Virus record (IMG/VR): IMGVR_UViG_3300035181_002389
Coordinates: 1-54,668 of that record
DNA from: a virus
Length of the DNA stretch: 54,668 nucleotides
Strand: one strand, 5' to 3'
The notes under the pieces were generated by a model that saw nothing but the letters and a program-made list of their open reading frames with translations, was not told the DNA's origin and did not search any database. Positions 1 through 54,668 of this stretch are shown one piece after another (the first letter of the stretch is position 1; each line of letters opens with the position of its first letter). Both the position numbers and the translations under genes were made by a program.

Positions 1-1361
1 AGATATTTCAGAGAAGAACTACTAACGCTACCACCATTCTTAGCAGCTTTCTTAGCAGCGTATTTAGCAACAAGTTTATCAAAAATATCTTTAGGAACCC
101 AATCCTTTGTTTTATATTCATTACCTAATATTTTCTTTATATTTTCTAAACACATAAAATATGAAGTAATATCACCATCTTCATTAAGTGGCTGGTCAAC
201 AATAAAGTTTATTAATTCTTGGAATGCTTTCTTATCACTGTAAATGTACTTAATATAATCTGGTTCAAATATTGTAATCATATACAATGGGGTGCCGCAA
301 TGCCAAGGTAACTTTGTTTTAAATAATTCTACAAGTTCCATCGGTTTAAATTGCAGAAATGCACCTTTGCATGATCTTATTATCACCGTGCAAAGATCTT
401 TTTTACCAGCTTCATAATATAATTCAATTAGATTCTTCTTAATCTTATCATCAATCTTTACGCCATGTCCGATAATATACTCTTTAACCCATTTAATTAC
501 ATCATTTACGTCATAAGTCTTGCGAACTTTTTCAAAAACATCTGCAAACGATAAATTCTTTGGGTCAATTAACTCAGTAATACCCCACTTTTTAGCTTCT
601 TTTTCAAAGATCTTGTAGAGAACAGGATATTTGTGCGCGAGCGCACTTAGATCAATCGGTTTATCCGCTGAATCCATGAACTGGGCATTTTTAAAGTGAA
701 ATTGATACTTTTTACCATCATCAGTAATCACGATGTACAGCGGATCACCTATGTAATCACGAAAACGATTATCGTTATCAGCCGCAGTGCACCAACGAGT
801 ACCTTTACCAAAACATTTACTTGCTTCTTCAGTATGTGGTATGATAACTTTCACACCACCTCCTTCATAGAACACCTCTGCCTGTTTCACCTTGAAGAGC
901 TTTTCTATGAACTCTTTATATCGTTGATTATTGGACTTCATATCGTCCGCTTTAAATGGCGTGATCGCATCATCAAGTTCAGCAGATGACGTGTATTGGT
1001 TGAGATCCTTCTTTTCAAGTTTTGAGCGAAGTTTCTCGAATTTTTCAATTGAACTCTTGATCTTGCTTGCATCTTCAAGAGAGAAATCACCCTGTAAGTA
1101 CCAATTGACAATTTTTTGAAGGTGTTTTTCAGAAATATTGTTAGCCAGATACTTCACTACCTCAGCTGCATTCTCTAATTTTGGTTTACCTGCACCTCTA
1201 TCTTTTTGATACGCATTCCATAGTTTATCACCTTGTTTATTAGTGATATACTCTACTCTGTCTTCCAACAACATAGAGTTAAATGATTCTGCAAATGAAA
1301 GTAGTTTGAACATATGTGTAAATCCTAAATCAATATAATACGGGTTAACTATAGTGTGCAT
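1..1361 (-). CDS. Phage hypothetical protein with GTRWCTAA motif (C-terminus outside window)
   Basis: An open frame runs from an ATG at 1361 through the left edge, giving at least 453 codons; the stop lies outside the window. A purine-rich site (AAGAAAGAG) sits just before the ATG, and the gene starts 7 nt after the stop of the gene at 1369, so the two are probably cotranscribed. Midway the protein carries the motif KGTRWCTAA followed by a predicted beta segment (PLYIVITDDGKKYQFHF). This motif, a Trp-Cys pair after a glycine turn, recurs in many uncharacterised phage proteins. Before it is a charged helical stretch. I do not know its function. The reading frame is certain, the role is not. 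Confidence 0.8.
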   Translation of the reverse strand, partial: MHTIVNPYYIDLGFTHMFKLLSFAESFNSMLLEDRVEYITNKQGDKLWNAYQKDRGAGKPKLENAAEVVKYLANNISEKHLQKIVNWYLQGDFSLEDASKIKSSIEKFEKLRSKLEKKDLNQYTSSAELDDAITPFKADDMKSNNQRYKEFIEKLFKVKQAEVFYEGGGVKVIIPHTEEASKCFGKGTRWCTAADNDNRFRDYIGDPLYIVITDDGKKYQFHFKNAQFMDSADKPIDLSALAHKYPVLYKIFEKEAKKWGITELIDPKNLSFADVFEKVRKTYDVNDVIKWVKEYIIGHGVKIDDKIKKNLIELYYEAGKKDLCTVIIRSCKGAFLQFKPMELVELFKTKLPWHCGTPLYMITIFEPDYIKYIYSDKKAFQELINFIVDQPLNEDGDITSYFMCLENIKKILGNEYKTKDWVPKDIFDKLVAKYAAKKAAKNGGSVSSSSLKY

Positions 1362-1368
1362 CTCTTTC

Positions 1369-2016
1369 TTAGAGAGTGTTAATAAGTCCAGCCTTCTTCT
1401 TCAGCACGTCTAACTTTTGATCATAGCTAGCTGCCCATGATACAATGTCCTTGACCCACTTGGCAATCTTAACTGCTATACCTTTAATTGTATCAAGGAT
1501 GCCTTCATTGAGATTTTCATCAACCTTGCTCTTAATGCGTAATGCTGGTGATTTATCAGGAGCATTTGTGATCTCAGTATACATCTTGAAGATCTCATCA
1601 ACTTTAGCTTGTAGTTCATCTGGAATCAGCTTGACTAGCTCCTGTGCGATCTTCTCGTAGTTAACTACTACCTTTTTATCTTGTTCTGAGCTCTTAATAA
1701 GCTTTGAAAGAGTTAACGTAAATGAAGCAGTTTCTACTACGCGAGTAAGAACAACGTCTTCAGCATCAAAAAGATCAGTGACTTGTTCTTTGATTTGTTC
1801 ATTTAGTTCAGCACGTTTTTCGCTCATCTTCTTGATAGCTTGTTCAAGGCGTTCATAGCGACTAGCAAGCCTTGTCATAGCTGCAGAATCATTACCATGG
1901 AGCTCAACGGTAACACGATCAATTTTGTTCTTAACGATTTTTTCTTTATACGTGAGATCTGGTTTTCGAGATTCTAATAGAACATCTAGTTCTCTAATAA
2001 GTGGTGTCGTGCTCAT
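1369..2016 (-). CDS. Hypothetical coiled-coil protein
   Basis: 215 residues from the ATG at 2016, which is preceded by AAGGAAAAAATAAC; an upstream in-frame extension to 2076 lacks a ribosome binding site and was not used. Residues about 25-75 form a charged helical segment with heptad-like spacing (RYERLEQAIKKMSEKRAEL), followed by more helical sequence and a C-terminal basic/aromatic part with VKWVKDIVSWAASYD-like composition (AKWVKDIVSWAASYDQK). No catalytic motif is visible. It lies directly upstream of the WCTA-motif gene and probably shares its transcript. A T4-late-type TATAAATA box lies at 2184-2191 upstream. A structural or internal virion role is possible but unsupported. Confidence 0.7.
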   Translation of the reverse strand: MSTTPLIRELDVLLESRKPDLTYKEKIVKNKIDRVTVELHGNDSAAMTRLASRYERLEQAIKKMSEKRAELNEQIKEQVTDLFDAEDVVLTRVVETASFTLTLSKLIKSSEQDKKVVVNYEKIAQELVKLIPDELQAKVDEIFKMYTEITNAPDKSPALRIKSKVDENLNEGILDTIKGIAVKIAKWVKDIVSWAASYDQKLDVLKKKAGLINTL

Positions 2017-2183
2017 GTTATTTTTTCCTTCTGAGAATACGGACGTGACTTCTACAGAACAATTAGAAATCAGCACCTCGCGGCTATGAACTAATAGACC
2101 ATGCTATTAACTTCGTCGGCACTTCCTTTGGTTTTAAGCCCAATTTGGTTCTAAACTGGACATATTATGTAAAAGAACGAGGT

Positions 2184-2191
2184 TATTTATA
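2184..2191 (-). promoter_or_regulatory. Candidate T4-type late promoter box TATAAATA
   Basis: The exact octamer TATAAATA occurs on the minus strand in the divergent intergenic region 2077-2294, pointing toward the gene starting at 2016. T4-related phages use this octamer as the late -10 element. A leader of about 155 nt would follow. One octamer in AT-rich DNA can occur by chance. Confidence 0.4.
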
Positions 2192-2294
2192 ATAACTCAT
2201 CTACACGACTAAAGTTTGTGTATTTTCTTACTTGATTACAAAATAAATAATTAGATTATTGAAAATGTATTTTTAGATAACAATGGAGAAATAG

Positions 2295-3332
2295 ATGGTC
2301 ACATTTAAGCAATATCTTGAAGAAAACGAAGAAGAGCCTACTAACATAATCAAACCATGGTCTATCGAAAAAAGGGGAGCGAACATTAATGTTGCGATGT
2401 CATTATTAGACAAACACGCAAAAAATGGATGGTTAAAAGCCATTCAAAATGGCGGAGTAATTTATCGTGGGTTTGGCGACAAATTTAAAAAATCAAATTT
2501 CTTAATAATAGATTCCTCAACTGGAGAGAGGACATCTAAAGATTCTAATAATCTTTACCAGTTGATGCTTTCAACATCAACTGAAATGAAAGAATATGCA
2601 GATAGAAGTAAATCATTTATTTGTTCTACAAAAGTAGAAACTGCTGGACACTATGGTTATCCTGCTTACGTAATGGTACCGTTTGATGATACTATTCTTA
2701 CAGTATCAGAAGTATCAGATTTTTTCAAACAAATAATCGTATCTCCTATTTTTACAGGTAAAGTGAATCAGATGAATGAAATTTCTGCTTTTCTTACTTC
2801 TGTAGGTGTGAAAAAATCAAATAATAACAAATTCATGAATGCTGCTGAAATTGATAATCAATTAGAAAAACTGCCCCCTGAAAAGCTCATGTTTCTTTGG
2901 GATGTTTTTATTACACAAAAATCTTTAAAATTTACAAATGAAAAGTTTCAGAAAATCTATGATAAAATTGAACTCATAGACTTTCTAGTCTTACCTAAAA
3001 AAACAGAAAGAATTAAAGAAATAAAAATGCTTGAATCAGAAATAAATGCAGGCAGATTTACAATTTCGTCTGAAAGTTTAAAACGTGTTTATGAATTATT
3101 TAAATCAGAAAAAAATAAGCGATTTACTGCATTGGCTTCTGAGATAATGACTCCAGAATCTACTAAACTTTCTCTTGTAAAATATGGAGATCCTCTCAAG
3201 AAAAATGTTGAATGTTGGTTTTCTGGAAAATCAATAATTATTTCATTATCGTTGTTTAAAAAAATTCTTTTAAAACTTGAAGAACAAGGATTTCCAATTC
3301 ATGATTCTTTAAGAATATTTACTATCAAGTAA
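2295..3332 (+). CDS. Conserved phage hypothetical protein, IYRG/CST motifs
   Basis: 345 residues on the plus strand, one of few genes in that direction; ATG is preceded by GGAGAAATAG. The N-terminal half has the block GGVIYRGFGDKF, then DSSTGERTSKDSNNLYQL, then RSKSFICSTKVET and a hydrophobic YPAYVMVPFDDTIL stretch. The combination of an Arg after an aromatic (YRG), an STS/CST strand and later acidic residues resembles the layout of ADP-ribosyltransferase-like phage proteins, but the Glu motif is not identifiable, so this is only a hint. The C-terminal half is Lys-rich and helical (KKTERIKEIKMLESEI). It is flanked by minus-strand genes, so it must have its own promoter in 2200-2290. Confidence 0.75.
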   Translation: MVTFKQYLEENEEEPTNIIKPWSIEKRGANINVAMSLLDKHAKNGWLKAIQNGGVIYRGFGDKFKKSNFLIIDSSTGERTSKDSNNLYQLMLSTSTEMKEYADRSKSFICSTKVETAGHYGYPAYVMVPFDDTILTVSEVSDFFKQIIVSPIFTGKVNQMNEISAFLTSVGVKKSNNNKFMNAAEIDNQLEKLPPEKLMFLWDVFITQKSLKFTNEKFQKIYDKIELIDFLVLPKKTERIKEIKMLESEINAGRFTISSESLKRVYELFKSEKNKRFTALASEIMTPESTKLSLVKYGDPLKKNVECWFSGKSIIISLSLFKKILLKLEEQGFPIHDSLRIFTIK

Positions 3333-3410
3333 AACTAATACATGAAGATAATATAGCGCGTATTTTCCGAACTCATAGATCCGGCTAAAAGCTAACTTGC
3401 CAGTGCCTCT

Positions 3411-3851
3411 TTAGGTTTTAAGTCCGACTTGAACATTGTTATTCTTCGTTTTGTAGAGTGAGATCACTTCCATACCATACTTGTCTTCACGGTATTCCTT
3501 AAAGCCTTTTAGTTTCAAGTATTGAAAAAGATTAGGATTGATGACATCGTGAAACATGATGCTCACCCCTAAAGACTCAAAATCCTTCAAAAATTTTGAG
3601 AAATAACCTTTACCTCTAAATTCTGGTTTTAACTTAATATCTCTTACTGCTAGAAAAGTTCTTTGTTTTCCATCTATTTCTCTGTTTAGGTGAATAACAA
3701 GCAAACTTTCTAGAATAGACTCATCTTCTTTCTTTCCCATATACAAAGATAGTTCACTAATGTTGATGTCATCTTTGAGATTGACAATCAATTCATCAAG
3801 TGTTTTTACGAAAGTTCTTGACATATGTTTTAAAAATCGTGCAATGATCAA
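3411..3851 (-). CDS. GNAT-family acetyltransferase
   Basis: 146 residues if translation starts at the TTG at 3849-3851, whose first bases overlap the TGA stop of the upstream gene (TTGA overlap); the first ATG (3824, residue 10) has no recognisable Shine-Dalgarno site, whereas GAAAG lies about 10 nt before the TTG. The GNAT motif A is at residues 72-83: IKLKPEFRGKGY, matching the R-x-x-G-x-G acetyl-CoA pyrophosphate loop, followed by a helix and a C-terminal strand with YLKLKGFKEY typical of motif B. The family transfers acetyl groups from acetyl-CoA to amines; the substrate here is unknown. Translational coupling to the gene at 3848-4024 is likely. Confidence 0.8.
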   Translation of the reverse strand: MIIARFLKHMSRTFVKTLDELIVNLKDDINISELSLYMGKKEDESILESLLVIHLNREIDGKQRTFLAVRDIKLKPEFRGKGYFSKFLKDFESLGVSIMFHDVINPNLFQYLKLKGFKEYREDKYGMEVISLYKTKNNNVQVGLKT

Positions 3852-4024
3852 TCAACGATGCTTTCGATAAACTCGTCGACAAGGTACAAGCTTTCCATTG
3901 TGCGTGTGAGAACATCACTATTGGTAATAATGCGTTCACCTTTAGCACGCTCAAAAATAAATTCAGCATACTCTTTTTCGAGCAAGTAATTGTCAAATTT
4001 GTTAAGTGCTTCTTCACAAGTCAT
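3848..4024 (-). CDS. Small acidic hypothetical protein
   Basis: 58 residues from the ATG at 4024, preceded by AAGGAGATTATC; an upstream extension to 4066 has no such site. The protein is helical and acidic (ALNKFDNYLLEKEYAEFIFE) and ends in DEFIESIVD. Its stop overlaps the TTG start of the GNAT gene, suggesting a two-gene operon. No known family recognised. Confidence 0.7.
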   Translation of the reverse strand: MTCEEALNKFDNYLLEKEYAEFIFERAKGERIITNSDVLTRTMESLYLVDEFIESIVD

Positions 4025-4115
4025 GATAATCTCCTTGTCATCAAATTTAATTACAACGTATAACAAATATTAAACACTACTAAGCATTTGTCATTTGAAA
4101 TTATACGTGTTACTT

Positions 4116-4199
4116 TCATGCTTGAACAATAAGGAACACAAAAGCTGCAAACAAAAGTGTCAAAACATAACCAACGATGAATTTTTGGGCAGGTTTCAT
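4116..4199 (-). CDS. 27-aa single-span membrane peptide
   Basis: A tiny gene with a good ribosome binding site (GAAAGGAAATATC before ATG at 4199). The peptide starts MKPAQKFIVGYVLTLLF and continues hydrophobic to its end, so it is one membrane span with a short positively charged N-terminus. Such miniproteins are common in large phages and may act on host membrane proteins; function unknown. Confidence 0.6.
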   Translation of the reverse strand: MKPAQKFIVGYVLTLLFAAFVFLIVQA

Positions 4200-4293
4200 G
4201 ATATTTCCTTTCAGTGCTTCCACTTTTGTTTGTTGATATTATACAACAAAGGCATTATCTTATACTAAACAAAATTACGCGCACATACCTACT

Positions 4294-4428
4294 CTAAATA
4301 ATCAAGGCTATGAGACCTACCAAGAAAATAGAAATAACCATGATAAGCCAAAGGCAAATTTTGATAGATGCTATGAAAACTAGAAAGATGCCAATGATTA
4401 CATTGGCAAAATATGAAATGACTTTCAT
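4294..4428 (-). CDS. 44-aa two-span membrane protein
   Basis: ATG at 4428 preceded by AAGGAATGACATC. Nearly the whole product is hydrophobic (MKVISYFANVIIGIFLVF, then a KIC turn, then LWLIMVISIFLVGLIALII), consistent with a helical hairpin in the membrane. Likely independent small gene between the ClpP terminator and the 27-aa peptide gene. Function unknown. Confidence 0.6.
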   Translation of the reverse strand: MKVISYFANVIIGIFLVFIASIKICLWLIMVISIFLVGLIALII

Positions 4429-4493
4429 GATGTCATTCCTTACATTGTTTTCAGTTATTGGTTAATTTATTATAGACAATCTGAAAAATATAA

Positions 4494-4518
4494 ACAATTC
4501 AACAACGTGTTGAATTGT
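4494..4518 (-). terminator. Rho-independent terminator after the ClpP-like gene
   Basis: Perfect 11-bp inverted repeat (ACAATTCAACA / TGTTGAATTGT) with a 3-nt loop, followed on the minus strand by TTATATTTTT. A second short stem, GGGGCA/TGCCCC with loop TTAG, lies upstream at 4536-4551. Together they probably end the transcript of the gene at 4589-5200. Confidence 0.7.
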
Positions 4519-4588
4519 TTTGACAGCCTTAGCTGGGGGCATTAGTGCCCCTGACTTCACTATCAAGATACAGTTTTATGTACTCATG

Positions 4589-5200
4589 TTAAACACCTAG
4601 AATCTTGTCGATGACGCCATTAGCGAGGGCTTCGTCAGCATCCATATACCAGTCCGTTTTCGTCTTGTAATTCTCTTCCAACTTCGCTAGACTGATCTTT
4701 GTGCGCTTCACGACCATCTCCATGATTCGTTTCTGCAGCCGCTGCACCTCAGCAATTTCTTCTTCCATATCTTTTAGCTTACCCCATACCATGCTGCCGA
4801 CTTGATGGAACATCAACGTCGAGTTTCGCATCGCGAAGCGCTTGTGACCGTGAATCGCCATCATGAATCCGCACGACATGGCCGTGCCAGTGACGATGGT
4901 GTGAATCGGTGTCTTTGAGTTGTCTATAATGGAAAGAAGACCGAAGCACTGATATACAGACCCGCCGTAGCTGTCGATGTAGATTTTGATCGGTGCAGGT
5001 TTGTAGCTCAAGCCGTATACAGGATACAACTTGCTTAGATATTCGTCATTCTTGTTGATTGTGACGATAGATTGCGAAAGCTCTGCAATGCTAGATTGGT
5101 CAACTTGCTTATTGAAAAACAAATCGCGCACCTTCGGTACAGGCAGCATGATATCATCTGGCGAAATATGGTGTTCTCCGTGTTCTACATTTTCAGACAT
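4589..5200 (-). CDS. clpP-like: ClpP-like serine protease
   Basis: 203 residues; ATG preceded by AAAGGAGATTATATTAA. The ClpP fold is clear: the glycine-rich loop IDSYGGSV at 75-82, nucleophile Ser109 in GTAMSCGFMMA, His132 in LMFHQVGS, and Asp183 in KTDWYMDADEALANGVID. ClpP peptidases form barrels that degrade proteins fed by AAA+ unfoldases; phage copies may process head proteins or host factors. Length matches bacterial ClpP (about 195-205 aa). No ClpX or ClpA gene is in the window, so it would have to use a host unfoldase or act alone. Local base composition is more GC-rich than the neighbours, compatible with acquisition from another source. Confidence 0.92.
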   Translation of the reverse strand: MSENVEHGEHHISPDDIMLPVPKVRDLFFNKQVDQSSIAELSQSIVTINKNDEYLSKLYPVYGLSYKPAPIKIYIDSYGGSVYQCFGLLSIIDNSKTPIHTIVTGTAMSCGFMMAIHGHKRFAMRNSTLMFHQVGSMVWGKLKDMEEEIAEVQRLQKRIMEMVVKRTKISLAKLEENYKTKTDWYMDADEALANGVIDKILGV

Positions 5201-5231
5201 TTAATATAATCTCCTTTACAAATTAAAACCT

Positions 5232-5948
5232 TTAATCATAATATTCGATGATTACAGTCGTGATAGGTTCAGCTTCGTTCACAATGCGAATGAATTCCAT
5301 TTTTTGTTTTTCGCGGATTGCGGCTAATTTTTCATTTATGTTAATGTTCGAATCTTTTAGTGCAATTGCTTCCATAAATGCAGCTTGAACTGCGACATTT
5401 TTAATTTGATAGCAGATGCCTTTGCAGACCGTTGCCCATGCAATCTGCTTACACAAAACACAATGTCTATCATTCAATATTGCATTCCAAATGTTTTTCT
5501 CTACAAACGTTAGTAACTCTTCTTCAGACACTTTACCTTTCTGACAATTGCTATATGCGTCAAGAGCACTAGTTATAGCTTTCCAAGATGTATAATCCTT
5601 TGACACATTACGAAGAATGTCTTCCTCAGCTTTAGAAAGATCGGCATCTGATGCTTCGCCGTTCAAATAACGTTCTGCAACACTGATCGCCTCAATGCAA
5701 TGTGGATCCTTAATCAGGTGCTGAATTTGGCGAGCGCACCAAACAACAAACTGTCGCCACACACGTTCATACTTTGGTTCAACTCGACAGCACCATAGCG
5801 CGTCGCTCAATCCATGAACCTCAGCAATTTCAGCATAAGATATTGGTTTATCATTTTCTCTAATGCTATCCAAGCGAATAAGAAGACTCTTCAAAGCATC
5901 ATTGATTGGAAGCATTGAGTAAATGCTACTCATTGTGGTTGTAATCAT
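5232..5948 (-). CDS. Hypothetical helical protein with DALWCCR and AERYLNGEAS motifs
   Basis: 238 residues, ATG preceded by AAAGGATATAA. The middle part has two related helical blocks: SDALWCCRVEPKYERVWRQF with VVWCARQIQHLIKDP and ISVAERYLNGEASDADLSKA. This arrangement is shared by a bacterial/phage domain of unknown function that resembles some putative immunity proteins; that relation is tentative. Five to six Cys residues cluster near 145-170 (RHCVLCKQIAWATVCKGICY). Predicted soluble, all-helical. No enzymatic motif seen. Confidence 0.7.
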   Translation of the reverse strand: MITTTMSSIYSMLPINDALKSLLIRLDSIRENDKPISYAEIAEVHGLSDALWCCRVEPKYERVWRQFVVWCARQIQHLIKDPHCIEAISVAERYLNGEASDADLSKAEEDILRNVSKDYTSWKAITSALDAYSNCQKGKVSEEELLTFVEKNIWNAILNDRHCVLCKQIAWATVCKGICYQIKNVAVQAAFMEAIALKDSNININEKLAAIREKQKMEFIRIVNEAEPITTVIIEYYD

Positions 5949-5957
5949 TTATATCCT

Positions 5958-6119
5958 TTAATCTGTTGCATTTTTGAAGATATCACATACCATAATAGTA
6001 AGCCCAATAAAACAAAGCACGCCTGCCTCAGCATTTGATACTGAAGGGAAAAAATCTGAAATGACGACTGAAAACATAGCAATAATGTACCCAACAGCAA
6101 ATGTAAATAAACCCTTCAT
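5958..6119 (-). CDS. 53-aa two-span membrane protein
   Basis: ATG at 6119 preceded by GAAAGGAAATTAGG. The product starts MKGLFTFAVGYIIAMFSVVI and has a second hydrophobic span (GVLCFIGLTIMV) after a PSVSNAEA turn. Length (53 aa) and layout match the MKG-type small membrane proteins at 8994 and 22106, so it may be a divergent member. Function unknown. Confidence 0.65.
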   Translation of the reverse strand: MKGLFTFAVGYIIAMFSVVISDFFPSVSNAEAGVLCFIGLTIMVCDIFKNATD

Positions 6120-6238
6120 CCTAATTTCCTTTCTTGGTCATGTTCTTGTTAAACATGAGATCATATTTGTCATTTTCATGTGGAATCTTGATTCCCTCAG
6201 ACTGTGTCATTACTTAATTTGTACGAAACAATCATGTT

Positions 6239-6838
6239 TCAATTGCGTTCTGTTTTTTTGCTTTGAATCGCAATATCTACTGATTTTCTAACATATAAAT
6301 CCTCATCATTGGCAAGAATATCAAGACCATAACCTTGCTTGGCTACCGCTCCTCGAACAAATGGTGATGGATCATTTACCAGCTTTTCAAGGCCATAGCC
6401 TTTCTCAGCTACAGCTAAGCGGACTATGTTTTCTGGATCATTCACGAGAATATCAAGACCGTATCCTTGGTGAGCAACTATACATCGCACAATAGGATCA
6501 GGATCATTAACCAATTTTTCTAAACCGTAACCTTTAGTGGCAACTGTAGCGCGAATTTTATATTTAGGATCCGAAACCAAAATATCGAGAGCATGGCCCA
6601 TCATAGCTAAGGAAAGACGAATATAGTAATTTCCTCTTCGAGCTTTCTTAATGATTTCCTCTTTAGTTGTCTCATCGTTGAACATAACAAAGGTGATTAA
6701 ACTATACTCATCGATGGTAAGTTTTCCATCATTAATGAGACCAATGAGATCTTCATAATGGTATATTCGTTCGTCTATAATGGCGACTTGGTCAATTACA
6801 ACGACCTTATTCCCGTTACGAAGTGTGAAAAATTGCAT
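6239..6838 (-). CDS. LRV-like alpha-solenoid repeat protein (copy 1)
   Basis: 199 residues. After an N-terminal beta-rich domain of about 50 residues (VVVIDQVAIIDERIYHYEDL), the C-terminal two thirds consist of 22-residue units of the form GYGLEKLVNDPDPIVRCIVA; five to six are visible from about residue 78. The pattern (L-x-x-L-x-x-D-x-x-x-x-V-R-x-x-V-A) resembles leucine-rich-repeat-variant/HEAT-like two-helix repeats that form curved binding surfaces. The start has only a weak ribosome binding site and lies 30 nt after the next paralog, suggesting cotranscription. Seven paralogs occur in this window. Target unknown. Confidence 0.8.
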   Translation of the reverse strand: MQFFTLRNGNKVVVIDQVAIIDERIYHYEDLIGLINDGKLTIDEYSLITFVMFNDETTKEEIIKKARRGNYYIRLSLAMMGHALDILVSDPKYKIRATVATKGYGLEKLVNDPDPIVRCIVAHQGYGLDILVNDPENIVRLAVAEKGYGLEKLVNDPSPFVRGAVAKQGYGLDILANDEDLYVRKSVDIAIQSKKTERN

Positions 6839-6867
6839 TTTAGATTTCTATTTTTGATTGAAGAGAA

Positions 6868-7476
6868 TCACCACAAGATAGAAGGTGTATTTTTTCGTTC
6901 TGACAACACTTTCTTTGCAGTTTCTCGAACAAAAAAATCTTCATCGTTGATGAGACTATCCAGTCCGTAGCCTTTTTCAGCGACAGCGCGTCGAACATTT
7001 GGTGAAGGATCATTCACCAGCTTTTCAAGACCATATCCTTGCTCAGCGACAACTTCGCGGACAATATGATTCGTGTCATTCACGAGGATATCGAGACCAT
7101 ATCTGTTACTAGCGACCCTCGAGCGCACAACTGGATTCGGATCGTTTACTAATTTTTCGAGATGGTCTCCAATGTGTGCAACTTCAGCTCGAACCGTAGG
7201 ATCAGGGTCCGAAACTAAAATATCGGTTGCAAACCCTAGGCTGGCTAATACGAAACGAACATCAGGGTCTTCACTTCGAGCATGTTCTTCGATAGTCTCA
7301 TCCAATTCAGGCATGCCCGAAAATGCGGACATAATCTCATCATATTCTTCATTAGTCAGATATTTACTTTTTACCAGATCATAGACATCTTCATGATAAT
7401 AAAATGTGCCATTAATGACAATGTCATAGTAGACGATTATAACTTTCTTACCTTTGCTGGTGAAGAAAACATTCAT
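6868..7476 (-). CDS. LRV-like alpha-solenoid repeat protein (copy 2)
   Basis: 202 residues, ATG preceded by TTAAGGAGCATTAAA. It has the same design as the copy just downstream: a short beta domain (GKKVIIVYYDIVINGTFYY), a linker helix ending in EHARSEDPDVRFVLA, then 22-residue units such as GYGLDILVNDTNHIVREVVA and GYGLEKLVNDPSPNVRRAVA. Repeat DNA between the two genes is similar enough that unequal recombination is easy to imagine. Ends with a basic tail (KKVLSERKNTPS). Confidence 0.82.
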   Translation of the reverse strand: MNVFFTSKGKKVIIVYYDIVINGTFYYHEDVYDLVKSKYLTNEEYDEIMSAFSGMPELDETIEEHARSEDPDVRFVLASLGFATDILVSDPDPTVRAEVAHIGDHLEKLVNDPNPVVRSRVASNRYGLDILVNDTNHIVREVVAEQGYGLEKLVNDPSPNVRRAVAEKGYGLDSLINDEDFFVRETAKKVLSERKNTPSILW

Positions 7477-7487
7477 TTTAATGCTCC

Positions 7488-7685
7488 TTAATTGCAGGGA
7501 TTAATCGCCCTGAGAACTTGTAGAGCCTTGACAATCTGTTCAGAGCGATCAAGAGACAGTCCAGTATCTTTGGCGACTTCGGACGCAGAGAAGTAACGAC
7601 CATCAATCAAATCTTGAGCAGCCTTGATTGCATCAGCAAGCAAATTCATTTGCGTTTGGGTTTTAGTCATTTCAGTAAGCTTCAT
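7488..7685 (-). CDS. Small putative helix-turn-helix protein
   Basis: 65 residues from the ATG at 7685, preceded by AAAGGAATGATC; two extra codons upstream were excluded. The segment YFSASEVAKDTGLSLDRSEQ followed by IVKALQVLRAI has the spacing of a helix-turn-helix, with an N-terminal helix (LADAIKAAQDLIDG). It could bind DNA as a small regulator. It overlaps the end of the upstream gene at 7672 by 14 nt, so the pair is translationally linked. Confidence 0.65.
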   Translation of the reverse strand: MKLTEMTKTQTQMNLLADAIKAAQDLIDGRYFSASEVAKDTGLSLDRSEQIVKALQVLRAINPCN

Positions 7686-7920
7686 GATCATTCCTTTCTA
7701 CATCTTTCATCAATTTCTTGATATCTTCGTATACAACTTCCCAACCAATATCAGAACGTTTATCCAGGAAATCCCAAATTCCAAATGCTTGATGGGCATT
7801 TGGATCACAAACGCCCCAATTATTGCAGTAGACGGCTCCATTTTCATGGATAAAACATTCAAGTTCAATTGGCACCGTTTCGCCCGTATCCTTGAAAAAG
7901 CTTCTTATTATAATCTTCAC
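7672..7920 (-). CDS. Hypothetical protein, GTG start
   Basis: 82 residues from a GTG at 7918-7920 (KIIIRSFFKDTGETVPIELE onward). The nearest Shine-Dalgarno site (AAAGGA) is 13 nt upstream and is better placed for an ATG at 7925-7927, which opens a 20-codon frame (MTGEDYNKKLFQGYGRNGAN) overlapping the start of this gene. That short frame could be a leader peptide, or the true start could have been disturbed. The product is small, acidic at its C-terminus, and contains an aromatic core (GIWDFLDKRSDIGWEVVYED). Unknown family. Confidence 0.6.
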   Translation of the reverse strand: MKIIIRSFFKDTGETVPIELECFIHENGAVYCNNWGVCDPNAHQAFGIWDFLDKRSDIGWEVVYEDIKKLMKDVERNDHEAY

Positions 7921-7980
7921 CAGTCATCATCAATCCTTTTTCTAAATGCTCGAGAATATCAATTTAGTGCCAGGAAATAA

Positions 7981-8286
7981 TCACTCTGTTGCAGTTGACT
8001 CTTCTTTCGACCGTTTCACCTGATCATGCAGAATTGACAGAATGAAATTGCTAACAATTTTCTCGATATTTTCGTGTGTTGCCTTTGGCGATTGGTCACT
8101 ATTGATGATATCAAAGCTGTAATGAAGTAGACCCTCAACCTTGTCATCAAGCTGCATATCAGCGATTGTAAACATCACTCCTGCCCATTCACCCTCTTCA
8201 ATTCTAAACGTAATAGGATTGTCGCTTTTGACCACCGTAATGTCGGGCACGGTGATCGTATCATTTCCACTTTGGAATGTTTTCAT
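7981..8286 (-). CDS. Hypothetical protein
   Basis: 101 residues, ATG preceded by GAAGGAAATAAA. Predicted beta-rich N-terminal half (DTITVPDITVVKSDNPITFR, then a WAGVMFTIADM strand) and a helical C-terminus ending with a charged tail (RSKEESTATE). No recognised motif. Confidence 0.65.
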   Translation of the reverse strand: MKTFQSGNDTITVPDITVVKSDNPITFRIEEGEWAGVMFTIADMQLDDKVEGLLHYSFDIINSDQSPKATHENIEKIVSNFILSILHDQVKRSKEESTATE

Positions 8287-8326
8287 TTTATTTCCTTCAT
8301 GTTAAACCAAAAAACACTTCAACATC

Positions 8327-8833
8327 TCAAGTGTCCAAGTATGTTAAGAGATGGATTTCAGCACCAGGATAAAGCATCTCGATCTGTTTGTAGAGCGCTT
8401 TACCTTGTACCGTCAAATCATCAAACGTGCACTTCCAATACTCATAACCACTGGTTTTAGCTCCAGACCATCCAGTAGTGCCAAGCACGATTGCAGCCAA
8501 GTAATCACGAGAAGTATACTTATCGATACTCGAGCTTTCAATATCGTCTTCAAAAAGATGAGGATAATGATTTGAGATCCACCCTTTATCTTCATCTTCA
8601 AGGCTGTTTGTGCAAGAAGTTTTAACGTTTGTTGGCTTGTCATCACCAACAAGAACTTCACTACCAATGTCGTAAACTTGTGCACCACAACACATAACGA
8701 ACTTGTCGTAGAACTCTTCATTACCATAAACGACAAGCTTCACAACCATACCACCTTCATTAGTACTGGTCCATGTCGGATCATTCACTGGAAAGTTTAC
8801 CCAGCCAGAAACAGCATTCGTTCGTCGTTGCAT
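8327..8833 (-). CDS. Hypothetical protein
   Basis: 168 residues, ATG preceded by GAGGTAATGAA. Mixed alpha/beta sequence with TTGWSGAKTSGYEYWKCTFD and a C-terminal HLLTYLDT; four cysteines. A promoter with an upstream GTTACAC element lies at 8910-8952. No family recognised. Confidence 0.65.
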   Translation of the reverse strand: MQRRTNAVSGWVNFPVNDPTWTSTNEGGMVVKLVVYGNEEFYDKFVMCCGAQVYDIGSEVLVGDDKPTNVKTSCTNSLEDEDKGWISNHYPHLFEDDIESSSIDKYTSRDYLAAIVLGTTGWSGAKTSGYEYWKCTFDDLTVQGKALYKQIEMLYPGAEIHLLTYLDT

Positions 8834-8909
8834 TTCATTACCTCGTTTTTTTGAGTTTGATAACTACAAGAGTCAGAATAAACGATTATCTACTCCAATC
8901 AACAATTGA

Positions 8910-8952
8910 ATTATATCACAGTTCTGACATCTATATGCTGTTGAAGTGTAAC
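8910..8952 (-). promoter_or_regulatory. Sigma70-like promoter with upstream GTTACAC element
   Basis: On the minus strand a TATAAT box (8910-8915) with TGTGA before it, and GTTACAC at 8946-8952, 30 nt upstream; a second GTTACAC follows 2 nt further on. No good -35 hexamer is present at 17 nt. The same GTTACAC spacing recurs at three other promoters. Drives the gene at 8327-8833. Confidence 0.6.
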
Positions 8953-8993
8953 TCTGTGTAACTGGCCAAGGATTTACTTGGTCAGTTAAAACT

Positions 8994-9155
8994 CTACGCT
9001 TTCAAAACGTCATAAAATCCAGATGCCATGATAAGAAATCCGATGATACCAACAATCCCCAAGATGATAACAGACACTGAAGGAACAGTATCAATTATGC
9101 CAACGGCTTCACCAGTCATCATAAAACCAATAAGAATTCGAATTGAACCTTTCAT
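8994..9155 (-). CDS. Small membrane protein, MKG(S/T)IR family
   Basis: 53 residues: MKGSIRILIGFMMTGEAVGI, a DTVPSVS turn, then a second hydrophobic span (VIILGIVGIIGFLIMASGF). It is a clear paralog of the gene at 22106 (MKGTIRMMVGFLIAMGAVGT), same length. The Shine-Dalgarno site is GAGGTAGCTAGCT before the ATG. Two membrane spans with a short periplasmic or cytoplasmic loop; role unknown. Confidence 0.72.
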   Translation of the reverse strand: MKGSIRILIGFMMTGEAVGIIDTVPSVSVIILGIVGIIGFLIMASGFYDVLKA

Positions 9156-9243
9156 AGCTAGCTACCTCAAATCAATTGTCAACTTGAATATTTTAATACA
9201 ACGATGCGATAAAAATAATATGTAGTCAGGAATGTCGTAAGTC

Positions 9244-9251
9244 TATAAATA
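9244..9251 (+). promoter_or_regulatory. Candidate TATAAATA late box
   Basis: Exact T4-type late octamer on the plus strand, 258 nt before the methyltransferase start. It is isolated and may be chance in AT-rich DNA; the palindrome AATATTTTAAAATATT follows within 30 nt. Confidence 0.25.
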
Positions 9252-9312
9252 TTTTGCTCGTGTTTCGATGATCACAATATTTTAAAATATTTGAGTATAT
9301 TGTTGAATTATA

Positions 9313-9438
9313 TCACAAATCAACTGCATCTTCTTCTCCAAAGACAACAACTTTATCAGTAAAACTAATGCATGTGCAATTAACGTTATCAACCCACGTG
9401 TTGAGTGTTAGGAATATGCCATCGCTGTGTACTACCAT
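9313..9438 (-). CDS. Possible small gene or remnant
   Basis: A 41-codon frame (starting MVVHSDGIFLTLNTWVDN, ending FGEEDAVDL) lies in the otherwise empty 9156-9508 interval. Upstream codons in the same frame also look protein-like (TVNACCSSSKN) back to a TGA, but no start with a ribosome binding site is visible, so it may be the end of a gene whose beginning was lost when the methyltransferase gene was inserted. Its stop overlaps a minus-strand TATAAT box. Weak evidence. Confidence 0.35.
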   Translation of the reverse strand: MVVHSDGIFLTLNTWVDNVNCTCISFTDKVVVFGEEDAVDL

Positions 9439-9463
9439 GTTTTTGCTAGAACTACAACACGCA

Positions 9464-9491
9464 TTTACAGTGCAACATCAAGAATTGTAAT
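9464..9491 (+). promoter_or_regulatory. Sigma70-like promoter for the methyltransferase gene
   Basis: TTTACA, 16-nt spacer, TGTAAT, ending 17 nt before the ATG at 9509. This is the only reasonable promoter close to this isolated plus-strand gene. Confidence 0.45.
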
Positions 9492-9508
9492 TTCGGGAAA
9501 AGCTACTA

Positions 9509-11296
9509 ATGAACAATAATTTTTCTGCACAAGAAAGCTTACAACCTACCACACTGGATTGTGGTACCACCATAGTCGAAAAGTACGAGTTCGAGCCGAT
9601 CAAGGACTACCCGATGCTCAACTGGCGCTGCAAACGTCCATTCACCTCGACGCAGTATTACCCAGCACAACTGAAGGAAGTCCACGGCGAGGAAGTCAAT
9701 GGCTGGCGCAACAAAATTTTTTGGGGCGATAACATTCAGGTGATGAGCCATCTGCTGAAGCAGTTTCGAGGCAAGATTGATCTAATTTACATCGATCCAC
9801 CTTTTGACTCGAAGGCAGACTATAAACTTAAGGTCAAAGTAAAGGGCAAAAAACACAACTGTGACTTAAATGTCATTGAAGAGAAGCAATATTCAGATAT
9901 TTGGACTGTTGACGAGTATCTTCAATTCATGTACGAACGACTGGTTCTCGCAAGAGAACTTCTATCTGAAACTGGGTCAATCTATGTTCATGCCGACTGG
10001 CACATGGATAGCTACTTACGAATGCTGTTGGACGAAATATTCGGAAGAAAAAACTATAGAAACCAAATCATCTGGCACTACAGACGTTGGACTGCACGAT
10101 CAAACTCATTCCAGAAACTTCACGATGTGATCGCCTTTTATTCGGTGTCAGATGAATATAAGTTCAATACCCTCTTCACATCGTACACAGAAGGATCGCG
10201 GAAACGAAAAGAACAAGGTGTGCTACATCGCTTCAAGTTAGGTGAGGAGCCTGTGCTTATTAGTAATGGTACAGTAAATGAACAAGGGGTTCAAGAAAAT
10301 GACGTTTGGCAGATTCCGTTTGTAGCTCCGTCCGCGAATGAAAGGTTAGGTTATCCAACGCAGAAACCCGAGAAACTCCTTGAACGAATTATTTTGGCTT
10401 CTTCGAATCCAGGTGACTTGATTCTAGACTTTTTCATGGGTTCCGGAACAACGCAGGCTGTGGCGATGAAATTGGGTCGGCGCTTCATCGGTGCTGACAT
10501 CAACCTCGGCGCGATTCAGACAACCACCAAACGCCTGATCAAGGTTGCGGAAGAATTGCGCCAGAAGCCGCTTGACCCTAACACCAAGTACTACACTGGC
10601 TTCGAGGTCTACAACGTCAACCACTACGACATTTTTCGGAATCCAGTTCAAGCCAAGGAGTTAATACTTGAAACACTAGAGGTTCAGAAGTTAAACAAAC
10701 GTTCTGTTTTTGACGGTAAAAAGGACGGACGCATGGTTAAGATCATGCCAATCAACCGCGTTGCCACACGTGTCGATTTGAATGAATTAATTGCGGGCTT
10801 TGACTACGAGGTTTGGGAGCACAAGCAGAACGAGAGCCCAAACCATCCGGTAGAAAAGATTATGCTTGTCTGTATGGGCCATGAGCCAGACTTGGCAGCA
10901 CAGCTGGAACTGTCCGCTAAACCTTTTAAGATTGACGTAGAGGTGATAGACATTCTAAGCAATAAGGATAACCTGAAGTTCAAGTGTGATTCAGAGGCTA
11001 AGATTGCGATAAAGAATGATGAGCTCGTCATTGAGCATTTCTATCCAATGAATCTTCTGCAGAAACTGTCATTACAGAAGGAAACTGTCAATGACTGGCA
11101 TAAGTATGTAGAATATGTGTTGATTGACTGGAACTATAACGGTATGATACTACAGCCTACCACTGTTGACATTCCTGCTAAGAATGAGATGGTAAAAGGT
11201 GTGTATAAAGTACCGGATAATGCTGGTACCATCCGTGTGAAGATCGTTGATTTGTTGTCAGAATCATGGGAAGGAAGTATAACCTGCAACAACTAA
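9509..11296 (+). CDS. Beta-class DNA methyltransferase (N6-adenine or N4-cytosine)
   Basis: 595 residues. The catalytic motif IV, DPPF, is at 96-99 (DLIYIDPPFDSKADYKLKV) and the AdoMet-binding motif FMGSGTT at about 306-312, followed by GRRFIGADIN. Motif IV before motif I marks the beta class, as in Type III Mod subunits. The N-terminus has the WRNKIFWGDNIQVMSHLL block usual in these enzymes; the roughly 250-residue C-terminal part has no nuclease motif, and no partner restriction subunit lies nearby, so it is probably a solitary enzyme that protects or marks phage DNA. It stands alone on the plus strand. Base composition is mosaic: 9540-9780 and 10400-10640 are much more GC-rich than the middle. 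The Shine-Dalgarno site is weak (GGGAAAAG). Confidence 0.9.
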   Translation: MNNNFSAQESLQPTTLDCGTTIVEKYEFEPIKDYPMLNWRCKRPFTSTQYYPAQLKEVHGEEVNGWRNKIFWGDNIQVMSHLLKQFRGKIDLIYIDPPFDSKADYKLKVKVKGKKHNCDLNVIEEKQYSDIWTVDEYLQFMYERLVLARELLSETGSIYVHADWHMDSYLRMLLDEIFGRKNYRNQIIWHYRRWTARSNSFQKLHDVIAFYSVSDEYKFNTLFTSYTEGSRKRKEQGVLHRFKLGEEPVLISNGTVNEQGVQENDVWQIPFVAPSANERLGYPTQKPEKLLERIILASSNPGDLILDFFMGSGTTQAVAMKLGRRFIGADINLGAIQTTTKRLIKVAEELRQKPLDPNTKYYTGFEVYNVNHYDIFRNPVQAKELILETLEVQKLNKRSVFDGKKDGRMVKIMPINRVATRVDLNELIAGFDYEVWEHKQNESPNHPVEKIMLVCMGHEPDLAAQLELSAKPFKIDVEVIDILSNKDNLKFKCDSEAKIAIKNDELVIEHFYPMNLLQKLSLQKETVNDWHKYVEYVLIDWNYNGMILQPTTVDIPAKNEMVKGVYKVPDNAGTIRVKIVDLLSESWEGSITCNN

Positions 11297-11349
11297 ACAC
11301 CTGGCTGATATGAATACCTTCAACCAGCAAGAAGAAAAGGTGATTAAAA

Positions 11350-11619
11350 TTAAATGTCAACTTGAACCATATCCCACCAACCGCTAATAGTACGCTTGAT
11401 AGTTTTGAGATCATACGGAATACCATTTTCATCTCGGTAAATATCACCTTGATAATGTGCAACTTCAATTGCCTCTTCGAGGGTTCGAGCCTTATGGATG
11501 CCGGTAACTGTCGAAACATAGAAAAGCTTAGTCTTAAAGCTATACTTGGCAAGAACATATCCAACAGCACGACGAATGGCAATGCAGTCAGGAAGGATGT
11601 AAGTGTAAATGCCTTTCAT
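11350..11619 (-). CDS. Hypothetical protein
   Basis: 89 residues from the ATG at 11619 (MKGIYTYILPDCIAIRRAVG), preceded by GATGAGGAACAT; a 14-codon extension to 11661 has no ribosome binding site but cannot be excluded. The C-terminal half (ARTLEEAIEVAHYQGDIYRD, then GIPYDLKTIKR) resembles the gene at 17049 (AIDVARKMGIISKDKNGNPL), which suggests a shared small domain. A GTTACAC-type promoter is at 11695-11737. Confidence 0.62.
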   Translation of the reverse strand: MKGIYTYILPDCIAIRRAVGYVLAKYSFKTKLFYVSTVTGIHKARTLEEAIEVAHYQGDIYRDENGIPYDLKTIKRTISGWWDMVQVDI

Positions 11620-11694
11620 ATGTTCCTCATCTGCTTCGTTGATTACATCGTTTTGAAACATTTTAATAGATCATGTTGCTCAACCGATAGATGA

Positions 11695-11737
11695 ATTATA
11701 TCACCGATCTGGCATTTGTGCACAATTAATGTGTAAC
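11695..11737 (-). promoter_or_regulatory. Promoter with upstream GTTACAC element
   Basis: TATAAT (11695-11700) with GTTACAC (11731-11737) exactly 30 nt upstream; CGGTGA precedes the TATAAT. Directed at the gene starting at 11619. Confidence 0.6.
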
Positions 11738-11852
11738 TACGTTTTTACAAAAGTTAGTATCACCTCACCCGCATAGAATCTTGTCGCATAGAATCTTGAC
11801 AATAAATGTTGTTAGCGAGTGCTTAGCAAGCAACCGATCATCTCGTGTGTTA

Positions 11853-12053
11853 TTATTCGGGGTTGTGAATGCTGTAAACTGCACGAATCATGCTGATAAG
11901 TCCAAACACTGTCACAACAACAAAGATGATGGAAATAGCAAAAGCCGTGACAATCGCAGATGCCTTAAGATGAACAAGAAGAAACAAAGCAACCATTGCG
12001 GTCGCAATAGCAATACTTAATACACCTACAGTACCAATTAGATAATACAACAT
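11853..12053 (-). CDS. 66-aa membrane protein
   Basis: Starts MLYYLIGTVGVLSIAIATAM with a second hydrophobic segment (AFAISIIFVVVTVFGLISMI), so two membrane spans joined by LVHLKASAIVT. GGAG lies about 9 nt before the ATG. Unknown function. Confidence 0.62.
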   Translation of the reverse strand: MLYYLIGTVGVLSIAIATAMVALFLLVHLKASAIVTAFAISIIFVVVTVFGLISMIRAVYSIHNPE

Positions 12054-12113
12054 GACAAATTCACTCCACGGTTATGATAAAAACGATTGATGTCAACAGA
12101 ACACGAAGACAAA

Positions 12114-12326
12114 TCAACACGTTTTGAGATTAGAAATTTTTTCAGCAACGTTTTGAGCTTTCCAAGCCCATACTCCATAAACACCACCGAAATTCAAGCG
12201 ATTGGCAATTGTCTCAGCTTCTTGCTTCGAACAAGCATTGATAATACCAATAATCGGATCACCAACTGACATAGCATATTCTTGATCAAGATATGAAATG
12301 TTCCAGTCAATTCGATCATTAGACAT
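12114..12326 (-). CDS. Hypothetical protein
   Basis: 70 residues (MSNDRIDWNISYLDQEYAMS onward). Contains SVGDPIIGIINACSKQEAET followed by IANRLNFGGVYGVWAW. The IINACSKQEAETIAN helix resembles the DEA-containing helix of other small proteins in this region. The ribosome binding site is weak. Unknown family. Confidence 0.55.
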   Translation of the reverse strand: MSNDRIDWNISYLDQEYAMSVGDPIIGIINACSKQEAETIANRLNFGGVYGVWAWKAQNVAEKISNLKTC

Positions 12327-12375
12327 GATGATAACTTTTGATCGTTTATTGTTCAGTTTTTTATTGTTGATGATG

Positions 12376-12543
12376 TCATTGTGTCTTGTTAGACACTACT
12401 TCAAGAATCTTCAGAGCATCATCAAGTTCCATATCTTCCATTGTCATGATTTCTTGATTGTTGATATCAATGCTGTAGTGGTAGTTGCCCCATGACCATA
12501 ACACCACAGAACCTTTACGAGCGATGAAGACAGGTTGCTTCAT
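12376..12543 (-). CDS. Hypothetical 55-aa protein
   Basis: ATG at 12543 preceded by GAAGGAGATTATC; an upstream in-frame ATG at 12567 is less likely. The product (MKQPVFIARKGSVVLWSWGN, ending LKILEVVSNKTQ) has a beta N-terminus and an acidic C-terminal helix (MTMEDMELDDALK), like the ~90-aa acidic family at 19-20.6 kb. Unknown function. Confidence 0.6.
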   Translation of the reverse strand: MKQPVFIARKGSVVLWSWGNYHYSIDINNQEIMTMEDMELDDALKILEVVSNKTQ

Positions 12544-12661
12544 GATAATCTCCTTCAAAGTTCGCATGAACGATAATCATTTTTTTTGATCATCTATGGA
12601 TATTATATCACAAAAACGTAGATAGTACAGACTGTTTTTGTAAAAATTTTTAACAAAAAGA

Positions 12662-12683
12662 GACGCCCTCACGTGAGGGCGTC
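12662..12683 (-). terminator. Strong rho-independent terminator
   Basis: GACGCCCTCAC/GTGAGGGCGTC forms a perfect 22-nt palindrome, followed on the minus strand by TCTTTTTGTT. It ends the transcript carrying the gene at 12755-13282 and insulates the genes to its left. It is the most GC-rich stem in the window. Confidence 0.85.
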
Positions 12684-12754
12684 GGGCAAGAGATGCTATC
12701 TCAAGCGGGGTTAGAACATAGAAGAATCTTATTCAGATAAACTTGTAAACAGTT

Positions 12755-13282
12755 TCAAACATTCGCATTCATCTCTGCAAGCCTCTGTTTTGCAACATGA
12801 CGAACATATTTATCAGTGTCGCGGGCCAATGTTTTGAGACCATACCCTTGCTCTGCAACAACCATGCGAACTTCAGGGCGATGATCATTGATCAATTTAT
12901 CAAGCCCGTAGCCCTTTTGAGCAACAGCAACACGAACACCAGAGCAAGTGTCATTGATCAGAACATCAAGACCGTAGCCGTGATTAGCTACTTCTTTGCG
13001 AATCATGTAATGTTCATCATTGATTAGGATGTCCAAAGCCCGCCCATGCTGTGCAATTGCATAGCGAACAATGAAATCTTCATCTATTGCAAACGAGCAA
13101 ACTTCTTCCTCAGTAGACGTACCAGCGTAAGCATTAAGGATTTCATTGATGATGTTGTCGGGAATATTTTCCTTCATTTTCAACACGGAAATATTTTCAA
13201 GACTATACAGTGTAACGCCATAGAAGATAGCATCATCAATCAGAACAATCGTTTTGTAGGAATCGATGTGAAAAACTTTCAT
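12755..13282 (-). CDS. LRV-like alpha-solenoid repeat protein (copy 3)
   Basis: 175 residues; ATG preceded by AGAGGATTTATT. N-terminal beta domain (MKVFHIDSYKTIVLIDDAIF), then a helical linker with EEEVCSFAIDEDFIVRYAIA and five 22-residue units (e.g. GYGLDVLINDTCSGVRVAVA, GYGLDKLINDHRPEVRMVVA). Followed by a strong terminator. It lies directly downstream of a hexapeptide-repeat gene (13432), the same pairing as 15413/14725. Confidence 0.82.
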   Translation of the reverse strand: MKVFHIDSYKTIVLIDDAIFYGVTLYSLENISVLKMKENIPDNIINEILNAYAGTSTEEEVCSFAIDEDFIVRYAIAQHGRALDILINDEHYMIRKEVANHGYGLDVLINDTCSGVRVAVAQKGYGLDKLINDHRPEVRMVVAEQGYGLKTLARDTDKYVRHVAKQRLAEMNANV

Positions 13283-13378
13283 AATAAATCCTCTTGATGC
13301 ATTCCGTTGTTGGAATAATGATATTGTACACCATTTCTACGCACCTGCGAGCATTTTTTGTAAAAAAATGTTAAAACC

Positions 13379-13493
13379 AAATGTTATTCTATACTATAGT
13401 GTGTGAGAAAATCTTACTGTAAAAATAGAACTTAATATATCAATGTCTTAAGCCAAAATAAGTTGTCAAACTTATCCTCTTGCTTCACGTCAC
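13379..13493 (-). repeat. Direct repeat, copy A (about 115 bp)
   Basis: Near-identical to 15283-15394. It covers the intergenic DNA downstream of the hexapeptide-repeat gene and the last ~20 codons of that gene. Scattered substitutions separate the copies (for example AGCCAAAATAAG versus AGCTGAAATAAG). It marks one edge of a duplicated hexapeptide-gene/LRV-gene unit. Confidence 0.8.
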
Positions 13494-14280
13494 TGTTAGC
13501 ATTGTGGTGATCAGTGATCAATTTTTCTGGGCACCATGATGCTGTTACAAGGTTTGCAAATGTTAGTTGCTGCAAACTCTTGAGTTTATCGCAGTCGTCT
13601 TGAGCCTTCACGCGAAACTCATCCAGTGTACCTGAAAAACTTCCATCTTCAATCAACGGTCCACCTTCAACATTAAAAGCATAGACAGCGCCTAGATAAC
13701 CACCCGCGCCAAAAAATGCTAAAATCGGGTGGCCTTTCTTAGCAACCTTCCCATTAAAAACACACTTATCAGCAAAGTTGCAAAACTCGCCGAAAGAGCA
13801 GCGAGTTCCGAAGACACACCGCGCGTCAAAGACACATCGAGATCCAAAATCACACTGCTCACCAAACGTTGATTCTACACCAAATGAACAAGATTTACTA
13901 AAATTGCACTGCTCGTCAAATGTGCTATATTCTTCGAAGAAACAGTATTCGCCAAAAGAACATCCACCTTCGAATTTACATTTAGCAGCAAACTTACAAT
14001 GCTCGCCGAAGGCAGCACCAATACCGAACAAGCAACGCTCATCGAAAGAACATCCGCTTCCAAAGCGGCACCATTCACCAAAGCTAGACGCCTTGTCAAA
14101 GAAACAACGCTCACCAAAAGAGCAACGATCCCCAAAAACACTATCTTCCGCGAAGAAGCATTCAGCTGCGAAAGCACAATTATTAAAATTCTTTATATCG
14201 ACATAAATTCCCGGCGGGCAATACTTTATGCCATTGATAATCGGAAAAGAATCAAATTCCTTAAGCGCAATTTTCCTCAT
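13432..14280 (-). CDS. Hexapeptide F/C-repeat beta-solenoid protein (copy 1)
   Basis: 282 residues; ATG preceded by GAGGAAATGAAAT. Residues about 35-165 are more than 20 uninterrupted hexapeptides of the form S-F-G-x-x-C (e.g. SFGDRCSFGERC, TFGEQCDFGSRC), so Phe and Cys each recur every six residues. This periodicity is expected for a left-handed beta-helix with stacked inward-facing side chains. A C-terminal domain of about 90 residues follows (KKGHPILAFFGAGGYLGAVY, then GSFSGTLDEFRVKAQ), which resembles a phage/bacterial domain with a GSR and GCF-G signature. It ends with a 25-residue tail that is lost in copy 2. Function unknown; pentapeptide-like solenoids can mimic DNA, but that is speculation here. 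Confidence 0.85.
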   Translation of the reverse strand: MRKIALKEFDSFPIINGIKYCPPGIYVDIKNFNNCAFAAECFFAEDSVFGDRCSFGERCFFDKASSFGEWCRFGSGCSFDERCLFGIGAAFGEHCKFAAKCKFEGGCSFGEYCFFEEYSTFDEQCNFSKSCSFGVESTFGEQCDFGSRCVFDARCVFGTRCSFGEFCNFADKCVFNGKVAKKGHPILAFFGAGGYLGAVYAFNVEGGPLIEDGSFSGTLDEFRVKAQDDCDKLKSLQQLTFANLVTASWCPEKLITDHHNANSDVKQEDKFDNLFWLKTLIY

Positions 14281-14396
14281 ATTTCATTTCCTCATCAACG
14301 TTCGATAAACAACTGCAATGTTGATTATATATGATCTCTCGGCTTAGATTTGAGCCAAGAATTTACATTATTTTTATCCATTAACCTTCCAACAGA

Positions 14397-14666
14397 TTAA
14401 ATGTAGTATCCGTTAGTATTGACAACACCACCGTAGTCAAGTGTCAGCTCTTGTGTTTCATCATCCCAATCACCCCATTTAGATGGACAACCACCCCAAC
14501 TCACTGCCCCTCGCAATGCGTCAGGAAATGTTATCATGAAACAGATAGAACCTTCTTCTTGACAAATCCGCCATACGGTACAACCAACCTTTAGGTATTT
14601 TGCTTGGTCACATGGAATGAGCATTCGAATGTCATCAATATTTTCTTTAGTTACCGAAACCTTCAT
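14397..14666 (-). CDS. Hypothetical protein
   Basis: 89 residues from the ATG at 14666 (CAGGAGTTTAATAGA before it); a longer frame to 14738 overlaps the preceding gene and lacks a binding site. Contains a C-terminal Trp/Gly-rich part (RGAVSWGGCPSKWGDWDDET, then LTLDYGGVVNTNGYYI). Unknown family. Confidence 0.6.
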   Translation of the reverse strand: MKVSVTKENIDDIRMLIPCDQAKYLKVGCTVWRICQEEGSICFMITFPDALRGAVSWGGCPSKWGDWDDETQELTLDYGGVVNTNGYYI

Positions 14667-14724
14667 TCTATTAAACTCCTGAATACACTTCCACGTGATT
14701 CGTGGGCTCAAGATTTGTTTAATT

Positions 14725-15192
14725 TTAATACCCACCAAGACAACGAAAAACGATGAACTTGGCTACTGTAGCTTGTCGAACCATGATGTTTTCATCTTTC
14801 ATTAGAATGCCAAGACCATATCCCTGTCTTGCGACTGCTGCTCGAACATAAGGACTTTCGTCATTAATGAGAATATTCAAACCATAACCATGGTTTGCAA
14901 CGGCTTCTCGGATAAACCATTCTTTGTCATTTACCAGAATATCAAGTGCAAAACCGCATTTTGCAATAGCAAAACGAACCTCTTCATCATCGTCGTACGC
15001 AAATTGTCGAATCTTATTTGCAGAGAAGAAACCAATGTTATTGATAATATCTTGCTCTACAAGGCTAGGAATGTCGAACATCTCAAATAACTTATCAAGA
15101 TTTGTACTATCAAAAATCATTCCATCGTAAATGACATTATCTCCGATGAAGATTATTGGTTTACCTTTGAAATGATTACGTAGAACTTTCAT
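14725..15192 (-). CDS. LRV-like alpha-solenoid repeat protein (copy 4)
   Basis: 155 residues from the ATG at 15192 (AAGAGGATAATC before it, MKVLRNHFKGKPIIFIGDN after). Same architecture as copies 3, 6 and 7: beta domain, linker (IRQFAYDDDEEVRFAIAKCG), then three to four 22-residue units (GYGLNILINDESPYVRAAVA). The C-terminus departs from the repeat pattern (TVAKFIVFRCLGGY), as if truncated by rearrangement. Confidence 0.8.
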   Translation of the reverse strand: MKVLRNHFKGKPIIFIGDNVIYDGMIFDSTNLDKLFEMFDIPSLVEQDIINNIGFFSANKIRQFAYDDDEEVRFAIAKCGFALDILVNDKEWFIREAVANHGYGLNILINDESPYVRAAVARQGYGLGILMKDENIMVRQATVAKFIVFRCLGGY

Positions 15193-15282
15193 GATTATCC
15201 TCTTGATGCATTCAACTGACAGAGTAATGATATTATACTTCATTCTACACACGCGTGTACACTTTTGCTAAACCACAAAACT

Positions 15283-15394
15283 AATGTTATTCTACTAGAG
15301 TGTGTGAGGAAATCTTACTGTAAAAATAGAACTTAATATATCAATGTCTTAAGCTGAAATAAGTTGTTAAACTTATCTTTGTGCTTTACGTCAC
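15283..15394 (-). repeat. Direct repeat, copy B
   Basis: Second copy of the sequence at 13379-13493. Here it is no longer coding because the upstream hexapeptide-repeat gene stops earlier at 15413. Confidence 0.8.
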
Positions 15395-15412
15395 GGTAGG
15401 TATTTGTGATGG
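15333..15412 (-). pseudogene. Relic of the C-terminal tail of the hexapeptide-repeat gene
   Basis: In copy 1 the tail reads on to DKFDNLFWLKTLIY. In this copy the same DNA (encoding DKF, NLF, LKTLIY in another frame, with TAA at 15333-15335) is out of frame after ...CPEKIEY-stop, because the stretch between 15395 and 15420 has lost bases. It is a visible frameshift scar. Confidence 0.7.
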
Positions 15413-16132
15413 TCAGTATTCAATCTTTTCTGGACACCATGTTGCCGCGACTATATTGGCAAACCCAAGATACTGCAACGACTTAAGCTTATCGCTTTCG
15501 GCACGAACCTTTGTACGGAATGCTTCCAGGTCACCCGAGAAGCACCCAGCTTCGATCCATGGGCCATCTGCGACATTGATGGCATAGATCGTCCTGTTGA
15601 AGCTGCCAGCACCAGATAAAGTCAACAACGGATACCCAGGCTTTGCGCGTTTCCCATTGAAAACACATCCATCACCAAAACGGCACTCACCGGCAAAAGT
15701 GCACTGCTTGCCAAAACTGCATTCAAGGTCAAAGACACAACGCTTACCGAAACTGAATAAATCACCAAAGATACAAGACTTGTCAAAGCTACAGCACTCG
15801 CCGCAGCTACAATCTTCATCAAAACTGCATCCAACACCAAATCTACAGCGATCGCCGTAGCTACAATACTCACCGAACACACAACGCTCACCGAACACAC
15901 AGCACTTGCCAAAGATACAACATTCACCAAAAGTACACTTCTTGCCAAAGACACAGTCCGAGCCAAACACACACCAATCACCAAAACAACTGTCTGCACT
16001 GAAGTGACTACCTGCAGCAAAGCTACACATATTGCCAAAATCATGGACTGAAGAGTAGTCACCAACAGGGCATTGCTTAAACCTGTTAACTACAGGCAGC
16101 ATGTCGAATTCTTCCTGTGTGTACATTTTCAT
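15413..16132 (-). CDS. Hexapeptide F/C-repeat beta-solenoid protein (copy 2)
   Basis: 239 residues from the ATG at 16132 (GAGGAACACGAG before it); the N-terminus MKMYTQEEFDMLPVV aligns with copy 3 (MKIYTQSDFDALPIV). About 20 hexapeptides follow, e.g. CVFGERCVFGEYC and SCGECCSFDKSC; several units have extra Cys. The C-terminal domain (GSFNRTIYAINVADGPWIEA, then GCFSGDLEAFRTKV) is intact but the extra tail of copy 1 is lost by frameshift. It precedes an LRV gene, as copy 1 does. Confidence 0.85.
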   Translation of the reverse strand: MKMYTQEEFDMLPVVNRFKQCPVGDYSSVHDFGNMCSFAAGSHFSADSCFGDWCVFGSDCVFGKKCTFGECCIFGKCCVFGERCVFGEYCSYGDRCRFGVGCSFDEDCSCGECCSFDKSCIFGDLFSFGKRCVFDLECSFGKQCTFAGECRFGDGCVFNGKRAKPGYPLLTLSGAGSFNRTIYAINVADGPWIEAGCFSGDLEAFRTKVRAESDKLKSLQYLGFANIVAATWCPEKIEY

Positions 16133-16234
16133 CTCGTGTTCCTCGTTTATATTACACCTTGGAGTTATTAAGAATATCTTTGAGATCAAAGATCTATGTT
16201 GATTGATGCATTATTTAGTTGACTTATTTTTCAT

Positions 16235-16582
16235 TCAGTACACAAGACGAACATCCCAACCTTCTTTGATGTACGAGTCAACTTTACTCTTGACCATTTC
16301 CGCGTGTTCTTTGCGAGCGTTGACAGTTCGGGTACCAATAGGTGGACGCTCTTGCCAAATATCATCATCAGCATAAATGGGTTCCTCGTACTCAGCCCCC
16401 TCAGCATCTTTAAAAAGCCAGTCAATATATGCTTTCACGGGGTCAGCAGACTCAAGAATACTGTTAAGCTCAGTATTGCTTGGTTCAGGCAAGCAGTCAA
16501 ACAACTCAACTTGTTGCACTTCGTGTTTACCAGTGCGTTTAACGATGATGTCACGCTCAGCGATGATTCCAAAATCAAGCAT
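16235..16582 (-). CDS. Hypothetical protein, paralog of 18794
   Basis: 115 residues from the ATG at 16582 (AGGTAGGTTGAAA before it). Shares with the gene at 18794 the blocks ERDIIVKRTGKHEVQ, LFDCLPEPSN, ADPVKAYIDWL and a C-terminal GWDVRLVY. These suggest a small alpha/beta domain duplicated within the region. Unknown function. Confidence 0.68.
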   Translation of the reverse strand: MLDFGIIAERDIIVKRTGKHEVQQVELFDCLPEPSNTELNSILESADPVKAYIDWLFKDAEGAEYEEPIYADDDIWQERPPIGTRTVNARKEHAEMVKSKVDSYIKEGWDVRLVY

Positions 16583-16615
16583 TTTCAACCTACCTTTTTA
16601 ATCTATTAAAACTTC

Positions 16616-16906
16616 TTACAAATGATTCACATCACCAGTTGCGATGAAACGGACAATAGGTTCAGTATCATTTGCGAGGATATCCAATCCGTATCCTTGC
16701 TTAGCAACTGCGCAGCGAACGTGCATGTCAGGATCATTAATCAGGAAATCAAGGCCATATCCTTGCTTAGCAACTGTTTCGCGAACCCATGGATCTTTGT
16801 CATTGATAAGGATATCCAATCCATATCCTTGCTTGGCAACCTCAGCGCGAACCAAAGGGTTATTATCCTTAATCAAGGTAGCAAGCTGTTTAACGTTCGC
16901 GTTCAT
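16616..16906 (-). CDS. Minimal LRV-like repeat protein (copy 5)
   Basis: 96 residues, ATG preceded by GAAAGGATAATATC. It consists almost only of 22-residue units (four), e.g. GYGLDILINDKDPWVRETVA and GYGLDFLINDPDMHVRCAVA, without the N-terminal beta domain of its paralogs. It may be a free-standing repeat cassette created by deletion. Confidence 0.78.
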   Translation of the reverse strand: MNANVKQLATLIKDNNPLVRAEVAKQGYGLDILINDKDPWVRETVAKQGYGLDFLINDPDMHVRCAVAKQGYGLDILANDTEPIVRFIATGDVNHL

Positions 16907-16949
16907 GATATTATCCTTTCAGCTTTGATGAAGTTCAACCGATAAATGA

Positions 16950-16992
16950 ATTATACCATAAACCTGACGTTTATACACCGCTAAAGTGTAAC
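16950..16992 (-). promoter_or_regulatory. Promoter with upstream GTTACAC element
   Basis: TATAAT (16950-16955), preceded by TTATGG, with GTTACAC at 16986-16992, 30 nt upstream. Directed at the gene at 16616-16906. Confidence 0.6.
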
Positions 16993-17048
16993 AGTTTGTA
17001 GAATCTTCTAATTTTCAAGAAAATGCACATTCCTAAGATCAATATAAT

Positions 17049-17408
17049 TCACATTGCTTTAAGCATCATTGGAATAAATGGGATAAGAACTAATGCAAAA
17101 CAAACAGCCATAATGATGCAAGTGTTTCTTATTGTGGTTCTTACTTCACGTTTACTAGCTAGATGTTCAAGCTGATCCAAACTAAGCGGATTGCCGTTTT
17201 TGTCCTTAGAGATAATACCCATCTTACGAGCAACATCAATTGCGTCACTCATTGAATTTGTTTGGTAACGACCATTTTCCGTCAGAACTTCAAATGTATA
17301 TTTTCTTAGTATATCGGCGTTGATTAAAACATATCCCCTATTACATTCAACGGCAATGCCATTAAGTACGTTAATAATCTTGGCATTGATAATTTTGACA
17401 TCTGACAT
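17049..17408 (-). CDS. Tail-anchored hypothetical membrane protein
   Basis: 119 residues from the ATG at 17408 (ATGAGGTTAAACATT before it). N-terminal soluble beta part (SDVKIINAKIINVLNGIAVE), a helix with SMSDAIDVARKMGIISKDKN, and a C-terminal hydrophobic span (NTCIIMAVCFALVLIPFIPM), so it is probably anchored in the membrane by its C-terminus. Weak similarity in the AIDVAR block to the gene at 11350. Confidence 0.65.
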   Translation of the reverse strand: MSDVKIINAKIINVLNGIAVECNRGYVLINADILRKYTFEVLTENGRYQTNSMSDAIDVARKMGIISKDKNGNPLSLDQLEHLASKREVRTTIRNTCIIMAVCFALVLIPFIPMMLKAM

Positions 17409-17470
17409 AATGTTTAACCTCATCAGGGTAAGAAGATGATTATTCAACCATAAACAGATTTATGGTATGC

Positions 17471-17932
17471 TTAACACACATTTACATTTAACTTTCTTTG
17501 TGCAACTGAACTAACGATGTAATCAGGATCATTCACAAGGATATCAAGACAGTAACCTTTTTTCGCAACAGTTTGTCGCACCATAGGATCCTTATCATTT
17601 ACGAGCTTATAGAGACCATAACATTGTTCAGCGACTTCTTTTCGGACGAGCCAATCTTCGTCATTCACGAGAATGTCAAGTGCTTTTCCACACAATGCAA
17701 TAGCATGACGAACGTCTGGATCTGGATCAGTTGCATACTTGCGCACTTCATCATCAGATGATTTTTCACCAGTGTAATTATTAATGAGTTCTTGAAATTT
17801 CTCTTTGGAGATATAGAAAATATCAAAAAAATCCTCAAGTGTTTCTCGTGTGAAACGGATGCCATCAAACACGATATTATCATCGATAAAGACAACGGTT
17901 TTCCCCATAAAGAAATTGCGAATAACTTTCAT
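17471..17932 (-). CDS. LRV-like alpha-solenoid repeat protein (copy 6)
   Basis: 153 residues; AAGGAACTAATC precedes the ATG. N-terminal domain MKVIRNFFMGKTVVFIDDNI, linker with DDEVRKYATDPDPDVRHAIA, then about four repeat units. It is very similar to copy 7 just upstream, from which it differs mainly by fewer repeats, as expected from tandem duplication followed by repeat loss. It has its own promoter at 17971-17999. Confidence 0.82.
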   Translation of the reverse strand: MKVIRNFFMGKTVVFIDDNIVFDGIRFTRETLEDFFDIFYISKEKFQELINNYTGEKSSDDEVRKYATDPDPDVRHAIALCGKALDILVNDEDWLVRKEVAEQCYGLYKLVNDKDPMVRQTVAKKGYCLDILVNDPDYIVSSVAQRKLNVNVC

Positions 17933-17970
17933 GATTAGTTCCTTCTATCGTTTTTATTACTAGTGTGTTT

Positions 17971-17999
17971 ATTATAGCATGATCTATTACCGATATCAA
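17971..17999 (-). promoter_or_regulatory. Sigma70 promoter TTGATA-17-TATAAT
   Basis: Minus-strand TATAAT at 17971-17976 and TTGATA at 17994-17999 with a 17-nt spacer, about 40 nt before the gene starting at 17932. Confidence 0.65.
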
Positions 18000-18015
18000 A
18001 GATCAAAGTGTCTTT

Positions 18016-18756
18016 TTAAGTAGGCTCGCAATTCTTTTGAATCTCATTCAGCTTTTTCTTCGCAGTCGTGTGAACGATGTAGTATGGGTCATTCGCGAGC
18101 TTGTCAAGGCCATATCCTTTCTTAGCAACAGCATAACGCACAAAAAAGCTCTCATCATTGATGAGCTTGTCAAGGCCGTATCCCATCTCCGCTACAGTGA
18201 ATCTAACCTTTTCATCTTTGTCATTTACAAGGATATCAAGACCATAGCCTTGTTTTGCAACTTCTGATCGAACATATGGGTCATGGTCTTTAACCAACTT
18301 ATCGAGGCCATATCCTTGTGAAGCGACAGTTTGGCGCACCAAAGGTTTCTCATCATTGATGAGCTTGTCAAGCCCATATCCTTTACTGGCAACAGTTGTA
18401 CGAACATATTCATTTTCGTCATTGACCAAATTATCAAGCCCAAACCCGTGATCCGCAACTTCTTTGCGAACAACCCATTCCTCATCATTCACGAGAATGT
18501 CAAGGGCTTTGCCACACATTGCAATGGCGAGGCGAATATTTTCATCTCGATCAGTCGCGTACTTGCGCACTTCATCTTCAGGAGATTTTTCCCCAGTGTA
18601 TGTGCTGATGATTTTCTGGAATTTCTCTTCAGGGATGTAGAAGACATCAAAGAATTCTTCGATGGTTTTTCGAGTAAAGCAGATGCCATCAAAAATGATG
18701 ACATCATCGATGAAGATGATTGATTCATCGTTGAAGAAGTTGCGAAGAACTTTCAT
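18016..18756 (-). CDS. LRV-like alpha-solenoid repeat protein (copy 7, longest)
   Basis: 246 residues from the ATG at 18756 (AAGGAACCTATC before it); an upstream extension to 18852 overlaps another gene and was rejected. N-terminal domain MKVLRNFFNDESIIFIDD, linker EDEVRKYATDRDENIRLAIA, then eight 22-residue units, several nearly identical at the DNA level (66-bp period), e.g. GYGLDKLVKDHDPYVRSEVA. Tail is basic. As an alpha-solenoid it should present a long concave surface for a protein partner. Confidence 0.84.
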   Translation of the reverse strand: MKVLRNFFNDESIIFIDDVIIFDGICFTRKTIEEFFDVFYIPEEKFQKIISTYTGEKSPEDEVRKYATDRDENIRLAIAMCGKALDILVNDEEWVVRKEVADHGFGLDNLVNDENEYVRTTVASKGYGLDKLINDEKPLVRQTVASQGYGLDKLVKDHDPYVRSEVAKQGYGLDILVNDKDEKVRFTVAEMGYGLDKLINDESFFVRYAVAKKGYGLDKLANDPYYIVHTTAKKKLNEIQKNCEPT

Positions 18757-18793
18757 GATAGGTTCCTTATGTTGCGGGGTATTGTGTAGGATT

Positions 18794-19096
18794 CTAGTAC
18801 GTGAATGACAGCTTCCATCCGCTGTGCAAGTGAATGTGCGCCTCGTGCTCAATTTGATTTGCGAGCTCGTTACGACGGCTTAACCCGTTCGTGTAAGTGT
18901 AGTACTTCGCTTCGTCTCGCAGCCACTCAACATATGCTTTCACTGGGGCTTGATCGTTGAGGATCTCGTCCATTTGTTCCAAGCTGGGCTCGGGCAATCC
19001 AGAGAATAGAACTTTGTATTGAATATCGTCTTCACCTGTGCTCTTAACGATGACTTCACGCTTCCCAACAATAGACAAACTGTACACGTCAATCAC
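18794..19096 (-). CDS. Hypothetical protein, paralog of 16235
   Basis: 100 residues using the GTG at 19094-19096; another GTG three codons later is equally possible (TAGGTGATT lies before both). Blocks KREVIVKSTGEDDIQ, LFSGLPEPS and QAPVKAYVEWL match the gene at 16235. C-terminus GWKLSFTY. Unknown function. Confidence 0.62.
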   Translation of the reverse strand: MIDVYSLSIVGKREVIVKSTGEDDIQYKVLFSGLPEPSLEQMDEILNDQAPVKAYVEWLRDEAKYYTYTNGLSRRNELANQIEHEAHIHLHSGWKLSFTY

Positions 19097-19147
19097 CTAT
19101 CATAAAAACATTACATTAAACTCTGAAGAAATCTCCAGAACATTATA

Positions 19148-19429
19148 TTACCATTCCCAAATCCATCCATCATCATCGAAATCATCTTCAGAAAGCCAAT
19201 AATTCAGCTTATCGACCAATTGCTTTGCTTCATCACACGAAGTTACAATATCGATGTGCTCAATGCCATCTCCATAATCTCTGTTCAGAAATACCATGAA
19301 GTATTGGCCTACATCTTTCGAGGAGACCTCAAGCACTCCATTGTTAAATTTGAATGGGATAATGTCAGCTTTAGTGAAATCATGTCTGTCAAGTTTGTCT
19401 ATAATTGACAAGAATTTGTAATTGTCCAT
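19148..19429 (-). CDS. Acidic ~90-aa protein, FLSI family (copy 1)
   Basis: 93 residues, AAGGACTGAATC before the ATG. First (3'-most) of five tandem paralogs. Common plan: FLSI-DKLDRHDFTKADIIPF, a strand pair (GVLEVSSKDVGQYFMVFL), a helix starting TSCDEAKQLVDKLNYWLSED, and an acidic Trp-containing end (DDFDDDGWIW). Looks like a small alpha/beta domain with a strongly negative tail; unknown function. Confidence 0.72.
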   Translation of the reverse strand: MDNYKFLSIIDKLDRHDFTKADIIPFKFNNGVLEVSSKDVGQYFMVFLNRDYGDGIEHIDIVTSCDEAKQLVDKLNYWLSEDDFDDDGWIWEW

Positions 19430-19451
19430 GATTCAGTCCTTATTAGGAAGA

Positions 19452-19730
19452 TTATGAGTCCCATCCATCTTCAACGATATCTGCTTCAACCATCCATCTG
19501 GTCAGACTATATGCTAGATGCTTTGCTTCATCATAAGATGTTGTAGTGCCAATGCATTCAATGTCTTTTAGATAATTGTTAACCAGATACACCATGAAAA
19601 AATCCCCATCATTTTTCTTCATTGTGACTTTAAGCATACCATCGTCAAGTTTGTATGCGACGATGCCGGCTTTGACGTAATCATCGCGATCAAGCTTGAC
19701 AACGATCGACAAGAATTCATACTTAGTCAT
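19452..19730 (-). CDS. Acidic ~90-aa protein, FLSI family (copy 2)
   Basis: 92 residues from the second of two adjacent ATGs (AAAGGACTTAATG before it). FLSIVVKLDRDDYVKAGIVA, GDFFMVYLVNNY, TSYDEAKHLAYSLTRWM, VEDGWDS end. Separated by about 20 nt from copy 1; each copy keeps its own ribosome binding site. Confidence 0.72.
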   Translation of the reverse strand: MTKYEFLSIVVKLDRDDYVKAGIVAYKLDDGMLKVTMKKNDGDFFMVYLVNNYLKDIECIGTTTSYDEAKHLAYSLTRWMVEADIVEDGWDS

Positions 19731-19765
19731 CATTAAGTCCTTTCATTGAATGAGGAACTAACTAG

Positions 19766-20038
19766 TTAGTTCCATCCATCATCATCGAAATCTTCATTGA
19801 ACATCCATTTGGTTAGATTATCGACTAGATGTTTCGCTTCCTTGTAAGATGTTACGGTCTCGATTGTTTCAATGCCTCCCACACGATCTTTGACTAGATA
19901 CACTAGGAAGAAATTCCCTTCATCTTTCGTTGAAACTTTAAGCATTCCGTCACTGAATTTAAATGGAATAAAGTCAGCCTCAGTATAATCACCTCGGTCG
20001 AGCCTGACAACGATCGACAAGAAATCGCACTTATTCAT
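19766..20038 (-). CDS. Acidic ~90-aa protein, FLSI family (copy 3)
   Basis: 90 residues from the ATG at 20038 (AAAGGAATTAAT before it). FLSIVVRLDRGDYTEADFIP, GNFFLVYLVKD, TSYKEAKHLVDNLTKWM, NEDFDDDGWN end. Confidence 0.72.
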   Translation of the reverse strand: MNKCDFLSIVVRLDRGDYTEADFIPFKFSDGMLKVSTKDEGNFFLVYLVKDRVGGIETIETVTSYKEAKHLVDNLTKWMFNEDFDDDGWN

Positions 20039-20090
20039 ATTAATTCCTTTCATGAATTGTGTATGTTGTTATTAAATGTTCTTCTTTTCA

Positions 20091-20372
20091 TCAAAGCTCA
20101 AAGGACTCCTTCGTCAGATCCCAGTCATCTTCAGAAAGCCAATTGTCTAGATCATCGACCATTTGCCGCGCCTCATCATATGAAGTCATGGTGACAACAC
20201 ATTCAAGGCCACTTCCATCGCTTTTGATCAGGTAAACCATAAATTGCTCACCTTGATCTCTCGATGTGACCTTGAGTATCCCATCAATAAATTTGTATGG
20301 AATGATCTTGGCTTTGACGTAGTCAAATCTGTCGAGCCTGGCAATGATTGACAAAAAATCATTTTCAGTCAT
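20091..20372 (-). CDS. Acidic ~90-aa protein, FLSI family (copy 4)
   Basis: 93 residues from the ATG at 20372 (AAAGGAACGCGCG before it). FLSIIARLDRFDYVKAKIIP, GEQFMVYLIKSDGSG, TSYDEARQMVDDLDNWLSED. The C-terminus (WDLTKESFEL) differs from the DDDGW ending of its neighbours. Confidence 0.72.
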   Translation of the reverse strand: MTENDFLSIIARLDRFDYVKAKIIPYKFIDGILKVTSRDQGEQFMVYLIKSDGSGLECVVTMTSYDEARQMVDDLDNWLSEDDWDLTKESFEL

Positions 20373-20402
20373 CGCGCGTTCCTTTCGCAAATACGGCCTA
20401 TG

Positions 20403-20660
20403 TTAGATCGCTACGTTCTCACCGCAAATGCGGCAATTGAGCTTTTCAGCGAGATTAAGAGCAGAATCATACGTTTCGAAAATCTCGACCCATTCAATAC
20501 TATTCTCTTCATCGCTCTTCACCAGATACACCAAGAAGTAGTGTCCTTCATCATTAGTGCAAAGCTTAACAACATCATCCTCAAGCTTGATGGCGGCAAC
20601 GTCTGCCTCAACATAATCATTGAAGTTGATATCTTCGATGTACATAAAACGAGTGCTCAT
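20403..20660 (-). CDS. FLSI-family relative (copy 5, divergent)
   Basis: 85 residues, GAAAGGTAAATT before the ATG. The core (INFNDYVEADVAAIKLEDD, GHYFLVYLVKSDEEN, TYDSALNLAEKLN) aligns with copies 1-4, but the N-terminus lacks FLSI and the acidic Trp tail is replaced by CRICGENVAI with a C-x-x-C. It is the most diverged member of the tandem array. Confidence 0.68.
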   Translation of the reverse strand: MSTRFMYIEDINFNDYVEADVAAIKLEDDVVKLCTNDEGHYFLVYLVKSDEENSIEWVEIFETYDSALNLAEKLNCRICGENVAI

Positions 20661-20670
20661 AATTTACCTT

Positions 20671-20877
20671 TCAGATGACAAATTTGCTTGCGTACTTCTT
20701 CGCTTCATCGAGTGTTCTAAAGTAAGCTGAGTCGCAGAGACGACCATTTTTCATGATGATCACGCTGAATGCATCTGCTTCTTCATCAGATACATATTGA
20801 CCAGTCTTTTTGATGTATCCACGGATTTCGACGTTGATCACGTCTGTAGATGATTTTGATTTATCAATGTTTGCCAT
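20671..20877 (-). CDS. Hypothetical 68-aa protein
   Basis: From the ATG at 20877 (GGGAAACGTC before it). Layout of a beta part (DVINVEIRGYIKKTGQYVSD), strand (AFSVIIMKNG) and an end helix (FRTLDEAKKYASKFV) echoes the C-terminal half of the FLSI family, so it may be a distant relative. It overlaps the end of the next gene by 14 nt. Confidence 0.6.
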   Translation of the reverse strand: MANIDKSKSSTDVINVEIRGYIKKTGQYVSDEEADAFSVIIMKNGRLCDSAYFRTLDEAKKYASKFVI

Positions 20878-21094
20878 GACGTTTCCCAGGAAGAGTTTCA
20901 GTGATTTCGATTTCAATGATCTTAAAGATATTGCGGCATGCTACAGTATTCAGCATGTTCGCAAGTCGCGACGCATCGGCTCGACGTTTATACATGCGTG
21001 CGTATTTGAACTGTGAGGTATAGAAAACTTGTTTTTTGACGATATCAGAGACATATTTTTCAGGACGGGTGTTCTTGATAGCAAACATTTTCAT
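20864..21094 (-). CDS. Hypothetical basic protein
   Basis: 76 residues from the ATG at 21094 (AGGAAAATCATT before it). Contains FYTSQFKYARMYKRRADASR and a C-terminal strand/helix (FKIIEIEITETLPGKRHGKH). Basic overall, unlike its neighbours. The helix RADASRLANMLN is reminiscent of the EA-helix in the FLSI family. Unknown function. Confidence 0.6.
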   Translation of the reverse strand: MKMFAIKNTRPEKYVSDIVKKQVFYTSQFKYARMYKRRADASRLANMLNTVACRNIFKIIEIEITETLPGKRHGKH

Positions 21095-21137
21095 AATGAT
21101 TTTCCTGAGCGATTGCAAGAAATGCGAAATCTAATCA

Positions 21138-21395
21138 TTATTGAGATTGATTCCGCTTTGCTTTGCTGACAGGCAAGGCAGCGAGAAGAGATTTATTGAC
21201 AGTATCAGCGATATTAAAGATCGTTTTCATTTCGTCAGTGATTTCATCGAGTTGCAAGATTTCTTCACGGAAATTTCCAGTTGATGAAACGATGTACACG
21301 TTGACGATTTTATTATACCAGCCGCTACCATCGCAAATCTCAGGGACGATAGCAATGATGCGCTCGTTGAACGCAAGTTCAATGGTGCGGATCAT
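21138..21395 (-). CDS. Hypothetical protein
   Basis: 85 residues from the ATG at 21395 (AAAAAGGAACTTCATC before it). Beta-rich start (MIRTIELAFNERIIAIVPEI), a GSGWYNKIVNVYIVSSTGNF segment and a helical basic end (PVSKAKRNQSQ). A near-consensus promoter at 21436-21464 drives it. Confidence 0.65.
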   Translation of the reverse strand: MIRTIELAFNERIIAIVPEICDGSGWYNKIVNVYIVSSTGNFREEILQLDEITDEMKTIFNIADTVNKSLLAALPVSKAKRNQSQ

Positions 21396-21435
21396 GATGA
21401 AGTTCCTTTTTAATGTGTCCATTGTTAATGGAGTA

Positions 21436-21464
21436 ATTATATCATAACCCGCGATCATTGTAAA
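21436..21464 (-). promoter_or_regulatory. Sigma70 promoter TTTACA-17-TATAAT
   Basis: Minus-strand TATAAT (21436-21441) preceded by TATGA, and TTTACA (21459-21464). 17-nt spacer. Confidence 0.7.
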
Positions 21465-21501
21465 CAATTTTGCAAGCTATAAGTGATTATTTTTATACTG
21501 T

Positions 21502-21807
21502 CTAGACTTTACCAATTTGGTCGTGGATCGCGTCAATGTAAAACTGCTGTTTATCAACAGGCAGGCGTGAAATCAATTCTGCTACAAGCGCCTTAAGGTA
21601 CCATGTAGCAGGGGTCTTTGTTATTGCAGTATCGATGTAGAACTGACGATCTTCTTCATTAGGGATCTTGAGAATCAGCTCATCAGCGAGAGCTCCCATG
21701 TAATTAGCAGCAGGCGCAAAAGAATGGTGCTTTTCAAGAGACATACGGATCAGAACACCCAACTCATCAAGGATTTGTGAATACACATCTGTTTCGACGA
21801 TGCTCAT
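21502..21807 (-). CDS. YID-repeat helical protein (double unit)
   Basis: 101 residues from the ATG at 21807 (AAAAAGGAGCTTAAAAA before it); the long extension to 21957 crosses the promoter and was rejected. Two copies of a helical unit ending in a YID signature: ADELILKIPNEEDRQFYID and VAELISRLPVDKQQFYIDAI. The downstream-neighbour genes 21902 and 22350 each carry one unit. Likely internal duplication by unequal crossover. Unknown function. Confidence 0.72.
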   Translation of the reverse strand: MSIVETDVYSQILDELGVLIRMSLEKHHSFAPAANYMGALADELILKIPNEEDRQFYIDTAITKTPATWYLKALVAELISRLPVDKQQFYIDAIHDQIGKV

Positions 21808-21838
21808 TTTTAAGCTCCTTTTTGTTGTCGGTATTTCT

Positions 21839-21867
21839 ATTATACACAATTCTCGATTTATTGTCAA
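21839..21867 (-). promoter_or_regulatory. Consensus sigma70 promoter TTGACA-17-TATAAT
   Basis: Perfect -35 (21862-21867) and perfect -10 (21839-21844) with a 17-nt spacer, just upstream of the gene at 21502-21807. The best match to the host housekeeping consensus in the window. Confidence 0.82.
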
Positions 21868-21901
21868 CAACCTTACAACAAACAAAATCATTTTCCACTG
21901 T

Positions 21902-22093
21902 CTAGATCTTGCCGATTTGACTACGGATCTCGTCGATGTAATACTGACGCTTTTCAACAGGAAGATCAGCGATCAATTCCGCTGTAAGTACTTCAAGGTA
22001 CCCGGCTACTTTAGAAAAAGACTTATTCTTCTCGAATGAAGTATCGACTAGTTTGATCAGCTCATCACGAGCTTTCATGTAAACATTGTTCAT
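21902..22093 (-). CDS. YID helical protein (single unit)
   Basis: 63 residues from the ATG at 22093; a TTG four codons earlier is an alternative that nearly abuts the stop of the membrane-protein gene at 22106. Contains KARDELIKLVDTSFEKN and LTAELIADLPVEKRQYYIDE, then IRSQIGKI, almost the same ending as the 21502 product (IHDQIGKV). No clear ribosome binding site, so translation may be coupled to the upstream gene. Confidence 0.65.
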   Translation of the reverse strand: MNNVYMKARDELIKLVDTSFEKNKSFSKVAGYLEVLTAELIADLPVEKRQYYIDEIRSQIGKI

Positions 22094-22105
22094 TGCGCCA
22101 ATCAA

Positions 22106-22267
22106 TCAGTAAGATTTCATTGCGGCTACGCCCCAAGCCATGATGATAGTCCCGAAGAAGGCAATCAAGGTGGTAGAAGCCAAAGATACAAAAGGATCTA
22201 TGTCGATGGTGCCAACAGCGCCCATAGCGATCAAGAATCCAACCATCATCCGAATCGTACCTTTCAT
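22106..22267 (-). CDS. Small membrane protein, MKG(S/T)IR family
   Basis: 53 residues: MKGTIRMMVGFLIAMGAVGT, IDIDPFVS turn, then TLIAFFGTIIMAWGVAA. Same length and pattern as the product at 8994, with identical MKG-IR start and G-VG motif. GGAAAGTAGCATC before the ATG. Two membrane spans. Confidence 0.72.
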   Translation of the reverse strand: MKGTIRMMVGFLIAMGAVGTIDIDPFVSLASTTLIAFFGTIIMAWGVAAMKSY

Positions 22268-22349
22268 GATGCTACTTTCCAATATTTCAATTATTTCTTG
22301 AGTACATTATTTTATAACATAAGTACTTGCAAAATACCAAGTAACTATA

Positions 22350-22550
22350 CTAGTTAAAGGTAATGTACTCTAATTGGGTACGGATCCTGTCAATATAAAT
22401 CTGTTGCTGATCTTCCGGAAGATCAGCAATCAACTCGGCAACAAGCCCTTTTAAGAAGAGAACTGAAGGTAAGTAATCACTCGTTGCATCAATCAGCTTG
22501 GTCAGCTCGTCGCGAACTTGCAAATACGAAAATTTTTCTATGTTATTCAT
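22350..22550 (-). CDS. YID helical protein (single unit)
   Basis: 66 residues, AATAGGAGATATATGAA before the ATG. QVRDELTKLIDATSDYLPSV, then LVAELIADLPEDQQQIYIDR and IRTQLEY. Third member of the YID family; driven by the promoter at 22581-22610. Confidence 0.7.
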   Translation of the reverse strand: MNNIEKFSYLQVRDELTKLIDATSDYLPSVLFLKGLVAELIADLPEDQQQIYIDRIRTQLEYITFN

Positions 22551-22580
22551 TTCATATATCTCCTATTGTTGTTTTGATAT

Positions 22581-22610
22581 ATTATATCACAAATTCCGCA
22601 ACCATATCAA
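22581..22610 (-). promoter_or_regulatory. Sigma70 promoter TTGATA-18-TATAAT
   Basis: TATAAT (22581-22586) preceded by TGTGA, TTGATA (22605-22610). It overlaps the stop codon of the frameshifted gene at 22587. Confidence 0.65.
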
Positions 22611-23142
22611 ACAACCATATGACGAGTAGAGGTACTCGTCATTGTTTACTGTTAGGTTCCTTGATGCAGAAAAAGGAATTTCCTTCAGAAGGTTAATCAA
22701 CCAAGTCTTTATACAACGAGCGCCTTCTCTTGATGCATTGAGATAATCGAGATAGTACTCTTTTTCAATTTTTTCATGTAAAAATGGGCTTCGCTTAACA
22801 TTATACAAACACCGCTCATAATCTCTTTTTAGCGTCTCGGTCAGTTTGTACAACCCAATGGCAACCTCTTCATGTGAAGTGCGATAGTAACCTTCGGGTT
22901 TCTCAATAACGAAACGTTTACCATTGATGTTTTGAAACTTAACAAGAACATCACAATTGACGATCGAGCACGTTCTTAAGCTCATGTCAATTCCATCAAA
23001 TGTGCGGGCGAGCCAGTTAAATGCGTCCTCATTGCTATTAGCATGAATTTTCAAAAGTATATGAATTATGCCCAACTAAATTCTTCATCTTAGGGCCGAG
23101 AGGGTTGTGCAGCTTAATTCTAAACGTTTTGTGGTTCATCAT
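22587..23142 (-). pseudogene. SYTFEIHA-family gene broken by a 1-bp insertion
   Basis: Paralogs at 25944 and 29581 start MMNPKTYQVKLRNF- and continue through SYTFEIHAANYQEA. Here the frame starting at the ATG at 23142 reads MMNHKTFRIKLHNPLG and reaches SYTFENSC-stop; shifting by one base restores IHANSNEDAFNWLARTFDG and the rest (INGKRFVIEKPEGYYRT, KTWLINLLKEIPF) to 22587. The cause is one extra T in the run at 23048-23051 (four T; three in the 29581 copy). Either a pseudogene, a sequencing error or a site of slippage. A 10-bp hairpin (22619-22642) lies in the distal part. Confidence 0.85.
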
Positions 23143-23234
23143 TTTCGCCCGCACTTTCATGAATTCTATAATTTCAATTTTTAACACACCAAATTTTGAT
23201 TAGATACTTTTACGTGATGTCTCCTTTTACTGTT

Positions 23235-23498
23235 TTATACAGCCTCATAGGTTGCCTCAAAAATGTCCGGTTTGCACGGATAAAACTCACCCTTCACGCC
23301 ACGGATGATCCAGTCTCCAGGCGTTACTTCGTGCGGACCTTCCAATGTGCCAATGCGCCACGTCAACACTGTGTCATTGTAGATCGTTGCATCTACCGTC
23401 GTTACACCAAACTCAGTTTCCATTTTTATCTTTGATTCAAGTGTCCCATCAAACTGGTGCGCTTCAATCACTACCGGTTTCTTCCTAAATTTAGCCAT
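23235..23498 (-). CDS. MAKFRKKP-family phage protein (copy 1)
   Basis: 87 residues from the ATG at 23498 (MAKFRKKPVVIEAHQFDGTL). Ends with GDWIIRGVKGEFYPCKPDIF. This small protein is common in phages of many hosts, with the same conserved start and the same PCKPDIF end; its role is unknown. The Shine-Dalgarno site is weak here but clear in the paralog at 27137. Confidence 0.8.
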   Translation of the reverse strand: MAKFRKKPVVIEAHQFDGTLESKIKMETEFGVTTVDATIYNDTVLTWRIGTLEGPHEVTPGDWIIRGVKGEFYPCKPDIFEATYEAV

Positions 23499-23558
23499 AT
23501 GAGCGATTGCCACGTTGGGTTATACCAGAAGTATATCGCATGTCATGTCCTTTCTAAT

Positions 23559-23987
23559 TCAGATGACGCATTCAAAGAATGCTGGGCGGTCAATGCAGTC
23601 TATGCAATTTCTGCGTTCGAAGCAGTTTTCGCACCGAATGCAATCATCACTCCCAGAGCAGTGCTTGCAACTGATGCAATCGACGCAGTATTCGCAAATT
23701 ATACAATCTGTACACCTATCGCAGACTTTGCACTCAAAGCAGTTGACGCAACTGTCACATTTCTTGCTGCCCTTGCAGTTGACGCATCTGTTGCATTGAG
23801 TGCAATCGGTGCAACCTACACAATCAAAGCAACACTCGCAGTTTACACAGTTGACACAATTAACACAGTTGACACAATTGATGCAGCCTGCATCATCAAG
23901 AGCTTTGACAATTGCATCGGCTTCGGCTTGTGACTTGTAGCTGACCGCTGTGTTCCCTTTTGGTGAGGTGCTGGTGAAGAATTTCAT
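23559..23987 (-). CDS. Cys-every-third-residue repeat protein (copy 1)
   Basis: 142 residues from the ATG at 23987 (AAAGGAGATTCAA before it). N-terminal domain of about 35 residues (MKFFTSTSPKGNTAVSYKSQ, AEADAIVKALDDAGC), then about 95 residues with Cys at every third position (CINCVNCVNCVNC, CTDCTQCNRCVNC). More than 30 cysteines. Such a period could form a very regular metal- or disulfide-rich solenoid; in a reducing cytoplasm metal binding is more plausible. Four paralogs lie within 7 kb. Function unknown. Confidence 0.85.
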   Translation of the reverse strand: MKFFTSTSPKGNTAVSYKSQAEADAIVKALDDAGCINCVNCVNCVNCVNCECCFDCVGCTDCTQCNRCVNCKGSKKCDSCVNCFECKVCDRCTDCIICEYCVDCISCKHCSGSDDCIRCENCFERRNCIDCIDRPAFFECVI

Positions 23988-24005
23988 TTGAATCTCCTTT
24001 GTCGT

Positions 24006-24081
24006 TGGTTCCACCTACAGGATTCGAACCTGCAATCTGTCACTTATAAGGCAACTGCTCTACCAATTGAGCTAAGGTGGC
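24006..24081 (-). tRNA. tRNA-Ile (anticodon UAU)
   Basis: 76 nt with encoded CCA. Acceptor GCCACCT/AGGTGGA (first pair G-A mismatched), D-arm GCTCAATTGGTAGAGC, anticodon loop CTTATAA (anticodon TAT), T-arm GCAGGTTCGAATCCTGT with one G-U. Reads AUA codons, which are frequent in AT-rich phages. A near-identical gene is at 29083. Confidence 0.88.
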
Positions 24082-24092
24082 AATGAAATCAG

Positions 24093-24257
24093 TTAGTTAG
24101 CTCGAAGCGCGTCAACTTCTCGGTCAAGAGAACTGTATGAGTATAAAGAAGTATCGCCGTAATTGTCACCTTTTATGAGAACAAGACAAGCGATATTCCC
24201 ATCACAAAGGAACCGATAATGGGCGGAATCTTCTTCAGTCTTGTAATCAAGTTCAAT
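24093..24257 (-). CDS. RYRFL-family protein with apparent ATT start
   Basis: A 54-residue frame (IELDYKTEEDSAHYRFLCDG, ending SSLDREVDALRAN) aligns with both halves of the gene at 29228 (MVIDYKTKKDATRYQFL; DAARYRFLSDGN). At the position of the paralog's ATG this copy has ATT (24255-24257), 7 nt after a good TTTGGAG site; no ATG, GTG or TTG is available in frame before a TGA. It uses ATT, or it is a start-less remnant. Confidence 0.62.
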   Translation of the reverse strand: MELDYKTEEDSAHYRFLCDGNIACLVLIKGDNYGDTSLYSYSSLDREVDALRAN

Positions 24258-24285
24258 GCTATATTCTCCAAAGAGTTCGATGCAG

Positions 24286-24561
24286 TTAAAATCGCTCGCT
24301 CAAGATTGCGTAAAGGCGCGTGTTGCCATTGACATCGACGAGGTCACCAGTCTTCTTCGAGCGGTAAACTATCGCGTCACCTTCGAAAGCCTCGTCACGA
24401 AGCTCGCAGTTTAAGAAGAACTTAATTTTGCTGTAGTCGGTGATACCAGCAGCTTCGATTGCTGATTTAACCGTGTGCTTGACGCTCTTGCCAGCAGGGA
24501 TGACTGCGAGGAGGTCTTGATCGTTCATCACCACTACGTAGAGCGGTTCGCTTTTCTTCAT
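24286..24561 (-). CDS. Hypothetical protein
   Basis: 91 residues, CAGGAGTAGCATC before the ATG. Beta start (EPLYVVVMNDQDLLAVIPAG), helix (VKHTVKSAIEAAGI), then FLNCELRDEAFEGDAIVYRS and a final YAILSERF. A consensus promoter is directly upstream. Unknown family. Confidence 0.65.
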   Translation of the reverse strand: MKKSEPLYVVVMNDQDLLAVIPAGKSVKHTVKSAIEAAGITDYSKIKFFLNCELRDEAFEGDAIVYRSKKTGDLVDVNGNTRLYAILSERF

Positions 24562-24591
24562 GATGCTACTCCTGTTTGCGTTGTCGAGTAT

Positions 24592-24620
24592 ATTATATCA
24601 CAATCTGCAGCAGATGTCAA
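24592..24620 (-). promoter_or_regulatory. Consensus sigma70 promoter TTGACA-17-TATAAT
   Basis: TATAAT (24592-24597) with TGTGA before it and TTGACA (24615-24620), spacer 17 nt. Drives 24286-24561. Confidence 0.82.
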
Positions 24621-24641
24621 GCAACCTTACAGGTTGTAGAG

Positions 24642-24920
24642 TTATTCAACAGTGCGATGCGAGACGCGGACCAGACAGCTGCCCTTAGTGCATTCTACAC
24701 ACTCGATACAGTAGTTGCAGGCGATGCAGTGCTTGCAATTTGCGCAGCCTTTGCATCCGTAGCAGTCGTTGCAGTCAGAACAGTTGTAGCATTCAACACA
24801 ATTGATGCAGTTGGTGCAACCTGAAGCGTCAAGCATTGCACATCATTCTTCAGCTTCGGTTTGACTTCGTTCACTCCAAGAGCTGTTGCCTTTGGATGAT
24901 ACACTTGAAACATATCGCAT
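24642..24920 (-). pseudogene. Cys-repeat gene interrupted by an in-frame TGA (copy 2)
   Basis: From the ATG at 24920 the product reads MRYVSSVSSKGNSSWSERSQ, TEAEE, then TGA at 24843-24845, then in the same frame CAMLDASGCTNCINCVEC and further CxxC repeats to 24642. The intact paralog at 28284 has TEADTRCKALDEAGC, so the TGA stands where Arg is expected, consistent with CGA to TGA. Restart at the ATG six bases after the TGA could still yield the 64-residue Cys domain. Confidence 0.82.
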
Positions 24921-24938
24921 GATGAGTATCCCTTTGAA

Positions 24939-25262
24939 TCAATTTCGAATGTATTGATAAAGATAAGCATCCCTTTCAATCTCACGCAACAGAGCAATGA
25001 ACTCGCCAACTTCGTTTGCAGGAACTCCTAAGAAAAACCCAAAAATTTCCGAATCTGAATCTGACCAGGGTTGACGCTTGCCGTCAATCTCTCGATCAAG
25101 GTCTTTACCTTTGAGATCTTCAAATCCTGAGAAATCAAATCCTCGATTTCGAAGCCAGCGATAACGAGCAGCATCTGCTTCAGTATTACGAATGCGGTTT
25201 ACCAGCTCTTCGATTTCGACAGTAGAATTTTGATTAGAACAAGATGTGTTGAACATGACCAT
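24939..25262 (-). CDS. RYRFL-family hypothetical protein
   Basis: 107 residues, AAGGTGGTCTAAA before the ATG. Contains NTEADAARYRWLRNRGFDF and LDREIDGK, a motif shared with the genes at 24093 and 29228 and with many small phage proteins in which DAARYRWLR precedes a short helical domain ending in LD-x-E-ID. C-terminal IERDAYLYQYIRN repeats part of the motif. Unknown function. Confidence 0.7.
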   Translation of the reverse strand: MVMFNTSCSNQNSTVEIEELVNRIRNTEADAARYRWLRNRGFDFSGFEDLKGKDLDREIDGKRQPWSDSDSEIFGFFLGVPANEVGEFIALLREIERDAYLYQYIRN

Positions 25263-25288
25263 TTTAGACCACCTTGAGAACTTTAATA

Positions 25289-25369
25289 TCAGTGAGTGAT
25301 GTCATATAAAGCAAAAATGGCGATTGCAATGTAAATGACAGCTACGACGATATCAGAGAAAGTAAACAT
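25289..25369 (-). CDS. 26-aa membrane peptide
   Basis: MFTFSDIVVAVIYIAIAIFA followed by LYDITH; AGGAAATATC before the ATG. One membrane span. Lies between a tRNA gene and the gene at 24939. Confidence 0.55.
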   Translation of the reverse strand: MFTFSDIVVAVIYIAIAIFALYDITH

Positions 25370-25400
25370 GATATTTCCTATTCGCAAATCGCAAATGTTT

Positions 25401-25476
25401 TGGCTCCCCAACCTGGGCTCGAACCAGGGACCTGCGGATTAACAGTCCGACGCTCTACCGACTGAGCTATTGGGGA
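25401..25476 (-). tRNA. tRNA-Asn (anticodon GUU)
   Basis: 76 nt with encoded CCA. Acceptor TCCCCAA/TTGGGGA, D-arm GCTCAGTCGGTAGAGC, anticodon loop CTGTTAA, T-arm CCTGGTTCGAGCCCAGG; all stems pair fully. Confidence 0.95.
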
Positions 25477-25483
25477 ATGTGAG

Positions 25484-25930
25484 TTAAAGTTTCGTATTTA
25501 TCACCTCGCACACTACATCGAAATCATCGACGTTAAGATCACACGCAATGAACACGAGGGGCTTTCCTGGAGTGTTGTTGCGTGCGTAAGCTGCATGAGG
25601 CATCTTGTTGTTGAGGACAAATACTGAGCCATCGGCAAGATTGCCTACACGCTTCCAGTCCTTTTCGTATAGCACATGATCGCCAGAAAGCACGACGCCT
25701 AGAGTTATGTCGAATGGCACACTGTCGTCTGTATGTTCGCTTACGCCTAACGAAGCGTAGAGACCAGCGTTGTATGACTCAGGGTGCAGCTGTAGTATCA
25801 CGTTGAGAAGCGAATGCGAAATAGGCGCAGGTACAATATCATCAAATTTTGCCTCATTCATCAGACGAGACAGGACCTTCGGATCGACTTTAGGCAGACT
25901 CAGTTCAGCGTCAAATACAATTGCGTTCAT
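25484..25930 (-). CDS. 2OG-Fe(II) oxygenase-like protein
   Basis: 148 residues. The motif EHTDD (His66, Asp68) and PHAAYAR (His112) with a following PLVFIACDL strand match the H-x-D...H iron site and double-stranded beta-helix end of 2-oxoglutarate-dependent oxygenases; GDHVLYEKDWKRVGNLADGS and VFVLNNKMPHA are typical of the phage variety. The 2OG-binding Arg would be Arg117 or a nearby residue and is not certain. Such enzymes hydroxylate proteins or nucleobases; the substrate cannot be told. Ends directly next to the tRNA-Asn gene. Confidence 0.6.
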   Translation of the reverse strand: MNAIVFDAELSLPKVDPKVLSRLMNEAKFDDIVPAPISHSLLNVILQLHPESYNAGLYASLGVSEHTDDSVPFDITLGVVLSGDHVLYEKDWKRVGNLADGSVFVLNNKMPHAAYARNNTPGKPLVFIACDLNVDDFDVVCEVINTKL

Positions 25931-25943
25931 ATGCTCAACGGAC

Positions 25944-26477
25944 TTAGATGCTCACGGAAATGCTTTGCTGCAATGTCAAGTACTCTTTCATCAGGTTTGA
26001 CATCCATGTTGAAGCAAGTTTAGCCGCTTCCTTTGCTACATTGATACGCTCGAGATAATATTCAAGCTTGAATTTCTCGTACATCTGCGAAGAATATTCG
26101 GCAATGTTCAAGCACTCATTATAATCATGATTAATCGTGTTGAATAGTTTGAACAGCCCGCTAACAATTTCCTTCGGTGTGCGACGAAAATATCCCTCAG
26201 GTGTTTCAACAGGAACACGCTTTCCATTTACGAACCCATACTTCTTGAGCTCATCACAATCGATGATATGAACAGGGTCTGCGCAACCGACCTTATATTC
26301 CCTGACTGATTTGGAATAGACATCAATGCCCGGGAATACACGCTCAACCCACTTCGCAGCTTCCTGAAGATCAGATGCATGGATGTTGAAGGAATACATA
26401 TCCTTCGACACAAGACTCCATGTCTCAGAGCCGTAGGGATGGAAAAGCATGACATGAAACGTTTTCGAACTTATCAT
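25944..26477 (-). CDS. SYTFEIHA-family protein (intact copy)
   Basis: 177 residues from the ATG at 26477; a start at 26516 is possible. Shares with 29581 the plan DMYSFNIHASDLQEAAKWVE, IIDCDELKKYGFVNGKRVPV, ETPEGYFRRTPKEIVSGLFK and a C-terminal helix (STWMSNLMKEYL). The block ETPEGYFRRTP is strongly conserved in all three copies and may be a binding loop. Unknown function. Confidence 0.72.
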   Translation of the reverse strand: MISSKTFHVMLFHPYGSETWSLVSKDMYSFNIHASDLQEAAKWVERVFPGIDVYSKSVREYKVGCADPVHIIDCDELKKYGFVNGKRVPVETPEGYFRRTPKEIVSGLFKLFNTINHDYNECLNIAEYSSQMYEKFKLEYYLERINVAKEAAKLASTWMSNLMKEYLTLQQSISVSI

Positions 26478-26599
26478 CTTTACACTCGCTTCTAAAAGTT
26501 TCTGAATCGCCATCATGAAACAACTAGTAGAAAATGGTACCTTTCACAAGATGTTATTCCATGATCTGTCCTTTTTCCATTATTCTTGTTGTTGGGTAT

Positions 26600-26652
26600 A
26601 TTATATCATGATCTGGTATCGTTGCCAATAACCTACAAGTTAAATGTGTAAC
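26600..26652 (-). promoter_or_regulatory. Promoter TTGGCA-17-TATAAT with upstream GTTACAC
   Basis: TATAAT 26600-26605, TTGGCA 26623-26628, GTTACAC 26646-26652. Here the element lies above a recognisable -35 box. Drives 25944-26477. Confidence 0.68.
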
Positions 26653-26654
26653 TT

Positions 26655-26729
26655 CTTGTATCCCTCAGGGATTAAACTGGCAATCTATAGCTTATATGTT
26701 GACTGCTCTAACAATTGAGCTAATGTGGC
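26655..26729 (-). pseudogene. Decayed tRNA-Ile(UAU) copy
   Basis: The 5' half (GCCACATTAGCTCAATTG, then TTAGAGC) matches the intact tRNA-Ile genes and the loop still reads CATATAA, but the anticodon stem (GTCAA/GCTAT) and T-arm no longer pair and the 3' acceptor is lost. Between this and the gene at 26821 no other feature is seen. Confidence 0.75.
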
Positions 26730-26820
26730 ACACATGATAGCTATCATATTGCCATGATTATGGCACAGAAAATGTTAAGAATCACCCACAAAAAGTATGG
26801 TCTCTACCAGAGACAATCAA

Positions 26821-26964
26821 TTAGGTGAAGAGATGGAGACATATAAGGAAAACGCCAATCACATAAGCGATGATGAAGCACGGCGGGAAGAATGTCGAAG
26901 ATGGAAGAAGGATTAAAATTGCTGCAATGCCAATGTAGGTAATCGTGTCTCTAATTTTAACCAT
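26821..26964 (-). CDS. 47-aa membrane protein
   Basis: MVKIRDTITYIGIAAILILL, PSSTFFPP turn, then CFIIAYVIGVFLICLHLFT: two membrane spans. AAGGATTGAAAAT before the ATG; promoter at 27003-27052. Unknown function. Confidence 0.6.
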   Translation of the reverse strand: MVKIRDTITYIGIAAILILLPSSTFFPPCFIIAYVIGVFLICLHLFT

Positions 26965-27002
26965 ATTTTCAATCCTTCGGTATTTCCGTTGCTATTGTGT
27001 AA

Positions 27003-27052
27003 ATTATATCATAATTTGGCGTCTTTGCCGATAAGACAGCTTATAGTGTAAC
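27003..27052 (-). promoter_or_regulatory. Promoter TCGGCA-17-TATAAT with upstream GTTACAC
   Basis: TATAAT 27003-27008 preceded by TATGA, TCGGCA 27026-27031, GTTACAC 27046-27052. Drives 26821-26964. Confidence 0.62.
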
Positions 27053-27136
27053 CAGACAATTATATTACATCTTGTCATTGTAACTCTTGTTCATCATTTA
27101 AGATGAAAGTTTTGACAATGCTGACTGCATCAAAAG

Positions 27137-27400
27137 CTATACCGCCTCATAGGTCGCCTCGAAAATGTCTGGTTTACAAGGGTAGAATTCACCCTTGACA
27201 CCACGGATGATCCAGCCCCCGGGCGATACTTCGTGCAGGCCTTCTAGTGTGCCAATCTGCCATGTAATCAGCTTGCCATAACAGATTTTTACATCAACAG
27301 TCGGAACCCCAAATTCAGTTTCCAGTTTCTTCTTTGATTCAAATGTCCCATCAAACTGGTGTGCTTCAATCACTACCGGCTTCTTCCTAAATTTTGCCAT
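27137..27400 (-). CDS. MAKFRKKP-family phage protein (copy 2)
   Basis: 87 residues from the ATG at 27400, preceded by ATGGAGGATAAT. MAKFRKKPVVIEAHQFDGTF start, IGTLEGLHEVSPGGWIIRGV and EFYPCKPDIFEATYEAV end; about 80% identical to copy 1 by eye. It lies just downstream of a hexapeptide-repeat gene. Confidence 0.85.
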   Translation of the reverse strand: MAKFRKKPVVIEAHQFDGTFESKKKLETEFGVPTVDVKICYGKLITWQIGTLEGLHEVSPGGWIIRGVKGEFYPCKPDIFEATYEAV

Positions 27401-27423
27401 ATTATCCTCCATGATAATCAAAC

Positions 27424-28245
27424 TCAATTGCTTTGTCTAGATTTTTCAACCTTTTCTGGATACCAGACAGATGCAACGATGTCGGCAAATCCCAAACATT
27501 GCAAACGCTTAAAAGCATCATCATCAATGACTTTTGCACGGAAAGTATCGATATTGCCTATGAATTTATCAATCTCAAATATTGGACCGCCTTCAACATT
27601 GAAGGCATAAATTGTCAGGTTGGAGCTACCCACACCAGACATAGTCATCATCGGGTGCCCCGGAAGGGCAATTTGACCATCAAAAACACATTTCTGACCG
27701 AATGTAGAATCAATTCCGAACATGCAATGTTTGTCAAATTGACACTGATTCCCAAAGGTGCACAATGCGCCAAATCTGCACCATTGGCTGAAAGAGCATT
27801 CGTCTACAAATTCGCACCAATCACCAAATTGATTCGAGGTGCCGAATCTGCATTGCTTGCTAAAGATGCACTCTCTACTAAATACGCACTTCAATCCAAA
27901 TACGCACGCTTCACCGAACCTGGAAAATTCGTTGAACGAACATGCGTTGCCAAACACACTCTCATGGCCAAAGACACATCCGTCGGCGAATTCGCACCAG
28001 TCACCGAACTTAGAATTCGTGTGGAAAATGCAGCCAGAGCCGAACTTGCAGCAATCGGCGAAAATACAGTTCTGTAAGAACTCACAAAAATCACCAAATA
28101 CAGATTGTTCGCTGAAAACACATCCATCGGCAAATATGTTTTTGCTACCAAAGGCGACAATTGTAGTATAATCGCCAGTTGGGCACTGACGATAGCCGTT
28201 GACAATTGGTAACGCGTCAAAATCTGATTGAGTATATATTTTCAT
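27424..28245 (-). CDS. Hexapeptide F/C-repeat beta-solenoid protein (copy 3)
   Basis: 273 residues from the second of two adjacent ATGs (28245, GGGGAAC before it). MKIYTQSDFDALPIVNGYRQ start, then more than 20 hexapeptides (SVFGDFCEFLQNCIF, KFGDWCEFADGCVFG), with Phe fully kept and Cys more often replaced by Ser or Asn than in copies 1 and 2. C-terminal domain GVGSSNLTIYAFNVEGGPIF and DIVASVWYPEKV follows. Part of the duplicated block with the MAKFRKKP gene. Confidence 0.85.
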   Translation of the reverse strand: MKIYTQSDFDALPIVNGYRQCPTGDYTTIVAFGSKNIFADGCVFSEQSVFGDFCEFLQNCIFADCCKFGSGCIFHTNSKFGDWCEFADGCVFGHESVFGNACSFNEFSRFGEACVFGLKCVFSRECIFSKQCRFGTSNQFGDWCEFVDECSFSQWCRFGALCTFGNQCQFDKHCMFGIDSTFGQKCVFDGQIALPGHPMMTMSGVGSSNLTIYAFNVEGGPIFEIDKFIGNIDTFRAKVIDDDAFKRLQCLGFADIVASVWYPEKVEKSRQSN

Positions 28246-28283
28246 CATGTTCCCCAGTGATGAAGAAGACTGTTCTATTCAGT

Positions 28284-28667
28284 TTAATTAGTCATGCCTG
28301 CGCACTCTTTACAGTTACCGCAATTGGAACAACCGATGCAGATGACACAGTCAGCACAATTGGTACAATTAACACAATTTGTACACTTAACACAGCTAAT
28401 GCAATTTGCGCATTTAGTACAGCCTTCACTGTCAAAGCAGCTGACACAATCATTGCAATCGGTACAGTTTTTACATTCAACACAGCCTATGCAACCATCA
28501 CAATTAACACAGCTAGCACAACCAATGCAATTTTTGCAATCGATACAGTCGATACATTTTGTGCACCCAGCCTCATCAAGAGCTTTACATCTCGTATCAG
28601 CTTCAGTTTGGCTCTCGTAACTAAATGAGCGATTTCCTTTAGAAGAAATACTGGAGAGATAACGCAT
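28284..28667 (-). CDS. Cys-every-third-residue repeat protein (copy 3)
   Basis: 127 residues: MRYLSSISSKGNRSFSYESQ, TEADTRCKALDEAGC, then CTKCIDCIDCKNCIGCASC and more, over 30 Cys. ACATCATGCG context shows a weaker ribosome binding site (GAAAGAAACATC). It is the intact model for the broken copy at 24642. Confidence 0.85.
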   Translation of the reverse strand: MRYLSSISSKGNRSFSYESQTEADTRCKALDEAGCTKCIDCIDCKNCIGCASCVNCDGCIGCVECKNCTDCNDCVSCFDSEGCTKCANCISCVKCTNCVNCTNCADCVICIGCSNCGNCKECAGMTN

Positions 28668-28698
28668 GATGTTTCTTTCGATGTTTACAACAACTAGT

Positions 28699-29055
28699 TT
28701 ATTTTACGTTGTTAGTGCAGAATGAACAGTCAACACAATTAATGGATTCAAGGCAATTATTGCAATTTTTACAATTGATACAGTTTTTGCATTGAGAACA
28801 ATCAGTGCAGTGGATGCAACCAAAACAATCAGTACATCCAACACATTTCTTAGAATTACTGACATCAACACAATCTACACAACCAGCACAATTAAAGCAG
28901 CCTACGCAACCAGTGCAATTTTTACAATTGATGCAATTGAAGCAATTGACACACCCAGCGTCATCAAGTGCTTTACAAAGCATATCAGCATCTTCTTGTG
29001 ATTTAAGACTGGTTGAACAGTTGCCATTTTTAGAAACAGCAGAAATATAGTACAT
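28699..29055 (-). CDS. Cys-every-third-residue repeat protein (copy 4)
   Basis: 118 residues, AAGAAGGATGCACT before the ATG. MYYISAVSKNGNCSTSLKSQ, EDADMLCKALDDAGC, then the CxxCxxC array interrupted once by DVSNSKKC, at the same relative place where copy 1 has KGSKKC and copy 5 has STGNEC, so the interruption is a conserved loop. Confidence 0.85.
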   Translation of the reverse strand: MYYISAVSKNGNCSTSLKSQEDADMLCKALDDAGCVNCFNCINCKNCTGCVGCFNCAGCVDCVDVSNSKKCVGCTDCFGCIHCTDCSQCKNCINCKNCNNCLESINCVDCSFCTNNVK

Positions 29056-29082
29056 AGTGCATCCTTCTTAAAGTGAAATGAG

Positions 29083-29158
29083 TGGTTCCACCTGCAGGAT
29101 TCGAACCTGCAACCTGTCGCTTATAAGGCAACTGCTCTACCAATTGAGCTAAGGTGGC
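29083..29158 (-). tRNA. tRNA-Ile (anticodon UAU), second gene
   Basis: 76 nt with encoded CCA, differing from the gene at 24006 at a few bases (anticodon stem GTTGC/GCGAC, T-stem GCAGG/CCTGC fully paired). Same G-A mismatch at the first acceptor pair. Lies in the same gene context (upstream of a Cys-repeat gene, downstream of an RYRFL gene). Confidence 0.9.
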
Positions 29159-29166
29159 GTATATAC

Positions 29167-29215
29167 TGGGTCTTTAGCTTGGATTCAAACCAAGAACTTA
29201 CAACTTATGTTGTCA
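29167..29215 (-). pseudogene. 3' fragment of a tRNA
   Basis: A perfect T-arm CTTGGTTTGAATCCAAG followed by a 7-nt acceptor strand, one base and CCA, but no D-arm or 5' acceptor is found. A similar remnant T-arm with imperfect pairing lies at 14343-14359 and another near 30874-30895. Confidence 0.6.
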
Positions 29216-29227
29216 TTACTTTTCCTT

Positions 29228-29563
29228 TTAAGCATTTGAGAGAATGAGATTATCAACTTCTTGATCGAGAGCATCGAATGAATAAAAATCAAGGATGCCA
29301 TGATCAAGGGATACATATTCAAGACAACAAATATTGCCATCGCTGAGAAAACGATATCGTGCAGCATCTGTTTCTAGATCGCGCGAACGATCACTAACAA
29401 AATCCATATGTCTAATATTGATATCAACCTCATCATCAAGGTCAACACCATCAGAAAAGACTAGCTCATTTTCAAGCAAGCCGTACTCAAGGCAGCTGAG
29501 ACCACCCTCGCGAAGAAATTGATAACGGGTGGCATCTTTTTTAGTCTTATAATCGATGACCAT
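29228..29563 (-). CDS. RYRFL-family protein (double unit)
   Basis: 111 residues, AAGGAAGTATATATC before the ATG. Two units: MVIDYKTKKDATRYQFLREG and LETDAARYRFLSDGN, each followed by CLEY and an acidic stretch, ending LDQEVDNLILSNA. The 24093 gene corresponds to the second unit. Unknown function. Confidence 0.72.
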   Translation of the reverse strand: MVIDYKTKKDATRYQFLREGGLSCLEYGLLENELVFSDGVDLDDEVDINIRHMDFVSDRSRDLETDAARYRFLSDGNICCLEYVSLDHGILDFYSFDALDQEVDNLILSNA

Positions 29564-29580
29564 GATATATACTTCCTTGT

Positions 29581-30132
29581 TTAGACTTGTGCTGCGATTT
29601 TGCTTACAGCATCCAAAAGCGCTCGGCGAACCTCTTCACGCATTGGTTCCATGTTACACTGAATTGGAAATTCATTCAATAGATTTACTAGCCATGTCTT
29701 GATACGGACAGAGCCTTCTTTTGCCTCATTGAGATCCTTGAGATGAGAATCAGTTTCAAAATTTTCGTATAGTATCGCGCAGCACTTAACTTGATCTGAG
29801 ATTTTCGCATAATCATCACTGAGCGCCTCTACCAGATTGCATAGACTGACGGCAACCTCTTCAGGGGAAGAGCGATAGTATCCTTCAGGCTTTTCGATAA
29901 TGAACTGTTTCCCATTTATACGATGATACTTCTTAATAGCATCACAATCGATAATAGAGTCAGCGCACATTTCCATATCAATGCCATCGAACATGTGCGT
30001 AACCCAATCCAATGCTTCCTGATAATTGGCAGCATGAATTTCAAAAGTATATGAATCTCGCCCAATGAGAGTTTTTGTCTTAGGTCCAAGAAAATTACGC
30101 AACTTAACTTGATATGTCTTTGGGTTCATCAT
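29581..30132 (-). CDS. SYTFEIHA-family protein (intact copy)
   Basis: 183 residues, GAAAGGAAA before two adjacent ATGs. MMNPKTYQVKLRNFLGPKTK, RDSYTFEIHAANYQEALDWV, THMFDGIDMEM, INGKQFIIEKPEGYYRSSPE, IKTWLVNLLNEFP. It serves as the reference for the frameshifted copy at 22587. Promoter at 30163-30190. Confidence 0.75.
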   Translation of the reverse strand: MMNPKTYQVKLRNFLGPKTKTLIGRDSYTFEIHAANYQEALDWVTHMFDGIDMEMCADSIIDCDAIKKYHRINGKQFIIEKPEGYYRSSPEEVAVSLCNLVEALSDDYAKISDQVKCCAILYENFETDSHLKDLNEAKEGSVRIKTWLVNLLNEFPIQCNMEPMREEVRRALLDAVSKIAAQV

Positions 30133-30162
30133 TTTCCTTTCACAATTTTTATTGTTGGGTAT

Positions 30163-30190
30163 ATTATAACATGTTCTAGCAAAATATCAA
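30163..30190 (-). promoter_or_regulatory. Sigma70 promoter TTGATA-16-TATAAT
   Basis: TATAAT 30163-30168, TTGATA 30185-30190. Drives 29581-30132. Confidence 0.65.
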
Positions 30191-30244
30191 ACAATCGTAC
30201 ATGTTGCAAAGTTGCTTACAGATGATTCCTATCCGTTGACATCA

Positions 30245-30715
30245 TCATTTTGAATAATCATCAACGTCATGATTCATGTGATATGTCAATCCACTAGACC
30301 GAGTATAACTAGTGCACCATGTACAGTCTTCACATTCTTCGCAATCATCGCAATTGAAGCAAGCTTTGCATTCGTTGCAAGCAGTACAGCCAGCACACTG
30401 CACGCAATTGATGCAATTGATGCAGTCAGTACAGTCTGTGCAAACTTTGCATTCGTTACCGGTGGAGCAGACTTTACAATCTGTACAATCGATACAATCT
30501 GTACAATCGATACAATCAGTACAGTGGGTGCAATTTGTGCAATCAACACATCCAACGCAGCCTACACAGTGGCTGCAATTGATGCATTCGACACAACCGA
30601 AACAGTTTACACAGTTGGCTTCATCTAGTTCTTTGCAACGCGCATCAGCCTCTGCCTGTGACACGTAGCTCCACGAGTGATTTCCTTTAGGCGAAACTTC
30701 AGACACGTAATACAT
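30245..30715 (-). CDS. Cys-every-third-residue repeat protein (copy 5, longest)
   Basis: 156 residues. MYYVSEVSPKGNHSWSYVSQ, AEADARCKELDEANC, then a run that includes four near-perfect DNA repeats (CTDCIDCTDCIDCTDC), the loop STGNEC, and acidic units (CDDCEECEDC). The C-terminus leaves the pattern (RSSGLTYHMNHDVDDYSK). About 40 Cys. Nearby DNA repeats make it prone to expansion and contraction. Confidence 0.85.
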   Translation of the reverse strand: MYYVSEVSPKGNHSWSYVSQAEADARCKELDEANCVNCFGCVECINCSHCVGCVGCVDCTNCTHCTDCIDCTDCIDCTDCKVCSTGNECKVCTDCTDCINCINCVQCAGCTACNECKACFNCDDCEECEDCTWCTSYTRSSGLTYHMNHDVDDYSK

Positions 30716-30784
30716 AATACTTTCACCTTATAAGAACAAAGCTCCAATTGACTAGGGCTAAAGCGATGTCATTGTCAAGTTATT

Positions 30785-30859
30785 TGGCCTCTTGGCTTGG
30801 ATTCGAACCTGCGACCGATCGATTATGAGTCGACTGCTCTAACCACTGAGCTAAGGCAG
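30785..30859 (-). pseudogene. Chimeric tRNA-Met(CAU)-like gene
   Basis: The 5' part is a good tRNA: GCTGCCT acceptor, D-arm GCTCAGTGGTTAGAGC, anticodon arm GTCGACTCATAATCGAT with anticodon CAT. After the T-loop TTCGAATCC the sequence continues AAG plus a 7-nt strand, G and CCA that belong to a different tRNA: the T-stem (GCAGG versus CCAAG) and acceptor stem (GCTGCCT versus CCAAGAG) do not pair. It looks like a crossover inside the conserved T-loop, probably with a tRNA of the type left as a fragment at 29167. Confidence 0.75.
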
Positions 30860-30890
30860 CGAATGAGTTGACGCATTGGCTTGGAATCGA

Positions 30891-31253
30891 ATCAAGAGTC
30901 TAGGCCAATTGATATACCGAGGTAGGCTTCAAAAGTCTTTTTCTTTTCAAGAATGTTCACATCACGTGAAGTAATAATACCGGTTTGACCAGGTGCGATC
31001 TCTCAAACTTCTTGGCCCATAGCAAAATTGGTCTTGTCTTCGGCAGGTACATGAGATGCAACCCCTCATCAATATCGATGAGGTAGTCATCAATGAACAC
31101 CGACTCTGGAATGGTAGAGCCGTCGCCCTTCGGTTGAATGGCAATCTGACGAGTGCCATTCATATGCTCCATGATCTGCAATGTTGTGCCTTTCAAACAA
31201 GTCACAACATCCTAGACATTGTTGCCGAGGTTGATTACCTTCTTGTCAGACAT
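30891..31253 (-). pseudogene. Decayed two-domain phage gene
   Basis: From the ATG at 31253 (MSDKKVINLGNNV) an in-frame TAG (31212-31214) is followed without a shift by DVVTCLKGTTLQIMEHMNGT and RQIAIQPKGDGSTIPE, a pattern of a common small phage protein (LG-x-x-V-R-D-V-V-T...). Around 31065 the sensible frame changes and gives NFAMGQEV-TGA-EIAPGQTGIITSRDV to a TGA at 30891. So two stops, both just after the Val of a V-(R/K)-(D/E) motif, and one frameshift have accumulated. The first 82 codons after the TAG remain open (to 30957). Confidence 0.7.
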
Positions 31254-31261
31254 GATTTCTC

Positions 31262-31519
31262 TTAGCTGACAAACAAATTAGAATAGACAGCTTTGATTTC
31301 ACCCATGATGAAGGCTTCAGTACCAAAGTCAGGACCATAGTACCACTCTTTCAGGAACTTGATGATGTCAGTACTGTTGCCTTGTACAGAGTACAGCGGG
31401 TTCCCGCCAGCAGGACCATTTTCAGTGATCAACATAAGCTCAATACCGTATTGCAGCTCAAGTTCAACTTCAGCTTCACGGGACAGGACGTTGATAATAT
31501 CCAGTTCGATCGTTGCCAT
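31262..31519 (-). CDS. Hypothetical 85-aa protein
   Basis: AAAGGCTGTATC before the ATG. MATIELDIINVLSREAEVEL, then YGIELMLITENGPAGGNPLY and FLKEWYYGPDF. A small alpha/beta protein; 8 nt from the decayed gene. Promoter at 31555-31583. Confidence 0.65.
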   Translation of the reverse strand: MATIELDIINVLSREAEVELELQYGIELMLITENGPAGGNPLYSVQGNSTDIIKFLKEWYYGPDFGTEAFIMGEIKAVYSNLFVS

Positions 31520-31554
31520 GATACAGCCTTTATGTGTTGGTTGATGATAGAATA

Positions 31555-31583
31555 ATTATACCACAACAATCCTACCTTGTAAA
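31555..31583 (-). promoter_or_regulatory. Sigma70 promoter TTTACA-17-TATAAT
   Basis: TATAAT 31555-31560 preceded by GTGG, TTTACA 31578-31583. Drives 31262-31519. Confidence 0.7.
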
Positions 31584-31599
31584 CATATTTGTCTACTTT

Positions 31600-31752
31600 T
31601 TACGGCTCACCTACAAGTCCATGCCACTGAGCGGCATGCGTGATGTCATCATGAGCCAGTGGTATAATCCTTGTTGCTTTGATTGATCACATGCTCAGCT
31701 TCACGTACCGCTTAGACATTTCTGCATTCTTCTCGAAATATTGATTCTTCAT
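31600..31752 (-). pseudogene. Small gene interrupted by in-frame TGA
   Basis: ATG at 31752 with GATGAGGTAAAATA before it: MKNQYFEKNAEMSKRYVKLSM, TGA at 31687-31689, then in the same frame SIKATRIIPLAHDDITHAA, QWHGLVGEP and TAA at 31600. Codon content on both sides looks coding. Either a nonsense allele or a 21-residue peptide. The rest of 31753-32031 appears non-coding, with AT-rich DNA that should hold the plus-strand promoter for 32032. Confidence 0.5.
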
Positions 31753-32031
31753 TATTTTACCTCATCACCTTTTAACATTTATAAAATACAAAATTCATCA
31801 GTGTTTTAAACGTTATTAAACATTTTCGTCAGGCAACCGTGTTTCTTATGGTGTTATAGATTAGTAGTGATATCAGAAGCAATCAAAGATTTTCATTATA
31901 TGAACATAATTTTATACACACTCAACGCGCATACACAGTTAAATACAATTGATTTATTCAAAGTATATCCAAATGTGGTCAGGTTTGATGCAGGTTAAAT
32001 ATAGAAGTACCTGATAATAGGAGATCACATA

Positions 32032-32493
32032 GTGGCAAAAAAGAAAATACCAGAATTAAAAGTAGAATATATCAAAGATCGTGGAAATTTGTTATACTTA
32101 GCACTGCTCGAATACAAGCGTGAGATTTATCTTTGTATCATTGATAACATGTCACCAGATGAAATAGGAGCGTATGTTCTTGATTATGCTGAACAGGAGA
32201 ACATTCCAATTAGAGAGTTCTTAAGCGCAGTTACACTGTGGTTTTACAAATCTTCAGAAAAACACCCGCTAAGTGTTGAACTTGCAAGATTAGGTCTTAC
32301 AGAAGCACTCGCACCTATCTATAAGATCTTTGATACCACTTACGTGTCACGTATTGTAGGCAATGCATTTTCTTATGAAGGATTATCTAAGAGCAAAGTA
32401 AAACGCCGACGAGTAATACCTATTCCAGAAGGCATCCCTATTAAGCTCAAGAAGTTAGAAGCCCATACAGAGACTTCAACTCCTTCAACTTAA
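32032..32493 (+). CDS. Hypothetical protein, GTG start
   Basis: 153 residues beginning GTG GCA AAA with AATAGGAGATCACATA before it. Helical (LLYLALLEYKREIYLCIIDN, IGAYVLDYAEQENIPIREFL), ending with a basic, proline-rich tail (KSKVKRRRVIPIPEGIP). It runs toward the nucleotidyltransferase gene and overlaps its 3' end by 47 nt. No family recognised. Confidence 0.7.
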   Translation: MAKKKIPELKVEYIKDRGNLLYLALLEYKREIYLCIIDNMSPDEIGAYVLDYAEQENIPIREFLSAVTLWFYKSSEKHPLSVELARLGLTEALAPIYKIFDTTYVSRIVGNAFSYEGLSKSKVKRRRVIPIPEGIPIKLKKLEAHTETSTPST

Positions 32494-33520
32494 ACTCTTC
32501 GAATTTTTTCTCAAGTTCGGGAGTTCGTTGTTGTAATACTGAGTTTGCAATAGCGTCATCTACTTTTGAAAACTTAGCGTTAAGATATGATGTTGCTTCA
32601 TCAAGTTGAACTTCACCATTCTTAACCGCTTTTAAGAATGCTGCATTTGGTCGAGGGAACGTAAGTGTTCCCTCTTTTGACAGTTCTAAAATTTGTTCAG
32701 TGATTCTTATCGCGTGGCTTAAAGCCTTCCAGTCAATTCCTTCTCCGTCAAATTGCTTAACACGTTCTCCATATGTATGAAGTGTCTTTGTTAATGAGTT
32801 GAACACTGAAAGCCATGAGCTAGTCAATGGAAATTTCTTTCCAACAACCTCTATTGCAGGAGTTGTCTCTTTTCCCCCTCTAACATTTAGCACTTCAACC
32901 ATGTTGACGTGCGGGAGTGTTAGCACCTTACTAAGCAAATCAGAATGAAAGACAGAATTTAACTGTGTATTACTCATCTTTAATTCGGTAGATAAGTTAC
33001 CAAAATTAAACCTTTCAAAATGCTCATTAACAATGTTAAGAAATGTCTTTAACGATGTAAAGCGCTCAGTCTTCACCCCGTACATTTGCGATTGTGTTAC
33101 GGCATACCCAACCATCTTCTTAACATTGCTTGTCAAGAATTGCTGTACTAGATCAGCCATCAGACGTTGCTGATATTTAAAGTGCTCGCTCTTATCTCCA
33201 TCATGTTCAGGAACATCATGCAGCCCTTGCACAACAGCGAACGCAACTTCTAATGCATAGGTTTGCCCATTAAAGAAGTCATCAAAGAAAACCTGAAGTG
33301 GTATGTATTCTGTTTCTGTTTCTCCAGATAACATCTTATCACCGTCTTTTAGATGATCCGGTCTTTCCTTTCGAATGCTGATTTTCTTATTCAAAAGCAG
33401 ATCATCTAGTTTTGGAAGAACCACTGCCTTATAATCATAATCCGAAGTTGGTCCTGCTGTTCCATACAAATGGGATCCAAAAGGAACTCTAAAAAGTATA
33501 ATTTCATTATGCACGCTCAT
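32447..33520 (-). CDS. Predicted nucleotidyltransferase (Pol beta-like)
   Basis: 357 residues. Near the N-terminus FGSHLYGTAGPTSDYDYKAV gives the G-S...G-x...S-D-x-D active-site signature of the nucleotidyltransferase superfamily, with two metal-binding acidic residues. The rest is helical and matches the general plan of T4-type phage nucleotidyltransferases of unknown target (tRNA, protein or antibiotic-like substrates are all known in the superfamily). A long C-terminal Lys-rich helix ends the protein. Converges with the plus-strand gene at 32032. Confidence 0.82.
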   Translation of the reverse strand: MSVHNEIILFRVPFGSHLYGTAGPTSDYDYKAVVLPKLDDLLLNKKISIRKERPDHLKDGDKMLSGETETEYIPLQVFFDDFFNGQTYALEVAFAVVQGLHDVPEHDGDKSEHFKYQQRLMADLVQQFLTSNVKKMVGYAVTQSQMYGVKTERFTSLKTFLNIVNEHFERFNFGNLSTELKMSNTQLNSVFHSDLLSKVLTLPHVNMVEVLNVRGGKETTPAIEVVGKKFPLTSSWLSVFNSLTKTLHTYGERVKQFDGEGIDWKALSHAIRITEQILELSKEGTLTFPRPNAAFLKAVKNGEVQLDEATSYLNAKFSKVDDAIANSVLQQRTPELEKKFEEFKLKELKSLYGLLTS

Positions 33521-33569
33521 CTTTTATCCTTTAAAACATTTTCAACCATTGTGTTATTATATCATAAAT

Positions 33570-33740
33570 CTATTCATGCAAAATCACACCATCAAACTGC
33601 ATAACCAGTTGTTCAAGTGCAGATTTACCCATCAGTGTATCATGAACTGTGTCACCAACAAAAATTGTTTTATGATAAAAACCTTGTATACATGTCAGAT
33701 GAATTTTTATTTTCTCAGAATGGGGATGTCTAAAGAACAC
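33570..33740 (-). CDS. Small protein overlapping the Pol III alpha-like C-fragment
   Basis: 56 residues from a GTG at 33738-33740, which overlaps the last codons of the gene at 33730. FFRHPHSEKIKIHLTCIQGF, then HKTIFVGDTVHDTLMGKSAL and VMQFDGVILHE. It has convincing coding composition and would be translated by coupling. The product has five His. Unknown function. Confidence 0.5.
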   Translation of the reverse strand: MFFRHPHSEKIKIHLTCIQGFYHKTIFVGDTVHDTLMGKSALEQLVMQFDGVILHE

Positions 33741-34299
33741 CAGCTTGAATAAGCAAAAGTTGCAATTTTATTACAAGCGCGTAAGCAATGGCGTGAGACT
33801 TTTTGAATGAGTAACCATTCTCATCCTTCGCGTAAAGAATTCTACGAGTAGCTTCCTTCTGTGAAAGATAGAGCTTAATGAGCTTCTTTTTGCCGGGTCG
33901 AATTAGTGCCAAAACATCTGCTAATTCTTCAATGCTACGTGGTTTTACGGCATCAAGAACATCCCCATGATTTGATAATTGAAACAGTTTCTTTTGCTCT
34001 TGAGGAACTAGCAGCAACCCCCAATCTGGCTCTATTTCAACAAGTTCTTCTATTTCAGCTCTTGATTTGAAATAATCATAAACACTTAAGTGAAGAAAAT
34101 CGATCTTTAGGTACCCAAGGTCTTCTGCCTTGTCATAAGGAATAGCAGCCAATCCGGTTAAAGGATCAACTGGAATCTGCTGAGGATAAACCCCGCATGG
34201 ATGTGGCGTCAAAGCTCCATTCTTGACAACGCTTGCTTTAGTCCATGGAAAAAATTTCTCAGGCTTAAATGATGTGGTCGTATCAACGTCAACGTCCAT
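33730..34299 (-). CDS. Pol III alpha (DnaE)-like fragment with catalytic Asp motifs
   Basis: 189 residues. The start MDVDVD aligns with the PDFDVD motif of bacterial DnaE that holds two catalytic Asp; HPCGVYPQQIPVDPL matches the H-x-G-G-V block; LGYLKIDFLHLSVYD matches the GLVKFDFLGL strand with the third catalytic Asp (Asp67 here); ALIRPG and FKKSHAIAYALV match later fingers motifs. Regions between them are far shorter than in DnaE, so this is a condensed form. The matching N-terminal palm piece is 5.4 kb upstream at 39677. Its start overlaps the TAA of the preceding gene (TAATG). Activity is uncertain. Confidence 0.72.
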   Translation of the reverse strand: MDVDVDTTTSFKPEKFFPWTKASVVKNGALTPHPCGVYPQQIPVDPLTGLAAIPYDKAEDLGYLKIDFLHLSVYDYFKSRAEIEELVEIEPDWGLLLVPQEQKKLFQLSNHGDVLDAVKPRSIEELADVLALIRPGKKKLIKLYLSQKEATRRILYAKDENGYSFKKSHAIAYALVIKLQLLLIQAGVL

Positions 34300-35168
34300 T
34301 ACAGTCCCATCTCTTTTGCTATGTGTTTCACATTTTCAACCGTAGCACGCTCCTTGTTGAAACGATCTGCCCAGTACGCGGAGTTTACCACATTATTAAA
34401 CGCTTTCAGTTGAGAAGCGTCTAAAGTTTTCAAGAACCTTCCAAAAGAAGCAGAGCAAAACAACAACCAAGGTGACAACCGTCTCTGACGAATAAGAGAA
34501 AGAACTTGTTGTGGTCCAAGGTGTGTAAACACTTCTGACAATTTTACATTGTCCTTTTCACATATGTCAAGAAGATAGTTGATAGAGTCCTGCACTTGAT
34601 CTAATGGATCAGAAATCTTGTCAGCCCAATCCAAGTACAGCGCGTAAGCAGAATCACGACACCACAGCACTGGGAGAATGTCTGCTTCTACCATCAATTG
34701 AATATATTTTTCTGGTTTACTTATATTTGCATCAGCAACAAGCTGTGCAAAATTAATGAATGACCTGTAGTACTTTGATTCCAAAAAGGCAGCTGAGGAT
34801 GGTTGTGAGTATCGTTTTTGGCGCATCCACTCGCGGTACAAACTATAGGCAGATTGCCCAAGTGGGCTTAGAAGTTCCTGGGCGCGGCGCCTTGGTTCAC
34901 AGTGATGTTTCATGAAGGTCGTCTCGTTTCCGAACCTTCTAGAACAGTAGTGACAATACCAGTTACCAACCTTTCCTAAGTTGATTTCAGCCTGTTCAAG
35001 CGGAACGCGCCGAGCTGCAATCTCCTCAGGATTAAGAAGAGCAGGCTTCTTTTTCAAGGAGTCTTGAGGCAATGACTTCAATTGCTTCACCTTCCCATTT
35101 CCATCCTGGCTGTGTAGGTTCTCCAAGTGTGCGGAAGAATTTGATAAAATCTCTGATGTAGTGCTCAT
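34299..35168 (-). CDS. Zinc-finger hypothetical protein
   Basis: Up to 289 residues; the first ~30 overlap the upstream gene, so a TTG at 35081 with AAGGTGA before it (MKSLPQDSLKKKPALL) is a better start. Residues about 70-90 hold NWYCHYCSRRFGNETTFMKH followed by HC, a C2HC/C2H2-type zinc finger. The remainder is helical with VLWCRDSAYALYLDWADK, LSPWLLFCSASFGRFLKTL and INSAYWADRF-like blocks (VVNSAYWADRFNKERATVEN) that I associate with conserved proteins of large phages of unknown role. Its linkage to the Pol III-like fragment suggests a replication or transcription role. Confidence 0.72.
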   Translation of the reverse strand: MSTTSEILSNSSAHLENLHSQDGNGKVKQLKSLPQDSLKKKPALLNPEEIAARRVPLEQAEINLGKVGNWYCHYCSRRFGNETTFMKHHCEPRRRAQELLSPLGQSAYSLYREWMRQKRYSQPSSAAFLESKYYRSFINFAQLVADANISKPEKYIQLMVEADILPVLWCRDSAYALYLDWADKISDPLDQVQDSINYLLDICEKDNVKLSEVFTHLGPQQVLSLIRQRRLSPWLLFCSASFGRFLKTLDASQLKAFNNVVNSAYWADRFNKERATVENVKHIAKEMGL

Positions 35169-35607
35169 CGATGTACTCTGTATTTACAGTTGCTTTAACC
35201 CCAACCGCAACCGAACCATAATCCTTGATTTCAATCCTAGGGGTAATTATTGAAGGTGTATTACAAAGCTCGCGGAGTATCTTATTACACCTTGTAGCCG
35301 CTGTTTGGTACTGATCTCTAAGTTCTTTAGTATTAGGTCCAGTTGATGGTGGAAAATTTGCCATTTCCCACGCTTTCTCACTATTAATCTCATATGCTTC
35401 AAATTCTGCGGTTACCATTGCTACAGCAAAGTACCGTTTTAATTTGGAATGGAAGAAACGAAAATCAACCCATACCCATGGGCACTCAGGCTCATACACA
35501 TGATTGCAATAAAAATCACCACCATATGCGCACTCAGGATATTTACGCATAAGATTCTTAGCATCTATCCATCTCTTTTTACGTTGCTTACGATTCACTT
35601 CACGCAT
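35032..35607 (-). CDS. Hypothetical protein
   Basis: 191 residues. Basic start (MREVNRKQRKKRWIDAKNLM), a Cys/aromatic block (CAYGGDFYCNHVYEPECPWV) and beta strands (RIEIKDYGSVAVGVKATVNT). Its 3' end overlaps the next gene's longest frame by 137 nt (50 nt with the TTG start). Unknown function. Confidence 0.68.
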   Translation of the reverse strand: MREVNRKQRKKRWIDAKNLMRKYPECAYGGDFYCNHVYEPECPWVWVDFRFFHSKLKRYFAVAMVTAEFEAYEINSEKAWEMANFPPSTGPNTKELRDQYQTAATRCNKILRELCNTPSIITPRIEIKDYGSVAVGVKATVNTEYIDEHYIRDFIKFFRTLGEPTQPGWKWEGEAIEVIASRLLEKEACSS

Positions 35608-35692
35608 TTTTGTTTTATATGTTTTATATGTTTGACATATTTTCTAATAGCACATTATGTTTTTAGAAATTATATCACATTAATTAAACGCA

Positions 35693-36016
35693 TTATACAA
35701 GCGCCTCTACATCATCCAGTGGTAAAATTCGAATTTTACCACCAGCTTTTACAATTTCTTTCTCATAAAATGTTAGCGCTCCAGACATCAAGTCTGTCAT
35801 ACCATATTCATCTTTTTTACATACGTAGTGACTTCCACTAACATTATCAAAATGAAAAACGTTTTGATTTTCCTTTGTAACTTTGACAATACCAGAGCTA
35901 AGCTTCCAAGAATTACTGGTATAATACCCTCCGTACCAGCCAGCTAGTACCTTCTTTGATTGTTTATTATCTAACAGCTGTTCAATAATAACCCAATGAT
36001 CAGGAAAATTAACCAT
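35693..36016 (-). CDS. Conserved phage hypothetical protein
   Basis: 107 residues. VLAGWYGGYYTSNSWKLSSG, VFHFDNVSGSHYVCKKDEYG: a Trp/Gly/Tyr-rich beta core that I have the impression of seeing in other T4-like genomes. Overlaps the end of the gp62-like gene by 8 nt, hence same operon. A minus-strand TATAAT box (about 35657-35662) lies downstream, before 35607. Unknown function. Confidence 0.68.
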   Translation of the reverse strand: MVNFPDHWVIIEQLLDNKQSKKVLAGWYGGYYTSNSWKLSSGIVKVTKENQNVFHFDNVSGSHYVCKKDEYGMTDLMSGALTFYEKEIVKAGGKIRILPLDDVEALV

Positions 36017-36476
36017 TTTCTTTTAACTCCTTTTGGAGCTTTGCAATTTCATCTTTTTGCCATCCAAGCTCTTCTGCCATCTTAATAAGCTCTTCTACTG
36101 GTGGAAGAGAGTATGTTTTTGCTTCTCGTGTAGAAAGTTCAAAGTACTCTTGAATTACGCGATATGCTTCAACCAGTTTTTTCTTGGATTTTATGCCAAG
36201 CCATACATACCGCTTACTTGTTTTTGATGATGCGGTCTGAAGAAGCTGCATCAACAGATGAGGGTGTTTTCCTAGTGAAAAAACATAAGGATTAACAAAC
36301 TCATTCAGTAAAATAATTTGTCGTTCGTCAGAGGTTCCTGACATCCAGCGCATAACAACTAATGGTGCAAATCCCTTGCGCTCATCATCAGACATCGTTG
36401 TGTAAAGATCACCTGATTTTGGGTTGTCAATGTCATTTAACAGCTTAAAAATGTCTAAAGAAAAGCACTTCTTCAT
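36009..36476 (-). CDS. 62-like: Clamp-loader small subunit, gp62-like
   Basis: 155 residues. FKLLNDIDNPKSGDLYTTM, DERKGFAPLVVMRWMSG, LLNEFVNPYVFSLGKHPHLL and SKRYVWLGIKSKKK, then STREAKTYS, follow the order of conserved blocks of gp62-type subunits in T4-like cyanophages (P-x-x-V-R-x-S, NE-N, L-KRY-W-K, S-x-x-A). In T4, gp62 with gp44 forms the ATP-driven loader of the sliding clamp. Position two genes after the gp44-like ATPase supports the call. Similarity is from memory and low. Confidence 0.6.
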   Translation of the reverse strand: MKKCFSLDIFKLLNDIDNPKSGDLYTTMSDDERKGFAPLVVMRWMSGTSDERQIILLNEFVNPYVFSLGKHPHLLMQLLQTASSKTSKRYVWLGIKSKKKLVEAYRVIQEYFELSTREAKTYSLPPVEELIKMAEELGWQKDEIAKLQKELKENG

Positions 36477-36479
36477 GGT

Positions 36480-36833
36480 TTAAATCAATCCATTATTCTT
36501 CATGTACTCTTCTTCAGCAAGAAGCTCTGCTTCTCGTTCTGCTTTAATATCTATCAGTGGAACATCGTCAGGATTATCTTGAAGAACAGCACGATCAGCA
36601 ACATAATCTGCCCAAGCGTGTAGAATTTTTCGAACACGATCACGGTCCATCCGCTCATTATTAATGATGAGCGCACCATCATTTGAAAGAAAAACATGTA
36701 GTTGCCCAAAACCACAGCCTTTCCAGCTCCAACTAAAGAACGTGTTTGCAGTGCTCAAGCCACAAACTTCTGGTGGATTTGCTTCCATGATTGCATTACG
36801 CTCATCTGGCGTCATCTTAAAAATTGATTTCAT
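36480..36833 (-). CDS. Hypothetical protein between clamp-loader genes
   Basis: 117 residues; MKSIFKMTPDERNAIMEANP start (the ATG at codon 6 is possible). Beta core FFSWSWKGCGFGQLHVFLSN, DGALIINNERMDRDRVRKIL, and a Glu-rich end. The W-GFGQ block with 'INNE.M' resembles small phage proteins of unknown role. Three nt before the gp62-like start, so cotranscribed. Confidence 0.65.
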   Translation of the reverse strand: MKSIFKMTPDERNAIMEANPPEVCGLSTANTFFSWSWKGCGFGQLHVFLSNDGALIINNERMDRDRVRKILHAWADYVADRAVLQDNPDDVPLIDIKAEREAELLAEEEYMKNNGLI

Positions 36834-36902
36834 TTTGGGCTTATTTTAGATAATAGCTAAAGTAATATTATGTCGAATTACTTAACGCTCTTTTTGTTTA
36901 TC

Positions 36903-37814
36903 TTAAAGTCTAGATAGCTCAATCATGAGAGCTGCAATATTGATCTCAGTATCAGCAACAATGCTGTGCTTATACAAATATTCAGCGATAGTGATGATGG
37001 CAGCTTCTTTATCAGCAACCTTCATCTTGTCAACATTAGCATAAAGAAACCTGTAAACGTCTTCATGCTCTTCACGAGTTGCAGATTCACAAACAAGCTT
37101 GCGAGCCTTCTTAAAATCACCCTTCGTGATAGCGTCTAGCAATCCAAACTTCCAATCAGCAGAATCAGCAGACACTTGTGATGGGCTGAGAAGCTTTTTG
37201 CCATTCACATTTCCCTGAAGCAACTGAATGATCTTGCGAATATCAGGATAACCAACATCAACGTAAGTGAGAAGATCTTCAGGCTCATAGTCAATACCTT
37301 CAATGTCAAGTATTTCAGCAACACGAAGAGCGACTTTTTCTTTATCAGGAGCTTTGAAATAGAACTCTTGAAACCGAGATTTCAACGGAGGAATAACCTT
37401 GTTGGCGTAGTTACAAGTCGCGATAAAGCGGCAAGACCCAGAAGCTTCCTCAATAAGGGAACGAAGAAGAGCTTGACCATCAAGAGATAGGTAATCAATT
37501 TCTTCAAGTCGTACCACCTTGAACTTACCAATCGGCATGCTCATCGCAAAGCTTGTTACTTTGCTGCGCATAGCATCAATTTTTTCATCGGAACAATTGA
37601 TCTTCAACACATCTGAAGGATCAATTTTCAGATCATGAATGAGAGCTCGAGATACTGTAGTTTTACCTGTACCTTGAACACCCGTCAAGAACAAGTGTGG
37701 AATGTCTCCAGCTTCAATAAAAGCTTCAAACTGTTTTCGCTGGCGGTCATCCTGAAAAATAACATCACTGATAGATTTAGGACGATAGCGCTCTACCCAA
37801 ATTGTTGTTTTCAT
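36903..37814 (-). CDS. 44: Clamp-loader AAA+ ATPase, gp44-like
   Basis: 303 residues. WVERYRPKSISDVIFQ start, Walker A GVQGTGKT (45-52), Walker B VVRLEEIDYLS (about 100-110), sensor block FIATCNYANKVIPPLKSR with Arg147 at the SRC/SRF arginine finger. This is the large subunit of the T4 clamp loader, which opens the gp45 clamp and places it on primed DNA. The Walker B Asp-Glu is replaced by Glu-Glu. Length (T4: 319 aa) fits. A TATAAT box near 37849-37854 precedes the gene. Confidence 0.93.
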   Translation of the reverse strand: MKTTIWVERYRPKSISDVIFQDDRQRKQFEAFIEAGDIPHLFLTGVQGTGKTTVSRALIHDLKIDPSDVLKINCSDEKIDAMRSKVTSFAMSMPIGKFKVVRLEEIDYLSLDGQALLRSLIEEASGSCRFIATCNYANKVIPPLKSRFQEFYFKAPDKEKVALRVAEILDIEGIDYEPEDLLTYVDVGYPDIRKIIQLLQGNVNGKKLLSPSQVSADSADWKFGLLDAITKGDFKKARKLVCESATREEHEDVYRFLYANVDKMKVADKEAAIITIAEYLYKHSIVADTEINIAALMIELSRL

Positions 37815-37883
37815 ATAATGAAAATAAGTTAGGAACTGTTGATAATGTATTATAACATAAGCAACAGTCCCTTAAAACTTCAA

Positions 37884-38978
37884 TCAGCGTGTTCTACCTG
37901 ATGGCCCACCCACAACCACAGTATTATTTGAATTATCTTCAAAATATACGTTCTTTAAATTGGATGAATTATTAGAAAGAAATTCACTACCTATGTTGAC
38001 ATCCCCCTTATTGCTGTCAATATCTTCAAGTGAAGATCTTGGCGCTGACTTTGGGGCAGACTTCTTAATCTGATTTAAGGTAATAATCTCTTTTTCCACT
38101 TGGTTTTTTACTGGTTCAGGCTCTGTTTTTTCAGCATCTATAGGTTTTGGCTCATCTACAATAGAAGTGTCAATTGCTTCCTGTCGCTTTTCATTAGTAA
38201 CTTCTTCACTATGAAGAGGCACAGCTTCATTTGGCTGTTCAGACTTAATTAAATTATCTGACTTTAAATCCTCACAATTTGTGTCAGGCTTCTGTTCATT
38301 TAACTTTCGTTGCGTAATAAGAAAGTTGCCGGCAACAAGAAGCGTCACTGCCAACGGGTCAAACACGAAGATTATAATTAAAATCACCCATTTCACTGCC
38401 TGCTCAGGAGTAGTATTAAATGCCTGAGACAAATACATTATAGGACCAATCTTAACGTTCTGCCCAATTACATTTACCTGTAAGCTTGGAAGTTCTTCAT
38501 CAATCTTAGCAAGACGATTATTGATGCGCGTTATTTCATCCTTAAATTGATTCATCAACCTGACACGACTGCTAACAGAATTGCTAGGAAGGTTTGCGAT
38601 CTGCGCGTCAATTTCTTGTTTTCGAGCTTGAAGACGGGTCTTCTCATCCTCAAGAGAAGTAATTATTACGTTTTGTTGATTATTTCCAGCTATAGCTTTT
38701 TGAAATTCACCAGACAAATAACCAAACACCCCCGCTGACGTAATAGTCATCAGCACTAGCGTCGCAATTGTCATGTACACTTTCATAAACCAACTGATCT
38801 TGGCTAAATTCTTGTACATGAAAGATACAGCAACAACTTTACCGATGTCAAGCGCCACGGCCATTGTAATAACAACAGGACTACCAGCAAAAAGAGCTGA
38901 AAGACCTAAAATAGAAATGTATGTACCAATACCCTCAATAAAGAGGGCTGTTGCGAGAACTAATAGTGCAAAGAGCAT
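37884..38978 (-). CDS. Multi-span membrane protein with coiled coil
   Basis: 364 residues. Three hydrophobic spans in residues 1-90 (LFALLVLATALFIEGIGTYI; VVITMAVALDIGKVVAVSFM; VYMTIATLVLMTITSAGVFG), a coiled coil at about 105-165 (LEDEKTRLQARKQEID), a fourth span near 200 (WVILIIIFVFDPLAVTLLV), and a long hydrophilic, Lys/Glu-rich tail. This layout is shared by conserved membrane proteins of T4-like and other large phages. Unknown function; lies between replication genes and the cochaperonin. Confidence 0.75.
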   Translation of the reverse strand: MLFALLVLATALFIEGIGTYISILGLSALFAGSPVVITMAVALDIGKVVAVSFMYKNLAKISWFMKVYMTIATLVLMTITSAGVFGYLSGEFQKAIAGNNQQNVIITSLEDEKTRLQARKQEIDAQIANLPSNSVSSRVRLMNQFKDEITRINNRLAKIDEELPSLQVNVIGQNVKIGPIMYLSQAFNTTPEQAVKWVILIIIFVFDPLAVTLLVAGNFLITQRKLNEQKPDTNCEDLKSDNLIKSEQPNEAVPLHSEEVTNEKRQEAIDTSIVDEPKPIDAEKTEPEPVKNQVEKEIITLNQIKKSAPKSAPRSSLEDIDSNKGDVNIGSEFLSNNSSNLKNVYFEDNSNNTVVVGGPSGRTR

Positions 38979-38986
38979 ATGTCTCC

Positions 38987-39304
38987 TTAATAAGCATAAG
39001 TTACGCTCTCATCCTCTCCGATAGCGATTACTTTTGAATCATCTGATTTCCAATAGCTTTGTCCTTCAAACTTGACTTCTGTAGTCCATTGTAAAGCTTC
39101 AATCAGAACATAGTCACCAACGCCAAAGTCAGTAACTTCATCACCAACAGCAACAACCTTACCCCAACGAGCGTATTTGCCCTGTTCACTAAGGTCTTGA
39201 TTAGTTAGAATGATGCGACCGCTGTTCTTTTCAATGAACATACCACCAGTAGTTTCATTGGTAAAAGAGAACAAAAAAGATTTTCCGAGCGGTTTTAGCG
39301 CCAT
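38987..39304 (-). CDS. 31-like: GroES/gp31-like cochaperonin
   Basis: 105 residues. LGKSFLFSFTNETTGGMFIE, then GKVVAVGDEVTDFGVGDYVL and IEALQWTTEVKF, the beta-barrel of GroES with the GKV-AVG and GD-VL signatures. The GGMFIEKNSGRI part is where the mobile loop contacting GroEL would be. In T4, gp31 replaces GroES for folding of the major capsid protein. The flanking genes are not head genes. ATG with AGGAGAAAATTTATAT before it. Confidence 0.8.
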   Translation of the reverse strand: MALKPLGKSFLFSFTNETTGGMFIEKNSGRIILTNQDLSEQGKYARWGKVVAVGDEVTDFGVGDYVLIEALQWTTEVKFEGQSYWKSDDSKVIAIGEDESVTYAY

Positions 39305-39347
39305 ATAAATTTTCTCCTATAAAGATTAAGATCGTATTAGATTTTAA

Positions 39348-39578
39348 TTAATCTTCTGTTTGTGCTGCTTGTTCTGATGCTTCGGCTGCTTCCACTGCCA
39401 TTGTCAGCGCATCAGGAATTGGAGTAGCAGTTTTTGCCTTCAGCCCATCTTTTTCATCAATAAATTTGCGCCGTGCATCAACACTTACAGGAACAGGAGT
39501 TGCTGCAAGTTGCTGCTTAATAGCTAAAAGGTCAAAATCAACTATCTCGCCTCGAGCGCTTCGTGCTTTTCTACTCAT
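39348..39578 (-). CDS. Conserved small phage protein
   Basis: 76 residues: MSRKARSARGEIVDFDLLAI, KQQLAATPVPVSVDARRKFI, then an Ala/Glu-rich tail. The KARSARGEIVDFDLL block is familiar from T4-like phages. Possibly an extended, nucleic-acid- or protein-binding peptide. TGGAGAATTTTT before the ATG. Confidence 0.65.
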   Translation of the reverse strand: MSRKARSARGEIVDFDLLAIKQQLAATPVPVSVDARRKFIDEKDGLKAKTATPIPDALTMAVEAAEASEQAAQTED

Positions 39579-39676
39579 TAAAAATTCTCCATGGAAGTAA
39601 GTATATATGATAAATATTAGTTAACATCAGTTCTGATGCATAGTATATTTATTACGCTGCCGGCGTAATCATTCTC

Positions 39677-40207
39677 TCAGTCATGGAAAAATTCAGTCAT
39701 TGGAATTCTGTATTTAATTGGATCAACCATATGCAAGCCAATTAGAAACAGCACGAGTGAAGCGCAAGATGATCCGCGACCTACACCATACACTATTCCT
39801 GATTCGTTGAACTTATCAACAACAAAAATTAAAGCCTTTATAAGCTTATCTAATCCACGCTTTTGGATTTCATGTATTTCTTCATCTAAACGTTTTGCAT
39901 AATGAATCCGTTTTTCAGGATCTGGAAATTTAGTGCTTAGAATTTTATGCAAATGCTCTGAAAGATTTATTTCATCATACTTTTTAGGTATGTTCCAAGT
40001 TAAATCAAAGTTAGCAGGCACTTCATGGCCTACCAAAATGGTTTCATCATCAGAGATAAGATTGAATGTTTTTACCTCATCATCTTCTTCTGTGACAGCA
40101 ATTTTACTGATTGGAACGCCTGCCAAAAGTAAATCAGGAACAAGATCAGGGGTAACCTGACTTGTCCCGTCAAAGAAGAGAACACGATCTTTTAGTTCAG
40201 TTTTCAT
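39677..40207 (-). CDS. Pol III alpha (DnaE)-like fragment, N-terminal palm part
   Basis: 176 residues. The C-terminal third reads RLDEEIHEIQKRGLDKLIKA, FVVDKFNESGIVYGVGRGSS and CASLVLFLIGLHMVDPIKYR, matching the DnaE palm stretch (E-L-x-x-I...G-I-x-V-G-x-G-R-G-S...A-S-L-V-x-x-x-L-G-I-x-x-x-D-P). The frame ends FFHD just where DnaE continues FLNPER-x-x-x-PDFDVDF; that continuation starts the gene at 33730. The N-terminal 90 residues do not show PHP motifs. The pair looks like one enzyme split into two polypeptides. The start overlaps the upstream stop (ATGA). Confidence 0.75.
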   Translation of the reverse strand: MKTELKDRVLFFDGTSQVTPDLVPDLLLAGVPISKIAVTEEDDEVKTFNLISDDETILVGHEVPANFDLTWNIPKKYDEINLSEHLHKILSTKFPDPEKRIHYAKRLDEEIHEIQKRGLDKLIKALIFVVDKFNESGIVYGVGRGSSCASLVLFLIGLHMVDPIKYRIPMTEFFHD

Positions 40208-40452
40208 TCAATAGTAGCACATTCACCTTTAAGAGCTGCCTGTGCCACCTTTCGTAGCACAGTCTCTGGTACTGTAACATATGGTGCTTCTGCATAAAAC
40301 TGAATTTCACCCCAATTTCCTGTGTCAAGAAACATTTTCAATGATTTCAGGTGTGCGGTGTTTTTAGGATCAAAGCATTCTCGTGGAATTCGTGCTTCAC
40401 GCAGAATATTAGACATCCCAAGAAAATCAGTACTTGTATCATAATCAATCAA
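40204..40452 (-). CDS. Hypothetical 82-aa protein
   Basis: MIDYDTSTDFLGMSNILREA, then FDPKNTAHLKSLKMFLDTGN and ETVLRKVAQAALKGECATIE. Helical; TAGGAGAATATCTTG before the ATG. Overlaps the start of the DnaE-like fragment by 4 nt, so probably a functional partner in the same operon. Confidence 0.65.
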   Translation of the reverse strand: MIDYDTSTDFLGMSNILREARIPRECFDPKNTAHLKSLKMFLDTGNWGEIQFYAEAPYVTVPETVLRKVAQAALKGECATIE

Positions 40453-40494
40453 GATATTCTCCTATTAAAAATACGAATTGGATGAATTATGCTT

Positions 40495-40983
40495 TTATTT
40501 CAATTGTTCAACAATTACACCACGTTTTACTAGAAAATCAATTCCATCAGTGTCACGATACTGCTCACGATATACTACACGCTTAATCTTAGCTTGCTTA
40601 ATAAGCTTAGCGCATTCTTTGCATGGAGACATGGTCACATAAAGGGTTGCGCCTTGAGCGCCAACACCGCCGTTTTCAGCAATCTTAGCAAGAGCATTGG
40701 ATTCTGCATGCAAAACTTCTTGTTTAGTTTTTAAAACCCATTCTGGTTCTGTGCCAATAGATGAAGAAACGTTCTCATAAAATTCACACACATCATCCTC
40801 ATCTCCTGCTGGCATGCCATTATATCCATCAGAAATGATTTGACGATCCTTTACAATAAGAGCCCCCACTTGCTTACGATTTGCCTTTGACCGTTTAGCC
40901 CAAATCTCAGCCATTTGCATGTAGGCCTCATCCAATTCAATGCGGTTTGGGTTAGTGCAGATAGGTGGAGGGAGTGTTTTCAT
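40495..40983 (-). CDS. cd: Deoxycytidylate (dCMP) deaminase
   Basis: 162 residues, GAGGAAATTCAAG before the ATG. Zinc site: His92-Ala-Glu94 (LHAESNALAK) and Pro120-Cys121-x-x-Cys124 (TMSPCKECAKL). Converts dCMP to dUMP, feeding thymidylate synthesis. Length fits phage dCMP deaminases (T4 cd, 193 aa; shorter here). With the RNR genes it shows that the phage controls its own dNTP supply. The upstream gene overlaps the first 32 nt. Confidence 0.93.
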   Translation of the reverse strand: MKTLPPPICTNPNRIELDEAYMQMAEIWAKRSKANRKQVGALIVKDRQIISDGYNGMPAGDEDDVCEFYENVSSSIGTEPEWVLKTKQEVLHAESNALAKIAENGGVGAQGATLYVTMSPCKECAKLIKQAKIKRVVYREQYRDTDGIDFLVKRGVIVEQLK

Positions 40984-41323
40984 CTTGAATTTCCTCGTCT
41001 GGTGAAATACCTAATTCCTCTTCAATATCACGCACTACACTACGAATAGTTGTGAAGAGTCCTAAATGCCCATTTTTTACCTGATCCATCAACTCAGCAT
41101 ACAATCCTTCTTCGAGAATACCAAAATACCCACCTACGTTAATGTATGTTTGCACGCCTTCACCATCTTTACTATCCTCATTCATATATTTTACACCTAG
41201 GATGAACATGGCATGATCTTCACTTTGATCTACTGAATCAGAAACAGATGAAACACTCTCTGCCAATTCATTTAGAATTGGATCAAGATCGTCACTGATA
41301 TTTTCCACACTCTTGTTTGACAT
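40952..41323 (-). CDS. Acidic hypothetical protein
   Basis: 123 residues, AAAGGATTGTT before the ATG. Strongly acidic (MSNKSVENISDDLDPILNEL; EDIEEELGISPDEEI-like tail). Middle part HAMFILGVKYMNEDSKDGEG and VGGYFGILEEGLYAELMDQV looks like a small alpha/beta domain. Promoter TTTACG-17-TATAAT at 41345-41373. Confidence 0.65.
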   Translation of the reverse strand: MSNKSVENISDDLDPILNELAESVSSVSDSVDQSEDHAMFILGVKYMNEDSKDGEGVQTYINVGGYFGILEEGLYAELMDQVKNGHLGLFTTIRSVVRDIEEELGISPDEEIQDENTPSTYLH

Positions 41324-41344
41324 AACAATCCTTTCAATAAAGTT

Positions 41345-41373
41345 ATTATATTATGTAAAGCATTAGCCGTAAA
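41345..41373 (-). promoter_or_regulatory. Sigma70-like promoter TTTACG-17-TATAAT
   Basis: TATAAT 41345-41350 and TTTACG 41368-41373; a TTGACA lies further upstream (about 41391) with its own partner TAATGC at 17 nt. Drives the 40952-41323/dCMP deaminase transcript. Confidence 0.6.
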
Positions 41374-41461
41374 CTTCTAATCTGTCAAGCTAACGCATAA
41401 AGTCGTTTTAATAAAACTAGATTGGCACAATAAACAAGCTAACTAGAAAATTCTTTCTAGC

Positions 41462-43018
41462 TCAAGCGGTGTATGGAACATCAATCAGTTCTTCCATAGC
41501 GCGGGTAATAGCGACGTACTCAAGGTTAACTTCTTGAGCTTGTTGCCATGCTCGTTTAGCATAAGGGCTTGGCATGAAGCGTGATCTGCCAAGAATGTAA
41601 ACACGTTTCCATTCGCGCCCTTTAGACTTATGAATTGTCGAAAGAGTCAGAACTGATGGTTCTTCACCTTCTTTTGTGTTACCGAACATGTTCTCAATAT
41701 CTGAAACGAGAGCGTCAACGGTGTTCTTCTTCTCTTCAAGACACTTATTGATCACAACCCGCAAGCAGTCGATCTGATCAATCAAGCTTTCAATACGATC
41801 TTCTTGACCACGACTCATGTACCTAGCTGTCTGCCGCGCTTGATAGTCTTCCAACTTGTTAATAAGCTGATTAAGAGTTTTAATCTTCCATCGACGTGCC
41901 AGCTTTACCAAACCGTTACCAATTTCGCGGCCTTCCACTCGACATGCAATTCCTTTTGCAATAAGCGTGTAAGCTGTCTGCACTAGTGGAGCTGTATTGC
42001 GGCAGAGAATTGCATCGAACTTGTTAAGACCTTCCTTGTCCAAGTCAGCGTACTCAATGGTGCGAACAACACCTTGAATAGCATCCTCATGAGCAGTGAA
42101 ATCCGGTACTAACTTTCGTGCTTCAGCAACTACTGCTTTCGGGCAACGACGCGTAACATTTAGTGGGAGAGTGATAGCACCTGTCACTTCCTTAAGCTGT
42201 TTCATCGAGTCAGAATCAGCACCAGTAAAGCCATAGATAGCTTGACGATCATCACCAACAAAGATCATGCGGCCAGTCTTTGGTTTTAGCATGGCCAGAG
42301 CCAGTGCACGGCGGGCTGGGTTAGTGTCTTGAGACTCATCCAATAGAACCCAATCCTTAGGCCAAAAGCGGGCACGAAAAACCAATGGAGCCAGGATCAT
42401 ATCATCAAAATCAATTACATCACGGCACTGGTTCAAAGAGATACGGTACACACGCTGGGCTGCCCGAATAATCTCATTTGGATCCGTGTCCTCAGTGATA
42501 TCATTTTCTAGACCAAAATGGTCAAAAATTTCCATCCAAACAGATGTGTCATCGATAGGATAGAGATGACCTATTGCTCGCTGTTTGCCAAGAGAGCAAA
42601 GCTTAGCAACAGTATCACTGGCTTGCTGCATAATGAAATTATCAGGTTCATATGCCAGCTCACGAATGATGTTGATGAGCTTCTTGTCATCAATTTGAAC
42701 ACGAGGGGCAACCTTTCTCCAAGCCGCGAAGCCAAATGAATGAACTGTCCCGGCTTGAGCGACGCGCCAATCATAACCAGCTTCATCTAGTTTTTGCTTA
42801 AGCTCATCAGCAATCTTCTTGTTGTAGGCCATGAGAGCAACATCGCCGAGCTTGTCTTCGGCAATAGCGGCTACTACTTTCATCAACGTGAATGTTTTCC
42901 CACACCCAGCACGTGCCAACAATTCCAATGAACCAGTTCCCTCATATACCCAGCGAATGACTGCCAACTGTTGTTCTGAGAGACTTACCCAGCGAGAAAG
43001 ATTGAATTTCGTTTTCAT
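41462..43018 (-). CDS. UvrD/PcrA-type SF1 DNA helicase
   Basis: 518 residues. Q-motif SEQQLAVIRW, Walker A AGCGKT (37-42), motif II DESQD (227-231), motif III GDDRQAIYGFTGA (255-267), motif VI EYVAITRAMEEL near the C-terminus, plus TLSTIHKSKGREWKRVYI (motif V region). An ATP-driven 3'-5' translocase in related proteins; smaller than bacterial UvrD (about 720 aa) and closer to phage helicases such as Dda in size though not in motif spelling. Likely in replication or recombination. Its upstream promoter carries a GTTACAC element. Confidence 0.92.
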   Translation of the reverse strand: MKTKFNLSRWVSLSEQQLAVIRWVYEGTGSLELLARAGCGKTFTLMKVVAAIAEDKLGDVALMAYNKKIADELKQKLDEAGYDWRVAQAGTVHSFGFAAWRKVAPRVQIDDKKLINIIRELAYEPDNFIMQQASDTVAKLCSLGKQRAIGHLYPIDDTSVWMEIFDHFGLENDITEDTDPNEIIRAAQRVYRISLNQCRDVIDFDDMILAPLVFRARFWPKDWVLLDESQDTNPARRALALAMLKPKTGRMIFVGDDRQAIYGFTGADSDSMKQLKEVTGAITLPLNVTRRCPKAVVAEARKLVPDFTAHEDAIQGVVRTIEYADLDKEGLNKFDAILCRNTAPLVQTAYTLIAKGIACRVEGREIGNGLVKLARRWKIKTLNQLINKLEDYQARQTARYMSRGQEDRIESLIDQIDCLRVVINKCLEEKKNTVDALVSDIENMFGNTKEGEEPSVLTLSTIHKSKGREWKRVYILGRSRFMPSPYAKRAWQQAQEVNLEYVAITRAMEELIDVPYTA

Positions 43019-43025
43019 AAATGAA

Positions 43026-43069
43026 ATTATACAACAACCTGTGCTTTAAAACTCAGGTTAAAGTGTAAC
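43026..43069 (-). promoter_or_regulatory. Promoter with upstream GTTACAC element
   Basis: TATAAT 43026-43031, GTTACAC 43063-43069, 31 nt apart; no consensus -35. Upstream of the helicase gene, where the leader would be very short (the ATG is at 43018). Confidence 0.6.
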
Positions 43070-43120
43070 TCATCGTAACTAAAACTACTACGTGCCTTCA
43101 TTTTATAGCAAACAAAAGAT

Positions 43121-43138
43121 GGGGAAATTTATTTCCCC
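43121..43138 (-). terminator. Terminator after the Acb1-like gene
   Basis: GGGGAAAT/ATTTCCCC stem with a 2-nt spacer, overlapping the stop codon at 43129, followed on the minus strand by ATCTTTTGTTTG. Confidence 0.6.
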
Positions 43139-43596
43139 CAATCTAAATCTAAAGGTTCAACGTACTCATTGCCAAGAAAAATTGGAAAATCAATAAGTGG
43201 AAGACCTGTTACATCTCCTTCATAATCATAGCACAATGAAACGTGTGGCTGATAAACTGGAAAATCATAGGTTGCGTCATGTTCAGCCATCAGTTTTAAA
43301 TGTCGCGCAACAACTGACGGTGCGTTTAAACGTATAACAAGAACCTTCTTTCCATCGTCTGTTGAAAAAATTTCAAAATCTAAAAATTCACATGCATGAA
43401 CACACAATGGTTCAGGTTGAATGTTATGAACTTTTCGACTATAGATCACCGTTGTATGTAGCTCGTCTTCGAATTTAGAAGTGTCTATCTTAATTCCGTT
43501 TTGTTCACAGAATTGTTTGATTTTTGTTGCTGACTCTGGAAGAACACGTAGTCCAACATACGTGCCTTGCATAGTTTTAATTTCATTTAGTTTCAT
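43129..43596 (-). CDS. acb1-like: 2H phosphoesterase, Acb1-like (anti-CBASS candidate)
   Basis: 155 residues. Two H-x-(T/S) motifs: His47-Thr-Thr49 (ELHTTVIYSRK) and His118-Val-Ser120 (YQPHVSLCYDY), the catalytic pairs of 2H phosphoesterases. Motif positions, length and flanking blocks (GTYVGLRVLPE; VLVIRLNAPSVVARH; EYVEPLDLDW) match my recollection of T4 gp57B (Acb1, 152 aa), which cleaves cyclic di- and trinucleotides and so blocks CBASS immunity. The start has no strong Shine-Dalgarno site. If correct it is a defence-evasion enzyme. A generic RNA-processing 2H enzyme is the alternative. Confidence 0.82.
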   Translation of the reverse strand: MKLNEIKTMQGTYVGLRVLPESATKIKQFCEQNGIKIDTSKFEDELHTTVIYSRKVHNIQPEPLCVHACEFLDFEIFSTDDGKKVLVIRLNAPSVVARHLKLMAEHDATYDFPVYQPHVSLCYDYEGDVTGLPLIDFPIFLGNEYVEPLDLDWGK

Positions 43597-43614
43597 ATGG
43601 AGATATGTGTGTTG

Positions 43615-44301
43615 TTAAAAATTATCAGGATTTGCTTTGGCTCCACCATTAATCTGAAATTCTGCATAAATTTCTGGTGAATTATTTCTTGGTTTGTTAT
43701 ATTGAGTATTTTGGGTATTATTACTATATTGATTGTTATATTGGTTATTTGGATTTATAATTTGACCGTTATTATTGTTATATTGATTATTGTTATATGA
43801 GTTATATTGGTTATCTGGATTTAGAATTTGACCATTATTATAGTTGTTTTGGTATCCATCACTTCCTACGTAATCTTGTCTTTTTCCATATCGTCTATCG
43901 TAAGCCGTGGTTCCAACAGCAGAATCATCTGATATTGTTGCACCATATTTAGCAAGCATAAATTTGGAAAATCCGTCAATAGATGCTACGTAGGCCAAAT
44001 ATATGGCAAAAATATCCCAATTAAGTTGACCTTGCATTGTGAGCTTTATAACAATGAACGTTGCAACAATCCCACCAATAAGCTGCAACATTTTTGTTGC
44101 TGAAACCTTTGTCCCATCGCGCGTGATCATGTCCATCCAGTCAAATCTTCTTGCACGCTGCGCTCGGTAAATAGCGATTAGAAAAATAGAAAAGATAACT
44201 ATTAGAATAGCCCCGTAAATATTGAATGTGACACCAAATAATGTAACCATAGATGAATTTTGTGCTTCTAATGCCGCCGCTGCAGCAGTTTCTTTTCCCA
44301 T
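43615..44301 (-). CDS. Membrane protein with Asn/Gln/Tyr-rich tail
   Basis: 228 residues, AGGAGTCCTCTGATATGG-like context (GGAGTCCTCTGAT before the ATG). Hydrophobic spans at about 18-45 (LFGVTFNIYGAILIVIFSIF) and about 75-110 (LIGGIVATFIVIKLTMQG; WDIFAIYLAYVASIDG), separated by the basic RDGTKVSATKML. After residue 130 the protein is low-complexity, with many NNQYNN units. The membrane part resembles small phage inner-membrane or holin-like proteins; the tail is disordered and prion-like. Function uncertain. Confidence 0.68.
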   Translation of the reverse strand: MGKETAAAAALEAQNSSMVTLFGVTFNIYGAILIVIFSIFLIAIYRAQRARRFDWMDMITRDGTKVSATKMLQLIGGIVATFIVIKLTMQGQLNWDIFAIYLAYVASIDGFSKFMLAKYGATISDDSAVGTTAYDRRYGKRQDYVGSDGYQNNYNNGQILNPDNQYNSYNNNQYNNNNGQIINPNNQYNNQYSNNTQNTQYNKPRNNSPEIYAEFQINGGAKANPDNF

Positions 44302-44399
44302 ATCAGAGGACTCCTATTTCTTATGTAGTGTTATTTTCATATTTAGCACATATATTTAGCTCGATTCTTAAATATCTCACGTATAATTATGGAGGTATT

Positions 44400-45023
44400 A
44401 TGCTATCTTTAGACATTCATATGATTAAAACACCTGGGTGGGAAAAGAACTTTCAAGAACAAAAGAAGTTGTTAGAAAGATCTAACATTACGGTTTATGA
44501 AGTAGATTACATTAAAGACCACGTTCTGTATGCTAGAGCAAATGGTTTCAGTAAAGGAACAGCAAAATACGTCTCGTACTTTGACGATGATGATAGAGTT
44601 TTAGATGTTTCATGGATTGATGAAGCTCTTCAAAGAATGGAAGATGATAAATCTATAGCTGTTATTTACCCAAGATATCAGGCTACACGCAATAATAAAA
44701 TTGTTTATGTTTCACCAGATAAACCCTTTGCCGTAGATTTTTCTTGGCCACGGGTGCACTCTCTTTCTATTTTTAGACGCGAATACATTAAACTTGTGTT
44801 TGATAAAGTCATTGATGAACTAGCACCGCTTAAACCCGCAAAAACATCTACAATTGAAACCTTAATTTTTCAAGGTATGACAAAATTCGGAACGCTTGTA
44901 CACGTTCCGAATATTGCGTATTCCTGGGATTTAAGAAGTGGGTCTGCGCGCCTTACTCAATTAGAAAAACATGTAGAGCTCTGGGTCAAAGAGTTTAGGC
45001 AGAGCTTGATGTTAAATCAATAA
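44400..45023 (+). CDS. GT-A fold glycosyltransferase-like protein
   Basis: 207 residues from the ATG at 44400 (TTATGGAGGTATT before it); an upstream extension to 44253 was rejected. MLSLDIHMIKTPGWEKNFQE, then RANGFSKGTAKYVSYFDDDD and RVLDVSWIDEAL. A chain of acidic residues at the end of a strand (FDDDDRV) after a small-residue helix is the metal/nucleotide-sugar site of GT2-like enzymes. It might decorate virion proteins, host surface sugars or modified DNA bases; nothing here discriminates. One of four plus-strand genes; transcription likely starts from TATAAT-like sequence at 44381-44387. Confidence 0.68.
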   Translation: MLSLDIHMIKTPGWEKNFQEQKKLLERSNITVYEVDYIKDHVLYARANGFSKGTAKYVSYFDDDDRVLDVSWIDEALQRMEDDKSIAVIYPRYQATRNNKIVYVSPDKPFAVDFSWPRVHSLSIFRREYIKLVFDKVIDELAPLKPAKTSTIETLIFQGMTKFGTLVHVPNIAYSWDLRSGSARLTQLEKHVELWVKEFRQSLMLNQ

Positions 45024-45039
45024 TTTGCATGGTAAACTA

Positions 45040-47172
45040 TTAAACATTTCGTTCTAGTGGTAGGCGTTCGCAACATATATCCACTTTCCATTTGAAACGA
45101 TTTACAGGATTCCATTTTGTTCCATCAAATTGCATCCATGTGTCCCCATACGTACCATATTCAACATAAAGCATTTCATTAAGAACAGTGGAAGAGACTT
45201 CGTTAAACACACCATAATTCTGATCATACATGTATGTTGCTGATTTACCAGATACTTTAGAAAAGACAGCTAATCCATTATGATAGATATCGTATCCTTG
45301 AATAGTTATTGGATCACCAGGATTTGCTGTTGGTAGTGAAGTTGATTGGTCATCAAGCACTCTAACGTTTGGTCTAACATAGTCACGATATGCAAAACGA
45401 TTGATCCCTAACCATGGAGCAATTGAGACAATATATGGATTATCCTCAGATGGATCATGGAGAATTGTAAGTGAATCTACAACTAATGAACGTGTATCTG
45501 TCCATGTCATACCATCAAAAAATTCATATATAAGATTATCTGGAACATTGAGAAAGTGTTTTGTTTTATCTCTTCCTTGATCATTATCTGGATTAGTAAT
45601 TTCAGCAGATAAAAAAATCCCGTACATATACATACCAGAAGGCCATAAATTTCCTCTAAAACCATTTATTGTGCGTAATGTAACTCTAATAGTAAATCTA
45701 TACACACCTTCTTTTTTAATTTTTAGTGTTAAGCCACTTGAAGGATCTGACGCAGAATCTAACTCAATGGTAGAAGTATCTGATGAATTATTATACCAAT
45801 AAGATTCTACTGTCCAGGAATTATAATATTGGTTATCACCTGTTCCTAATTGAGAAAAACCATTAGACAGTGCAATAATGTTTAAAACTGGTGAACTTGC
45901 TCCACTACTTGGAGTAATATTAGCAATAGCATTATTTACATACGTTTCTGTAGCATAGCCAGTTAAAGCACTGGCTTCAAGTTTTGCATCTAGAGCAGCT
46001 TGAAGACCAGAAATATCGCTGATAGTGTGTGTATGAATTACGTTAGCTTTTTGGTTTTCTAAAAGAACGATTCTATTAAAATCATCATGGTGCAAGTAAC
46101 CATCGCTAGTTTCAGAAGCACGTGTTATTCCAATAATTGGAGCTGATGAAACTCCTGTATTTGTAATTGGCGCGTTTACACTAATCTGCTGAATTCCAGA
46201 ACTTCCAGTTACAGATGTAACATCTGTTTCCCAATCAAATGTTAATAGAACGCTGTTGTTGCTAGTGATAATACCTACACGAACATTCTTATAACTGCGT
46301 GGTTTAGTAATCGTTATTTGTCCTACATTATCACAGTATACTGGTTTACCAATGTCTGATTGCCCCCAGTTCCACTGCTCATTAACAACTATTTTACCTG
46401 CAGTAACAACTTCAATCGGTTCATTTTTAACAGCTGCAGTTGTAACAATACCGATTGGGGCTTTACTACTATCAGTATCAAGACCAAAACCTGATGCTTT
46501 ATCAACCAAAGAATCACCAATCATATACACTGTATCAAATGCTGCAAGTGAATTATTGGCAACTGCAACAAGCTGAGATCCCTCTAACTTTACAAGTGAT
46601 CCTGTGTCAATACTAGTAAGAGGAGTTTCACTTGTGAGAAATTCACTCATATCTGACGTTTTTAAAGCACCTCCAAGACCATCATGTAGAATATATCCTG
46701 TACTGAAACCTGGTTCTCCAGGAGCAGCATAAATTCCAACCTGTGAACCAATTGGTTCTGACTGAAGAATTCCACCTGAACTAATAGTAGCTGCAAAAAC
46801 GATAAGTACAACTTCCCACACAGAGCCATTCCAGCGTTTCATTCTGTTGGTTGTTATATCCCACCAAAGCTGTCCAATAACTGGTGTTGGTGCAGTATTT
46901 CCTGTCACAAACCGATAAGGTGATACTTCACGACGATAAGTACCAGTACGCCGATCAATTTCCCAATACAAATATTGGGTATTATTTCCAGAAAAAGGTC
47001 CCCACGCATTTTGAACTGAACGTGTTTCTGAGATCGTATAGTTAGCTGAACCAGATGCAGCAGTTGCCAAAATCGGTCGTTTATCTATAACAATATCAAC
47101 ACCACCATTTTCGTTAAGCTGGATAGAATTTGGCGGTAAAGCTATAAGACCTTGTCTAAATCTAATTTGCAT
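45040..47172 (-). CDS. Tail-fibre or structural adhesin-like protein
   Basis: 710 residues. N-terminal domain with IGQLWWDITTNRMKRWNGSV, a unit found in phage fibre and baseplate proteins. Middle: SDGYLHHDDFNRIVLLENQK, then VIHTHTISDISGLQAALDAK, the fibre-repeat motif (HTH-x-I-x-D-I-x-G-L-Q-A-A-L). C-terminal 250 residues are beta-rich (NPGDPITIQGYDIYHNGLAV). Probably part of a host-recognition fibre. It converges with the glycosyltransferase gene (16 nt apart). Probably expressed late, unlike its neighbours. Confidence 0.8.
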   Translation of the reverse strand: MQIRFRQGLIALPPNSIQLNENGGVDIVIDKRPILATAASGSANYTISETRSVQNAWGPFSGNNTQYLYWEIDRRTGTYRREVSPYRFVTGNTAPTPVIGQLWWDITTNRMKRWNGSVWEVVLIVFAATISSGGILQSEPIGSQVGIYAAPGEPGFSTGYILHDGLGGALKTSDMSEFLTSETPLTSIDTGSLVKLEGSQLVAVANNSLAAFDTVYMIGDSLVDKASGFGLDTDSSKAPIGIVTTAAVKNEPIEVVTAGKIVVNEQWNWGQSDIGKPVYCDNVGQITITKPRSYKNVRVGIITSNNSVLLTFDWETDVTSVTGSSGIQQISVNAPITNTGVSSAPIIGITRASETSDGYLHHDDFNRIVLLENQKANVIHTHTISDISGLQAALDAKLEASALTGYATETYVNNAIANITPSSGASSPVLNIIALSNGFSQLGTGDNQYYNSWTVESYWYNNSSDTSTIELDSASDPSSGLTLKIKKEGVYRFTIRVTLRTINGFRGNLWPSGMYMYGIFLSAEITNPDNDQGRDKTKHFLNVPDNLIYEFFDGMTWTDTRSLVVDSLTILHDPSEDNPYIVSIAPWLGINRFAYRDYVRPNVRVLDDQSTSLPTANPGDPITIQGYDIYHNGLAVFSKVSGKSATYMYDQNYGVFNEVSSTVLNEMLYVEYGTYGDTWMQFDGTKWNPVNRFKWKVDICCERLPLERNV

Positions 47173-47225
47173 TGTAACCTCATAATAAGTAAAGATAATG
47201 TTTATATTTATTCTTCATATAGTAA

Positions 47226-47247
47226 GGGGGCTAAAATTTTAGCCCCC
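47226..47247. terminator. Bidirectional terminator
   Basis: GGGGGCTAAAA/TTTTAGCCCCC perfect palindrome. T-rich on the plus side (TTTTATT) and moderately on the minus side (TTACTAT). It separates the RNR operon (minus) from the fibre gene. Confidence 0.75.
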
Positions 47248-47272
47248 TTTTATTAAAGCACCGCTATCTTTA

Positions 47273-47518
47273 TTAACTTATCTGCTTTTTAAGAGCATCA
47301 AAACCACCAATAAGTTGGCCATCTTTAAAGATTTGTGGGACTGTTTTTGCACTTGGAACACGCTGCTTAAGCTGATCAACCGTCACGTAAGTCTTCTTTG
47401 GGTCTTTAACCTGACCGACATCAATAATGTACTCGGTAAAAGGTAATTTTAGAGATGTTAAAAGTGCTTTTGCTTGTTCACAGTAAGGACAATTAGGTTT
47501 TGAATAAATTTCGTACAT
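47273..47518 (-). CDS. nrdC: Glutaredoxin (NrdC)
   Basis: 81 residues. MYEIYSKPNCPYCEQAKALL with the CPYC active site, VPQIFKDGQLIGGFDAL at the cis-Pro/glutathione-binding end. Reduces ribonucleotide reductase. Ends the nrdA-nrdB-nrdC operon; its start lies 3 nt before the nrdB stop. Confidence 0.92.
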   Translation of the reverse strand: MYEIYSKPNCPYCEQAKALLTSLKLPFTEYIIDVGQVKDPKKTYVTVDQLKQRVPSAKTVPQIFKDGQLIGGFDALKKQIS

Positions 47519-47521
47519 AGT

Positions 47522-48607
47522 TTATAGCTCAGGAAGTTGTTCATAGTTGATATCGCTGCTTAGAGCACCAATTAAATACGCAACAGACTCATTTTCTTGA
47601 AGTGCTGTTTGAGTCTTGTTAGTATTCATATGCTTACCCATCCATGGAAGAGGAGCACTCTTGATGCCAGCATCATATTTAACGCCAATAGCTTTAAAGC
47701 GTTCCTGCGCGGTGTAGTCAACCTGTTCACACATGATCTTTTCATTCAAACCTAGCACAGTACCTTTTTGGAACTGATAATGCGCCCAAGCTTTTTCTTC
47801 AGCAACAACGCTTTCAAGCATATCCATTACTTCAGCCCTGCATTCAAAAGCCACTTCCTTAAATCGTGGATCATCCTTTACGTTTTGGTTGATCATCCAC
47901 GCAGTGGCGTCAGTATGAAGCAGCTCATCGGCAAGAATCAGACTAATAATATTCCCATTGCCAATGAAGATTTTATTTTCCACCATTCCAAGTGAAGTAC
48001 AGAATGAAACCATAAAGCGAATTGCTTCAAGTCCGTATGATGCAATAAGCGCCATGTACACAGCTTTTACCATCTTGTGCATATCAACCTGCACTCCTTG
48101 CTCTACCATGCAATTTAGATGGTGTAGATCAGAGTAGTATTTGTCGATACCACTCAACATGTTCACAATTTCTGACGTGTCATGAATCTGATTAAATTGC
48201 TCGCTGGGCATCTGATAGATGTTGCGAATAATGTGCGAGTACGACTCACTATGAATCTGCTCAAAAGCTGACCACCACAGTACCCAGGCTTCTGCTTCTG
48301 GAACTGAACAGACTGGTGTAAAGACTTGAACAGGAGCTCTACCTTGAATAGAATCAAGGGCTGTCTGACGAAGAAGATTTGATGTAAAAATAAACTTAGT
48401 TGCTTCATTTGCCTTTGAAAAGTCAATCTTGTCCTTAGTCAATGACACTTCATCAGGAATCCAAAAGTTGCCACGCTGTGTCTTTGTAAACTGTGCCAAT
48501 TTTGGATAAGCAAAGTCATCGTATCGTTGAATAGTGACTGACCCTTCTGGATCAAGAAACATCTTTCTTTGTCTATAGTTTGTATGCTTTGCAAAATCCA
48601 TTACCAT
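47522..48607 (-). CDS. nrdB: Ribonucleotide reductase class Ia, beta subunit
   Basis: 361 residues (ATG; second ATG two codons on is possible). Iron ligands: Asp in TALDSIQGR, Glu in VPEAEAWVLW, Glu-x-x-His in AFEQIHSESYSHIIRNIY (also carrying the radical Tyr), and Glu/His in ILADELLHTDAT. This fits the tyrosyl-radical class Ia/T4 NrdB type. Supplies the radical to NrdA. Confidence 0.95.
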   Translation of the reverse strand: MVMDFAKHTNYRQRKMFLDPEGSVTIQRYDDFAYPKLAQFTKTQRGNFWIPDEVSLTKDKIDFSKANEATKFIFTSNLLRQTALDSIQGRAPVQVFTPVCSVPEAEAWVLWWSAFEQIHSESYSHIIRNIYQMPSEQFNQIHDTSEIVNMLSGIDKYYSDLHHLNCMVEQGVQVDMHKMVKAVYMALIASYGLEAIRFMVSFCTSLGMVENKIFIGNGNIISLILADELLHTDATAWMINQNVKDDPRFKEVAFECRAEVMDMLESVVAEEKAWAHYQFQKGTVLGLNEKIMCEQVDYTAQERFKAIGVKYDAGIKSAPLPWMGKHMNTNKTQTALQENESVAYLIGALSSDINYEQLPEL

Positions 48608-48740
48608 TTTACTTTATACCCTCAATTAAGAAAAATTAAAGTCACAGACTCATCAATTGTAAGCTTATTGAAGGGTGTTTAAAAACACACTTCAAATCAT
48701 TCTTGTAGTTAAGATAACAGGCCTATAACTTTTTCAGTGC

Positions 48741-51074
48741 TTATAGAACACATGACTCGCACGTTTGCTCTGATTCTGATTCAGGCTCTGGAATATTATT
48801 TTTGAAATCACCAATGTCTTTAACAGATTCCATAGCCGCCTGTTTCTCAACAAGAGCATAATACAAAGATTTGCCACCCCATTTATGGAAAAGCATGTGC
48901 GCTTTAATAACATCATTAATGTCAATCTTTCCGTCTGGATAGTTTCTTGGTGAGAAGAACATGTCAGTGGAAATGCCTTGATCAATGTACGCTTGAAGAA
49001 CTGCAGAGGTCTTTAGATACCCCAGACAATCTTTTTGTTGCCACAGAAGCTGATAGTAATTCTTCAACCGCTTGTATTCTGGAACAACCTGAATGATATC
49101 ACCACCTTTAGAACGCTTAGTAACTATCAGCTCTTTAGCAAGATTGATGCCATTCGTTGAATTAATGCAGACGCTTGAGCTTTCAACTGGAGCAATAGCA
49201 CCCCAAGTCGCATTGCGCACACCATACATCTTCATTTTTTCACGAAGCCCTTCCCAGTCTAAATCTTCTGATGGTGTAAAATCAGTCAGCTCATTAACTC
49301 CAGCAGCTCTTCGCTCCCATGGAAACACGCCTTTACCATACCAGGTGTTATCTGATTCTAGGCATTTGCCCTTTTCCTTAGCGAGGTCGACGCTCATTTC
49401 TGTTAGATAAAAGGCTTGATGCTCTATCCATCGTTTTACTTCTGCAAGAGCTTCAGCTTCACCATATTTTAACTTGCGCTTAGCATGCCAGTAAGCAAGA
49501 TTTGTAACTCCAATTCCAAGCGGTTCAAACTCCTTATTATGCATGAACGAATGAATGGATAAGAAATCTTGATACTGCAAAATGTTATGCAAGAAGCGGT
49601 GCAACAATCGCAGAGGGCGCCGCATATCTTCAGGATTACGAAACGCTCCCCAGTTGCAAGAGCCGAGCGTGCACAGGGCAATCCTCCCACTTGGATCATC
49701 AACAGTTTGAAATGGCTTCGTGGGAAGCATAATTTCTGTACAAAGATTGGTTTGATAGATCGGATGAACCTTAGTGTCAAATGATCCTTGGTTAGAAACA
49801 TTATCAATGTTAAGGATATAAATGCGCCCAGTTTCCATGCGCTCTGTCAAAATCCAATCCTTAAACACAGTTTCAGCTGGAACAACCTTCTTAGTTAAAT
49901 CCTTCTTGCTTTCATACTCAACATACAACTCTTCAAACAGTTTTGAATCAGAGTAGAAAGCTTCATAAAGATCAGGCACCTGATTTGGGTCAAAGAACGT
50001 AATGTTCCCACGCTCTTTAAAACGACGCCAAAAGAACGAGCTAAGCACCACGCAGTAGTCCAACTGTCTAACACGTGTTTCTTCTGTTCCTTTGTTGTTC
50101 TTTAGAACAATGTAGTCATCAAACTGGTAATGCCAAATAGGCATATTAATCGTGGCTGACGCGTTACGAATTCCGCCCTGTGAACAGGACCGCAAATCGC
50201 CATACCATTTCTTTAAAAATGGCAAAATGCCAGTATGCATCACTTCTCCACCACGAATTGGAGCGCCCAGAGGACGTAGCCGACCAATGTCCAGCCCAAT
50301 ACCAGCTCTCTTAGAAGCATAGTCAGCCATGATTTGCCCAGTAGCAAAAATAGATTTTAGTGTGTCGTCTGTCTTTAGAAGAACACATGAGCTAAACTGT
50401 TTAGTCTTTGTTCCCAAACCAGCAAGAACTGGTGTGGCTAGAGTGAACAGGCCATCAGAAGCTGCATTGTAAAAATCCTTTACCCACTTTAAACGATCTT
50501 TAGTTTCCACGTGAAATGCTGTTGCTGCGGCTATCATGTAACGAACCTGCGGTGTTTCGACAATTTTACCTGTGGCACGGTTCCTAACTAGATATTTGTC
50601 AACAAGCTGTTCAACAGCTGCAAATGTCATGAGCTCATCTTTAGAGTGATCAATGCAGTTGTTGAGATAATTCCAATCTTCTTCAGTATACCAATCAAGC
50701 AGTTCACTCGTGTATAAACCTAGTTCAATGTTCTTCTTAACAATTTCAAGTAAGTGAGGAGGTTGATAGGTACCATAAACGTCCTTGCGTAGCATGCTAA
50801 TGCGTTGCTTACCTGCCACGTACTGATAGTTGACGTTTCCATAAGGGTTAGATTCTTCATCAATGAGACCAACCATTGCTCGAAGTGCTATTTGATCAAG
50901 CTCAATTGTTGTCATTCCATTATAGAAATGAGGACTAGCGGCAATTTCAATCATTGAAGGTGATACATCTGCTACGCCCTCGCAAACTTTTGCGATTTGG
51001 GCTTGCCATTTTTGGAGTTGAAACAGTTCCTTTTGACCACTTCTTTTTGTGATATAAATCTCATTTTTTGTCAT
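48741..51074 (-). CDS. nrdA: Ribonucleotide reductase class Ia, alpha subunit
   Basis: 777 residues from the ATG at 51074 (GGAGAAAATACTAAAA before it); a TTG six codons earlier was rejected. N-terminal ATP-cone (TKRSGQKELFQLQKW...), redox Cys230 (FSSCVLLK), active-site N-L-C-T-E-I (YQTNLCTEIMLP), Tyr pair in the C-terminal part (KNYYQLLWQQKD) and C-terminal redox CESCVL. Reduces ribonucleotides with nrdB and nrdC downstream. 130-nt gap to nrdB has no clear signal. Confidence 0.95.
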   Translation of the reverse strand: MTKNEIYITKRSGQKELFQLQKWQAQIAKVCEGVADVSPSMIEIAASPHFYNGMTTIELDQIALRAMVGLIDEESNPYGNVNYQYVAGKQRISMLRKDVYGTYQPPHLLEIVKKNIELGLYTSELLDWYTEEDWNYLNNCIDHSKDELMTFAAVEQLVDKYLVRNRATGKIVETPQVRYMIAAATAFHVETKDRLKWVKDFYNAASDGLFTLATPVLAGLGTKTKQFSSCVLLKTDDTLKSIFATGQIMADYASKRAGIGLDIGRLRPLGAPIRGGEVMHTGILPFLKKWYGDLRSCSQGGIRNASATINMPIWHYQFDDYIVLKNNKGTEETRVRQLDYCVVLSSFFWRRFKERGNITFFDPNQVPDLYEAFYSDSKLFEELYVEYESKKDLTKKVVPAETVFKDWILTERMETGRIYILNIDNVSNQGSFDTKVHPIYQTNLCTEIMLPTKPFQTVDDPSGRIALCTLGSCNWGAFRNPEDMRRPLRLLHRFLHNILQYQDFLSIHSFMHNKEFEPLGIGVTNLAYWHAKRKLKYGEAEALAEVKRWIEHQAFYLTEMSVDLAKEKGKCLESDNTWYGKGVFPWERRAAGVNELTDFTPSEDLDWEGLREKMKMYGVRNATWGAIAPVESSSVCINSTNGINLAKELIVTKRSKGGDIIQVVPEYKRLKNYYQLLWQQKDCLGYLKTSAVLQAYIDQGISTDMFFSPRNYPDGKIDINDVIKAHMLFHKWGGKSLYYALVEKQAAMESVKDIGDFKNNIPEPESESEQTCESCVL

Positions 51075-51190
51075 TTTTAGTATTTTCTCCAAGCTCTAAA
51101 ATCAACACATTTTACAATATTAATATTGTAAATACTTTGATGAGCAAATGTTTAGACAATAATAGACACCATTTAATGTCTATTAAAGGA

Positions 51191-51775
51191 TTAATTTTTA
51201 AGCTCGTTTAAAACAAATTGTGTAACCTCATCAATACGGCGCAACCAACCATTTAAAAAGACTCGTTGTGATGGATCTTTTTGAACAATAATCTGATAAA
51301 AATTTCTTCTAATATCTGATAAACGATTGATTATTTCTTCTTGCCCAATGTCGTTAATAGCAGCTAAGGTCATATCTCCAATAATACCATCTTCCTGGAC
51401 TCCTGCAGCTCTTTGAAGAAACTTACAAGCTCTGATAACTCCATGATTGACACAACCATCAAAATGCATGATGTTTAATGGACAATCTAGTTTATCACAA
51501 GAACCTGTATTCCAGTACTCACGTTCATAAATGTCAAGAGCACTTTGCAAATCTAAGTTTCTTACGTTAATTCCAGGATTGGCTCGTTGAGCTATACCGT
51601 ATTTTGTTTCACCACCACGATCTTGCGGAATATTTACATATCCCACCTTTCTACGTTGTTCACTAGTTTCAATCCTTCCTTGCTGTACATCTGGATCATC
51701 AGGATTCCAAAATGGTCCAACTTCATAAAGCATTGCATGATTGAATGCACATAGAAATACGTTATTTTCTTGCAT
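51191..51775 (-). CDS. Endolysin, GH108-type muramidase with PG-binding domain
   Basis: 194 residues from the ATG at 51775 (GGAATATTATC before it). AMLYEVGPFW has the Glu18 expected for catalysis in GH108, VNIPQDRGGETKYGIAQRAN is the substrate-groove signature (GGETKYGI), then LDIYEREYWNTGSCDKLDCP and FDGCVNHGVIRACKFLQRAA followed by the VQEDGIIGDMTLAAIN peptidoglycan-binding-like end. Lyses the cell wall. An insertion (PDVQQGRIETSEQRRK) sits between the catalytic Glu and the GGETKYG motif. Confidence 0.85.
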   Translation of the reverse strand: MQENNVFLCAFNHAMLYEVGPFWNPDDPDVQQGRIETSEQRRKVGYVNIPQDRGGETKYGIAQRANPGINVRNLDLQSALDIYEREYWNTGSCDKLDCPLNIMHFDGCVNHGVIRACKFLQRAAGVQEDGIIGDMTLAAINDIGQEEIINRLSDIRRNFYQIIVQKDPSQRVFLNGWLRRIDEVTQFVLNELKN

Positions 51776-51842
51776 GATAATATTCCATATATTCATATAA
51801 TGGGATATTTATTCATGCCCCGGTGATGGAGTAAATTTCGGA

Positions 51843-52358
51843 TTACAATGAAAAGACATCACCAACTACCTTGTTATTGAGATATTTTCCAAGATCATGT
51901 GGGCCCACTACAACTGTTGATTGAATTTGTTTTTCAACGTTTAGCATAACTGGACCAACTGGACACACTAGCGCTGTACCCTTGTTAATCATTGGGTGAA
52001 CTAAAGCCATCTTATCAGTATAATCGATAACCATAATATCAAATGTGCGAAGCTTCATTTCATCAGGTGAAAATGCAAAAGCAGTGTGCTTGACCCCAGC
52101 GCATGATTGAATAGGAACAGTATCCAACTGATAGGTTTCTCGATCAGTAACTAGAATTTGCCATGTAGCCGGAACCCAAAACTCTGTGTTGTTAATACGA
52201 AGCTTGATAGCAGCACCTGATGTTTCTTCAAGATACGTGATGGGTTGAAGCATAAAGTCACACAAAGGACCGTTGAAAATCCAATTATACTTAATAACAA
52301 TTGGAGCAGTAAGAGAATCAATTAAATATGGTTTACCGTAATCTGCTAAAACTTGCAT
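51843..52358 (-). CDS. Conserved phage hypothetical protein
   Basis: 171 residues. Beta-rich throughout: APIVIKYNWIFNGPLCDFML, then FAFSPDEMKLRTFDIMVIDY, LVHPMINKGTALVCPVGPVM. GTAL/CPVGP blocks appear conserved. Three nt after UvsW, so cotranscribed. The role is unknown; a structural or accessory replication factor is possible. Confidence 0.68.
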   Translation of the reverse strand: MQVLADYGKPYLIDSLTAPIVIKYNWIFNGPLCDFMLQPITYLEETSGAAIKLRINNTEFWVPATWQILVTDRETYQLDTVPIQSCAGVKHTAFAFSPDEMKLRTFDIMVIDYTDKMALVHPMINKGTALVCPVGPVMLNVEKQIQSTVVVGPHDLGKYLNNKVVGDVFSL

Positions 52359-52361
52359 TGT

Positions 52362-53834
52362 TTATTCCTTTACTTTCAATACTTCTTTTTTTAGAATTGT
52401 GTATGAAGCATCCTTATAATACTTCTCTCGTTCTTTATAATGCTTTCGTGCCCATTTTAGCTTAGAGTGCACATCAACAACATGTACCGATTCCTTGTCA
52501 CGACCTAATCGTAAACCACGACCAATTGACTGAATAGCTTTAACGAATGATTTACCAGCATCAACAAGCATAAGATTAAATACCCGATCAATAGAAATAC
52601 CCGTTGATGCAATACCTGATGATGCGATAACAATTAAACCGTCATGTGTTTCAAACATCTCATAGTGCTCTTTGCGAAGATCCTTCGGTGATTCACCATA
52701 TAAAAATACTGCGTCCTTTATGAGCGCTGCAAGTTTCTCACCAAAAGGAATTGAATTTACAAGCACAAGAGTATTACCATGTTCAGCACACTTTGAAATA
52801 ATTAAGTCAGCAATCATCTCCATGCGACGCGTGCTCTTAGAGAGAAACGCGCGCTCAGCTGCATAATCCGGAAATTCTTCATGAACATACGTTTCATTTA
52901 ATTCTACAGGTTGAATTTCAATTTTAGCAAGAAACCCGTTCTTGATAAGCCATGATGCCGGAATAGTGCGAAGAATTGGCCCAATAGAAGCAATAAGGGA
53001 AAGCTGATCAGCCTCTGGTTTTGGAAATGTTCCAGTGACACCAAAACGAAATGGGATGTGTTTACCATTCTCATTGATAAGTTTTTGAGCGATCGCAGCC
53101 TTTATTCCATGCGCCTCATCCCAAATAAGTACTTGGAATTCTCTAAGAATAGATGGATTGTATTGAAGTGCCTGCCACGTAGCAACGACGTGGGTGTGTT
53201 CAATGTCTTTGCTATCCCCAGAGTACTCACCTACATCAAGTTGAAGCAGCTCATACCATTCTTTTGTTTGCGCGACAAGATCACCAGACGGGACGATAGT
53301 GATGATTTTGTAACCATGATTTCCATAAAAATAAGAAATAGCTGCGGTGATGGACGTTTTACCTGCACCAGTACCAGCAATGATAAATCCTGATCCAGCA
53401 TTGATAGCGTCATGCACGCACTGAAGCTGATACGGGCGAAGTTCAAACTTTTTTCCTGGACGAATCTCAATATCGCCCATAATATCGAGCCCTTCTGCTG
53501 CTACAGCAATTCCTTCGTCATCAGTGCGAGATATCTTACCAGTTACAGAAGGATTTTCCCAGACTCTACGTTCATCACGTAATTCAATTTCATACCCCCA
53601 TTTTTCAATGTATGGAAGAATTTGCTCAATGAGTCGAACATATGTTTTCCCAGTACGCTGGAAAAATCTGATGCGTCCATCCCACTGCCCCAATCGATAC
53701 TTCGGTTGGAAAAAATATCCGTCAACATGTGGTGCAAACGCATTCCACAATTGTTCAGTATGCTCTGTAGAAAGTCCAGTAAAATAACACCAAACCTCAT
53801 CCTTAACTGTTAGAAAACATTTCTTACCTGTCAT
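52362..53834 (-). CDS. uvsW: UvsW-type SF2 helicase
   Basis: 490 residues. N-terminal UvsW substrate-binding fold (FLTVKDEVWCYFTGLSTEHT; WDGRIRFFQRTGKTYV), ELRPYQLQCV Q-motif region, Walker A GTGAGKT (154-160), DEAH at 239-242, C-terminal SIGRGLRLGRDKESVHVVDV motif VI. T4 UvsW unwinds branched DNA and R-loops, shifting replication from origins to recombination. Length (T4: 503) fits. Operon with flanking genes (4-nt overlap upstream). Confidence 0.93.
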   Translation of the reverse strand: MTGKKCFLTVKDEVWCYFTGLSTEHTEQLWNAFAPHVDGYFFQPKYRLGQWDGRIRFFQRTGKTYVRLIEQILPYIEKWGYEIELRDERRVWENPSVTGKISRTDDEGIAVAAEGLDIMGDIEIRPGKKFELRPYQLQCVHDAINAGSGFIIAGTGAGKTSITAAISYFYGNHGYKIITIVPSGDLVAQTKEWYELLQLDVGEYSGDSKDIEHTHVVATWQALQYNPSILREFQVLIWDEAHGIKAAIAQKLINENGKHIPFRFGVTGTFPKPEADQLSLIASIGPILRTIPASWLIKNGFLAKIEIQPVELNETYVHEEFPDYAAERAFLSKSTRRMEMIADLIISKCAEHGNTLVLVNSIPFGEKLAALIKDAVFLYGESPKDLRKEHYEMFETHDGLIVIASSGIASTGISIDRVFNLMLVDAGKSFVKAIQSIGRGLRLGRDKESVHVVDVHSKLKWARKHYKEREKYYKDASYTILKKEVLKVKE

Positions 53835-54391
53835 TTTGAAAGCAACTTCACATAGAACACGCCATCACCCACGTCATTGTTTGGCACATAAGGAATAAAA
53901 TGACGCGTAATGTTAAGGTCTTGTATTAGTTTTTCCCAATTTACTTCGACGTGCGCATTTGATACCAATTGTATTGTGTTTATGAACTTACACAGTCCAA
54001 TCATCTCACGAGGCGTAATTGGGTTCTGTTCTCGCAACTCTAAATATGTATTATCTGGTAGTACTATTAGATAAACAACTGACGTGATTGGTTGTATTTG
54101 AAAGTTGGGTGTGGTTGTTGATAGAATGTTTGAACACTCTGTGGTTTGTGATGCCGCTTCAGTGTCAGTTATAAGTATTGTTGAAACATTAGCATATTCA
54201 TCATTATTAGAAAATGTTGGAATAGAACCTATAACAGTCATATTATCATCTGTAATACCTGAAACAGAACTGCCCATTATAGTTGTGTTCGTTGTGTAAT
54301 TAACTTGCTCAGATTTGGTCATATTAATGTTAGTGTTAGTTGTGTCAATCACAGAATTATCCATAATGCCAAAATTTTCATAATTGATCAT
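53831..54391 (-). CDS. Hypothetical protein between UvsW and UvsY
   Basis: 186 residues. The first half is Thr/Asn/Ser-rich and low-complexity (NTNINMTKSEQVNYTTNT); the second half is folded: VVYLIVLPDNTYLELREQNP and ITPREMIGLCKFINTI, ending DVGDGVFYVKLLSK. Start and stop overlap neighbours by 4 nt each (ATGA). In T4 the uvsY.-2 gene lies in this place; homology is not visible. Confidence 0.68.
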   Translation of the reverse strand: MINYENFGIMDNSVIDTTNTNINMTKSEQVNYTTNTTIMGSSVSGITDDNMTVIGSIPTFSNNDEYANVSTILITDTEAASQTTECSNILSTTTPNFQIQPITSVVYLIVLPDNTYLELREQNPITPREMIGLCKFINTIQLVSNAHVEVNWEKLIQDLNITRHFIPYVPNNDVGDGVFYVKLLSK

Positions 54392-54668
54392 AAAATTGCA
54401 TCCTCCATCTCTGCGATGCGTAATTTAGTTATGTTCCCAAGCATCCATCCAAGCTGTTTAAGAGCATCAACGATTGAGAAGAGTTTGTTCTTGAGAAGTG
54501 AAACCTCAATAATGATCTGATTTAGATCAACAATATCCTTCTCACCAGCGATGTATGCTTGAATGTCTTTAGTTGACAATGCCTTAGAGTACCCTTCGTT
54601 GTACTTTTTCCACAGCTTAGCAACTCTTTTTTCTTTAAGATTAATCAACCATTCCTCAAGACTCTTTA
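54388..54668 (-). CDS. uvsY: UvsY-like recombination mediator (N-terminus outside window)
   Basis: The frame stays open to the right edge (KSLEEWLINLKEKRVAKLWK at the edge), so this is the C-terminal 92 residues. DLNQIIIEVSLLKNKLFSIV, then DALKQLGWMLGNITKLRIAE, fits the C-terminal helix-turn region of T4 UvsY (LDAIKSRGFAIKHIQD), and gene order next to UvsW matches T4. UvsY loads UvsX recombinase on gp32-covered DNA. Similarity is weak. Confidence 0.6.
   Translation of the reverse strand, partial: KSLEEWLINLKEKRVAKLWKKYNEGYSKALSTKDIQAYIAGEKDIVDLNQIIIEVSLLKNKLFSIVDALKQLGWMLGNITKLRIAEMEDAIL

Follow-up and report, generated by a model that had tools for sequence, protein, structure and literature searches.

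A block of paralogous genes on the minus strand

The stretch of viral DNA analysed here (the window; 54,668 bases) carries on its minus strand a 27-kb block of small genes, edged by a ClpP-like protease gene (Table 1). By comparing all window proteins with one another by BLASTP (E<1e-3), we found 61 significant paralog pairs, in a few of which a single gene is paired with itself through another start; 20 shuffles gave 0.1 pairs on average. The clustering of local paralogs reported in a preliminary description of this DNA is therefore real. That description placed ten families at 11350-31583; the block is wider, spanning about 4.6-31.5 kb, and contains 11 paralog families of 2-7 members each, plus tRNA copies.

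Table 1. Position and supporting evidence of the features of the block
Feature	Position	Strand	Basis
Whole paralog block (proposed early-gene island)	4589..31583	-	BLASTP families, promoters; homologous G001 block 12.66-25.73 kb
ClpP-like protease gene, block edge	4589..5200	-	90% to G001
LRV/HEAT-like solenoid gene 1	6239..6838	-	BLASTP; ortholog in L108
LRV/HEAT-like gene 2	6868..7476	-	BLASTP; orthologs in G001 and L108; 88% to L108
LRV/HEAT-like gene 3	12755..13282	-	BLASTP; ortholog G001 14054
LRV/HEAT-like gene 4	14725..15192	-	BLASTP
LRV/HEAT-like gene 5, short	16616..16906	-	BLASTP
LRV/HEAT-like gene 6	17471..17932	-	BLASTP; sister of gene 7 in tree
LRV/HEAT-like gene 7	18016..18756	-	BLASTP; Pfam HEAT 56.8 bits, cut-off 23.5
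Hexapeptide (F-G-x-x-C-x, beta-solenoid) gene 1	13432..14280	-	BLASTP
Hexapeptide gene 2	15413..16132	-	BLASTP; AlphaFold2 pLDDT 89, solenoid and C-terminal domain
Hexapeptide gene 3	27424..28245	-	BLASTP; 65% to G001 18601
Cys-triplet (C-x-[D/N/G]) gene	23559..23987	-	BLASTP
Cys-triplet gene, truncated	24642..24836	-	BLASTP
Cys-triplet gene	28284..28667	-	BLASTP
Cys-triplet gene	28699..29055	-	BLASTP
Cys-triplet gene	30245..30715	-	BLASTP; phrog_15341
Five tandem FLSI genes (19148, 19452, 19766, 20091, 20403)	19148..20660	-	BLASTP, tree
YID gene	21502..21807	-	BLASTP
YID gene	21902..22105	-	BLASTP; 76% to G001
YID gene	22350..22550	-	BLASTP
SYTFEIHA gene, apparently frameshifted copy	22587..23187	-	BLASTP
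SYTFEIHA gene	25944..26477	-	BLASTP; 69% to G001
SYTFEIHA gene	29581..30129	-	BLASTP
MAKFRKKP gene	23235..23498	-	BLASTP; 82% DNA identity to 27138-27402
MAKFRKKP gene	27137..27400	-	BLASTP; phrog_419
RYRFL gene	24939..25262	-	BLASTP; fragment at 24096-24299
RYRFL gene	29228..29563	-	BLASTP
P16 pair member	16235..16582	-	BLASTP
P16 pair member	18794..19096	-	BLASTP
P11 pair member	11350..11661	-	BLASTP
P11 pair member	17049..17408	-	BLASTP
MKG-IR small membrane gene	5958..6119	-	BLASTP
MKG-IR small membrane gene	8994..9155	-	BLASTP
MKG-IR small membrane gene	22106..22282	-	BLASTP
tRNA-Ile	29083..29158	-	29082-29164 98.8% identical to G001 DNA
tRNA-Ile, second copy	24006..24081	-	96% to first
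Consensus promoter TTGACA-17-TATAAT, 6-bp hairpin before	24592..24620	-	Promoter and hairpin scans
Strong promoter, downstream signature TATAATATACCCAACA	30163..30190	-	Promoter scan
Strong promoter, downstream signature as at 30163..30190	26600..26628	-	Promoter scan
10-bp hairpin and strong promoter	22581..22642	-	Promoter and hairpin scans

The member counts given earlier hold for the LRV-like (n = 7, E down to 2e-56), hexapeptide (n = 3, E down to 1e-69), Cys-triplet (n = 5, one member of just 64 aa), YID (n = 3) and MAKFRKKP families, the two MAKFRKKP genes being 82% identical in protein as well as in DNA, and the P16 genes are indeed a pair (E 3e-16). Other counts had to be adjusted: five FLSI genes are present in the window, where BLASTP found no sixth; one of the three SYTFEIHA copies is apparently frameshifted; only two of the three RYRFL genes are solid, the third being a fragment; and the MKG-IR membrane genes, described as a pair, are paralogs but number three. 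The P11 pair (E 6e-7) is an addition to the earlier list. The two tRNA-Ile copies, accompanied by two tRNA-like remnants, fit the same pattern of duplication as the protein families. At the DNA level, a segment covering a hexapeptide gene end, the intergenic region and an LRV gene start is duplicated (13274-13685 and 15184-15588, 74%).

With regard to folds, the Pfam score of LRV gene 7 places its product among the HEAT/LRV repeat proteins. The hexapeptide proteins of the window fall below the cut-off of the Pfam hexapeptide profile (left-handed beta-helix), and their homologs reach 3.5e-9; the confident solenoid model gave no significant PDB match. The Cys-triplet model was of low confidence (pLDDT 73) without a significant fold match, and PDB sequence matches of this family were set aside since they look compositional; its tree gave no clear branching order. 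A C-terminal domain in common between the hexapeptide proteins and one Cys-triplet homolog was considered and dropped, the match being weak (E 0.015).

Related blocks in distant T4-superfamily phages

A homologous block lies in a distant contig, G001, which holds all families but MAKFRKKP in a partly conserved order. First, copy numbers are lower than in the window (2 vs 7 for LRV, 2 vs 5 for Cys-triplet and 1 vs 3 for SYTFEIHA), so that relatives do not carry one fixed set in a fixed order, and the recurrent local duplication proposed earlier is supported. Second, reciprocal best hits within the block are 36-90% identical (median about 60%) while core proteins are only 22-37% identical, a comparison that rests on five matching core proteins because both records may be incomplete. 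T4-type core genes (a UvsW-type helicase, clamp loader and NrdA/B in the window; portal, sheath, baseplate and large terminase in G001) assign both carrier phages to the T4 superfamily on sequence grounds. Third, in the trees of five families, members from the window group with members from G001, with other members found in the window only; hence, many duplications are older than the sharing or exchange of the block. The preliminary description had missed that the block also lies in a distant phage, that many duplications took place before it was shared and that one promoter serves several genes (see below).

A further contig, L108, is 80-94% identical to G001 beside the block; at a place where G001 holds a single LRV gene and lacks g11, it carries two LRV genes together with g11. 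The N-terminus of this G001 gene matches one paralog and its C-terminus the other, so that the gene appears to have arisen by fusion of two adjacent paralogs.

These comparisons also bear on the window being a metagenome fragment, in which misassembly or a strain chimera might have multiplied one gene set. Such an artefact is rejected as scarcely credible: the paralogs mostly differ by 35-65% in protein, more than strain variants would; G006, which comes from a separate metagenome, has proteins 99-100% identical to those of the window over about 30.0-44.3 kb, the core-to-block junction included; and the same block occurs in G001 and L108.

A near-identity search of known phages returned tRNA matches only, and single-protein searches found no relatives of LRV among viral contigs or of SYTFEIHA and hexapeptide proteins in a phage collection. 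A first FLSI scan found none, widened FLSI and SYTFEIHA scans recovered G001 only, and scanning viral contigs for the promoter pattern gave 27 stretches, with block genes in those of G001 and L108 only. Several block families occur nowhere else among the viral contigs searched. The HEAT/LRV repeat family has homologs in Vibrio phage vB_VmeM-32 (at several separate loci), Acinetobacter phage 133 and Pseudomonas phage PspYZU05, but without a multi-family block in the stretches examined.

Promoters and hairpin linkers

Near-consensus promoters are strongly enriched in the block, with eight on the minus strand and none on the plus strand (0.36 expected per strand), and ten in the G001 block (0.08 expected). 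A strong promoter lies within 130 bp of 10 of the 55 gene starts in the window block and one more is found further upstream, at 26628. The earlier description gave each family private promoters, which goes too far: for about 55 genes there are about 11 strong promoters of sigma70 type, none of them on the plus strand, neighbours mostly share one, and there is none between the five FLSI genes. Judged by these counts, the promoters are of the early sigma70 type, which suggests early use.

In G001, ten similar linkers consisting of a hairpin and a promoter precede different families (mean column identity 72%), the motif being kept before unrelated genes. For most of them the folding energy lies between about -8 and -14 kcal/mol; a single linker reaches just -3.1. 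Linkers of this type also occur in L108, in G005 and at four window sites. Those of the window are decayed: only these four match the G001 motif, strong hairpins are few, and a clear stem-loop adjoins the promoter at 2 of 10 sites. Hairpin covariation is modest, its score being reached by 23 of 500 shuffles. No recombination junction could be mapped exactly to a linker, the intragenic LRV fusion being found instead, and the alignment of a relocated hexapeptide gene is confined to the gene itself.

The solenoid fold of the hexapeptide model, together with a tail-fibre PHROG match of one homolog, could indicate that the beta-solenoid genes encode tail-fibre-like virion or adhesion parts amplified for host range. 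We consider this very unlikely, given the early-type promoters, the mixture of small soluble and membrane genes in the block and the lack of recognised structural genes nearby in the window.

Possible functions

No paralog family matched a defence, anti-defence or host-takeover role in Pfam, PHROG or PADLOC, the PADLOC matches being limited to a methyltransferase, and no family or structure match points to a specific role. Proteins of the FLSI, RYRFL and P16 families are acidic, with a net charge between about -6 and -15 per 100 residues; the solenoid families are just mildly so, and DNA mimicry by solenoids was rejected for this reason. Promoters of early type accord with host-directed genes, yet the host-directed or anti-defence meaning given to the block earlier stays conjectural for want of a match to such families. 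The block may quite possibly be an arsenal for anti-defence or host takeover, with paralogs kept as variants for different host targets. Early-type promoters before small accessory genes and local paralogs reproduce the anti-defence architecture of the archaeal Sulfolobus virus SIRV2, whose early cluster has duplicated AcrID1 behind conserved early promoters (PMC11065993), and the acidic families agree with such a role; the missing database matches and the mild charge of the solenoids speak against it. This reading is compatible with the island proposed below, to which it adds function.

Conversely, recombination might simply copy genes in a tolerated region, most of them without a selected role. 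Decayed members, namely the truncated Cys-triplet gene at 24642, the frameshifted SYTFEIHA copy, the RYRFL fragment, the tRNA remnants and a truncated g47 in G001, would be expected from neutral birth and death. We find this unlikely, as most copies keep open frames, some proteins are up to 81-90% identical to their G001 orthologs and the promoters have been kept, pointing to selection on many copies.

Discussion

Taking our observations together, the block is probably an early-expressed hyperplastic island of a T4-superfamily phage, which evolves by duplication, loss, shuffling and exchange. It looks like an exchangeable and rapidly reshuffled gene set that would serve in the first minutes of infection. 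Small accessory genes would be grouped into short transcription units, led by strong promoters of the host type (sigma70, extended -10), and the hairpin joined to some promoters may end the preceding unit. Linkers that are alike before unrelated genes, together with tandem repeats, would supply short homology for recombination, by which genes may be duplicated, deleted, fused, moved and swapped with other phages. The proteins made, some of them solenoids and others small and acidic, might be directed at host targets that change, such as defences. More tentatively, the block may be a transferable, self-diversifying early-gene island, in which distant T4-superfamily phages, by means of the repeated hairpin-promoter linkers and the genes for repeat proteins, exchange and duplicate anew one shared set of about ten otherwise unassigned families, a common pool of host-interaction proteins.

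Several known systems resemble this arrangement. PeSLs (attributed to Arbiol et al. 2010) are reportedly mobile promoter/stem-loop cassettes of T4-type phages. By description, they combine an early promoter with a stem-loop and recur between accessory genes that are unrelated, in a hyperplastic region of T4 type, an arrangement which the G001 linkers would resemble; here, however, about 11 paralog families are involved, the cassette is clearest in the distant relative G001 and the block is common to deep lineages. In the host-takeover modules of SPO1/Twort-like phages, strong host-type promoters also accompany a cluster of small early genes; these modules resemble the window block in architecture, but to our knowledge have no such paralog families. 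In the T4-like hyperplastic accessory regions discussed for Acinetobacter phage ZZ1 (PMC4177764), small unassigned genes with early-type promoters are acquired where recombination takes place at intergenic signals that are conserved; local paralogy is far denser here, and many families have members 60-90% identical in a distant phage. Locally duplicated genes and small early genes also follow a single conserved promoter sequence in the SIRV2 cluster, but this belongs to an archaeal virus with other promoters and known anti-CRISPR functions, whereas any such function here is putative.

These results bear on where the unassigned early genes of phages come from and how they diversify. Several contigs show changes in copy number, an apparent gene fusion and exchange of the block against nearly unrelated core genomes, so that recombination at linkers can be tested by comparing relatives. 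The block also supplies candidate families for screens against targets in the host or its defences.

Paralog families in the window and in G001

All-against-all BLASTP of the window proteins gave 61 pairs at E<1e-3, whereas 20 residue-shuffled controls averaged 0.1, which bears out the clustering of paralogs claimed in the preliminary description. Its family counts stand for LRV, hexapeptide, Cys-triplet, YID, SYTFEIHA and MAKFRKKP, but not for FLSI (said to be five or six), RYRFL (three) and MKG-IR (a pair), while the 11350/17049 family was absent from its list. The block does occupy the proposed 11350-31583 but is larger (~4.6-31.5 kb). Self-comparison of the window DNA also revealed segmental copies including intergenic DNA, such as 13274-13685 and 15184-15588 (74%), as well as tRNA-Ile copies (96%) with decayed relatives.

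A homologous block with all families but MAKFRKKP was found at 12.7-25.7 kb of another viral contig, G001 (IMGVR_UViG_3300035181_001055, 126,753 bases).

Copy numbers of the paralog families
Family	Window	G001
LRV (HEAT-like solenoids)	7	2
Hexapeptide (F-G-x-x-C-x)	3	3 (one short)
Cys-triplet	5	2
FLSI	5	3
SYTFEIHA	3	1
YID	3	3
MAKFRKKP	2	0
RYRFL	3 (2 + fragment)	1
16235/18794	2	1
11350/17049	2	1
MKG-IR (membrane)	3	1

Both blocks have a common collinear backbone (SYTFEIHA-g47, MKG-IR-YID-g36-FLSI-FLSI and g19-g14-g13-LRV-ClpP), with one hexapeptide gene, one LRV gene and the 16235/18794 family relocated. Reciprocal best hits are far more identical in the block (36-90%, median ~60%) than for the five in the core (22-37%), a contrast that would be accounted for most readily if distant phages had exchanged block DNA. 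In keeping with this, G+C content in G001 is 46% in the block and 41% in the rest of the contig.

Carrier phages

The window, a 54,668-base IMG/VR virus record, is probably a fragment. On the right, it has minus-strand core genes of the T4 superfamily, among them UvsW-type and Dda-like helicases, clamp loader and NrdA/NrdB. As the nearest NrdA matches reach only ~52% (Stenotrophomonas phages and Xanthomonas phage X1), the window phage represents a divergent lineage. G001 also belongs to the T4 superfamily, with portal, sheath and baseplate genes, its portal being 47-51% identical to those of phages of Xanthomonas, Variovorax and Acidovorax. A chimera at the block junction of the window is argued against by G006, a contig from a separate metagenome that matches ~30.0-44.3 kb at 99-100% protein identity.

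Features in and around the block and in other contigs
Feature	Position	Strand	Remark
Low-G+C stretch	window 2001-4000		31.5%, below remainder of window
ClpP-like protease	window 4589-5200	-	block edge; 90% to G001
N6/N4 DNA methyltransferase	window 9509-11296	+	interrupts block on opposite strand
Single-copy protein	window 25484-25930	-	HTD...H pattern, by eye reminiscent of 2OG-Fe(II) oxygenases
Decayed tRNA-like sequences	window 26650-26730, 30793-30866	-	near intact tRNA-Ile copies of block
LRV gene	G001 24356-25120		exact internal repeat (EQEYGLEKLVHDPSPYVRAAVA twice); paralog-fusion pattern
Cys-triplet protein	contig L012 1234-2022		C-terminal part weakly like that of hexapeptide family (E 0.015)
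LRV/HEAT homologs	KU160494, ~34.5, 130, 136, 144, 148 kb		five separate loci; cultivated Vibrio phage vB_VmeM-32

The methyltransferase, whose nearest phage match (49%) is in an Acutalibacteraceae phage record, was not found at the corresponding place in G001. In named records, the closest relatives of the ClpP-like protease are in uncultured huge phages of 460-640 kb (61%). The 25484-25930 protein had no match in a Pfam search and is truncated in G001.

Promoters and hairpin linkers

Promoters within 1 of 12 of the consensus numbered ten on the coding strand of the G001 block (0.08 expected) and eight on the minus strand of the window block (0.36 expected), with none on the opposite strand of the latter. 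The private promoters attributed to each family are partly confirmed: strong promoters exist and are confined to the minus strand, but only 10 of 55 window gene starts have such a promoter within 130 bp, with one further promoter at 26628. The ten G001 promoters are part of a ~73-base module (mean column identity 72%) in which a predicted hairpin abuts the -35 box, and which precedes LRV, 16235/18794, RYRFL, hexapeptide, MKG-IR and other genes. This module resembles the PeSL cassettes, reportedly described for T4-type phages. Pairing in the hairpin is 84% and drops to 34-51% when the pairing partners are slid; covariation is modest. The module is also present in contigs L108 and G005, and four window sites have a weaker version of it. 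The PeSL cassette paper is cited in PMC4177764.

Age and turnover of the copies

Trees of the LRV, hexapeptide, FLSI, YID and SYTFEIHA families strongly supported pairings between window and G001 members, indicating that many duplications are older than the sharing; other members are in the window only. L108 (9,060 bases), which past the edge of the block mostly shares 80-94% identity with G001, carries g11 and a pair of LRV genes; at the same place G001 lacks g11 and has a single LRV gene. Close relatives thus vary in copy number, which is the variation that the check proposed in the preliminary description was to look for. The N-terminus of this single G001 LRV gene matches one paralog and its C-terminus the other, as would be expected of a deletion via recombination between tandem paralogs.

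Identity and spread of the protein families

LRV proteins exceed the Pfam HEAT cut-off, match phrog_20647 (a PHROG without assigned function) and have homologs in T4-like isolates. For the hexapeptide family, a solenoid and a C-terminal domain were modelled with confidence (pLDDT 89), and comparison of the model with the PDB gave no significant match; the Cys-triplet model was weak. The weak similarity of the L012 Cys-triplet protein hints that both families may have a common module. Genes of the two families occur near one another, without the other paralog families, in L003, L006, L011, L046, L052 and G002/G003 (57-59% G+C), so this pair travels well beyond the window phage. Among the contigs searched, FLSI and SYTFEIHA were confined to the window and G001, apart from G006, which is the same phage as the window.

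Together, the paralogy, copy-number changes, promoters and linkers of the block are best explained by a hyperplastic island, probably expressed early, that evolves as genes are duplicated, lost, fused, relocated and exchanged. Recombination would be likely to take place at the hairpin-promoter linkers and tandem repeats. The block genes may have host-directed functions; a similar layout houses anti-defence genes in the SIRV2 cluster (PMC11065993).
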